Assembly: GCF_029227915.1 (NCBI RefSeq)
Contig: NC_079881.1
Coordinates: 21,737,501-21,801,500, forward strand
Origin: Hydractinia symbiolongicarpus
Taxonomy: Eukaryota; Cnidaria; Hydrozoa; Anthoathecata; Hydractiniidae
Length of the DNA stretch: 64,000 nucleotides
Direction: 5' to 3'
The translations under genes were made by a program, and so were the position numbers. Below the pieces are notes generated by a model. That model did no database searches. It saw only the letters and a list, made by a program, of their open reading frames with translations, and was not told the DNA's origin. Position 1 is the first letter of the stretch. The number at the start of each line of letters is the position of its first letter. Shown in pieces: positions 1 through 64,000 of this stretch.

Positions 1-9
1 ACTGGGACC
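1..9 (+). ncRNA. U4: U4 snRNA, 3' end of a copy cut by the window edge
   Basis: The first nine bases are the last nine of the U4 terminal hairpin (loop and 3' strand), followed by the usual 3' box. This shows the array continues to the left of the window. Confidence 0.9.
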
Positions 10-339
10 ATGCCTAAAAATAGAAATCTGCTGAGCTCACGAAGACTGCGTCGAATGCAAGAAAAGCGCAAAAATTCTTGTTTGCTCGCTTCCGAATGGA
101 GAAGAACCCTTTCGTGTAAAGCAGGACACATTATGCATCGCCTCTTTTCAACGCAACTGGTCACTTCCGCAGACGGTGGGCATTCTAGGTGTAAATGGCG
201 AATCAGTGGTGGAGACAAAGCGCTCGTTGCGGCACTGGCCCTTACTCTCACGACGACAACGGACACTTGTCTTAGTTCGGCTATGAATATGAAAACTGTT
301 TAAGTGGCACAAGGGAAAGGCGAGATGGGGACCAAAATG

Positions 340-358
340 CCGTAACCACAAGCAATCG
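340..358 (+). promoter_or_regulatory. Candidate PSE (proximal sequence element) of U4, unit 1
   Basis: CCGTAACC lies at -63 to -56 relative to U4 nucleotide 1, and CCGTAAC matches the CCNTAAC core of the vertebrate PSE at about the expected distance. No TATA-like sequence lies near -25, which fits Pol II rather than Pol III transcription. The element recurs at the same offset before every U4 copy. It is altered before copy 57 (CTGTAAC), copies 94-95 and 97-98 (ACGTAAC precedes 95 and 98), and in its 3' flank before copies 84 and 87. Invertebrate PSEs vary widely, so this is an inference from position and resemblance. Confidence 0.4.
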
Positions 359-402
359 ATAACGTTAAAGAAGCACGCGATGGTTGCCGTTCTTGTTGGG
401 TT

Positions 403-543
403 AGCTTTGCGCAGTGGCATTACCATAGCCAATGAGGTTTAACCGAGGCGTGGTGATTGCTAATTGAAAACTTTTCCCAATATCCCGCATGACGGCGTGA
501 AACATCGCCGGCGTTGCAATATTTGGAGGTTCCCACTGGGACC
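403..543 (+). ncRNA. U4: U4 spliceosomal snRNA, copy 1 of 98 (reference copy)
   Basis: U4 pairs with U6 in the U4/U6.U5 tri-snRNP and holds U6 inactive until Brr2 unwinds the duplex. The 141-nt RNA starts AGCUUUGCGCAGUGGC, which forms stem II with U6 CUGCGCAAGG. UGCUAAU (56-62) forms stem I with U6 AUUAGCA. Between them lies the 5' stem-loop with the SNU13/15.5K kink-turn: bulge A29-A30-U31, tandem G.A pairs G32/A44 and A33/G43, upper stem G34-C42 and G35-C41. A 3' stem-loop (about 85-115, core GGCG/CGCC), an Sm site AAUAUUUGG (116-124) and a terminal hairpin GGUUCCC-ACU-GGGACC (126-141) follow. Length is close to the ~145 nt of human U4. Nucleotide numbers in later entries refer to this copy, which carries the majority sequence. 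Confidence 0.97.
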
Positions 544-549
544 ATGCCT

Positions 550-558
550 AAAAATAGA
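550..558 (+). terminator. snRNA 3' box after U4 copy 1
   Basis: AAAAATAGA fits the AAARNNAGA half of the metazoan snRNA 3' box and begins seven bases after the RNA end. The 3' box directs Integrator-dependent 3' processing of Pol II snRNA transcripts. It recurs at this offset after nearly every copy. Exceptions: GGA for AGA after copies 76, 80 and 97; ACA after 36 and 38; a changed first base after 62; a changed third base after 74. The extra T that defines 535-bp units lies just after this box. Confidence 0.7.
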
Positions 559-936
559 AATCTGCTGAGCTCACGAAGACTGCGTCGAATGCAAGAAAAG
601 CGCAAAAATTCTTGTTTGCTCGCTTCCGAATGAAGAAGAACCCTTTCGTGTAAAGCAGGACACATTATGCATCGCCTCTTTTCAACGCAACTGGTCACTT
701 CCGCAGACGGTGGGCATTCTAGGTGTAAATGGCGAATCAGTGGTGGAGACAAAGCGCTCGTTGCGGCACTGGCCCTTACTCTCACGACGACAACGGACAC
801 TTGTCTTAGTTCGGCTATGAATATGAAAACTGTTTAAGTGGCACAAGGGAAAGGCGAGATGGGGACCAAAATGCCGTAACCACAAGCAATCGATAACGTT
901 AAAGAAGCACGCGATGGTTGCCGTTCTTGTTGGGTT

Positions 937-1077
937 AGCTTTGCGCAGTGGCATTACCATAGCCAATGAGGTTTAACCGAGGCGTGGTGATTGCTAATTG
1001 AAAACTTTTCCCAATATCCCGCATGACGGCGTGAAACATCGCCGGCGTTGCAATATTTGGAGGTTCCCACTGGGACC
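937..1077 (+). ncRNA. U4: U4 snRNA copy 2
   Basis: Identical to copy 1 by eye. The following unit has the extra T (535 bp). Confidence 0.95.
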
Positions 1078-1471
1078 ATGCCTAAAAATAGAAATCTTGC
1101 TGAGCTCACGAAGACTGCGTCGAATGCAAGAAAAGCGCAAAAATTCTTGTTTGCTCGCTTCCGAATGGAGAAGAACCCTTTCGTGTAAAGCAGGACACAT
1201 TATGCATCGCCTCTTTTCAACGCAACTGGTCACTTCCGCAGACGGCGGGCATTCTAGGTGTAAATGGCGAATCAGTGGTGGAGACAAAGCGCTCGTTGCG
1301 GCACTGGCCCTTACTCTCACGACGACAACGGACACTTGTCTTAGTTCGGCTATGAATATGAAAACTGTTTAAGTGGCACAAGGGAAAGGCGAGATGGGGA
1401 CCAAAATGCCGTAACCACAAGCAATCGATAACGTTAAAGAAGCACGCGATGGTTGCCGTTCTTGTTGGGTT

Positions 1472-1612
1472 GGCTTTGCGCAGTGGCATTACCATAGCCA
1501 ATGAGGTTTAACCGAGGCGTGGTGATTGCTAATTGAAAACTTTTCCCAATATCCCGCATGACGGCGTGAAACATCGCCGGCGTTGCAATATTTGGAGGTT
1601 CTCACTGGGACC
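1472..1612 (+). ncRNA. U4: U4 snRNA copy 3
   Basis: A1G at the first nucleotide; C131T keeps a U.G pair in the terminal hairpin. Confidence 0.93.
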
Positions 1613-2005
1613 ATGCCTAAAAATAGAAATCTGCTGAGCTCACGAAGACTGCGTCGAATGCAGGAAAAGCGCAAAAATTCTTGTTTGCTCGCTTCCGGAT
1701 GGAGAAGAATCCTTTCGCGTAAAGCAGGACACATTATGCATCGCCTCTTTTCAACGCAACTGGTCACTTCTGCAGACGGTGGGCATTCTAGGTGTAAATG
1801 GCGAATCAGTGGTGGAGACAAAGCGCTCGTTGCGGCACTGGCCCTTACTCTCACGACGACAACGGACACTTGTCTTAGTTCGGCTATGAATATGAAAACT
1901 GTTTAAGTGGCACAAGGGAAAGGCGAGATGGGGACCAAAATGCCGTAACCACAAGCAATCGATAACGTTAAAGAAGCACGCGATGGTTGCCGCTCTTGTT
2001 GGCTT

Positions 2006-2146
2006 AGCTTTGCGCAGTGGCATTACCATAGCCAATGAGGTTTAACCGAGGCGTGGTGATTGCTAATTGAAAACTTTTCCCAATATCCCGCATGACGGCG
2101 TGAAACATCGCCGGCGTTGCAATATTTGGAGGTTCCCACTGGGACC
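2006..2146 (+). ncRNA. U4: U4 snRNA copy 4
   Basis: Identical to copy 1 by eye. Confidence 0.95.
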
Positions 2147-2539
2147 ATGCCTAAAAATAGAAATCTGCTGAGCTCACGAAGACTGCGTCGAATGCAAGAA
2201 AAGCGCAAAAATTCTTGTTTGCTCGCTTCCGGATGGAGAAGAACCCTTTCGTGTAAAGCAGGACACATTATGCATCGCCTCTTTTCAACGCAACTGGTCA
2301 CTTCCGCAGACGGTGGGCATTCTAGGTGTAAATGGCGAATCAGTGGTGGAGACAAAGCGCTCGTTGCGGCACTGGCCCTTACTCTCACGACGACAACGGA
2401 CACTTGTCTTAGTTCGGCTATGAATATGAAAACTGTTTAAGTGGCACAAGGGAAAGGCGAGATGGGGACCAAAATGCCGTAACCACAAGCAATCGATAAC
2501 GTTAAAGAAGCACGCGATGGTTGCCGTTCTTGTTGGGTT

Positions 2540-2680
2540 AGCTTTGCGCAGTGGCATTACCATAGCCAATGAGGTTTAACCGAGGCGTGGTGATTGCTAT
2601 TTAAAAACTTTTCCCAATATCCCGCATGACGGCGTGAAACATCGCCGGCGTTGCAATATTTGGAGGTTCCCACTGGGACC
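2540..2680 (+). ncRNA. U4: U4 snRNA copy 5, stem I variant
   Basis: A61T and G64A. A61 pairs with U6 in stem I, so the change puts a U.U mismatch in the U4/U6 duplex. Possibly impaired. Confidence 0.9.
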
Positions 2681-3073
2681 ATGCCTAAAAATAGAAATCT
2701 GCTGAGCTCACGAAGACTGCGTCGAATGCAAGAAAAGCGCAAAAATTCTTGTTTGCTCGCTTCCGAATGGAGAAGAACCCTTTCGTGTAAAGCAGGACAC
2801 ATTATGCATCGCCTCTTTTCAACGCAACTGGTCACTTCCGCAGACGGTGGGCATTCTAGGTGTAAATGGCGAATCAGTGGTGGAGACAAAGCGCTCGTTG
2901 CGGCACTGGCCCTTACTCTCACGACGACAACGGACACTTGTCTTAGTTCGGCTATGAATATGAAAACTGTTTAAGTGGCACAAGGGAAAGGCGAGATGGG
3001 GACCAAAATGCCGTAACCACAAGCAATCGATAACGTTAAAGAAGCACGCGATGGTTGCCGTTCTTGTTGGGTT

Positions 3074-3214
3074 AGCTTTGCGCAGTGGCATTACCATAGC
3101 CAATGAAGTTTAACCGAGGCGTGGTGATTGCTATTTAAAAACGTTTCCCAATATCCCGCATGACGGCGTGAAACATCGCCGGCGTTGCAATATTTGGAGG
3201 TTCCCACTGGGACC
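3074..3214 (+). ncRNA. U4: U4 snRNA copy 6, stem I and 5' stem-loop variant
   Basis: Shares A61T and G64A with copy 5 and adds G34A (breaks G34-C42 next to the kink-turn) and T70G. One of the most altered copies in the left half; possible pseudogene. Confidence 0.88.
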
Positions 3215-3607
3215 ATGCCTAAAAATAGAAATCTGCTGAGCTCACGAAGACTGCGTCGAATGCAAGAAAAGCGCAAAAATTCTTGTTTGCTCGCTTCCGA
3301 ATGGAGAAGAACCCTTTCGTGTAAAGCAGGACACATTATGCATCGCCTCTTTTCAACGCAACTGGTCACTTCCGCAGACGGTGGGCATTCTAGGTGTAAA
3401 TGGCGAATCAGTGGTGGAGACAAAGCGCTCGTTGCGGCACTGGCCCTTACTCTCACGACGACAACGGACACTTGTCTTAGTTCGGCTATGAATATGAAAA
3501 CTGTTTAAGTGGCACAAGGGAAAGGCGAGATGGGGACCAAAATGCCGTAACCACAAGCAATCGATAACGTTAAAGAAGCACGCGATGGTTGCCGTTCTTG
3601 TTGTGTT

Positions 3608-3748
3608 AGCTTTGCGCAGTGGCATTACCATAGCCAATGAGGTTTAACCGAGGCGTGGTGATTGCTAATTGAAAACTTTTCCCAATATCCCGCATGACGG
3701 CGTGAAACATCGCCGGTGTTGCAATATTTGGAGGTTCCCACTGGGACC
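3608..3748 (+). ncRNA. U4: U4 snRNA copy 7
   Basis: C110T only; a G89.U110 wobble is kept in the 3' stem-loop. Confidence 0.94.
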
Positions 3749-4141
3749 ATGCCTAAAAATAGAAATCTGCTGAGCTCACGAAGACTGCGTCGAATGCAAG
3801 AAAAGCGCAAAAATTCTTGTTTGCTCGCTTCCGAATGGAGAAGAACCCTTTCGTGTAAAGCAGGACACATTATGCATCGCCTCTTTTCAACGCAATTGGT
3901 CACTTCCGCAGACGGTGGGCATTCTAGGTGTAAATGGCGAATCAGTGGTGGAGACAAAGCGCTCGTTGCGGCACTGGCCCTTACTCTCACGACGACAACG
4001 GACACTTGTCTTAGTTCGGCTATGAAAATGAAAACTGTTTAAGTGGCACAAGGGAAAGGCGAGATGGGGACCAAAATGCCGTAACCACAAGCAATCGATA
4101 ACGTTAAAGAAGCACGCGATGGTTGCCGTTCTTGTTGGGTT

Positions 4142-4282
4142 AGCTTTGCGCAGTGGCATTACCATAGCCAATGAGGTTTAACCGAGGCGTGGTGATTGCT
4201 AATTGAAAACTTTTCCCAATATCCCGCATGACGGCGTGAAACATCGCCGGCGTTGCAATATTTGGAGGTTCCCACTGGGACC
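4142..4282 (+). ncRNA. U4: U4 snRNA copy 8
   Basis: Identical to copy 1 by eye. Confidence 0.95.
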
Positions 4283-4675
4283 ATGCCTAAAAATAGAAAT
4301 CTGCTGAGCTCACGAAGACTGCGTCGAATGCAAGAAAAGCGCAAAAATTCTTGTTTGCTCGCTTCCGAATGGAGAAGAACCCTTTCGTGTAAAGCAGGAC
4401 ACATTATGCATCGCCTCTTTTCAACGCAACTGGTCACTTCCGCAGACGGTGGGCATTCTAGGTGTAAATGGCGAATCAGTGGTGGAGACAAAGCGCTCGT
4501 TGCGGCACTGGCCCTTACTCTCACGACGACAACGGACACTTGTCTTAGTTCGGCTATGAATATGAAAACTGTTTAAGTGGCACAAGGGAAAGGCGAGATG
4601 GGGACCAAAATGCCGTAACCACAAGCAATCGATAACGTTAAAGAAGCACGCGATGGTTGCCGTTCTTGTTGGGTT

Positions 4676-4816
4676 AGCTTTGCGCAGTGGCATTACCATA
4701 GCCAATGAGGTTTAACCGAGGCGTGGTGATTGCTAATTGAAAACTTTTCCCAATATCCCGCATGACGGCGTGAAACATCGCCGGCGTTGCAATATTTGGA
4801 GGTTCCCACTGGGACC
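4676..4816 (+). ncRNA. U4: U4 snRNA copy 9
   Basis: Identical to copy 1 by eye. Confidence 0.95.
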
Positions 4817-5209
4817 ATGCCTAAAAATAGAAATCTGCTGAGCTCACGAAGACTGCGTCGAATGCAAGAAAAGCGCAAAAATTCTTGTTTGCTCGCTTCC
4901 GAATGGAAAAGAACCCTTTCGTGTAAAGCAGGACACATTATGCATCGCCTCTTTTCAACGCAACTGGTCACTTCCGCAGACGGTGGGCATTCTAGGTGTA
5001 AATGGCGAATCAGTGGTGGAGACAAAGCGCTCGTTGCGGCACTGGCCCTTACTCTCACGACGACAACGGACACTTGTCTTAGTTCGGCTATGAATATGAA
5101 AACTGTTTAAGTGGCACAAGGGAAAGGCGAGATGGGGACCAAAATGCCGTAACCACAAGCAATCGATAACGTTAAAGAAGCACGCGATGGTTGCCGTTCT
5201 TGTTGGGTT

Positions 5210-5350
5210 AGCTTTGCGCAGTGGCATTACCATAGCCAATGAGGTTTAACCGAGGCGTGGTGATTGCTAATTGAAAACTTTTCCCAATATCCCGCATGAC
5301 GGCGTGAAACATCGCCGGCGTTGCAATATTTGGAGGTTCCCACTGGGACC
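5210..5350 (+). ncRNA. U4: U4 snRNA copy 10
   Basis: Identical to copy 1 by eye. Confidence 0.95.
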
Positions 5351-5743
5351 ATGCCTAAAAATAGAAATCTGCTGAGCTCACGAAGACTGCGTCGAATGCA
5401 AGAAAAGCGCAAAATTTCTTGTTTGCTCGCTTCCGAATGGAGAAGAACCCTTTCGTGTAAAGCAGGACACATTATGCATCGCCTCTTTTCAACGCAACTG
5501 GTCACTTCCGCAGACGGTGGGCATTCTAGGTGTAAATGGCGAATCAGTGGTGGAGACAAAGCGCTCGTTGCGGCACTGGCCCTTACTCTCACGACGACAA
5601 CGGACACTTGTCTTAGTTCGGCTATGAATATGAAAACTGTTTAAGTGGCACAAGGGAAAGGCGAGATGGGGACCAAAATGCCGTAACCACAACCAATCGA
5701 TAACGTTAAAGAAGCACGCGATGGTTGCCGTTCTTGTTGGGTT

Positions 5744-5884
5744 AGGTTTGCGCAGTGGCATTACCATAGCCAATGAGGTTTAACCGAGGCGTGGTGATTG
5801 CTAATTGAAAACTTTTCCCAATATCCCGCATGACGGCGTGAAACATCGCCGGCGTTGCAATATTTGGAGGTTCCCACTGGGACC
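5744..5884 (+). ncRNA. U4: U4 snRNA copy 11
   Basis: C3G, at the outer end of stem II with U6. Confidence 0.93.
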
Positions 5885-6277
5885 ATGCCTAAAAATAGAA
5901 ATCTGCTGAGCTCACGAAGACTGCGTCGAATGCAAGAAAAGCGCAAAAGTTCTTGTTTGCTCGCTTCCGAATGGAGAAGAACCCTTTCGTGTAAAGCAGG
6001 ACACATTATGCATCGCCTCTTTTCAACGCAACTGGTCACTTCCGCAGACGGTGGGCATTCTAGGTGTAAATGGCGAATCAGTGGTGGAGACAAAGCGCTC
6101 GTTGCGGCACTGGCCCTTACTCTCACGACGACAACGGACACTTGTCTTAGTTCGGCTATGAATATGAAAACTGTTTAAGTGGCACAAGGGAAAGGCGAGA
6201 TGGGGACCAAAATGCCGTAACCACAAGCAATCGATAACGTTAAAGAAGCACGCGATGGTTGCCGTTCTTGTTGGGTT

Positions 6278-6418
6278 AGCTTTGCGCAGTGGCATTACCA
6301 TAGCCAATGAGGTTTAACCGAGGCGTGGTGATTGCTAATTGAAAACTTTTCCCAATATCCCGCATGACGGCGTGAAACATCGCCGGCGTTGCAATATTTG
6401 GAGGTTCCCACTGGGACC
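6278..6418 (+). ncRNA. U4: U4 snRNA copy 12
   Basis: Identical to copy 1 by eye. Confidence 0.95.
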
Positions 6419-6811
6419 ATGCCTAAAAATAGAAATCTGCTGAGCTCACGAAGACTGCGTCGAATGCAAGAAAAGCGCAAAAATTCTTGTTTTCTCGCTT
6501 CCGAATGGAGAAGAACCCTTTCGTGTAAAGCAGGACACATTATGCATCGCCTCTTTTCAACGCAACTGGTCACTTCCGCAGACGGTGGGCATTCTAGGTG
6601 TAAATGGCGAATCAGTGGTGGAGACAAAGCGCTTGTTGCGGCACTGGCCCTTACTCTCACGACGACAACGGACACTTGTCTTAGTTCGGCTATGAATATG
6701 AAAACTGTTTAAGCGGCACAAGGGAAAGGCGAGATGGAGACCAAAATGCCGTAACCACAAGCAATCGATAACGTTAAAGAAGCACGCGATGGTTGCCGTT
6801 CTTGTTGGGTT

Positions 6812-6952
6812 AGTTTTGCGCAGTGGCATTACCATAGCCAATGAGGTTTAACCGAGGCGTGGTGATTGCTAATTGAAAACTTTTTCCAATATCCCGCATG
6901 ACGGCGTGAAACATCGCCGGCGTTGCAATATTTGGAGGTTCCCACTGGGACC
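6812..6952 (+). ncRNA. U4: U4 snRNA copy 13
   Basis: C3T (U.G wobble in stem II) and C74T. Confidence 0.93.
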
Positions 6953-7345
6953 ATGCCTAAAAATAGAAATCTGCTGAGCTCACGAAGACTGCGTCGAATG
7001 CAAGAAAAGCGCAAAAATTCTTGTTTGCTCGCTTCCGAATGGAGAAGAACCCTTTCGTGTAAAGCAGGACACATTATGCATCGCCTCTTTTCAACGCAAC
7101 TGGTCACTTCCGCAGACGGTGGGCATTCTAGGTGTAAATGGCGAATCAGTGGTGGAGACAAAGCGCTCGTTGCGGCACTGGCCCTTACTCTCACGACGAC
7201 AACGGACACTTGTCTTAGTTCGGCTATGAATATGAAAACTGTTTAAGTGGCACAAGGGAAAGGCGAGATGGGGACCAAAATGCCGTAACCACAAGCAATC
7301 GATAACGTTAAAGAAGCACGCGATGGTTGCCGCTCTTGTTGGGTT

Positions 7346-7486
7346 AGCTTTGCGCAGTGGCATTACCATAGCCAATGAGGTTTAACCGACGCGTGGTGAT
7401 TGCTAATTGAAAACTTTTCCCAATATCCCGCATGACGGCGTGAAACATCGCCGGCGTTGCAATATTTGGAGGTTCCCACTGGGACC
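7346..7486 (+). ncRNA. U4: U4 snRNA copy 14
   Basis: G45C, expected to break the C28-G45 pair beside the kink-turn. Confidence 0.92.
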
Positions 7487-7879
7487 ATGCCTAAAAATAG
7501 AAATCTGCTGAGCTCACGAAGACTGCGTCGAATGCAAGAAAAGCGCAAAATTTCTTGTTTGCTCGCTTCCGAATGGAGAAGAACCCTTTCGTGTAAAGCA
7601 GGACACATTATGCATCGCCTCTTTTCAACGCAACTGGTCACTTCCGCAGACGGTGGGCATTCTAGGTGTAAATGGCGAATCAGTGGTGGAGACAAAGCGC
7701 TCGTTGCGGCACCGGCCCTTACTCTCACGACGACAACGGACACTTGTCTTAGTTCGGCTATGAATATGAAAACTGTTTAAGTGGCACAAGGGAAAGGCGA
7801 GATGGGGACCAAAATGCCGTAACCACAAGCAATCGATAACGTTAAAGAAGCACGCGATGGTTGCCGTTCTTGTTGGGTT

Positions 7880-8020
7880 AGCTTTGCGCAGTGGCATTAC
7901 CATAGCCAATGAGGTTTAACCGAGGCGTGGTGATTGCTAATTGAAAACTTTTCCCAATATCCCGCATGACGGCGTGAAACATCGCCGGCGTTGCAATATT
8001 TGGAGGTTCCCACTGGGACC
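7880..8020 (+). ncRNA. U4: U4 snRNA copy 15
   Basis: Identical to copy 1 by eye. The next unit is 535 bp through an extra base near 8,073, not the usual extra T. Confidence 0.95.
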
Positions 8021-8414
8021 ATGCCTAAAAATAGAAATCTGCTGAGCTCACGAAGACTGCGTCGAATGCAACAAAAAGCGCAAAAATTCTTGTTTGCTCG
8101 CTTCCGAATGGAAAAGAACCCTTTCGTGTAAAGCAGGACTTATTATGCATCGCCTCTTTTCAACGCAACTGGTCACTTCCGCAGACGGTGGGCATTCTAG
8201 GTGTAAATGGCGAATCAGTGGTGGAGACAAAGCGCTCGTTGCGGCACTGGCCCTTACTCTCACGACGACAACGGACACTTGTCTTAGTTCGGCTATGAAT
8301 ATGAAAACTGTTTAAGTGGCACAAGGGAAAGGCGAGATGGGGACCAAAATGCCGTAACCACAAGCAATCGATAACGTTAAAGAAGCACGCGATGGTTGCC
8401 GTTCTTGTTGGGTT

Positions 8415-8555
8415 AGCTTTGCGCAGTGGCATTACCATAGCCAATGAGGTTTAACCGAGGCGTGGTGATTGCTAATTGAAAACTTTTCCCAATATCACGC
8501 ATGACGGCGTGAAACATCGCCGGCGTTGCAATATTTGGAGGTTCCCACTGGGACC
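8415..8555 (+). ncRNA. U4: U4 snRNA copy 16
   Basis: C83A, between the central region and the 3' stem-loop. Confidence 0.93.
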
Positions 8556-8948
8556 ATGCCTAAAAATAGAAATCTGCTGAGCTCACGAAGACTGCGTCGA
8601 ATGCAAGAAAAGCGCAAAAATTCTTGTTTGCTCGCTTCCGAATGGAGAAGAACCCTTTCGTGTAAAGCAGGACACATTATGCATCGCCTTTTTTCAACGC
8701 AACTGGTCACTTCCGCAGACGGTGGGCATTCTAGGTGTAAATGGCGAATCAGTGGTGGAGACAAAGCGTTCGTTGCGGCACTGGCCCTTACTCTCACGAC
8801 GACAACGGACACTTGTCTTAGTTCGGCTATGAATATGAAAACTGTTTAAGTGGCACAAGGGAAAGGCGAGATGGGGACCAAAATGCCGTAACCACAAGCA
8901 ATCGATAACGTTAAGGAAGCACGCGATGGTTGCCGTTCTTGTAGGGTT

Positions 8949-9089
8949 AGCTTTGCGCAGTGGCATTACCATAGCCAATGAGGTTTAACCGAGGCGTGGT
9001 GATTGCTAATTGAAAACTTTTCCCAATATCCCGCATGACGGCGTGAAACATCGCCAGCGTTGCAATATTTGCAGGTTCCCACTGGGACC
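8949..9089 (+). ncRNA. U4: U4 snRNA copy 17, 3' region variant
   Basis: G108A breaks C91-G108 of the 3' stem-loop, and G124C alters the purine end of the Sm site. Confidence 0.9.
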
Positions 9090-9482
9090 TTGCCTAAAAA
9101 TAGAAATCTGCTGAGCTCACGAAGACTGCGTCGAATGCAAGAAAAGCGCAAAAATTCTTGTTTGCTCGCTTCCGAATGGAGAAGAACCCTTTCGTGTAAA
9201 GCAGGACACATTATGCATCGCCTCTTTTCAACGCAACTGGTCACTTCCGCAGACGGTGGGCATTCTAGGTGTAAATGGCGAATCAGTGGTGGAGACAAAG
9301 CGCTCGTTGCGGCACTGGCCCTTACCCTCACGACGACAACGGACACTTGTCTTAGTTCGGCTATGAATATGAAAACTGTTTAAGTGGCACAAGGGAAAGG
9401 CGAGATGGGGACCAAAATGCCGTAACCACAAGCAATCGATAACGTTAAAGAAACACGCGATGGTTGCCGTTCTTGTTGGGTT

Positions 9483-9623
9483 AGCTTTGCGCAGTGGCAT
9501 TACCATAGCCAATGAGGTTTAACCGAGGCGTGGTGATTGCTAATTGAAAACTTTTCCCAATATCCCGCATGACGGCGTGAAACATCGCCGGCGTTGCAAT
9601 ATTTGGAGGTTCCCACTGGGACC
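9483..9623 (+). ncRNA. U4: U4 snRNA copy 18
   Basis: Identical to copy 1 by eye. Confidence 0.95.
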
Positions 9624-10016
9624 ATGCCTAAAAATAGAAATCTGCTGAGCTCACGAAGACTGCGTCGAATGCAAGAAAAGCGCAAAAATTCTTGTTTGCT
9701 CGCTTCCGAATGGAGAAGAACCCTTTCGTGTAAAGCAGGACACATTATGCATCGCCTCTTTTCAACGCAACTGGTCACTTCCGCAGACGGTGGGCATTCT
9801 AGGTGTAAATGGCGAATCAGTGGTGGAGACAAAGCGCTCGTTGCGGCACTGGGCCTTACTCTCACGACGACAACGGACACTTGTCTTAGTTCGGCTATGA
9901 ATATGAAAACTGTTTAAGTGGCACAAGGGAAAGGCGAGATGGGGACCAAAATGCCGTAACCACAAGCAATCGATAACGTTAAAGAAGCACGCGATGGTTG
10001 CCGTTCTTGTTGGGTT

Positions 10017-10157
10017 AGCTTTGCGCAGTGGCATTACCATAGCCAATGAGGTTTAAGCGAGGCGTGGTGATTGCTAATTGAAAACTTTTTCCAATATCCC
10101 GCATGACGGCGTGAAACATCGCCGGCGTTGCAATATTTGGAGGTTCCCACTGGGACC
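10017..10157 (+). ncRNA. U4: U4 snRNA copy 19
   Basis: C41G breaks G35-C41 in the upper 5' stem; C74T. Same pair of changes as copy 20. Confidence 0.92.
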
Positions 10158-10550
10158 ATGCCTAAAAATAGAAATCTGCTGAGCTCACGAAGACTGCGTC
10201 GAATGCAAGAAAAGCGCAAAAATTCTTGTTTGCTCGCTTCCGAATGGAGAAGAACCCTTTCGTGTAAAGCAGGACACATTATGCATCGCCTCTTTTCAAC
10301 GCAACTGGTCACTTCCGCAGACGGTGGGCATTCTAGGTGTAAATGGCGAATCAGTGGTGGAGACAAAGCGCTCGTTGCGGCACTGGGCCTTACTCTCACG
10401 ACGACAACGGACACTTGTCTTAGTTCGGCTATGAATATGAAAACTGTTTAAGTGGCACAAGGGAAAGGCGAGATGGGGACCAAAATGCCGTAACCACAAG
10501 CAATCGATAACGTTAAAGAAGCACGCGATGGTTGCCGTTCTTGTTGGGTT

Positions 10551-10691
10551 AGCTTTGCGCAGTGGCATTACCATAGCCAATGAGGTTTAAGCGAGGCGTG
10601 GTGATTGCTAATTGAAAACTTTTTCCAATATCCCGCATGACGGCGTGAAACATCGCCGGCGTTGCAATATTTGGAGGTTCCCACTGGGACC
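10551..10691 (+). ncRNA. U4: U4 snRNA copy 20
   Basis: C41G and C74T as in copy 19, so the two neighbouring units are a recent duplication. Confidence 0.92.
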
Positions 10692-11084
10692 ATGCCTAAA
10701 AATAGAAATCTGCTGAGCTCCCGAAGACTGCGTCGAATGCAAGAAAAGCGCAAAAATTCTTGTTTGCTCGCTTCCGAATGGAGAAGAACCCTTTCGTGTA
10801 AAGCAGGACACATCATGCATCGCCTCTTTTCAACGCAACTGGTCACTTCCGCAGACGGTGGGCATTCTAGGTGTAAATGGCGAATCAGTGGTGGAGACAA
10901 AGCGCTCGTTGCGGCACTGGCCCTTACTCTCACGACGACAACGGACACTTGTCTTAGTTCGGCTATGAATATGAAAACTGTTTAAGTGGCACAAGGGAAA
11001 GGCGAGATGGGGACCAAAATGCCGTAACCACAAGCAATCGATAACGTTAAAGAAGCACGCGATGGTTGCCGTTCTTGTTGGGTT

Positions 11085-11225
11085 AGCTTTGCGCAGTGGC
11101 CTTACCATAGCCAATGAGGTTTAACCGAGGCGTGGTGATTGCTAATTGAAAACTTTTCCCAATATCCCGCATGACGGCGTGAAACATCGCCGGCGTTGCA
11201 ATATTTGGAGGTTCCCACTGGGACC
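11085..11225 (+). ncRNA. U4: U4 snRNA copy 21
   Basis: A17C, just after stem II. Confidence 0.93.
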
Positions 11226-11618
11226 ATGCCTAAAAATAGAAATCTGCTGAGCTCACGAAGACTGCGTCGAATGCAAGAAAAGCGCAAAAATTCTTGTTTG
11301 CTCGCTTCCGAATGGAGAAGAACCCTTTCGTGTAAAGCAGGACACATTATGCATCGCCTCTTTTCAACGCAACTGGTCACTTCCGCAGACGGTGGGCATT
11401 CTAGGTGTAAATGGCGAATCAGTGGTGGAGACAAAGCGCTCGTTGCGGCACTGGCCCTTACTCTCACGACGACAACGGACACTTGTCTTAGTTCGGCTAT
11501 GAATATGAAAACTGTTTAAGTGGCACAAGGGAAAGGCGAGATGGGGACCAAAATGCCGTAACCACAAGCAATCGATAACGTTAAAGAAGCACGCGATCGT
11601 TGCCGTTCTTGTTGGGTT

Positions 11619-11759
11619 AGCTTTGCGCAGTGGCATTACCATAGCCAATGAGGTTTAACCGAAGCGTGGTGATTGCTAATTGAAAACTTTTCCCAATATC
11701 CCGCATGACGGCGTGAAACATCGCCGGCGTTGCAATATTTGGAGGTTCCCACTGGGACC
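11619..11759 (+). ncRNA. U4: U4 snRNA copy 22
   Basis: G45A, expected to break C28-G45 beside the kink-turn. Confidence 0.92.
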
Positions 11760-12152
11760 ATGCCTAAAAATAGAAATCTGCTGAGCTCACGAAGACTGCG
11801 TCGAATGCAAGAAAAGCGCAAAAATTCTTGTTTGCTCGCTTCCGAATGGAGAAGAACCCTTTCGTGTAAAGCAGGACACATTATGCATCGCCTCTTTTCA
11901 ACGCAACTGGTCACTTCCGCAGACGGTGGGCATTCTAGGTGTAAATGGCGAATCAGTGGTGGAGACAAAGCGCTCGTTGCGGCACTGGCCCTTACTCTCA
12001 CGACGACAACGGACACTTGTCTTAGTTCGGCTATGAATATGAAAACTGTTTAAGTGGCACAAGGGAAAGGCGAGATGGGGACCAAAATGCCGTAACCACA
12101 AGCAATCGATAACGTTAAAGAAGCACGCGATGGTTGCCGTTCTTGTTGGGTT

Positions 12153-12293
12153 AGCTTTGCGCAGTGGCACTACCATAGCCAATGAGGTTTAACCGAGGCG
12201 TGGTGATTGCTAATTGAAAACTTTTCCCAATATCCCGCATGACGGCGTGAAACATCGCCGGCGTTGCAATATTTGGAGGTTCCCACTGGGACC
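12153..12293 (+). ncRNA. U4: U4 snRNA copy 23
   Basis: T18C, in the junction after stem II. Confidence 0.94.
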
Positions 12294-12686
12294 ATGCCTA
12301 AAAATAGAAATCTGCTGAGCTCACGAAGACTGCGTCGAATGCAAGAAAAGCGCAAAAATTCTTGTTTGCTCGCTTCCGAATGGAGAAGAACCCTTTCGTG
12401 TAAAGCAGGACACATTATGCATCGCCTCTTTTCAACGCAACTGGTCACTTCCGCAGACGGTGGGCATTCTAGGTGTAAATGGCGAATCAGTGGTGGAGAC
12501 AAAGCGCTCGTTGCGGCACTGGCCCTTACTCTCACGACGACAACGGACACTTGTTTTAGTTCGGCTATGAATATGAAAACTGTTTAAGTGGCACAAGGGA
12601 AAGGCGAGATGGGGACCAAAATGCCGTAACCACAAGCAATCGATAACGTTAAAGAAGCACGCGATGGTTGCCGTTCTTGTTGGGTT

Positions 12687-12827
12687 AGCTTTGCGCAGTG
12701 GCATTACCATAGCCAATGAGGTTTAACCGAGGCGTGGTGATTGCTAATTGAAAACTTTTCCCAATATCCCGCATGACGGCGTGAAACATCGCCGGCGTTG
12801 CAATATTTGGAGGTTCCCACTGGGACC
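12687..12827 (+). ncRNA. U4: U4 snRNA copy 24
   Basis: Identical to copy 1 by eye. Confidence 0.95.
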
Positions 12828-13220
12828 ATGCCTAAAAATAGAAATCTGCTGAGCTCACGAAGACTGCGTCGAATGCAAGAAAAGCGCAAAAATTCTTGTT
12901 TGCTCGCTTCCGAATGGAGAAGAACCCTTTCGTGTAAAGCAGGACACATTATGCATCGCCTCTTTTCAACGCAACTGGTCACTTCCGCAGACGGTGGGCA
13001 TTCTAGGTGTAAATGGCGAATCAGTGGTGGAGACAAAGCGCTCGTTGCGGCACTGGCCCTTACTCTCACGACGACAACGGACACTTGTCTTAGTTCGACT
13101 ATGAATATGAAAACTGTTTAAGTGGCACAAGGGAAAGGCGAGATGGGGACCAAAATGCCGTAACCACAAGCAATCGATAACGTTAAAGAAGCACGCGATG
13201 GTTGCCGTTCTTGTTGGTTT

Positions 13221-13361
13221 AGCTTTGCGCAGTGGCATTACCATAGCCAATGACGTTTAACCGAGGCGTGGTGATTGCTAATTGAAAACTTTTCCCAATA
13301 TCCCGCATGACGGCGTGAAACATCGCCGGCGTTGCAATATTTGGAGGTTCCCACTGGGACC
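13221..13361 (+). ncRNA. U4: U4 snRNA copy 25
   Basis: G34C, which breaks G34-C42 next to the kink-turn. Confidence 0.92.
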
Positions 13362-13754
13362 ATGCCTAAAAATAGAAATCTGCTGAGCTCACGAAGACTG
13401 CGTCGAATGCAAGAAAAGCGCAAAAATTCTTGTTTGCTCGCTTCCGAATGGAGAAGAACCCTTTCGTGTAAAGCAGGACACATTATGCATCGCCTCTTTT
13501 CAACGCAACTGGTCACTTCCGCAGACGGTGGGCATTCTAGGTGTAAATGGCGAATCAGTGGTGGAGACAAAGCGCTCGTTGCGGCACTGGCCCTTACTCT
13601 CACGACGACAACGGACACTTGTCTTAGTTCGGCTATGAATATGAAAACTGTTTAAGTGGCACAAGGGAAAGGCGAGATGGGGACCAAAATGCCGTAACCA
13701 CAAGCAATCGATAACGTTAAAGAAGCACGCGATGGTTGCCGTTCTTGTTGGGTT

Positions 13755-13895
13755 AGCTTTGCGCAGTGGCATTACCATAGCCAATGAGGTTTAACCGAGG
13801 CGTGGTGATTGCTAATTGAAAACTTTTCCCAATATCCCGCATGACGGCGTGAAACATCGCCGGCGTTGCAATATTTGGAGGTTCCCACTGGGACC
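13755..13895 (+). ncRNA. U4: U4 snRNA copy 26
   Basis: Identical to copy 1 by eye. Confidence 0.95.
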
Positions 13896-14288
13896 ATGCC
13901 TAAAAATAGAAATCTGCTGAGCTCACGAAGACTGCGTCGAATGCAAGAAAAGCGCAAAAATTCTTGTTCGCTCGCTTCCGAATGGAGAAGAACCCTTTCG
14001 TGTAAAGCAGGACACATTATGCATCGCCTCTTTTCAACGCAACTGGTCACTTCCGCAGACGGTGGGCATTCTAGGTGTAAATGGCGAATCAGTGGTGGAG
14101 ACAAAGCGCTCGTTGCGGCACTGGCCCTTACTCTCACGACGACAACGGACACTTGTCTTAGTTCGGCTATGAATATGAAAACTGTTTAAGTGGCACAAGG
14201 GAAAGGCGAGATGGGGACCAAAATGCCGTAACCACAAGCAATCGATAACGTTAAAGAAGCACGCGATGGTTGCCGTTCTTGTTGGGTT

Positions 14289-14429
14289 AGCTTTGCGCAG
14301 TGGCATTACCATAGCCAATGAGGTTTAACCGAGGCGTGGTGATTGCTAATTGAAAACTTTTCCCAATATCCCGCATGACGGCGTGAAACATCGCCGGCGT
14401 TGCAATATTTGGAGGTTCCCACTGGGACC
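14289..14429 (+). ncRNA. U4: U4 snRNA copy 27
   Basis: Identical to copy 1 by eye. Confidence 0.95.
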
Positions 14430-14822
14430 ATGCCTAAAAATAGAAATCTGCTGAGCTCACGAAGACTGCGTCGAATGCAAGAAAAGCGCAAAAATTCTTG
14501 TTTGCTCGCTTCCGGATGGAGAAGAACCCTTTCGTGTAAAGCAGGACACATTATGCATCGCCTCTTTTCAACGCAACTGGTCACTTCCGCAGACGGTGGG
14601 CATTCTAGGTGTAAATGGCGAATCAGTGGTGGAGACAAAGCGCTCGTTGCGGCACTGGCCCTTACTCTCACGACGACAACGGACACTTGTCTTAGTTCGG
14701 CTATGAATATGAAAACTGTTTAAGTGGCACAAGGGAAAGGCGAGATGGGGACCAAAATGCCGTAACCACAAGCAATCGATAACGTTAAAGAAGCACGCGA
14801 TGGTTGCCCTTCTTGTTGGGTT

Positions 14823-14963
14823 AGCTTTGCGCAGTGGCATTACCATAGCCAATGAGGTTTAACCGAGGCGTGGTGATTGCTAATTGAAAACTTTTCCCAA
14901 TATCCCGCATGACGGCGTGAAACATCGCCGGCGTTGCAATATTTGGAGGTTCCCACTGGGACC
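14823..14963 (+). ncRNA. U4: U4 snRNA copy 28
   Basis: Identical to copy 1 by eye. The next unit is 533 bp: one base is lost near 15,228. Confidence 0.95.
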
Positions 14964-15355
14964 ATGCCTAAAAATAGAAATCTGCTGAGCTCACGAAGAC
15001 TGCGTCGAATGCAAGAAAAGCGCAAAAATTCTTGTTTGCTCGCTTCCGAATGGAGAAGAACCCTTTCGTGTAAAGCAGGACACATTATGCATCGCCTCTT
15101 TTCAACGCAACTGGTCACTTCCGCAGACGGTGGGCATTCTAGGTGTAAATGGCGAATCAGTGGTGGAGACAAAGCGCTCGTTGCGGCACTGGCCCTTACT
15201 CTCACGACGACAACGGACACTTGTCTTGTTCGACTATGAATATGAAAACTGTTTAAGTGGCACAAGGGAAAGGCGAGATGGGGACCAAAATGCCGTAACC
15301 ACAAGCAATCGATAACGTTAAAGAAGCACGCGATGGTTGCCGTTCTTGTTGGGTT

Positions 15356-15496
15356 AGCTTTGCGCAGTGGCATTACCATAGCCAATGAGGTTTAAGCGAG
15401 GCGTGGTGATTGCTAATTGAAAACTTTTCCCAATATCCCGCATGACGGCGTGAAACATCGCCGGCGTTGCAATATTTGGAGGTTCCCACTGGGACC
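15356..15496 (+). ncRNA. U4: U4 snRNA copy 29
   Basis: C41G, as in copies 19 and 20. Confidence 0.93.
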
Positions 15497-15889
15497 ATGC
15501 CTAAAAATAGAAATCTGCTGAGCTCACGAAGACTGCGTCGAATGCAAGAAAAGCGCAAAAATTCTTGTTTGCTCGCTTCCGAATGGAGAAAAACCCTTTC
15601 GTGTAAAGCAGGACACATTATGCATCGCCTCTTTTCAACGCAACTGGTCACTTCCGCAGACGGTGGGCATTCTAGGTGTAAATGGCGAATCAGTGGTGGA
15701 GACAAAGCGCTCGTTGCGGCACTGGCCCTTACTCTCACGACGACAACGGACACTTGTCTTAGTTCGGCTATGAATATGAAAACTGTTTAAGTGGCACAAG
15801 GGAAAGGCGAGATGGGGACCAAAATGCCGTAACCACAAGCAATCGATAACGTTAAAGAAGCACGCGATGGTTGCCGTTCTTGTTGGTTT

Positions 15890-16030
15890 AGCTTTGCGCA
15901 GTGGCATTACCATAGCCAATGAGGTTTAACCGAGGCGTGGTGATTGTTAATTGAAAACTTTTCCCAATATCCCGCATGACGGCGTGAAACATCGCCGGCG
16001 TTGCAATATTTGGAGGTTCCCACTGGGACC
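15890..16030 (+). ncRNA. U4: U4 snRNA copy 30
   Basis: C58T weakens a C-G pair of stem I with U6 to U.G. Confidence 0.93.
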
Positions 16031-16423
16031 ATGCCTAAAAATAGAAATCTGCTGAGCTCACGAAGACTGCGTCGAATGCAAGAAAAGCGCAAAAATTCTT
16101 GTTTGCTCGCTTCCGAATGGAGAAGAACCCTTTCGTGTAAAGCAGGACACATTATGCATCGCCTCTTTTCAACGCAACTGGTCACTTCCGCAGACGGTGG
16201 GCATTCTAGGTGTAAATGGCGAATCAGTGGTGGAGACAAAGCGCTCGTTGCGGCACTGGCCCTTACTCTCACGACGACAACGGACACTTGTCTTAGTTCG
16301 GCTATGAATATGAAAACTGTTTAAGTGGCACAAGGGAAAGGCGAGATGGGGACCAAAATGCCGTAACCACAAGCAATCGATAACGTTAAAGAAGCACGCG
16401 ATGGTTGCCGTTCTTGTTGGGTT

Positions 16424-16564
16424 AGCTTTGCGCAGTGGCATTACCATAGCCAATGAGGTTTAACCGAGGCGTGGTGATTGCTAATTGAAAACTTTTCCCA
16501 ATATCCCGCATGACGGCGTGAAACATCGCCGGCGTTGCAATATTTGGAGGTTCCCACTGGGACC
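16424..16564 (+). ncRNA. U4: U4 snRNA copy 31
   Basis: Identical to copy 1 by eye. Confidence 0.95.
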
Positions 16565-16957
16565 ATGCCTAAAAATAGAAATCTGCTGAGCTCACGAAGA
16601 CTGCGTCGAATGCAAGAAAAGCGCAAAAATTCTTGTTTGCTCGCTTCCGAATGGAGAAGAACCCTTTCGTGTAAAGCAGGACACATTATGCATCGCCTCT
16701 TTTCAACGCAACTGGTCACTTCCGCAGACGGTGGGCATTCTAGGTGTAAATGGCGAATCAGTGGTGGAGACAAAGCGCTCGTTGCGGCACTGGCCCTTAC
16801 TCTCACGACGACAACGGACACTTGTCTTAGTTCGGCTATGAATATGAAAACTGTTTAAGTGGCACAAGGGAAAGGCGAGATGGGGACCAAAATGCCGTAA
16901 CCACAAGCAATCGATAACGTTAAAGAAGCACGCGATGGTTGCCGTTCTTGTTGGGTT

Positions 16958-17098
16958 AGCTTTGCGCAGTGGCATTACCATAGCCAATGAGGTTTAACCG
17001 AGGCGTGGTGATTGCTAATTGAAAACTTTTCCCAATATCCCGCATGACGGCGTGAAACATCGCCGGCGTTGCAATATTTGGAGGTTCCCACTGGGACC
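16958..17098 (+). ncRNA. U4: U4 snRNA copy 32
   Basis: Identical to copy 1 by eye. Confidence 0.95.
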
Positions 17099-17491
17099 AT
17101 GCCTAAAAATAGAAATCTGCTGAGCTCACGAAGACTGCGTCGAATGCAAGAAAAGCGCAAAAATTCTTGTTTGCTCGCTTCCGGATGGAGAAGAACCCTT
17201 TCGTGTAAAGCAGGACACATTATGCATCGCCTCTTTTCAACGCAACTGGTCACTTCCGCAGACGGTGGGCATTCTAGGTGTAAATGGCGAATCAGTAGTG
17301 GAGACAAAGCGCTCGTTGCGGCACTGGTCCTTACTCTCACGACGACAACGGACACTTGTCTTAGTTCGGCTATGAATATGAAAACTGTTTAAGTGGCACA
17401 AGGGAAAGGCGAGATGGGGACCAAAATGCCGTAACCACAAGCAATCGATAACGTTAAAGAAGCACGCGATGGTTGCCGTTCTTGTTGGGTT

Positions 17492-17632
17492 AGCTTTGCG
17501 CAGTGGCATTACCATAGCCAATGAGGTTTAACCGAGGCGTGGTGATTGCTAATTGAAAACTTTTCCCAATATCCCGCATGACGGCGTGAAACATCGCCGG
17601 CGTTGCAATATTTGGAGGTTCCCACTGGGACC
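17492..17632 (+). ncRNA. U4: U4 snRNA copy 33
   Basis: Identical to copy 1 by eye. Confidence 0.95.
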
Positions 17633-18025
17633 ATGCCTAAAAATAGAAATCTGCTGAGCTCACGAAGACTGCGTCGAATGCAAGAAAAGCGCAAAAATTC
17701 TTGTTTGCTCGCTTCCGAATGGAGAAGAACCCTTTCGTGTAAAGCAGGACACATTATGCATCGCCTCTTTTCAACGCAACTGGTCACTTCCGCAGACGGT
17801 GGGCATTCTAGGTGTAAATGGCGAATCAGTGGTGGAGACAAAGCGCTCGTTGCGGCACTGGCCCTTACTCTCACGACGACAACGGACACTTGTCTTAGTT
17901 CGGCTATGAATATGAAAACTGTTTAAGTGGCACAAGGGAAAGGCGAGATGGGGACCAAAATGCCGTAACCACAAGCAATCGATAACGTTAAAGAAGCACG
18001 CGATGGTTGCCGTTCTTGTTGGGTT

Positions 18026-18166
18026 AGCTTTGCGCAGTGGCATTACCATAGCCAATGAGGTTTAACCGAGGCGTGGTGATTGCTAATTGAAAACTTTTCC
18101 CAATATCCCGCATGACGGCGTGAAACATCGCCGGCGTTGCAATATTTGGAGGTTCGCACTGGGACC
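18026..18166 (+). ncRNA. U4: U4 snRNA copy 34
   Basis: C131G breaks a pair of the terminal hairpin. Confidence 0.92.
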
Positions 18167-18559
18167 ATGCCTAAAAATAGAAATCTGCTGAGCACACGAA
18201 GACTGCGTCGAATGCAAGAAAAGCGCAAAAATTCTTGTTTGCTCGCTTCCGGATGGAGAAGAACCCTTTCGTGTAAAGCAGGACACATTATGCATCGCCT
18301 CTTTTCAACGCAACTGGTCACTTCCGCAGACGGTGGGCATTCTAGGTGTAAATGGCGAATCAGTGGTGGAGACAAAGCGCTCGTTGCGGCACTGGCCCTT
18401 ACTCTCACGACGACAACGGACACTTGTCTTAGTTCGGCTATGAATATGAAAACTGTTTAAGTGGCACAAGGGAAAGGCGAGATGGGGACCAAAATGCCGT
18501 AACCACAAGCAATCGATAACGTTAAAGAAGCACGCGATGGTTGCCGTTCTTGTTGGGTT

Positions 18560-18700
18560 AGCTTTGCGCAGTGGCGTTACAATAGCCAATGAGGTTTAAC
18601 CGAGGCGTGGTGATTGCTAATTGAAAACTTTTCCCAATATCCCGCATGACGGCGTGAAACATCGCCGGCGTTGCAATATTTGGAGGTTCTCACTGGTACC
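18560..18700 (+). ncRNA. U4: U4 snRNA copy 35, multiply altered
   Basis: A17G, C22A, C131T and G138T. The last breaks C130-G138 of the terminal hairpin. Most altered copy of the central array. Confidence 0.89.
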
Positions 18701-19093
18701 ATGCCTAAAAATAGAAATCTGCTGAGCTCACGAAGACTGCGTCGAATGCAGGAAAAGCGCAAAAATTCTTGTTTGCTCGCTTCCGGATGGAGAAGAACCC
18801 TTTCGTGTAAAGCAGGACACATTATGCATCGCCTCTTTTCAACGCAACTGGTCACTTCCGCAGACGGTGGGCATTCTAGGTGTAAATGGCGAATCAGTGG
18901 TGGAGACAAAGCGCTCGTTGCGGCACTGGCCCTTACTCTCACGACGACAACGGACACTTGTCTTAGTTCGGCTATGAATATGAAAACTGTTTAAGTGGCA
19001 CAAGGGAAAGGCGAGATGGGGACCAAAATGCCGTAACCACAAGCAATCGATAACGTTAAAGAAGCACGCGATGGTTGCCGTTCTTGTTGGGTT

Positions 19094-19234
19094 AGCTTTG
19101 CGCAGTGGCATTACCATAGCCAATGAGGTTTAACCGAGGCGTGGTGATTGCTAATTGAAAACTTTTCCCAATATCCCGCATGACGGCGTGAAACATCGCC
19201 GGCGTTGCAATATTTGGAGGTTCCCACTGGGACC
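19094..19234 (+). ncRNA. U4: U4 snRNA copy 36
   Basis: RNA identical to copy 1; the 3' box reads ACA for AGA. Confidence 0.94.
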
Positions 19235-19627
19235 ATGCCTAAAAATACAAATCTGCTGAGCTCACGAAGACTGCGTCGAATGCAAGAAAAGCGCAAAAAT
19301 TCTTGTTTGCTCGCTTCCGAATGGAGAAGAACCCTTTCGTGTAAAGCAGGACACATTATGCATCGCCTCTTTTCAACGCAACTGGTCACTTCCGCAGACG
19401 GTGGGCATTCTAGGTGTAAATGGCGAATCAGTGGTGGAGACAAAGCGCTCGTTGCGGCACTGGCCCTTACTCTCACGACGACAACGGACACTTGTCTTAG
19501 TTCGGCTATGAATATGAAAACTGTTTAAGTGGCACAAGGGAAAGGCGAGATGGGGACCAAAATGCCGTAACCACAAGCAATCGATAACGTTAAAGAAGCA
19601 CGCGATGGTTGCCGCTCTTGTTGGCTT

Positions 19628-19768
19628 AGCTTTGCGCAGTGGCATTACCATAGCCAATGAGGTTTAACCGAGGCGTGGTGATTGCTAATTGAAAACTTTT
19701 CCCAATATCCCGCATGACGGCGTGAAACATCGCCGGCGTTGCAATATTTGGAGGTTCCCACTGGGACC
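19628..19768 (+). ncRNA. U4: U4 snRNA copy 37
   Basis: Identical to copy 1 by eye. Confidence 0.95.
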
Positions 19769-20161
19769 ATGCCTAAAAATAGAAATCTGCTGAGCTCACG
19801 AAGACTGCGTCGAATGCAAGAAAAGCGCAAAAATTCTTGTTTGCTCGCTTTCGAATGGAAAAGAACCCTTTCGTGTAAAGCAGGACACATTATGCATCGC
19901 CTCTTTTCAACGCAACTGGTCACTTCCGCAGACGGTGGGCATTCTAGGTGTAAATGGCGAATCAGTTGTGGAGACAAAGCGCTCGTTGCGGCACTGGCCC
20001 TTACTCTCACGACGACAACGGACACTTGTCTTAGTTCGGCTATGAATATGAAAACTGTTTAAGTGGCACAAGGGAAAGGCGAGATGGGGACCAAAATGCC
20101 GTAACCACAAGCAATCGATAACGTTAAAGAAGCACGCGATGGTTGCCGTTCTTGTTGGGTT

Positions 20162-20302
20162 AGCTTTGCGCAGTGGCATTACCATAGCCAATGAGGTTTA
20201 ACCGAGGCGTGGTGATTGCTAATTGAAAACTTTTCCCAATATCCCGCATGACGGCGTGAAACATCGCCGGCGTTGCAATATTTGGAGGTTCCCACTGGGA
20301 CC
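20162..20302 (+). ncRNA. U4: U4 snRNA copy 38
   Basis: RNA identical to copy 1; shares the ACA 3' box variant with copy 36, two units away. Confidence 0.94.
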
Positions 20303-20695
20303 ATGCCTAAAAATACAAATCTGCTGAGCTCACGAAGACTGCGTCGAATGCAAGAAAAGCGCAAAAATTCTTGTTTGCTCGCTTCCGAATGGAGAAGAAC
20401 CCTTTCGTGTAAAGCAGGACACATTATGCATCGCCTCTTTTCAACGCAACTGGTCACTTCCGCAGACGGTGGGCATTCTAGGTGTAAATGGCGAATCAGT
20501 GGTGGAGACAAAGCGCTCGTTGCGGCACTGGCCCTTACTCTCACGACGACAACGGACACTTGTCTTAGTTCGGCTATGAATATGAAAACTGTTTAAGTGG
20601 CACAAGGGAAAGGCGAGATGGGGACCAAAATGCCGTAACCACAAGCAATCGATAACGTTAAAGAAGCACGCGATGGTTGCCGTTCTTGTTGGGTT

Positions 20696-20836
20696 AGCTT
20701 TGCGCAGTGGCATTACCATAGCCAATGAGGTTTAACCGAGGCGTGGTGATTGCTAATTGAAAACTTTTCCCAATATCCCGCATGACGGCGTGAAACATCG
20801 CCGGCGTTGCAATATTTGGAGGTTCCCACTGGGACC
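20696..20836 (+). ncRNA. U4: U4 snRNA copy 39
   Basis: Identical to copy 1 by eye. Confidence 0.95.
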
Positions 20837-21229
20837 ATGCCTAAAAATAGAAATCTGCTGAGCTCACGAAGACTGCGTCGAATGCAAGAAAAGCGCAAAA
20901 ATTCTTGTTTGCTCGCTTCCGAATGGAGAAGAACCCTTTCGTGTAAAGCAGGACACATTATGCATCGCCTCTTTTCAACGCAACTGGTCACTTCCGCAGA
21001 CGGTGGGCATTCTAGGTGTAAATGGCGAATCAGTGGTGGAGACAAAGCGCTCGTTGCGGCACTGGCCCTTACTCTCACGACGACAACGGACACTTGTCTT
21101 AGTTCGGCTATGAATATGAAAACTGTTTAAGTGGCACAAGGGAAAGGCGAGATGGGGACCAAAATGCCGTAACCACAAGCAATCGATAACGTTAAAGAAG
21201 CACGCGATGGTTGCCGTTCTTGTTGGGTT

Positions 21230-21370
21230 AGCTTTGCGCAGTGGCATTACCATAGCCAATGAGGTTTAACCGAGGCGTGGTGATTGCTAATTGAAAACTT
21301 TTCCCAATATCCCGCATGACGGCGTGAAACATCGCCGGCGTTGCAATATTTGGAGGTTCCCACTGGGACC
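21230..21370 (+). ncRNA. U4: U4 snRNA copy 40
   Basis: Identical to copy 1 by eye. Confidence 0.95.
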
Positions 21371-21763
21371 ATGCCTAAAAATAGAAATCTGCTGAGCTCA
21401 CGAAGACTGCGTCGAATGCAAGAAAAGCGCAAAAATTCTTGTTTGCTCGCTTCCGAATGGAGAAGAACCCTTTCGTGTAAAGCAGGACACATTATGCATC
21501 GCCTCTTTTCAACGCAACTGGTCACTTCCGCAGACGGTGGGCATTCTAGGTGTAAATGGCGAATCAGTGGTGGAGACAAAGCGCTCGTTGCGGCACTGGC
21601 CCTTACTCTCACGATGACAACGGACACTTGTCTTAGTTCGGCTATGAATATGAAAACTGTTTAAGTGGCACAAGGGAAAGGCGAGATGGGGACCAAAATG
21701 CCGTAACCACAAGCAATCGATAACGTTAAAGAAGCACGCGATGGTTGCCGTTCTTGTTGGGTT

Positions 21764-21904
21764 AGCTTTGCGCAGTGGCATTACCATAGCCAATGAGGTT
21801 TAACCGAGGCGTGGTGATTGCTAATTGAAAACTTTTCCCAATATCCCGCATGACGGCGTGAAACATCGCCGGCGTTGCAATATTTGGAGGTTCCCACTGG
21901 GACC
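21764..21904 (+). ncRNA. U4: U4 snRNA copy 41
   Basis: Identical to copy 1 by eye. Confidence 0.95.
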
Positions 21905-22297
21905 ATGCCTAAAAATAGAAATCTGCTGAGCTCACGAAGACTGCGTCGAATGCAAGAAAAGCGCAAAAATTCTTGTTTGCTCGCTTCCGAATGGAGAAGA
22001 ACCCTTTCGTGTAAAGCAGGACACATTATGCATCGCCTCTTTTCAACGCAACTGGTCACTTCCGCAGACGGTGGGCATTCTAGGTGTAAATGGCGCATCA
22101 GTGGTGGAGACAAAGCGCTCGTTGCGGCACTGGCCCTTACTCTCACGACGACAACGGACACTTGTCTTAGTTCGGCTATGAATATGAAAACTGTTTAAGT
22201 GGCACAAGGGAAAGGCGAGATGGGGACCAAAATGCCGTAACCACAAGCAATCGATAACGTTAAAGAAGCACGCGATGGTTGCCGTTCTTGTTGGGTT

Positions 22298-22438
22298 AGC
22301 TTTGCGCAGTGGCATTACCATAGCCAATGAGGTTTAACCCAGGCGTGGTGATTGCTAATTGAAAACTTTTCCCAATATCCCGCATGACGGCGTGAAACAT
22401 CGCCGGCGTTGCAATATTTGGAGGTTCTCACTGGGACC
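22298..22438 (+). ncRNA. U4: U4 snRNA copy 42, kink-turn variant
   Basis: G43C removes one of the two sheared G.A pairs of the kink-turn and should hurt SNU13 binding; C131T is tolerated as a wobble. Likely impaired. Confidence 0.88.
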
Positions 22439-22831
22439 ATGCCTAAAAATAGAAATCTGCTGAGCTCACGAAGACTGCGTTGAATGTAAGAAAAGCGCAA
22501 AAATTCTTGTTTGCTCGCTTCCGAATGGAGAAGAACCCTTTCGTGTAAAGCAGGACACATTATGCATCGCCTCTTTTCAACGCAACTGGTCACTTCCGCA
22601 GACGGTGGGCATTCTAGGTGTAAATGGCGAATCAGTGGTGGAGGCAAAGCGCTCGTTGCGGCACTGGCCCTTACTCTCACGACGACAACGGACACTTGTC
22701 TTAGTTCGGCTATGAATATGAAAACTGTTTAAGTGGCACAAGGGAAAGGCGAGATGGGGACCAAAATGCCGTAACCACAAGCAATCGATAACGTTAAAGA
22801 AGCACGCGATGGTTGCCGCTCTTGTTGGCTT

Positions 22832-22972
22832 AGCTTTGCGCAGTGGCATTACCATAGCCAATGAGGTTTAACCGAGGCGTGGTGATTGCTAATTGAAAAC
22901 TTTTCCCAATATCCCGCATGACGGCGTGAAACATCGCCGGCGTTGCAATATTTGGAGGTTCCCACTGGGACC
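22832..22972 (+). ncRNA. U4: U4 snRNA copy 43
   Basis: RNA identical to copy 1. First of 15 consecutive copies followed by the extra T of 535-bp units. Confidence 0.95.
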
Positions 22973-23366
22973 ATGCCTAAAAATAGAAATCTTGCTGAGC
23001 TCACGAAGACTGCGTCGAATGCAAGAAAAGCGCAAAAATTCTTGTTTGCTCGCTTCCGAATGGAGAAGAACCCTTTCGTGTAAAGCAGGACACATTATGC
23101 ATCGCCTCTTTTCAACGCAACTGGTCACTTCCGCAGACGGTGGGCATTCTAGGTGTAAATGGCGAATCAGTGGTGGAGACAAAGCGCTCGTTGCGGCACC
23201 GGCCCTTACTCTCACGACGACAACGGACACTTGTCTTAGTTCGGCTATGAATATGAAAACTGTTTAAGTGGCACAAGGGAAAGGCGAGATGGGGACCAAA
23301 ATGCCGTAACCACAAGCAATCGATAACGTTAAAGAAGCACGCGATGGTTGCCGTTCTTGTTGGGTT

Positions 23367-23507
23367 AGCTTTGCGCAGTGGCATTACCATAGCCAATGAG
23401 GTTTAACCGAGGCGTGATGATTCCTAATTGAAAACTTTTCCCAATATCCCGCATGACGGCGTGAAACATCGCCGGCGTTGCAATATTTGGAGGTTCCCAC
23501 TGGGACC
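23367..23507 (+). ncRNA. U4: U4 snRNA copy 44, stem I variant
   Basis: G51A and G57C; G57C breaks a pair of stem I with U6. Same changes in copy 48, four units on. Confidence 0.9.
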
Positions 23508-23901
23508 ATGCCTAAAAATAGAAATCTTGCTGAGCTCACGAAGACTGCGTCGAATGCAAGAAAAGCGCAAAAATTCTTGTTTGCTCGCTTCCGAATGGAG
23601 AAGAACCCTTTCGTGTAAAGCAGGACACATTATGCATCGCCTCTTTTCAACGCAACTGGTCACTTCCGCAGACGGTGGGCATTCTAGGTGTAAATGGCGA
23701 ATCAGTGGTGGAGACAAAGCGCTCGTTGCGGCACTGGCCCTTACTCTCACGATGACAACGGACACTTGTCTTAGTTCGGCTATGAATATGAAAACTGTTT
23801 AAGTGGCACAAGGGAAAGGCGAGACGGGGACCAAAATGCCGTAACCACAAGCAATCGATAACGTTAAAGAAGCACGCGATGGTTGCCGTTCTTGTTGGGT
23901 T

Positions 23902-24042
23902 AGCTTTGCGCAGTGGCATTACCATAGCCAATGAGGTTTAACCGAGGCGTGGTGATTGCTAATTGAAAACTTTTCCCAATATCCCGCATGACGGCGTGAA
24001 ACATCGCCGGCGTTGCAATATTTGGAGGTTCCCACTGGGACC
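23902..24042 (+). ncRNA. U4: U4 snRNA copy 45
   Basis: Identical to copy 1 by eye. Confidence 0.95.
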
Positions 24043-24436
24043 ATGCCTAAAAATAGAAATCTTGCTGAGCTCACGAAGACTGCGTCGAATGCAAGAAAAG
24101 CGCAAAAATTCTTGTTTGCTCGCTTCCGAATGGAGAAGAACCCTTTCGTGTAAAGCAGGACACATTATGCATCGCCTCTTTTCAACGCAACTGGTCACTT
24201 CCGCAGACGGTGGGCATTCTAGGTGTAAATGGCGAATCAGTGGTGGAGACAAAGCGCTCGTTGCGGCACTGGCCCTTACTCTCACGACGACAACGGACAC
24301 TTGTCTTAGTTCGGCTATGAATATGAAAACTGTTTAAGTGGCACAAGGGAAAGGCGAGATGGGGACCAAAATGCCGTAACCACAAGCAATCGATAACGTT
24401 AAAGAAGCACGCGATGGTTGCCGTTCTTGTTGGGTT

Positions 24437-24577
24437 AGCTTTGCGCAGTGGCATTACCATAGCCAATGAAGTTTAACCGAGGCGTGGTGATTGCTAATTG
24501 AAAACTTTTCCCAATATCCCGCATGACGGCGTGAAACATCGCCGGCGTTGCAATATTTGGAGGTTCCCACTGGGACC
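24437..24577 (+). ncRNA. U4: U4 snRNA copy 46
   Basis: G34A breaks G34-C42; shared with copy 50. Confidence 0.92.
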
Positions 24578-24971
24578 ATGCCTAAAAATAGAAATCTTGC
24601 TGAGCTCACGAAGACTGCGTCGAATGCAAGAAAAGCGCAAAAATTCTTGTTTGCTCGCTTCCGAATGGAGAAGAACCCTTTCGTGTAAAGCAGGACACAT
24701 TATGCATCGCCTCTTTTCAACGCAACTGGTCACTTCCGCAGACGGTGGGCATTCTAGGTGTAAATGGCGAATCAGTGGTGGAGACAAAGCGCTCGTTGCG
24801 GCACTGGCCCTTACTCTCACGACGACAACGGACACTTGTCTTAGTTCGGCTATGAATATGAAAACTGTTTAAGTGGCACAAGGGAAAGGCAAGATGGGGA
24901 CCAAAATGCCGTAACCACAAGCAATCGATAACGTTAAGAAAGCACGCGATGGTTGCCGTTCTTGTTGGGTT

Positions 24972-25112
24972 AGCTTTGCGCAGTGGCATTACCATAGCCA
25001 ATGAGGTTTAACCGAGGCGTGGTGATTGCTAATTGAAAACTTTTCCCAATATCCCGCATGACGGCGTGAAACATCGCCGGCGTTGCAATATTTGGAGGTT
25101 CCCACTGGGACC
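24972..25112 (+). ncRNA. U4: U4 snRNA copy 47
   Basis: RNA identical to copy 1; its upstream spacer has marker changes shared with copies 51 and 54. Confidence 0.95.
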
Positions 25113-25506
25113 ATGCCTAAAAATAGAAATCTTGCTGAGCTCACGAAGACTGCGTCGAATGCAAGAAAAGCGCAAAAATTCTTGTTTGCTCGCTTCCGAA
25201 TGGAGAAGAACCCTTTCGTGTAAAGCAGGACACATTATGCATCGCCTCTTTTCAACGCAACTGGTCACTTCCGCAGACGGTGGGCATTCTAGGTGTAAAT
25301 GGCGAATCAGTGGTGGAGACAAAGCGCTCGTTGCGGCACCGGCCCTTACTCTCACGACGACAACGGACACTTGTCTTAGTTCGGCTATGAATATGAAAAC
25401 TGTTTAAGTGGCACAAGGGAAAGGCGAGATGGGGACCAAAATGCCGTAACCACAAGCAATCGATAACGTTAAAGAAGCACGCGATGGTTGCCGTTCTTGT
25501 TGGGTT

Positions 25507-25647
25507 AGCTTTGCGCAGTGGCATTACCATAGCCAATGAGGTTTAACCGAGGCGTGATGATTCCTAATTGAAAACTTTTCCCAATATCCCGCATGACGGC
25601 GTGAAACATCGCCGGCGTTGCAATATTTGGAGGTTCCCACTGGGACC
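25507..25647 (+). ncRNA. U4: U4 snRNA copy 48, stem I variant
   Basis: G51A and G57C, duplicate of copy 44. Confidence 0.9.
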
Positions 25648-26041
25648 ATGCCTAAAAATAGAAATCTTGCTGAGCTCACGAAGACTGCGTCGAATGCAAG
25701 AAAAGCGCAAAAATTCTTGTTTGCTCGCTTCCGAATGGAGAAGAACCCTTTCGTGTAAAGCAGGACACATTATGCATCGCCTCTTTTCAACGCAACTGGT
25801 CACTTCCGCAGACGGTGGGCATTCTAGGTGTAAATGGCGAATCAGTGGTGGAGACAAAGCGCTCGTTGCGGCACTGGCCCTTACTCTCACGACGACAACG
25901 GACACTTGTCTTAGTTCGGCTATGAATATGAAAACTGTTTAAGTGGCACAAGGGAAAGGCGAGACGGGGACCAAAATGCCGTAACCACAAGCAATCGATA
26001 ACGTTAAAGAAGCACGCGATGGTTGCCGTTCTTGTTGGGTT

Positions 26042-26182
26042 AGCTTTGCGCAGTGGCATTACCATAGCCAATGAGGTTTAACCGAGGCGTGGTGATTGCT
26101 AATTGAAAACTTTTCCCAATATCCCGCATGACGGCGTGAAACATCGCCGGCGTTGCAATATTTGGAGGTTCCCACTGGGACC
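26042..26182 (+). ncRNA. U4: U4 snRNA copy 49
   Basis: Identical to copy 1 by eye. Confidence 0.95.
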
Positions 26183-26576
26183 ATGCCTAAAAATAGAAAT
26201 CTTGCTGAGCTCACGAAGACTGCGTCGAATGCAAGAAAAGCGCAAAAATTCTTGTTTGCTCGCTTCCGAATGGAGAAGAACCCTTTCGTGTAAAGCAGGA
26301 CACATTATGCATCGCCTCTTTTCAACGCAACTGGTCACTTCCGCAGACGGTGGGCATTCTAGGTGTAAATGGCGAATCAGTGGTGGAGACAAAGCGCTCG
26401 TTGCGGCACTGGCCCTTACTCTCACGACGACAACGGACACTTGTCTTAGTTCGGCTATGAATATGAAAACTGTTTAAGTGGCACAAGGGAAAGGCGAGAT
26501 GGGGACCAAAATGCCGTAACCACAAGCAATCGATAACGTTAAAGAAGCACGCGATGGTTGCCGTTCTTGTTGGGTT

Positions 26577-26717
26577 AGCTTTGCGCAGTGGCATTACCAT
26601 AGCCAATGAAGTTTAACCGAGGCGTGGTGATTGCTAATTGAAAACTTTTCCCAATATCCCGCATGACGGCGTGAAACATCGCCGGCGTTGCAATATTTGG
26701 AGGTTCCCACTGGGACC
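26577..26717 (+). ncRNA. U4: U4 snRNA copy 50
   Basis: G34A, duplicate of copy 46. Confidence 0.92.
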
Positions 26718-27111
26718 ATGCCTAAAAATAGAAATCTTGCTGAGCTCACGAAGACTGCGTCGAATGCAAGAAAAGCGCAAAAATTCTTGTTTGCTCGCTT
26801 CCGAATGGAGAAGAACCCTTTCGTGTAAAGCAGGACACATTATGCATCGCCTCTTTTCAACGCAACTGGTCACTTCCGCAGACGGTGGGCATTCTAGGTG
26901 TAAATGGCGAATCAGTGGTGGAGACAAAGCGCTCGTTGCGGCACTGGCCCTTACTCTCACGACGACAACGGACACTTGTCTTAGTTCGGCTATGAATATG
27001 AAAACTGTTTAAGTGGCACAAGGGAAAGGCAAGATGGGGACCAAAATGCCGTAACCACAAGCAATCGATAACGTTAAGAAAGCACGCGATGGTTGCCGTT
27101 CTTGTTGGGTT

Positions 27112-27252
27112 AGCTTTGCGCAGTGGCATTACCATAGCCAATGAGGTTTAACCGAGGCGTGGTGATTGCTAATTGAAAACTTTTCCCAATATCCCGCATG
27201 ACGGCGTGAAACATCGCCGGCGTTGCAATATTTGGAGGTTCCCACTGGGACC
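27112..27252 (+). ncRNA. U4: U4 snRNA copy 51
   Basis: Identical to copy 1 by eye. Confidence 0.95.
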
Positions 27253-27646
27253 ATGCCTAAAAATAGAAATCTTGCTGAGCTCACGAAGACTGCGTCGAAT
27301 GCAAGAAAAGCGCAAAAATTCTTGTTTGCTCGCTTCCGAATGGAGAAGAACCCTTTCGTGTAAAGCAGGACACATTATGCATCGCCTCTTTTCAACGCAA
27401 CTGGTCATTTCCGCAGACGGTGGGCATTCTAGGTGTAAATGACGAATCAGTGGTGGAGACAAAGCGCCCGTTGCGGCACTGGCCCTTACTCTCACGACGA
27501 CAACGGACACTTGTCTTAGTTCGGCTATGAATATGAAAACTGTTTAAGTGGCACAAGGGAAAGGCGAGATGGGGACCAAAATGCCGTAACCACAAGCAAT
27601 CGATAACGTTAAAGAAGCACGCGATGGTTGCCGTTCTTGTTGGGTT

Positions 27647-27787
27647 AGCTTTGCGCAGTGGCATTACCATAGCCAATGAGGTTTAACCGAGGCGTGGTGA
27701 TTGCTAATTGAAAACTTTTCCCAATATCCCGCATGACGGCGTGAAACATCGCCGGCGTTGCAATATTTGGAGGTTCCCACTGGGACC
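27647..27787 (+). ncRNA. U4: U4 snRNA copy 52
   Basis: Identical to copy 1 by eye. Confidence 0.95.
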
Positions 27788-28181
27788 ATGCCTAAAAATA
27801 GAAATCTTGCTGAGCTCACGAAGACTGCGTCGAATGCAAGAAAAGCGCAAAAATGCTTGTTTGCTCGCTTCCGAATGGAGAAGAACCCTTTCGTGTAAAG
27901 CAGGACACATTATGCATCGCCTCTTTTCAACGCAACTGGTCACTTCCGCAGACGGTGGGCATTCTAGGTGTAAATGGCGAATCAGTGGTGGAGACAAAGC
28001 GCTCGTTGCGGCACTGGCCCTTACTCTCACGACGACAACGGACACTTGTCTTAGTTCGGCTATGAATATGAAAACTGTTTAAGTGGCACAAGGGAAAGGC
28101 GAGATGGGGACCAAAATGCCGTAACCACAAGCAATCGATAACGTTAAAGAAGCACGCGATGGTTGCCGTTCTTGTTGGGTT

Positions 28182-28322
28182 AGCTTTGCGCAGTGGCATT
28201 ACCATAGCCAATGAGGTTTAACCGAGGCGTGATGATTGCTAATTGAAAACTTTTCCCAATATCCCGCATGACGGCGTGAAACATCGCCGGCGTTGAAATA
28301 TTTGGAGGTTCCCACTGGGACC
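28182..28322 (+). ncRNA. U4: U4 snRNA copy 53
   Basis: G51A and C115A, the latter at the base of the 3' stem-loop; shared with copy 56. Confidence 0.92.
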
Positions 28323-28716
28323 ATGCCTAAAAATAGAAATCTTGCTGAGCTCACGAAGACTGCGTCGAATGCAAGAAAAGCGCAAAAATTCTTGTTTGCT
28401 CGCTTCCGAATGGAGAAGAACCCTTTCGTGTAAAGCAGGACACATTATGCATCGCCTCTTTTCAACGCAACTGGTCACTTCCGCAGACGGTGGGCATTCT
28501 AGGTGTAAATGGCGAATCAGTGGTGGAGACAAAGCGCTCGTTGCGGCACTGGCCCTTACTCTCACGACGACAACGGACACTTGTCTTAGTTCGGCTATGA
28601 ATATGAAAACTGTTTAAGTGGCACAAGGGAAAGGCAAGATGGGGACCAAAATGCCGTAACCACAAGCAATCGATAACGTTAAGAAAGCACGCGATGGTTG
28701 CCGTTCTTGTTGGGTT

Positions 28717-28857
28717 AGCTTTGCGCAGTGGCATTACCATAGCCAATGAGGTTTAACCGAGGCGTGGTGATTGCTAATTGAAAACTTTTCCCAATATCCC
28801 GCATGACGGCGTGAAACATCGCCGGCGTTGCAATATTTGGAGGTTCCCACTGGGACC
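28717..28857 (+). ncRNA. U4: U4 snRNA copy 54
   Basis: Identical to copy 1 by eye. Confidence 0.95.
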
Positions 28858-29251
28858 ATGCCTAAAAATAGAAATCTTGCTGAGCTCACGAAGACTGCGT
28901 CGAATGCAAGAAAAGCGCAAAAATTCTTGTTTGCTCGCTTCCGAATGGAGAAGAACCCTTTCGTGTAAAGCAGGACACATTATGCATCGCCTCTTTTCAA
29001 CGCAACTGGTCATTTCCGCAGACGGTGGGCATTCTAGGTGTAAATGACGAATCAGTGGTGGAGACAAAGCGCCCGTTGCGGCACTGGCCCTTACTCTCAC
29101 GACGACAACGGACACTTGTCTTAGTTCGGCTATGAATATGAAAACTGTTTAAGTGGCACAAGGGAAAGGCGAGATGGGGACCAAAATGCCGTAACCACAA
29201 GCAATCGATAACGTTAAAGAAGCACGCGATGGTTGCCGTTCTTGTTGGGTT

Positions 29252-29392
29252 AGCTTTGCGCAGTGGCATTACCATAGCCAATGAGGTTTAACCGAGGCGT
29301 GGTGATTGCTAATTGAAAACTTTTCCCAATATCCCGCATGACGGCGTGAAACATCGCCGGCGTTGCAATATTTGGAGGTTCCCACTGGGACC
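29252..29392 (+). ncRNA. U4: U4 snRNA copy 55
   Basis: Identical to copy 1 by eye. Confidence 0.95.
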
Positions 29393-29786
29393 ATGCCTAA
29401 AAATAGAAATCTTGCTGAGCTCACGAAGACTGCGTCGAATGCAAGAAAAGCGCAAAAATGCTTGTTTGCTCGCTTCCGAATGGAGAAGAACCCTTTCGTG
29501 TAAAGCAGGACACATTATGCATCGCCTCTTTTCAACGCAACTGGTCACTTCCGCAGACGGTGGGCATTCTAGGTGTAAATGGCGAATCAGTGGTGGAGAC
29601 AAAGCGCTCGTTGCGGCACTGGCCCTTACTCTCACGACGACAACGGACACTTGTCTTAGTTCGGCTATGAATATGAAAACTGTTTAAGTGGCACAAGGGA
29701 AAGGCGAGATGGGGACCAAAATGCCGTAACCACAAGCAATCGATAACGTTAAAGAAGCACGCGATGGTTGCCGTTCTTGTTGGGTT

Positions 29787-29927
29787 AGCTTTGCGCAGTG
29801 GCATTACCATAGCCAATGAGGTTTAACCGAGGCGTGATGATTGCTAATTGAAAACTTTTCCCAATATCCCGCATGACGGCGTGAAACATCGCCGGCGTTG
29901 AAATATTTGGAGGTTCCCACTGGGACC
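29787..29927 (+). ncRNA. U4: U4 snRNA copy 56
   Basis: G51A and C115A, duplicate of copy 53 three units earlier. Confidence 0.92.
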
Positions 29928-30321
29928 ATGCCTAAAAATAGAAATCTTGCTGAGCTCACGAAGACTGCGTCGAATGCAAGAAAAGCGCAAAAATTCTTGT
30001 TTGCTCGCTTCCGAATGGAGAAGAACCCTTTCGTGTAAAGCAGGACACATTATGCATCGCCTCTTTTCAACGCAACTGGTCACTTCCGCAGACGGTGGGC
30101 ATTCTAGGTGTAAATGGCGAATCAGTGGTGGAGACAAAGCGCTCGTTGCGGCACTGGCCCTTACTCTCACGACGACAACGGACACTTGTCTTAGTTCGGC
30201 TATGAATATGAAAACTGTTTAAGTGGCACAAGGGAAAGGCGAGATGGTGACCAAAATGCTGTAACCACAAGCAATCGATAACGTTAAAGAAGCACGCGAT
30301 GGTTGCCGTTCTTGTTGGGTT

Positions 30322-30462
30322 AGCTTTGCGCAGTGGCATTACCATAGCCAATGAGGTTTAACCGAGGCGTGGTGATTGCTAATTGAAAACTTTTCCCAAT
30401 ATCCAGCATGACGGCGTGAAACATCGCCGGCGTTGCAATATTTGGAGGTTCCCACTGGGACC
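30322..30462 (+). ncRNA. U4: U4 snRNA copy 57
   Basis: C84A; the PSE-like element before it reads CTGTAAC. Confidence 0.93.
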
Positions 30463-30856
30463 ATGCCTAAAAATAGAAATCTTGCTGAGCTCACGAAGAC
30501 TGCGTCGAATGCAAGAAAAGCGCAAAAATTCTTGTTTGCTCGCTTCCGAATGGAGAAGAACCCTTTCGTGTAAAGCAGGACACATTATGCATCGCCTCTT
30601 TTCAACGCAACCGGTCACTTCCGCAGACGGTGGGCATTCTAGGTGTAAATGGCGAATCAGTGGTGGAGACAAATCGCTCGTTGCGGCACTGGCCCTTACT
30701 CTCACGACGACAACGGACACTTGTCTTAGTTCGGCTATGAATATGAAAACTGTTTAAGTGGCACAAGGGAAAGGCGAGATGGGGACCAAAATGCCGTAAC
30801 CACAAGCAATCGATAACGTTAAAGAAGCACGCGATGGTTGCCGTTCTTGTTGGGTT

Positions 30857-30997
30857 AGCTTTGCGCAGTGGCATTACCATAGCCAATGAGGTTTAACCGA
30901 GGCGTGGTGATTGCTAATTGAAAACTTTTCCCAATATCCCGCATGACGGCGTGAAACATCGCCGGCGTTGCAATATTTGGAGGTTCCCACTGGGACC
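30857..30997 (+). ncRNA. U4: U4 snRNA copy 58
   Basis: RNA identical to copy 1; the run of 535-bp units ends here. Confidence 0.95.
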
Positions 30998-31390
30998 ATG
31001 CCTAAAAATAGAAATCTGCTGAGCTCACGAAGACTGCGTCGAATGCAAGAAAAGCGCAAAAATTCTTGTTTGCTCGCTTCCGAATGGAGAAGAACCCTTT
31101 CGTGTAAAGCAGGACACATTATGCATCGCCTCTTTTCAACGCAACTGGTCACTTCCGCACACGGTGGGCATTCTAGGTGTAAATGGCGAATCAGTGGTGG
31201 AGACAAAGCGCTCGTTGCGGCACTGGCCCTTACTCTCACGACGACAACGGACACTTGTCTTAGTTCGGCTATGAATATGAAAACTGTTTAAGTGGCACAA
31301 GGGAAAGGCGAGATGGGGACCAAAATGCCGTAACCACAAGCAATCGATAACGTTAAAGAAGCACGCGATGGTTGCCGTTCTTGTTGGGTT

Positions 31391-31531
31391 AGCTTTGCGC
31401 AGTGGCATTACCATAGCCAATGAGGTTTAACCGAGGCGTGGTGATTGCTAATTGAAAACTTTTCCCAATATCCCGCATGACGGCGTGAAACATCGCCGGC
31501 GTTGCAATATTTGGAGGTTCCCACTGGGACC
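31391..31531 (+). ncRNA. U4: U4 snRNA copy 59
   Basis: Identical to copy 1 by eye. Confidence 0.95.
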
Positions 31532-31924
31532 ATGCCTAAAAATAGAAATCTGCTGAGCTCACGAAGACTGCGTCGAATGCAAGAAAAGCGCAAAAATTCT
31601 TGTTTGCTCGCTTCCGAATGGAGAAGAACCCTTTCGTGTAAAACAGGACACATTATGCATCGCCTCTTTTCAACGCAACTGGTCACTTCCGCAGACGGTG
31701 GCCATTCTAGGTGTAAATGGCGAATCAGTGGTGGAGACAAAGCGCTCGTTGCGGCACTGGCCCTTACTCTCACGACGACAACGGACACTTGTCTTAGTTC
31801 GGCTATGAATATGAAAACTGTTTAAGTGGCACTAGGGAAAGGCGAGATGGGGACCAAAATGCCGTAACCACAAGCAATCGATAACGTTAAAGAAGCACGC
31901 GATGGTTGCCGTTCTTGTTGGGTT

Positions 31925-32065
31925 AGCTTTGCGCAGTGGCATTACCATAGCCAATGAGGTTTAACCGAGGCGTGGTGATTGCTAATTGAAAACTTTTCCC
32001 AATATCCCGCATGACGGCGTGAAACATCGCCGGCGTTGCAATATTTGGAGGTTCCCACTGGGACC
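31925..32065 (+). ncRNA. U4: U4 snRNA copy 60
   Basis: RNA identical to copy 1; followed by the extra T (535-bp unit). Confidence 0.95.
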
Positions 32066-32459
32066 ATGCCTAAAAATAGAAATCTTGCTGAGCTCACGAA
32101 GACTGCGTCGAATGCAAGAAAAGCGCAAAAATTCTTGTTTGCTCGCTTCCGAATGGAGAAGAACCCTTTCGTGTAAAGCAGGACACATTATGCATCGCCT
32201 CTTTTCAACGCAACTGGTCACTTCCGCAGACGGCGGGCATTCTAGGTGTAAATGGCGAATCAGTGGTGGAGACAAAGCGCTCGTTGCGGCACTGGCCCTT
32301 ACTCTCACGACGACAACGGACACTTGTCTTAGTTCGGCTATGAATATGAAAACTGTTTAAGTGGCACAAGGGAAAGGCGAGATGGGGACCAAAATGCCGT
32401 AACCACAAGCAATCGATAACGTTAAAGAAGCACGCGATGGTTGCCGTTCTTGTTGGGTT

Positions 32460-32600
32460 AGCTTTGCGCAGTGGCATTACCATAGCCAATGAGGTTTAAC
32501 CGAGGCGTGGTGATTGCTAATTGAAAACTTTTCCCAATATCCCGCATGACGGCGTGAAACATCGCCGGCGTTGCAATATTTGGAGGTTCCCACTGGGACC
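32460..32600 (+). ncRNA. U4: U4 snRNA copy 61
   Basis: Identical to copy 1 by eye. Confidence 0.95.
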
Positions 32601-32993
32601 ATGCCTAAAAATAGAAATCTGCTGAGCTCACGAAGACTGCGTCGAATGCAAGAAAAGCGCAAAAATTCTTGTTTGCTCGCTTCCGAATGGAGAAGAACCC
32701 TTTCGTGTAAAGCAGCACACATTATGCATCGCCTCTTTTCAACGCAACTGGTCACTTCCGCAGACGGTGGGCATTCTAGGTGTAAATGGCGAATCAGTGG
32801 TGGAGACAAAGCGCTCGTTGCGGCACTGGCCCTTACTCTCACGACGACAACGGACACTTGTCTTAGTTCGGCTATGAATATGAAAACTGTTTAAGTGGCA
32901 CAAGGGAAAGGCGAGATGGGGACCAAAATGCCGTAACCACAAGCAATCGATAACGTTAAATAAGCACGCGATGGTTGCTGTTCTTGTTGGGTT

Positions 32994-33134
32994 AGCTTTG
33001 CGCAGTGGCATTACCATAGCCAATGAGGTTTAACCGAGGCGTGGTGATTGCTAATTGAAAACTTTTCCCAATATCCCGCATGACGGCGTGAAACATCGCC
33101 GGCGTTGCAATATTTGGAGGTTCCCACTGGGACC
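32994..33134 (+). ncRNA. U4: U4 snRNA copy 62
   Basis: RNA identical to copy 1; first base of the 3' box changed; 535-bp unit. Confidence 0.94.
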
Positions 33135-33528
33135 ATGCCTTAAAATAGAAATCTTGCTGAGCTCACGAAGACTGCGTCGAATGCAAGAAAAGCGCAAAAA
33201 TTCTTGTTTGCTCGCTTCCGAATGGAGAAGAACCCTTTCGTGTAAAGCAGGACACATTATGCATCGCCTCTTTTCAACGCAACTGGTCACTTCCGCAGAC
33301 GGTGGGCATTCTAGGTGTAAATGGCGAATCAGTGGTGGAGACAAAGCGCTCGTTGCGGCACTGGCCCTTACTCTCACGACGACAACGGACACTTGTCTTA
33401 GTTCGGCTATGAATATGAAAACTGTTTAAGTGGCACAAGGGAAAGGCGAGATGGGGACCAAAATGCCGTAACCACAAGCAATCGATAACGTTAAAGAAGC
33501 ACGCGATGGTTGCCGTTCTTGTTGGGTT

Positions 33529-33669
33529 AGCTTTGCGCAGTGGCATTACCATATCCAATGAGGTTTAACCGAGGCGTGGTGATTGCTAATTGAAAACTTT
33601 TCCCAATATCCCGCATGACGGCGTGAAACATCGCCGGCGTTGCAATATTTGGAGGTTCCCACTGGGACC
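33529..33669 (+). ncRNA. U4: U4 snRNA copy 63
   Basis: G26T breaks G26-C47 of the 5' stem-loop. Confidence 0.92.
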
Positions 33670-34062
33670 ATGCCTAAAAATAGAAATCTGCTGAGCTCAC
33701 GAAGACTGCGTCGAATGCAAGAAAAGCGCAAAAATTCTTGTTTGCTCGCTTCCGAATGGAGAAGAACCCTTTCGTGTAAAGCAGGACACATTATGCATCG
33801 CCTCTTTTCAACGCAACTGGTCACTTCCGCAGACGGTGGGCATTCTAGGTGTAAATGGCGAATCAGTGGTGGAGACAAAGCGCTCGTTGCGGCACTGGCC
33901 CTTACTCTCACGACGACAACGGACACTTGTCTTAGTTCGGCTATGAATATGAAAACTGTTTAAGTGGCACAAGGGAAAGGCGAGATGGGGACCAAAATGC
34001 CGTAACCACAAGCAATCGATAACGTTAAAGAAGCACGCGATGGTTGCCGTTCTTGTTGGGTT

Positions 34063-34203
34063 AGCTTTGCGCAGTGGCATTACCATAGCCAATGAGGTTT
34101 AACCGAGGCGTGGTGATTGCTAATTGAAAACGTTTCCCAATATCCCGCATGACGGCGTGAAACATCGCCGGCGTTGCAATATTTGGAGGTTCCCACTGGG
34201 ACC
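34063..34203 (+). ncRNA. U4: U4 snRNA copy 64
   Basis: T70G in the single-stranded central region. Confidence 0.93.
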
Positions 34204-34596
34204 ATGCCTAAAAATAGAAATCTGCTGAGCTCACGAAGACTGCGTCGAATGCAAGAAAAGCGCAAAAATTCTTGTTTGCTCGCTTCCGAATGGAGAAGAA
34301 CCCTTTCGTGTAAAGCAGGACACATTATGCATCGCCTCTTTTCAACGCAACTGGTCACTTCCGCAGACGGTGGGCATTCTAGGTGTAAATGGCGAATCAG
34401 TGGTGGAGACAAAGCGCTCGTTGCGGCACTGGCACTTACTCTCACGACGACAACGGACACTTGTCTTAGTTCGGCTATGAATATGAAAACTGTTTAAGTG
34501 GCACAAAGGAAAGGCGAGATGGGGACCAAAATGCCGTAACCACAAGCAATCGATAACGTTAAAGAAGCACGCGATGGTTGCCGTTCTTGTTGGGTT

Positions 34597-34737
34597 ACCT
34601 TTGCGCAGTGGCATTACCATAGCCAATGAGGTTTAACCGAGGCGTGGTGATTGCTAATTGAAAACTTTTCCCAATATCCCGCATGACGGCGTGAAACATC
34701 GCCGGCGTTGCAATATTTGGAGGTTCCCACTGGGACC
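34597..34737 (+). ncRNA. U4: U4 snRNA copy 65
   Basis: G2C at the 5' end. Confidence 0.93.
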
Positions 34738-35130
34738 ATGCCTAAAAATAGAAATCTGCTGAGCTCACGAAGTCTGCGTCGAATGCAAGAAAAGCGCAAA
34801 AATTCTTGTTTGCTCGCTTCCGAATGGAGAAGAACCCTTTCGTGTAAAGCAGGACACATTATGCATCGCCTCTTTTCAACGCAACTGGTCACTTCCGCAG
34901 ACGGTGGGCATTCTAGGTGTAAATGGCGAATCAGTGGTGGAGACAAAGCGCTCGTTGCGGCACTGGCCCTTACTCTCACGACGACAACGGACACTTGTCT
35001 TAGTTCGGCTATGAATATGAAAACTGTTTAAGTGGCACAAGGGAAAGGCGAGATGGGGACCAAAATGCCGTAACCACAAGCAATCGATAACGTTAAAGAA
35101 GCACGCGATGGTTGCTGTTCTTGTTGGGTT

Positions 35131-35271
35131 AGCTTTGCGCAGTGGCATTACCATAGCCAATGAGGTTTAACCGAGGCGTGGTGATTGCTAATTGAAAACT
35201 TTTCCCAATATCCCGCATGACGGCGTGAAACATCACCGGCGTTGCAATATTTGGAGGTTCCCACTGGGACC
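35131..35271 (+). ncRNA. U4: U4 snRNA copy 66
   Basis: G105A breaks C94-G105 of the 3' stem-loop; 535-bp unit follows. Confidence 0.93.
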
Positions 35272-35665
35272 ATGCCTAAAAATAGAAATCTTGCTGAGCT
35301 CACGAAGACTGCGTCGAATGCAAGAAAAGCGCAAAAATTCTTGTTTGCTCGCTTCCGAATGCAGAAGAACCCTTTCGTGTAAAGCAGGACACATTATGCA
35401 TCGCCTCTTTTCAACGCAACTGGTCACTTCCGCAGACGGCGGGCATTCTAGGTGTAAATGGCGAATCAGTGGTGGAGACAAAGCGCTCGTTGCGGCACTG
35501 GCCCTTACTCTCTCGACGACAACGGACACTTGTCTTAGTTCGGCTATGAATATGAAAACTGTTTAAGTGGCACAAGGGAAAGACGAGATGGGGACCAAAA
35601 TGCCGTAACCACAAGCAATCGATAACGTTAAAGAAGCACGCGATGGTTGCCGTTCTTGTTGGGTT

Positions 35666-35806
35666 AGCTTTGCGCAGTGGCATTACCATAGCCAATGAGG
35701 TTTAACCGAGGCGTGGTGATTGCTAATTGAAAACTTTTCCCAATATCCCGCATGACGGCGTGAAACATCGCCGGCGTTGCAATATTTGGAGGTTCCCACT
35801 GGGACC
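35666..35806 (+). ncRNA. U4: U4 snRNA copy 67
   Basis: Identical to copy 1 by eye. Confidence 0.95.
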
Positions 35807-36199
35807 ATGCCTAAAAATAGAAATCTGCTGAGCTCACGAAGACTGCGTCAAATGCAAGAAAAGCGCAAAAATTCTTGTTTGCTCGCTTCCGAATGAAGAA
35901 GAACCCTTTCGTGTAAAGCAGGACACATTATGCATCGCCTCTTTTCAACGCAACTGGTCACTTCCGCAGACGGTGGGCATTCTAGGTGTAAATGGCGAAT
36001 CAGTGGTGGAGACAAAGCGCTCGTTGCGGCACTGGCCCTTACTCTCACGACGACAACGGACACTTGTCTTAGTTCGGCTATGAATATGAAAACTGTTTAA
36101 GTGGCACAAGGGAAAGGCGAGATGGGGACCAAAATGCCGTAACCACAAGCAATCGATAACGTTAAAGAAGCACGCGATGGTTGCCGTTCTTGTTGGGTT

Positions 36200-36340
36200 A
36201 GCTTTGCGCAGTGGCATTACCATAGCCAATGAGGTTTAACCGAGGCGTGGTGATTGCTAATTGAAAACTTTTCCCAATATCCCGCATGACGGCGTGAAAC
36301 ATCGCCGGCGTTGCAATATTTGGAGGTTCCCACTGGGACC
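36200..36340 (+). ncRNA. U4: U4 snRNA copy 68
   Basis: RNA identical to copy 1; 535-bp unit follows. Confidence 0.95.
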
Positions 36341-36734
36341 ATGCCTAAAAATAGAAATCTTGCTGAGCTCACGAAGACTGCGTCGAATGCAAGAAAAGCG
36401 CAAAAATTCTTGTTTGCTCGCTTCCGAATGGAGAAGAACCCTTTCGTGTAAAGCAGGACACATTATGCATCGCCTCTTTTCAACGCAACTGGTCACTTCC
36501 GCAGACGGCGGGCATTCTAGGTGTAAATGGCGAATCAGTGGTGGAGACAAAGCGCTCGTTGCGGCACTGGCCCTTACTCTCACGACGACAACGGACACTT
36601 GTCTTAGTTCGGCTATGAATATGAAAACTGTTTAAGTGGCACAAGGGAAAGGCGAGATGGGGACCAAAATGCCGTAACCACAAGCAATCGATAACGTTAA
36701 AGAAGCACGCGATGGTTGCCGTTCTTGTTGGGTT

Positions 36735-36875
36735 AGCTTTGCGCAGTGGCATTACCATAGCCAATGAGGTTTAACCGAGGCGTGGTGATTGCTAATTGAA
36801 AACTTTTCCCAATATCCCGCATGACGGCGTGAAACATCGCCGGCGTTGCAATATTTGGAGGTTCCCACTGGGACC
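36735..36875 (+). ncRNA. U4: U4 snRNA copy 69
   Basis: Identical to copy 1 by eye. Confidence 0.95.
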
Positions 36876-37268
36876 ATGCCTAAAAATAGAAATCTGCTGA
36901 GCTCACGAAGACTGCGTCGAATGCAAGAAAAGCGCAAAAATTCTTGTTTGCTCGCTTCCGAATGGAGAAGAACCCTTTCGTGTAAAGCAGGACACATTAT
37001 GCATCGCCTCTTTTCAACGCAACTGGTCACTTCCGCAGACGGTGGGCATTCTAGGTGTAAATGGCGAATCAGTGGTGGAGACAAAGCGCTCGTTGCGGCA
37101 CTGGCCCTTACTCTCACGACGACAACGGACACTTGTCTTAGTTCGGCTATGAATATGAAAACTGTTTAAGTGGCACAAGGGAAAGGCGAGATGGGGACCA
37201 AAATGCCGTAACCACAAGCAATCGATAACGTTAAAGAAGCACGCGATGGTTGCCGTTCTTGTTGGGTT

Positions 37269-37409
37269 AGCTTTGCGCAGTGGCATTACCATAGCCAATG
37301 AGGTTTAACCGAGGCGTGGTGATTGCTAATTGAAAACGTTTCCCAATATCCCGCATGACGGCGTGAAACATCGCCGGCGTTGCAATATTTGGAGGTTCCC
37401 ACTTGGACC
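37269..37409 (+). ncRNA. U4: U4 snRNA copy 70
   Basis: T70G, shared with copy 64 at 3,206 bp distance, and G136T, which breaks C132-G136 of the terminal hairpin. Confidence 0.92.
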
Positions 37410-37802
37410 ATGCCTAAAAATAGAAATCTGCTGAGCTCACGAAGACTGCGTCGAATGCAAGAAAAGCGCAAAAATTCTTGTTTGCTCGCTTCCGAATGGA
37501 GAAGAACCCTTTCGTGTAAAGCAGGACACATTATGCATCGCCTCTTTTCAACGCAACTGGTCACTTCCGCAGACGGTGGGCATTCTAGGTGTAAATGGCG
37601 AATCAGTGGTGGAGACAAAGCGCTCGTTGCGGCACTGGCACTTACTCTCACGACGACAACGGACACTTGTCTTAGTTCGGCTATGAATATGAAAACTGTT
37701 TAAGTGGCACAAGGGAAAGGCGAGATGGGGACCAAAATGCCGTAACCACAAGCAATCGATAACGTTAAAGAAGCACGCGATGGTTGCTGTTCTTGTTGGG
37801 TT

Positions 37803-37943
37803 AGCTTTGCGCAGTGGCATTACCATAGCCAATGAGGTTTAACCGAGGCGTGGTGATTGCTAATTGAAAACTTTTCCCAATATCCCGCATGACGGCGTGA
37901 AACATCGCCGGCGTTGCAATATTTGGAGGTTCCCACTGGGACC
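37803..37943 (+). ncRNA. U4: U4 snRNA copy 71
   Basis: RNA identical to copy 1; last copy followed by the extra T. Confidence 0.95.
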
Positions 37944-38337
37944 ATGCCTAAAAATAGAAATCTTGCTGAGCTCACGAAGACTGCGTCGAATGCAAGAAAA
38001 GCGCAAAAATTCTTGTTTGCTCGCTTCCGAATGGAGAAGAACCCTTTCGTGTAAAGCAGGACACATTATGCATCGCCTCTTTTCAACGCAACTGGTCACT
38101 TCCGCAGACGGCGGGCATTCTAGGTGTAAATGGCGAATCAGTGGTGGAGACAAAGCGCTCGTTGCGGCACTGGCCCTTACTCTCACGACGACAACGGACA
38201 CTTGTCTTAGTTCGGCTATGAATATGAAAACTGTTTAAGTGGCACAAGGGAAAGGCGAGATGGGGACCAAAATGCCGTAACCACAAGCAATCGATAACGT
38301 TAAAGAAGCACGCGATGGTTGCCGTTCTTGTTGGGTT

Positions 38338-38478
38338 AGCTTTGCGCAGTGGCATTACCATAGCCAATGAGGTTTAACCGAGGCGTGGTGATTGCTAATT
38401 GAAAACTTTTCCCAATATCCCGCATGACGGCGTGAAACATCGCCGGCGTTGCAATATTTGGAGGTTCCCACTGGGACC
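38338..38478 (+). ncRNA. U4: U4 snRNA copy 72
   Basis: Identical to copy 1 by eye. Confidence 0.95.
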
Positions 38479-38871
38479 ATGCCTAAAAATAGAAATCTGC
38501 TGAGCTCACGAACACTGCGTCGAATGCAAGAAAAGCGCAAAAATTCTTGTTTGCTCGCTTCCGAATGGAGAAGAACCCTTTCGTGTAAAGCAGGACACAT
38601 TATGCATCGCCTCTTTTCAACGCAACTGGTCACTTCCGCAGACGGTGGGCATTCTAGGTGTAAATGGCGAATCAGTGGTGGAGACAAAGCGCTCGTTGCG
38701 GCACTGGCCCTTACTCTCACGACGACAACGGACACTTGTCTTAGTTCGGCTATGAATATGAAAACTGTTTAAGTGGCACAAGGGAAAGGCGAGATGGGGA
38801 CCAAAATGCCGTAACCACAAGCAATCGATAACGTTAAAGAAGCACGCGATGGTTGCCGTTCTTGTTGGGTT

Positions 38872-39012
38872 AGCTTTGCGCAGTGGCATTACCATAGCCA
38901 ATGAGGTTTAACCGAGGCGTGGTGATTGCTAATTGAAAACTTTTCCCAATATCCCGCATGACGGCGTGAAACATCGCCGGCGTTGCAATATTTGGAGGTT
39001 CCCACTGGGACC
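38872..39012 (+). ncRNA. U4: U4 snRNA copy 73
   Basis: Identical to copy 1 by eye. Confidence 0.95.
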
Positions 39013-39405
39013 ATGCCTAAAAATAGAAATCTGCTGAGCTCACGAAGACTGCGTCGAATGCAAGAAAAGCGCAAAAATTCTTGTTTGCTCGCTTCCGAAT
39101 GGAGAAGAACCCTTTCGTGTAAAGCAGGACACATTATGCATCGCCTCTTTTCAACGCAACTGGTCACTTCCGCAGACGGTGGGCATTCTAGGTGTAAATG
39201 GCGAATCAGTGGTGGAGACAAAGCGCTCGTTGCGGCACTGGCCCTTACTCTCACGACGACAACGGACACTTGTCTTAGTTCGGCTATGAATATGAAAACT
39301 GTTTAAGTGGCACAAGGGAAAGGCGAGATGGGGACCAAAATGCCGTAACCACAAGCAATCGATAACGTTAAAGAAGCACGCGATGGTTGCCGTTCTTGTT
39401 GGGTT

Positions 39406-39546
39406 AGCTTTGCGCAGTGGCATTACCATAGCCAATGAGGTTTAACCGAGGCGTGGTGATTGCTAATTGAAAACTTTTCCCAATATCCCGCATGACGGCG
39501 TGAAACATCGCCGGCGTTGCAATATTTGGAGGTTCCCACTGGGACC
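39406..39546 (+). ncRNA. U4: U4 snRNA copy 74
   Basis: RNA identical to copy 1; the 3' box has one changed A. Confidence 0.94.
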
Positions 39547-39939
39547 ATGCCTAATAATAGAAATCTGCTGAGCTCACGAAGACTGCGTCGAATGAAAGAA
39601 AAGCGCAAAAATTCTTGTTTGCTCGCTTCCGAATGGAGAAGAACCCTTTCGTGTAAAGCAGGACACATTATGCATCGCCTCTTTTCAACGCAACTGGTCA
39701 CTTCCGCAGACGGTGGGCATTCTAGGTGTAAATGGCGAATCAGTGGTGGAGACAAAGCGCTCGTTGCGGCACTGGCCCTTACTCTCACGACGACAACGGA
39801 CACTTGTCTTAGTTCGGCTATGTATATGAAAACTGTTTAAGTGGCACAAGGGAAAGGCGAGATGGGGACCAAAATGCCGTAACCACAAGCAATCGATAAC
39901 GTTAAAGAAGCACGCGATGGTTGCCGTTCTTGTTGGGTT

Positions 39940-40080
39940 ACCTTTGCGCAGTGGCAGTACCATAGCCAATGAGGTTTAACCGAGGCGTGGTGATTGCTAA
40001 TTGAAATCTTTTCCCAATATCCCGCATGACGGCGTGAAACATCGCCGGCGTTGCAATATTTGGAGGTTCCCACTGGGACC
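39940..40080 (+). ncRNA. U4: U4 snRNA copy 75, G2C/T18G/A68T type
   Basis: G2C, T18G and A68T, shared exactly with copy 79. T18G matches the base I recall at this place in human U4. Confidence 0.91.
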
Positions 40081-40473
40081 ATGCCTAAAAATAGAAATCT
40101 GCTGAGCTCACGAAGACTGCGTCGAATGCAAGAAAAGCGCAAAAATTCTTGTTTGCTCGCTTCCGAATGGAGAAGAACCCTTTCGTGTAAAGCAGGACAC
40201 ATTATGCATCGCCTCTTTTCAACGCAACTGGTCACTTCCGCAGACGGTGGGAATTCTAGGTGTAAATGGCGAATCAGTGGTGGAGACAAAGCGGTCGTTG
40301 CGGCACTGGCCCTTACTCTCACGACGACAACCGACACTTGTCTTAGTTCGGCTATGAATGTGAAAACTGTTTAAGTGGCACAAGGGAAAGGCGAGATGGG
40401 GACCAAAATGCCGTAACCACAAGCAATCGATAACGTTAAAGAAGCACGCAATGGTTGCCGTTCTTGTTGGGTT

Positions 40474-40614
40474 AGCTTTGCGCAGTGGCATTACCATAGC
40501 CAATGAGGTTTAACCGAGGCGTGGTGATTGCTAATTGAAAACGTTTCCCAATATCCCGCATGACGGCGTGAAACATCGCCGGCGTTGCAATATTTGGAGG
40601 TTCCCACTGGGACC
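40474..40614 (+). ncRNA. U4: U4 snRNA copy 76
   Basis: T70G; 3' box reads GGA for AGA. Shared with copy 80. Confidence 0.92.
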
Positions 40615-41007
40615 ATGCCTAAAAATGGAAATCTGCTGAGCTCACAAAGACTGCGTCGAATGCAAGAAAAGCGCAAAAATTCCTGTTTGCTCGCTTCCAA
40701 ATGGAGAAGAACCCTTTCGTGTAAAGCAGGACACATTATGCATCGCCTCTTTTCAACGCAACTGGTCACTTCCGCAGACGGTGGGCATTCTAGGTGTAAA
40801 TGGCGAATCAGTGGTGGAGACAAAGCGCTCGTTGCGGCACTGGCCCTTACTCTCACGACGACAACGGACACTTGTCTTAGTTCGGCTATGAATATGAAAA
40901 CTGTTTAAGTGGCACAAGGGAAAGGCGAGATGGGGACCAAAATGCCGTAACCACAAGCAATCGATAACGTTAAAGAAGCACGCGATGGTTGCCGTTCTTG
41001 TTGGGTT

Positions 41008-41148
41008 AGCTTTGCGCAGTGGCATTACCATAGCCAATGAGGTTTAACCGAGGCGTGGTGATTGCTAATTGAAAACTTTTCCCAATGTCCCGCATGACGG
41101 CGTGAAACATCGCCGGCGTTGCAATATTTGGAGGTTCCCACTGGGACC
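41008..41148 (+). ncRNA. U4: U4 snRNA copy 77
   Basis: A80G. Confidence 0.94.
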
Positions 41149-41541
41149 ATGCCTAAAAATAGAAATCTGCTGAGCTCACGAACACTGCGTCGAATGCAAG
41201 AAAAGCGCAAAAATTCTTGTTTGCTCGCTTCCGAATGGAGAAGAACCCTTTCGTGTAAAGCAGGACACATTATGCATCGCCTCTTTTCAACGCAACTGGT
41301 CACTTCCGCAGACGGTGGGCATTCTAGGTGTAAATGGCGAATCAGTGGTGGAGACAAAGCGCTCGTTGCGGCACTGGCCCTTACTCTCACGACGACAACG
41401 GACACTTGTCTTAGTTCGGCTATGAATATGAAAACTGTTTAAGTGGCACAAGGGAAAGGCGAGATGGGGACCAAAATGCCGTAACCACAAGCAATCGATA
41501 ACGTTAAAGAAGCACGCGATGGTTGCCGTTCTTGTTGGGTT

Positions 41542-41682
41542 AGCTTTGCGCAGTGGCATTACCATAGCCAATGAGGTTTAACCGAGGCGTGGTGATTGCT
41601 AATTGAAAACTTTTCCCAATATCCCGCATGACGGCGTGAAACATCGCCGGCGTTGCAATATTTGGAGGTTCCCACTGGGACC
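41542..41682 (+). ncRNA. U4: U4 snRNA copy 78
   Basis: Identical to copy 1 by eye. Confidence 0.95.
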
Positions 41683-42075
41683 ATGCCTAAAAATAGAAAT
41701 CTGCTGAGCTCACGAAGACTGCGTCGAATGCAAGAAAAGCGCAAAAATTCTTGTTTGCTCGCTTCCGAATGGAGAAGAACCCTTTCGTGTAAAGCAGGAC
41801 ACATTATGCATCGCCTCTTTTCAACGCAACTGGTCACTTCCGCAGACGGTGGGCATTCTAGGTGTAAATGGCGAATCAGTGGTGGAGACAAAGCGCTCGT
41901 TGCGGCACTGGCCCTTACTCTCACGACGACAACGGACACTTGTCTTAGTTCGGCTATGAATATGAAAACTGTTTAAGTGGCAGAAGGGAAAGGCGAGATG
42001 GGGACCAAAATGCCGTAACCACAAGCAATCGATAACGTTAAAGAAGCACGCGATGGTTGCCGTTCTTGTTGGGTT

Positions 42076-42216
42076 ACCTTTGCGCAGTGGCAGTACCATA
42101 GCCAATGAGGTTTAACCGAGGCGTGGTGATTGCTAATTGAAATCTTTTCCCAATATCCCGCATGACGGCGTGAAACATCGCCGGCGTTGCAATATTTGGA
42201 GGTTCCCACTGGGACC
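42076..42216 (+). ncRNA. U4: U4 snRNA copy 79, G2C/T18G/A68T type
   Basis: Same three changes as copy 75, 2,136 bp away. Confidence 0.91.
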
Positions 42217-42609
42217 ATGCCTAAAAATAGAAATCTGCTGAGCTCACGAAGACTGCGTCGAATGCAAGAAAAGCGCAAAAATTCTTGTTTGCTCGCTTCC
42301 GAATGGAGAAGAACCCTTTCGTGTAAAGCAGGACACATTATGCATCGCCTCTTTTCAACGCAACTGGTCACTTCCGCAGACGGTGGGCATTCTAGGTGTA
42401 AATGGCGAATCAGTGGTGGAGACAAAGCGCTCGTTGCGGCACTGGCCCTTACTCTCACGACGACAACGGACACTTGTCTTAGTTCGGCTATGAATATGAA
42501 AACTGTTTAAGTGGCACAAGGGAAAGGCGAGATGGGGACCAAAATGCCGTAACCACAAGCAATCGATAACGTTAAAGAAGCACGCGATGGTTGCCGTTCT
42601 TGTTGGGTT

Positions 42610-42750
42610 AGCTTTGCGCAGTAGCATTACCATAGCCAATGAGGTTTAACCGAGGCGTGGTGATTGCTAATTGAAAACGTTTCCCAATATCCCGCATGAC
42701 GGCGTGAAACATCGCCGGCGTTGCAATATTTGGAGGTTCCCACTGGGACC
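42610..42750 (+). ncRNA. U4: U4 snRNA copy 80
   Basis: T70G as in copy 76, plus G14A within stem II; 3' box GGA variant. Confidence 0.91.
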
Positions 42751-43143
42751 ATGCCTAAAAATGGAAATCTGCTGAGCTCACGAAGACTGCGTCGAATGCA
42801 AGAAAAGCGCAAAAATTCTTGTTTGCTCGCTTCCAAATGGAGAAGAACCCTTTCGTGTAAAGCAGGACACATTATGCATCGCCTCTTTTCAACGCAACTG
42901 GTCACTTCCGCAGACGGTGGGCATTCTAGGTGTAAATGGCGAATCAGTGGTGGAGACAAAGCGCTCGTTGCGGCACTGGCCCTTACTCTCACGACGACAA
43001 CGGACACTTGTCTTAGTTCGGCTATGAATATGAAAACTGTTTAAGTGGCACAAGGGAAAGGCGAGATGGGGACCAAAATGCCGTAACCACAAGCAATCGA
43101 TAACGTTAAAGAAGCACGCGATGGTTGCCGTTCTTGTTGGGTT

Positions 43144-43284
43144 AGCTTTGCGCAGTGGCATTACCATAGCCAATGAGGTTTAACCGAGGCGTGGTGATTG
43201 TTAATTGAAATCTTTTCCCAATATCCCGCATGACGGCGTGAAACATCGCCGGCGTTGCAATATTTGGAGGTTCCCACTGGGACC
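43144..43284 (+). ncRNA. U4: U4 snRNA copy 81
   Basis: C58T (stem I wobble) and A68T. Confidence 0.92.
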
Positions 43285-43677
43285 ATGCCTAAAAATAGAA
43301 ATCTGCTGAGCTCACGAAGACTGCGTCGAATGCAAGAAAAGCGCAAAAATTCTTGTTTGCCCGCTTCCGAATGGAGAAGAACCCTTTCGTGTAAAGCAGG
43401 ACACATTATGCATCGCCTCTTTTCAACGCAACTGGTCACTTCCGCAGACGGTGGGCATTCTAGGTGTAAATGGCGAATCAGTGGTGGAGACAAAGTGCTC
43501 GTTGTGGCACTGGCCCTTACTCTCACGACGACAACGGACACTTGTCTTAGTTCGGCTATGAATATAAAAACTGTTTAAGTGGCACAAGGGAAAGGCGAGA
43601 TGGGGACCAAACTGCCGTAACCACAAGCAATCGATAACGTTAAAGAAGCACGCGATGGTTGCCGTTCTTGTTGGGTT

Positions 43678-43818
43678 AGCTTTGCGCAGTGGCATTACCA
43701 TAGCCAGTGAGGTTTAACCGAGGCGTGGTGATTGCTAATTGAAAACCTTTCCCAATATCCCGCATGACGGCGTGAAACATCGCCGGCGTTGCAATATTTG
43801 GAGGTTCCCACTGGGACC
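43678..43818 (+). ncRNA. U4: U4 snRNA copy 82, kink-turn bulge variant
   Basis: A30G changes the internal bulge bound by SNU13; T70C. A30G is shared with copy 85. Confidence 0.9.
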
Positions 43819-44211
43819 ATGCATAAAAATAGAAATCTGCTGAGCTCACGAAGACTGGGTCGAATGCAAGAAAAGCGCAAAAATTCTTGTTTGCTCGCTT
43901 CCGAATGGAGAAGAACCCTTTCGTGTAAAGCAGGACACATTATGCATCGCCTCTTTTCAACGCAACTGGTCACTTCCGCAGACGGTGGGCATTCTAGTTG
44001 TAAATGGCGAATCAGTGGTGAAGACAAAGCGCTCGTTGCGGCACTGGCCCTTACTCTCACGACGACAACGGACACTTGTCTTAGTTCGGCTATGAATATG
44101 AAAACTGTTTAAGTGGCACAAGGGAAAGGCGAGATGGGGACCAAAATGCCGTAACAACAAGCAATCGATAACGTTAAAGAAGCACGCGATGGTTGCCGTT
44201 CCTGTTGGGTT

Positions 44212-44352
44212 AGCTTTGCGCAGTGGCATTACCATAGCCAATGAGGTTTAACCGAGGCGTGGTGATTGCTAATTGAAAACTTTTTCCAATATCCCGCATA
44301 ACGGCGTGAAACATCGCCGGCGTTGCAATATTTGGAGGTTCCCACTGGGACC
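44212..44352 (+). ncRNA. U4: U4 snRNA copy 83
   Basis: C74T and G89A, the latter breaking G89-C110 of the 3' stem-loop. Confidence 0.91.
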
Positions 44353-44745
44353 ATGCATAAAAATAGAAATCTGCTGAGCTCACGAAGACTGCGTCGAATG
44401 CAAGAAAAGCGCAAAAATTCTTGTTTGCTCGCTTCCGAACGGAGAAGAACCCTTTCGTGCAAAGCAGGACACATTATGCATCGCCTCTTTTCAACGCAAC
44501 TGGTCACTTCTGCAGACGGTGGGCATTCTAGGTGTAAATGGCGAATCAGTGGTGGAGACAAAGCGCTCGTTGCGGCACTGGCCCTTACTCTCACGACGAC
44601 AACGGACACTTGTCTTAGTTCGGCTATGAATATGAAAACTGTTTAAGTGGCACAAGGGAATGGCGAGATAGGGACCAAAATGCCGTAACCACAAGTAATC
44701 GATAACGTTAAAGAAGCACGCGATGGTTGCCGTTCTTGTTGGGTT

Positions 44746-44886
44746 AGCTTTGCGCAGTGGCATTACCATAGCCAATGAGGTTTAACCGAGGCGTGGTGAT
44801 TGCTAATTGAAAACTTTTCCCAATATCCCGCATGACGGCGTGAAACATCGCCGGCGTTGCAATATTTGGAGGTTCCCACTGGGACC
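44746..44886 (+). ncRNA. U4: U4 snRNA copy 84
   Basis: RNA identical to copy 1; 3' flank of the upstream PSE-like element altered. Confidence 0.95.
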
Positions 44887-45279
44887 ATGCCTAAAAATAG
44901 AAATCTGCTGAGCTCATGAAGACTGCGTCGAATGCAAGAAAAGCGCAAAAATTCTTGTTTGCTCGCTTCCGAATGGAGAAGAACCCTTTCGTGTAAAGCA
45001 GGACACATTATGCATCGCCTCTTTTTAACGCAACTGGTCACTTCCGCAGACGGTGGGCATTCTTGGTGTAAATGGCGAATCAGTGGTGGAGACAAAGCGC
45101 TCGTTGCGGCACTGGCCCTTACTCTCACGACGACAACGGACACTTGTCTTAGTTCGGCTATGAATATGAAAACTGTTTAAGTGGCACAAGGGAAAGGCGA
45201 GATGGGGACCAAAATGCCGTAACCACAAGCAATCGATAACGTTAAAGAAGCACGCGATGGTTGCCGTTCTTGTTGGGTT

Positions 45280-45420
45280 AGCTTTGCGCAGTGGCATTAC
45301 CATAGCCAGTGAGGTTTAACCGAAGCGTGGTGATTGCTAATTGAAAACTTTTCCCAATATCCCGCATGACGGCGTGAAACATCGCCGGCGTTGCAATATT
45401 TTGAGGTTCCCACTGGGACC
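45280..45420 (+). ncRNA. U4: U4 snRNA copy 85, kink-turn and Sm variant
   Basis: A30G, G45A and G123T. G123T lengthens the uridine run of the Sm site. Confidence 0.89.
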
Positions 45421-45813
45421 ATGCGTAAAAATAGAAATCTGCTGAGCTCACGAAGACTGCGTCGAATGCAAGAAAAGCGCAAAAATTCTTGTTTGCTCGC
45501 TTCCGAATGGAGAAAAACCCTTTCGTGTAAAGCAGGACACATTATGCATCGCCTCTTTTCAACGCAACTGGTCACTTCCGCAGACGGTGGGCATTCTAGT
45601 TGTAAATAGCGAATCAGTGGTGAAGACAAAGCGCTCGTTGCGGCACTGGCCCTTACTCTCACGACGACAACGGACACTTGTCTTAGTTCGGCTATGAATA
45701 TGAAAACTGTTTAAGTGGCACAAGGGAAAGGCGAGATGGGGACCAAAATGCCGTAACAACAAGCAATCGATAACGTTAAAGAAGCACGCGATGGTTGCCG
45801 TTCCTGTTGGGTT

Positions 45814-45954
45814 AGCTTTGCGAAGTGGCATTACCATAGCCAATGAGGTTTAACCGAGGCGTGGTGATTGCTAATTGAAAACTTTTCCCAATATCCCGCA
45901 TGCCGTTGTCAAACATCGCCGGCGTTGCAATACTTGGAGGTTCCCACTGGGACC
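45814..45954 (+). ncRNA. U4: U4 snRNA copy 86, 3' stem-loop subfamily
   Basis: C10A breaks a stem II pair with U6; A90C, G93T, C94T, G97C and T120C. The block at 90-97 is shared with copies 93 and 96. Confidence 0.88.
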
Positions 45955-46347
45955 ATGCCTAAAAATAGAAATCTGCTGAGCTCACGAAGACTGCGTCGAA
46001 TGCAAGAAAAGCGCAAAAATTCTTGTTTGCTCGCTTCCGAATGGAGAAGAACCCTTTCGTGTAAAGCAGGACACATTATGCATCGCCTCTTTTCTACGCA
46101 ACTGGTCGCTTCCGCAGACGGTGGGCATTCTAGGTGTAAATGGCGAATCAGTGGTGGAGACAAAGCGCTCGTTTCGGCACTGGCCCTTACTCTCACGACG
46201 ACAACGGACACTTGTCTTAGTTCGGCTATGAATATGAAAACTGTTTAAGTGGCACAAGGGAAAGGCGAGATGGGGACCAAAATGCCGTAACCACAAGCAA
46301 TCGATAACGTTAAAGAAGCACGCGATGGTTGCCGTTCTTGTTGGGTT

Positions 46348-46488
46348 AGTTTTGCGCAGTGGCATTACCATAGCCAATGAGGTTTAACCGAGGCGTGGTG
46401 ATTGCTAATTGAAAACTTTTCCCAATATCCCGCATGACGGCGTGAAACATCGCCGGCGTTGCAATACTTGGAGGTTCCCACTGGGACC
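46348..46488 (+). ncRNA. U4: U4 snRNA copy 87
   Basis: C3T and T120C (in the Sm site, shared with copy 86). The next unit is 507 bp: a 26-bp deletion near 46,590 and one lost base near 46,790. Confidence 0.91.
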
Positions 46489-46854
46489 ATGCCTAAAAAT
46501 AGAAATCTGCTGAGCTCACGAAGACTGCGTCGAATGCAAGAAAAGCGCAAAAATTCTTGTTTGTTCGCTTCCGAAAGGAGAAGAACCCTATCGCCTCTTT
46601 TCAACGCAACTGGTCGCTTCCGCAGACGGTGGGCATTCTAGGTGTAAATGGCGAATCAGTGGTGGAGACAAAGCGCTCGTTGCGGCACTGGCCCTTACTC
46701 TCACGACGACAACGGACACTTGTCTTAGTTCGGCTATGAATATGAAAACTGTTTAAGTGGCACAAGGGAAAGGCGAGATGGGGACCAAATGCCGTAACCA
46801 CAAGCAATTGATAATGTTAAAGAAGCACGCGATGGTTGCCGTTCTTGTTGGGTT

Positions 46855-46995
46855 AGCTTTGCGCAGTGGCATTACCATAGCCAATGAGGTTTAACCGAGG
46901 CGTGGTGATTGCTAATTGAAAACTTTTCCCAATATCCTGCATGACCGCGTGAAACATCGCCGGCGTTGCAATATTTGGAGGTTCCCACTGGGACC
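46855..46995 (+). ncRNA. U4: U4 snRNA copy 88
   Basis: C84T and G92C; G92C breaks G92-C107 of the 3' stem-loop. Shared with copy 91. Its upstream spacer carries the 26-bp deletion. Confidence 0.9.
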
Positions 46996-47388
46996 ATGCC
47001 CAAAAATAGAAATCTGCTGAGCTCACGAAGACTGCGTCGAATGCAAGAAAAGCGCAAAAATTCTTGTTTGCTCGCTTCCGAACGGAGAAGAACCCTTTCG
47101 GGTAAAGCAGGACACATTATGCATCGCCTCTTTTCAACGCAACTGGTCACTTCCGCAGACGGTGGGAATTTTAGGTGTAAATGGCGAATCAGTGGTGGAG
47201 ACAAAGCGCTCGTTGCGGCACTGGCCCTTACTCTCACGACGACAACGGACACTTGTCTTAGTTCGGCTATGAATATGAAAACTGTTTAGGTGGCACAAGG
47301 GAAAGGTGAGATGGGGACCAAAATGCCGTAACCACAAGCAATCAATAACGTTAAAGAAGCACGCGATGGTTGCCGTTCTTGTTGGGTT

Positions 47389-47529
47389 AGCTTTGCGCAG
47401 TGGCATTACCATAGCCAATGAGGTTTAACCGAGGCGTGGTGATTGCTAATTGAAAACTTTTCCCAATATCCCGCATGCCGGCGTCAAACATCGCCGGCGT
47501 TGCAATATTTGGAGGTTCCCACTGGGACC
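47389..47529 (+). ncRNA. U4: U4 snRNA copy 89, 3' stem-loop subfamily
   Basis: A90C repairs the A90/G109 mismatch to C-G; G97C in the loop. Confidence 0.91.
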
Positions 47530-47922
47530 ATGCCTAAAAATAGAATTCTGCTGAGCTCACGAAGACTGTGTCGAATGCAAGAAAAGCGCAAAAATTCTTG
47601 TTTGCTCGCTTCCGAATGGAGAAGAACCCTTTCGTGTAAAGCAGGACACATTATGCATCGCCTCTTTTCAACGCAACTGGTCGCTTCCGCAGACGGTGGG
47701 CATTCTAGGTGTAAATGGCGAATCAGTGGTGGAGACAAAGCGCTCGTTGCGGCACTGGCCCTTACTCTCACGACGACAACGGACACTTGTCTTAGTTCGG
47801 CTATGAATATGAAAACTGTTTAAGTGGCACAAGGGAAAGGCGAGATGGGGACCAAAATGCCGTAACCACAAGCAATCGATAACGTTAAAGAAGCACGCGA
47901 TGGTTGCCGTTCTTGTTGGGTT

Positions 47923-48063
47923 AGCTTTGCGCAGTGGCATTACCATAGCCAATGAGGTTTAACCGAGGCGTGGTGATTGCTAATTGAAAACTTTTCCCAA
48001 TATCCCGCATGACGGCGTGAAACATCGCCGGCGTTGCAATATTTGGAGGTTCCCACTGGGACC
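47923..48063 (+). ncRNA. U4: U4 snRNA copy 90
   Basis: RNA identical to copy 1. The next unit is 508 bp with the same 26-bp deletion near 48,164. Confidence 0.95.
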
Positions 48064-48430
48064 ATGCCTAAAAATAGAAATCTGCTGAGCTCACGAAGAC
48101 TTTGTCGAATGCAAGAAAAACGCAAAAATTCTTGTTTGCTCGCTTCCGAATGGAGAAGAACCCTATCGCCTCTTTTCAACGCAACTGGTCGCTTCCGCAG
48201 ACGGTGGGCATTCTAAGTGTAAATGGCGAATCAGTGGTGGAGACAAAGCGCTCGTTGCGGCACTGGCCCTTACTCTCACGACGACAACGGACACTTGTCT
48301 TAGTTCGGCTATGAATATGAAAACTGTTTAAGTGGCACAAGGGAAAGGCGAGATGGGGACCAAAATGCCGTAACCACAAGCAATTGATAATGTTAAAGAA
48401 GCACGCGATGGTTGCCGTTCTTGTTGGGTT

Positions 48431-48571
48431 AGCTTTGCGCAGTGGCATTACCATAGCCAATGAGGTTTAACCGAGGCGTGGTGATTGCTAATTGAAAACT
48501 TTTCCCAATAACCTGCATGACCGCGTGAAACATCGCCGGCGTTGCAATATTTGGAGGTTCCCACTGGGACC
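48431..48571 (+). ncRNA. U4: U4 snRNA copy 91
   Basis: T81A, C84T and G92C; near-duplicate of copy 88. Confidence 0.9.
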
Positions 48572-48964
48572 ATGCCTAAAAATAGAAATCTGCTGAGCTC
48601 ACGAAGACTGCGTCGAATGCAAGAAAAGCGCAAAAATTCTTGTTTGCTCGCTTCCGAACGGAGAAGAACCCTTTCGGGTAAAGCAGGACACATTATGCAT
48701 CGCCTCTTTTCAACGCAACTGGTCACTTCCGCAGACGGTGGGAATTTTAGGTGTAACTGGCGAATCAGTGGTGGAGACAAAGCGCTCGTTGCGGCACTGG
48801 CCCTTACTCTCACGACGACAACAGACACTTGTCTTAGTTCGGCTATGAATATGAAAACTGTTTAGGTGGCACAAGGGAAAGGCGAGATGGGGACCAAAAT
48901 GCCGTAACCACAAGCAATCGATAACGTTAAAGAAGCACGCGATGGTTGCCGTTCTTGTTGTGTT

Positions 48965-49104
48965 AGCTTTGCGCAGTGGCATTACCATAGCCAATGAGGT
49001 TTAACCGAGGCGTGGTGATTGCTAATTGAAAACTTTTCCCAATATCCGCATGCCGGCGTCAAACATCGCCGGCGTTGCAATATTTGGAGGTTCCCACTGG
49101 GACC
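48965..49104 (+). ncRNA. U4: U4 snRNA copy 92, 140 nt, 3' stem-loop subfamily
   Basis: One C of the run at 82-84 is lost; A90C and G97C. Duplicate of copy 95. Confidence 0.9.
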
Positions 49105-49497
49105 ATGCCTAAAAATAGAATTCTGCTGAGCTCACGAAGACTGTGTCGAATGCAAGAAAAGCGCAAAAATTCTTGTTTGCTCGCTTCCGAATGGAGAAGA
49201 ACCCTTTCGTGTAAAGCAGGACACATTATGCATCGCCTCTTTTCAACGCAACTGGTCGATTCCGCAGACGGTGGGCATTCTAGGTGTAAATGGCGAATCA
49301 GTGGTGGAGACAAAGCGCTCGTTGCGGCACTGGCCCTTACTCTCACGACGACAACGGACACTTGTCTTAGTTCGGCTATGAATATGAAAACTGTTTAAGT
49401 GGCACAAGGGAAAGGCGAGATGGGGACCAAAATGCCGTAACCACAAGCAATCGATAACGTTAAAGAAGCACGCGATGGTTGCCGTTCTTGTTGGGTT

Positions 49498-49638
49498 AGC
49501 TTTGCGCAGTGGCATTACCATAGCCAATGAGGTTTAACCGAGGCGTGGTGATTGCTAATTGAAAACTTTTCCCAATATCCCGCATGCCGTTGTCAAACAT
49601 CGCCGGCGTTGCAATATTTGGAGGTTCCCACTGGGACC
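49498..49638 (+). ncRNA. U4: U4 snRNA copy 93, 3' stem-loop subfamily
   Basis: A90C, G93T, C94T and G97C; G93T puts a mismatch in the stem. Confidence 0.9.
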
Positions 49639-50031
49639 ATGCCTAAAAATAGAATTCTGCTGAGCTCACAAAGACTGTGTCGAATGCAAGAAAAGCGCAA
49701 AAATTCTTGTTTGCTCGCTTCCGAATGGAGAAGAACCCTTTCGTGTAAAGCAGGACACATTATGCATCGCCTCTTTTCAACGCAACTGATCACTTCCGCA
49801 GACGGTGGGCATTCTAGGTGTAAATGGCGAATCAGTGGTGGAGACAAAGCGCTCGTTGCGGCACTGGCCCTTACTCTCACGACGACAACGGACACTTGTC
49901 TTAGTTCGGCTATGAATATGAAAACTGTTTAAGTTGCACAAGGGAAAGGCGAGATGGGGACCAAAATGACGTAACCACAAGCAATCGATAACGTTAAAGA
50001 AGCACGCGATGGTTGCCGTTCTTGTTGGGTT

Positions 50032-50172
50032 AGCTTTGCGCAGTGGCATTACCATAGCCAATGAGGTTTAACCGAGGCGTGGTGATTGCTAATTGAAAAC
50101 TTTTCCCAATATCCCGCATGACGGCGTGAAACATCGCCGGCGTTGCAATATTTGGAGGTTTCCACTGGGACC
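50032..50172 (+). ncRNA. U4: U4 snRNA copy 94
   Basis: C130T, kept as U.G in the terminal hairpin. Confidence 0.93.
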
Positions 50173-50565
50173 ATGCCTAAAAATAGAAATCTGTTGAGCT
50201 CACGAAGACTGCGTCGAATGCAAGAAAAGCGCAAAAATTCTTGTTTGCTCGCTTTCGAATGGAGAAGAACCCTTTCGTGTAAAGCAGGACACATTATGCA
50301 TCGCCTCTTTTCAACGCAACTGGTTACTTCCGCAGACGGTGGGCATTCTAGTTGTAAATGGCGAATCACTGGTGAAGACAAAGCGCTCGTTGCGGCACTG
50401 GCCCTTACTCTCACGACGACAACGGACACTTGTCTTAGTTCGGCTATGAATATGAAAACTGTTTAAGTGGCACAAGGGAAAGGCGAGATGGGGACCAAAA
50501 TGCCGTAACCACAAGCAATCGATAACGTTAAAGAAGCACCCGATGGTTGCCGTTCTTGTTGGGTT

Positions 50566-50705
50566 AGCTTTGCGCAGTGGCATTACCATAGCCAATGAGG
50601 TTTAACCGAGGCGTGGTGATTGCTAATTGAAAACTTTTCCCAATATCCGCATGCCGGCGTCAAACATCGCCGGCGTTGCAATATTTGGAGGTTCCCACTG
50701 GGACC
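50566..50705 (+). ncRNA. U4: U4 snRNA copy 95, 140 nt, 3' stem-loop subfamily
   Basis: Same single-base loss, A90C and G97C as copy 92, 1,601 bp upstream. Confidence 0.9.
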
Positions 50706-51098
50706 ATGCCTAAAAATAGAATTCTGCTGAGCTCACGAAGACTGTGTCGAATGCAAGAAAAGCGCAAAAATTCTTGTTTGCTCGCTTCCGAATGGAGAAG
50801 AACCCTTTCGTGTAAAGCAGGACACATTATGCATCGCCTCTTTTCAACGCAACTGGTCGATTCCGCAGACGGTGGGCATTCTAGGTGTAAATGGCGAATC
50901 AGTGGTGGAGACAAAGCGCTCGTTGCGGCACTGGCCCTTACTCTCACGACGACAACGGACACTTGTCTTAGTTCGGCTATGAATATGAAAACTGTTTAAG
51001 TGGCACAAGGGAAAGGCGAGATGGGGACCAAAATGCCGTAACCACAAGCAATCGATAACGTTAAAGAAGCACGCGATGGTTGCCGTTCTTGTTGGGTT

Positions 51099-51239
51099 AG
51101 ATTTGCGCAGTGGCATTACCATAGCCAATGAGGTTTAACCGAGGCGTGGTGATTGCTAATTGAAAACTTTTCCCAATATCCCGCATGCCGTTGTCAAACA
51201 TCGCCGGCGTTGCAATATTTGGAGGTTCCCACTGGGACC
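51099..51239 (+). ncRNA. U4: U4 snRNA copy 96, 3' stem-loop subfamily
   Basis: C3A plus the copy 93 set A90C, G93T, C94T, G97C. Confidence 0.89.
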
Positions 51240-51632
51240 ATGCCTAAAAATAGAATTCTGCTGAGCTCACAAAGACTGTGTCGAATGCAAGAAAAGCGCA
51301 AAAATTCTTGTTTGCTCGCTTCCGAATGGAGAAGAACCCTTTCGTGTAAAGCAGGACACATTATGCATCGCCTCTTTTCAACGCAACTGATCACTTCCGC
51401 AGACGGTGGGCATTCTAGGTGTAAATGGCGAATCAGTGGTGGAGACAAAGCGCTCGTTGCGGCACTGGCCCTTACTCTCACGACGACAACGGACACTTGT
51501 CTTAGTTCGGCTATGAATATGAAAACTGTTTAAGTTGCACAAGGGAAAGGCGAGATGGGGACCAAAATGACGTAACCACAAGCAATCGATAACGTTAAAG
51601 AAGCACGCGATGGTTGCCGTTCTTGTTGGGTT

Positions 51633-51773
51633 AGCTTTGCGCAGTGGCATTACCATAGCCAATGAGGTTTAACCGAGGCGTGGTGATTGCTAATTGAAAA
51701 CTTTTCCCAATATCCCGCATGACGGCGTGAAACATCGCCGGCGTTGCAATATTTGGAGGTTCCCACTGGGACC
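51633..51773 (+). ncRNA. U4: U4 snRNA copy 97
   Basis: RNA identical to copy 1 although its spacer downstream (51,905-51,975) is among the most diverged; 3' box GGA variant. Confidence 0.95.
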
Positions 51774-52166
51774 ATGCCTAAAAATGGAAATCTGCTGAGC
51801 TCACGAAGACTGCGTCGAATGCAAGAAAAGCGCAAAAATTCTTGTTTGCTCGCTTCCGAATGGAGAAGAACCCTTTCGTGTAAAGCAGGACACATTATGC
51901 ATCGCCTCTTTTTAACGCAACAGGTGACTTCTGGAGACGTTGGGCATGCTAGGTGTAAATGTCGAATCAGTAGTGGAGACAAAGCGCTCGTTGCGGCACT
52001 GGCCCTTACTCTCACGACGACAACGGACACTTGTCTTAGTTCGGCTATGAATATGAAAACTCTTTAAGTGTCACAAGGGAAAGGCGAGACGGGGACCAAA
52101 ATGCCGTAACCACAAGCAATCGATAACGTTAAAGAAGCACGCGATGGTTTCCATTCTTGTTGTGTT

Positions 52167-52307
52167 AGCTTTGCGCAGTGACATTACCATAGCCAATGAG
52201 GTTTAACCGAGGCGTGGTGATTGCTAATTGAAAACTTTTCCCAATATCCCGCATGACGGCGTGAAACATCGCCGGCGTTGCAATATTTGGAGGTTCTCAC
52301 TGGGACC
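52167..52307 (+). ncRNA. U4: U4 snRNA copy 98, last of the array
   Basis: G15A and C131T only, so the terminal copy is still well kept although the spacer after it breaks up within 90 bp. A normal 3' box follows. It points toward the convergent calcium-channel gene 500 bp away. Confidence 0.93.
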
Positions 52308-52390
52308 ATGCCTAAAAATAGAAATCTGCTGAGCTCACGAAGACCGCGTCGAATGCAAGAAAAGCGCAAAAATTCTTGTTTGCTCGCTTG

Positions 52391-52499
52391 AAAACAGTAT
52401 CCGTCGCCTTTTTTTAACGCAACTGAGACAAAGCGATTGTTGTGCCGCTGGTCCTTACTCTCACGATAATAATGGACACTTGTGCTAATTCAGCTGTAT
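52391..52499 (+). repeat. Degenerate end of the array
   Basis: After TTTGCTCGCTT the unit breaks. A foreign-looking GAAAACAGTATCC joins a remnant matching the TCGCCTCTTTTCAACGCAACTG stretch only loosely, then about 50 bp of unit are missing. The AGACAAAGCG to GACACTTGT part follows with several substitutions, and similarity is lost near 52,499. This is the decayed boundary of the array. Confidence 0.8.
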
Positions 52500-52807
52500 A
52501 GAAGATGTGGTATTTTTGTACGGTATTTTGGGCACCCTTGTTTGCTTGTAAGTATGAAGTAAAAAAATTGCTTGATGTATTGGGAAAGTGGTTCTTCGTA
52601 TAAGAATGTTAAGGTGGGTATTGTATGTCAATAGAAAAGGTGTAAGCGTGTTAATAAAAGCAAAGCTCAGAGTATTCCTTGCACGCATGGTGATGAAAGC
52701 TTCTTTAGTCAAATTTGTGGTTTTAAAAATTGATGACATTTTATATCAGTATTGTCACCAGAAAAAATTATTAGCATAAAATAACTAATTTCTGTTAAAT
52801 TTCTTTT
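52500..52807. other. Intergenic gap and probable 3' UTR of the channel gene
   Basis: AT-rich sequence between the array and the channel stop codon. Short open frames on both strands (63 and 84 codons) show no recognisable protein. On the - strand no AATAAA is present; a TATAAA variant at 52,740-52,745, about 65 bp past the stop, is the only candidate polyadenylation hexamer I saw. Confidence 0.5.

Positions 52808-64000
<11,193 letters not shown>

Follow-up and report, generated by a model that had tools for sequence, protein, structure and literature searches.

The primate RNU2 (U2) array is a tandem snRNA array under concerted evolution, as is the array described here, but it carries a different gene, has a longer unit and has far fewer copies. 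The closest described systems are the ncRNA arrays of Hydractinia (Schnitzler et al. 2024, PMC11067881), reported from the same species, in which near-identical copies and their spacers follow one another at even distances. According to the available text of that paper, both Hydractinia genomes contain U1, U2, U5 and U6 arrays – four of the five major snRNAs, U4 not being among those named – and the arrayed genes also include U3, rRNA and tRNAs. For Nematostella the same text reports arrays of 5S, tRNA and U5 genes, and for the other cnidarians examined it reports none. In H. echinata, U1 and U2 belong to a 5998-bp histone/5S/U1/U2 repeat, a composite that also holds tRNA genes, whereas the unit described here holds U4 alone (PMC5011920, available sections).

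Schistosoma mansoni has 19 U4 sequences, with one short-flank type, and the authors' range of 1 to 19 is far below the Hydractinia number (PMC2770079). In a characid fish, U4 forms a single FISH-visible site on one pair of chromosomes; the available text describes the cluster by FISH and gives neither unit nor copy number (PMC8056886). An earlier note on this DNA had held that U4 is usually present in dispersed copies; the fish clusters indicate that this is not so everywhere. Among the open-licence papers listed in our searches none showed a sequenced U4-only array, and the term ‘snRNA’ does not occur in the available main text of the paper on the HSymV2.0 assembly (PMC10411563).

We analyzed a window of 64,000 nucleotides on chromosome 7 of Hydractinia symbiolongicarpus (C7:21737501-21801500 of HSymV2.0), an assembly of 482.9 Mb in 84 sequences (PMC10411563). 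Genome searches for U4, U1, U2 and U5 took in 480.9 Mb in 76 contigs. The features of the window, in window coordinates, are as follows.

1..52389, + strand: U4 array, downstream part (98 of 498 genes), from Rfam matches, spacing and a reading of the full array
337..357, + strand: PSE-like element of the first complete gene, at -66, a presumptive name given by likeness to the general consensus
403..543, + strand: first complete U4 gene in the window; Rfam match at 403-541, 120.4 bits, the 3' end at 543 being set by us
420..456, + strand: 5' stem-loop with k-turn of the first complete gene, from the Rfam alignment of another copy
518..526, + strand: presumptive Sm site AATATTTGG of the first complete gene
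548..561, + strand: 3'-box-like element downstream of the first complete gene, name presumptive
52390..52495, + strand: decayed unit remnant at the array edge, 80-86% identical to the unit and common to a second, inverted array
52808..64000 (approximate), - strand: flanking T-type calcium channel (Cav3) gene with Ion_trans, incomplete at the window end

The earlier note had proposed a U4-only unit with its own control elements, repeated at least 98 times at 534-bp spacing and running off the window; this description is borne out, the elements being control-like and the copies far exceeding 98. We identified 98 full-length genes in the window with the Rfam U4 model (RF00015), all on the + strand and all spanning model positions 1-138 of 138, with scores of 106.1-121.6 bits against a gathering score of 46. 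These full-length covariance-model matches place the genes in the U4 family, and the copy on which the note had suggested trying the model, at 403-543, is among them. No other RNA family scored above its Rfam threshold anywhere in the window, and a permissive Rfam search of positions 350-1100 gave no second credible RNA within the unit. Seventy of the 97 intervals between successive genes are exactly 534 bp (the others being 535 bp in 22 cases, 533 bp in three, and 507 and 508 bp in one each). Near-consensus units stop at about position 52389.

To the left, the array continues past the window edge. We read C7:21514001-21801500 (287,500 bases, 0 N) and found 498 U4 genes in a span of 266 kb; the first starts at C7:21524303 and the last at 21789667, and the window contains about one fifth of the array. 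The spacing is again regular, 460 of the 497 intervals being 534 bp (27 are 535 bp, eight are 533 bp, and 507 and 508 bp occur once each). The 497 units comprise 261 distinct sequences, the commonest of which is present 143 times, and the longest run of identical units is 16. Higher-order repeats were sought in the window and rejected, as exact recurrence there is limited to two pairs of two-unit blocks, three and four units apart. In wider collections, a U4 pattern had no match among viral contigs and an upstream pattern had none among genome contigs, where the records of this genome may be absent.

Pol II snRNA genes are marked by a PSE near -60, a 3' box and the lack of a TATA box. PSE-like and 3'-box-like elements lie at fixed places around each U4 gene; their names, and that of the Sm site, follow the general consensus and are presumptive. 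Within the window the PSE-like sequence is exact upstream of 88 of the 98 genes and the 3'-box-like sequence is exact in 82 of the 98 units, each having at most one substitution in all 98. The expected elements of U4 RNA – the 5' stem-loop with k-turn, the U6-pairing strands and the Sm site – are each exact in 77 to 94 of the 98 copies, with the stem-loop at the lower end (77) and the Sm site AATATTTGG at the upper end (94). The k-turn core is altered in 12 copies and the stem I strand in six. The consensus U4, which the first complete gene matches, is exact in 46 of the 98 window copies, and 40 copies combine it with an exact PSE-like and 3'-box-like element. Across the whole array the corresponding counts are 352 and 329 of 498, leaving 146 copies in which U4 departs from consensus.

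The array has the marks of concerted evolution: one orientation, high identity that extends through the spacer, and greater divergence at an edge. Homogenisation predicts that U4 and spacer should be about equally variable. In keeping with this, 34 of the 141 U4 columns and 103 of the 393 spacer columns vary among window units 1-85 (p = 0.65), and the number of distinct alleles per site is 0.69 in U4 and 0.66 in the spacer (475 of 497 units, a set that leaves out 22 units near the upstream edge). Mean variant load is 3.5 per kb in U4 vs 5.4 per kb in the spacer, a gap to which a few common spacer variants contribute. We looked for copy-by-copy selection on U4 and saw no clear sign of it within the array, where U4 is about as variable as its surroundings. 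Homogenisation rather than copy-by-copy selection best explains the sameness of the units.

A second U4 array, inverted relative to the first, lies near the end of chromosome 7, 11 Mb away. We read units at 33003897 and 33004431, across 33011040-33021727 and across 33104355-33111831, and all five samples taken from 33120001 to 33200001 proved to be U4 array. It ends in mid-unit where a 500-N gap begins, at 33204353, and would hold about 362 units if unbroken from 33011040, the units read covering a minority of that span. A LINE-like insertion splits its two outermost units from the remainder. The left flank of this array is an inverted homologue of the right flank of the main array, 94-99% identical over aligned stretches (98.9% over 703 bp, and 95.9% over 700 bp about 24 kb out), and the decayed junction with Cav3 recurs at C7:33003.8 kb. 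We considered whether one array had been cut in two by an inversion, which would predict a fresh left edge in the second array, and rejected this because that edge carries the same decayed Cav3 junction as the main array. The second array could represent the other haplotype, left unpurged in the assembly, or else a genuine inverted duplication; the number of U4 genes per haploid genome is accordingly 498 or roughly 860.

Comparing the consensus sequences of the two arrays (29 units being used for the second), we found U4 identical and the spacer different at six sites. At three of the six the main array is itself polymorphic for the same two bases, the base of the second array being present in 22-42% of units, and only one of the six is a nearly fixed difference. 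This split of zero differences in U4 and six in the spacer has a hand-calculated chance of about 0.16, which makes it a weak contrast.

We very probably have here a working array of U4 snRNA genes – 498 short units of Pol II type that supply U4 in bulk and are kept alike by concerted evolution. We infer that the units are transcribed, that bulk supply is the benefit and that exchange between units is the mechanism. The units form one closed array, of which the window holds the downstream fifth, and the U4 array would supply spliceosomal RNA in bulk together with the U1 plus U2 and U5 arrays found here and the published U6 arrays. Unequal exchange and gene conversion would keep the units alike, spacer included, so that selection would weigh less on any single copy than on the entire array. 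Turnover appears fastest toward the upstream edge, with units at the downstream edge left to drift.

Support for this reading comes from other snRNAs, which the earlier note had suggested counting. U1, U2 and U5 are all in tandem in the same assembly; our figures for them concern the matches listed, and so give arrangement and spacing, not copy number. Of the 42 U1 matches listed (from 6,568 first-look candidates), 41 are on C9 and one is on C4, and all 46 U2 matches listed (110,725 first-look candidates) are on C9 between 7.1 and 12.3 Mb. U2 lies 377 bp ahead of U1 in a common repeat of about 5.85 kb, usually 5852 or 5876 bp, which, compared on U1 and U2 only, resembles the 5998-bp repeat of H. 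echinata (PMC5011920). The 46 U5 matches listed (54,636 first-look candidates) are on C11, with 45 at 18.20-18.81 Mb and one at 20.84 Mb, and nearest neighbours are 668-669 bp apart, giving a 669-bp repeat. The note's suggestion that U4 is exceptional in dosage is not supported beside these large arrays and those published for U1, U2, U5 and U6 (PMC11067881): because U1, U2 and U5 are also tandemly arrayed, the dosage puzzle largely dissolves. The U4 array fits the published Hydractinia type in its even spacing and near-identical copies and spacers, and adds U4 to the list of arrayed spliceosomal RNAs as the fifth major snRNA. Perhaps U4 was missed in older assemblies, or is arrayed in one Hydractinia species only. 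Whether gene numbers are proportional across the five snRNAs becomes a testable question.

An unlikely alternative is that the array is a U4-derived satellite, most units being silent passengers of unequal exchange and the RNA coming from a few of them or from U4 elsewhere. U4 and spacer vary to a similar degree, and satellite turnover also yields such sameness of gene and spacer; against this, U4 is kept exact in 352 of the 498 units and the control-like elements are exact as well in 329, all 42 U4 matches listed genome-wide fall within the two arrays (eight of them in the inverted one), and the other snRNAs (U1, U2, U5) are arrayed too. We find it quite unlikely that the array is a stage-specific set serving oocyte or embryo, with other U4 genes serving adult tissue. 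U4 isoforms do switch during development in Xenopus and chicken (as stated in the available part of PMC4291461), but no second U4 type is present among the 42 matches listed, and in H. echinata every stage examined shows transcription of the U1, U2 and 5S repeats (PMC5011920). It is highly improbable that the length of the array is an assembly artefact, from false expansion or joined haplotypes: near-identical units (143 of them identical), the break of the second array at a 500-N gap and the abrupt upstream edge of the main array would suit such an origin, but the main array is free of N, its unit variants are distributed along it, an artefact is argued against for other Hydractinia RNA arrays in the available text of PMC11067881, and the HiFi read N50, 13.2 kb (PMC10411563), exceeds the longest exact self-repeat of about 8.5 kb, which makes the assembled length plausible.

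We observed a one-sided gradient of divergence along the main array. Averaged over blocks of 25 units, the number of departures from consensus per unit climbs from 0.12 at the upstream edge to 11.96 at the downstream one, though not at every step (Spearman 0.75 with position, 475 units), and the number of exact U4 copies per 50 units falls from 47 to 31 going downstream, with six in the last 25. Exact consensus U4 is nevertheless found in the last unit but one of the main array and in the outermost five of the inverted array, which counts against a simple reading of the gradient. Where it was read, the inverted array shows the same tendency, though unevenly: near its downstream edge units have 2-15 differences from their own consensus, with lower values in the outermost units than deeper inside, and at a depth of 90 kb the range is 0-5; its upstream end is the contig break. 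The gradient departs from the prediction of even unequal exchange: the array may be growing at its upstream end, may have lost an older upstream edge, or may have been swept recently by a single type of unit. That the array has a growing upstream end, where new identical units would arise, and a dying downstream end, the position of a unit along the 266 kb recording its age, seems to us unlikely because loss of an older upstream edge is simpler. Were it true, RNA-gene arrays could grow directionally rather than being evened out from the middle. With 498 units in a gap-free stretch, the array allows concerted-evolution models to be tested on each unit in turn.

Upstream, the main array meets unique DNA abruptly; downstream lie the decayed remnant and the Cav3 gene. 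Among seven frames scanned in this flank, a C-terminal one had no match in a Pfam scan, five contained Ion_trans (four above the curated cut-off), and one had Cav3 structures as its best match.

Within the U4 snRNA gene array, one extra T inserted 3' of the 3' box is common to 15 successive units (window 22833-30857), and the same insertion is found singly in 6 other units. This distribution looks like a footprint of local exchange. Across the 97 units of the window, we counted 106 G/C to A/T variants versus 44 A/T to G/C variants; GC content is ~48% in the array (window 1-52389) versus 32-34% in the flank (window 54001-64000). The U1+U2 repeats at 7.1-7.3 Mb of contig C9 in the same assembly (G000) switch strand in multi-unit blocks – a block-wise pattern that the U4 array lacks.

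Two features lie beside this array or near the edge of the second, inverted U4 array on C7:

Window 53605-53938: 55.7 tandem copies of the hexamer AAGGAG
C7:33004500-33010620 (samples L053 and L043): non-LTR retrotransposon-like open frames, recognized by eye

The (AAGGAG)n tract is located within or next to the last exons of the Cav3 calcium channel gene, and the inverted homologue of this flank (L053) carries a similar but interrupted tract. The retrotransposon-like frames are inserted close to the downstream edge of the second array.

Past the 500-N gap at which the second array ends, samples of C7:33204853-33220700 (L037 and L056-L059, some with N runs of ≤62) contain repeats bearing tRNA genes, with ARAGORN identifying one tRNA-Gln and two tRNA-Val genes in L037. 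At the chromosome end, satellite-like sequence with a unit of ~200 bp was observed by eye (L033, C7:33300001-33300700; L032, C7:33313801-33314500).
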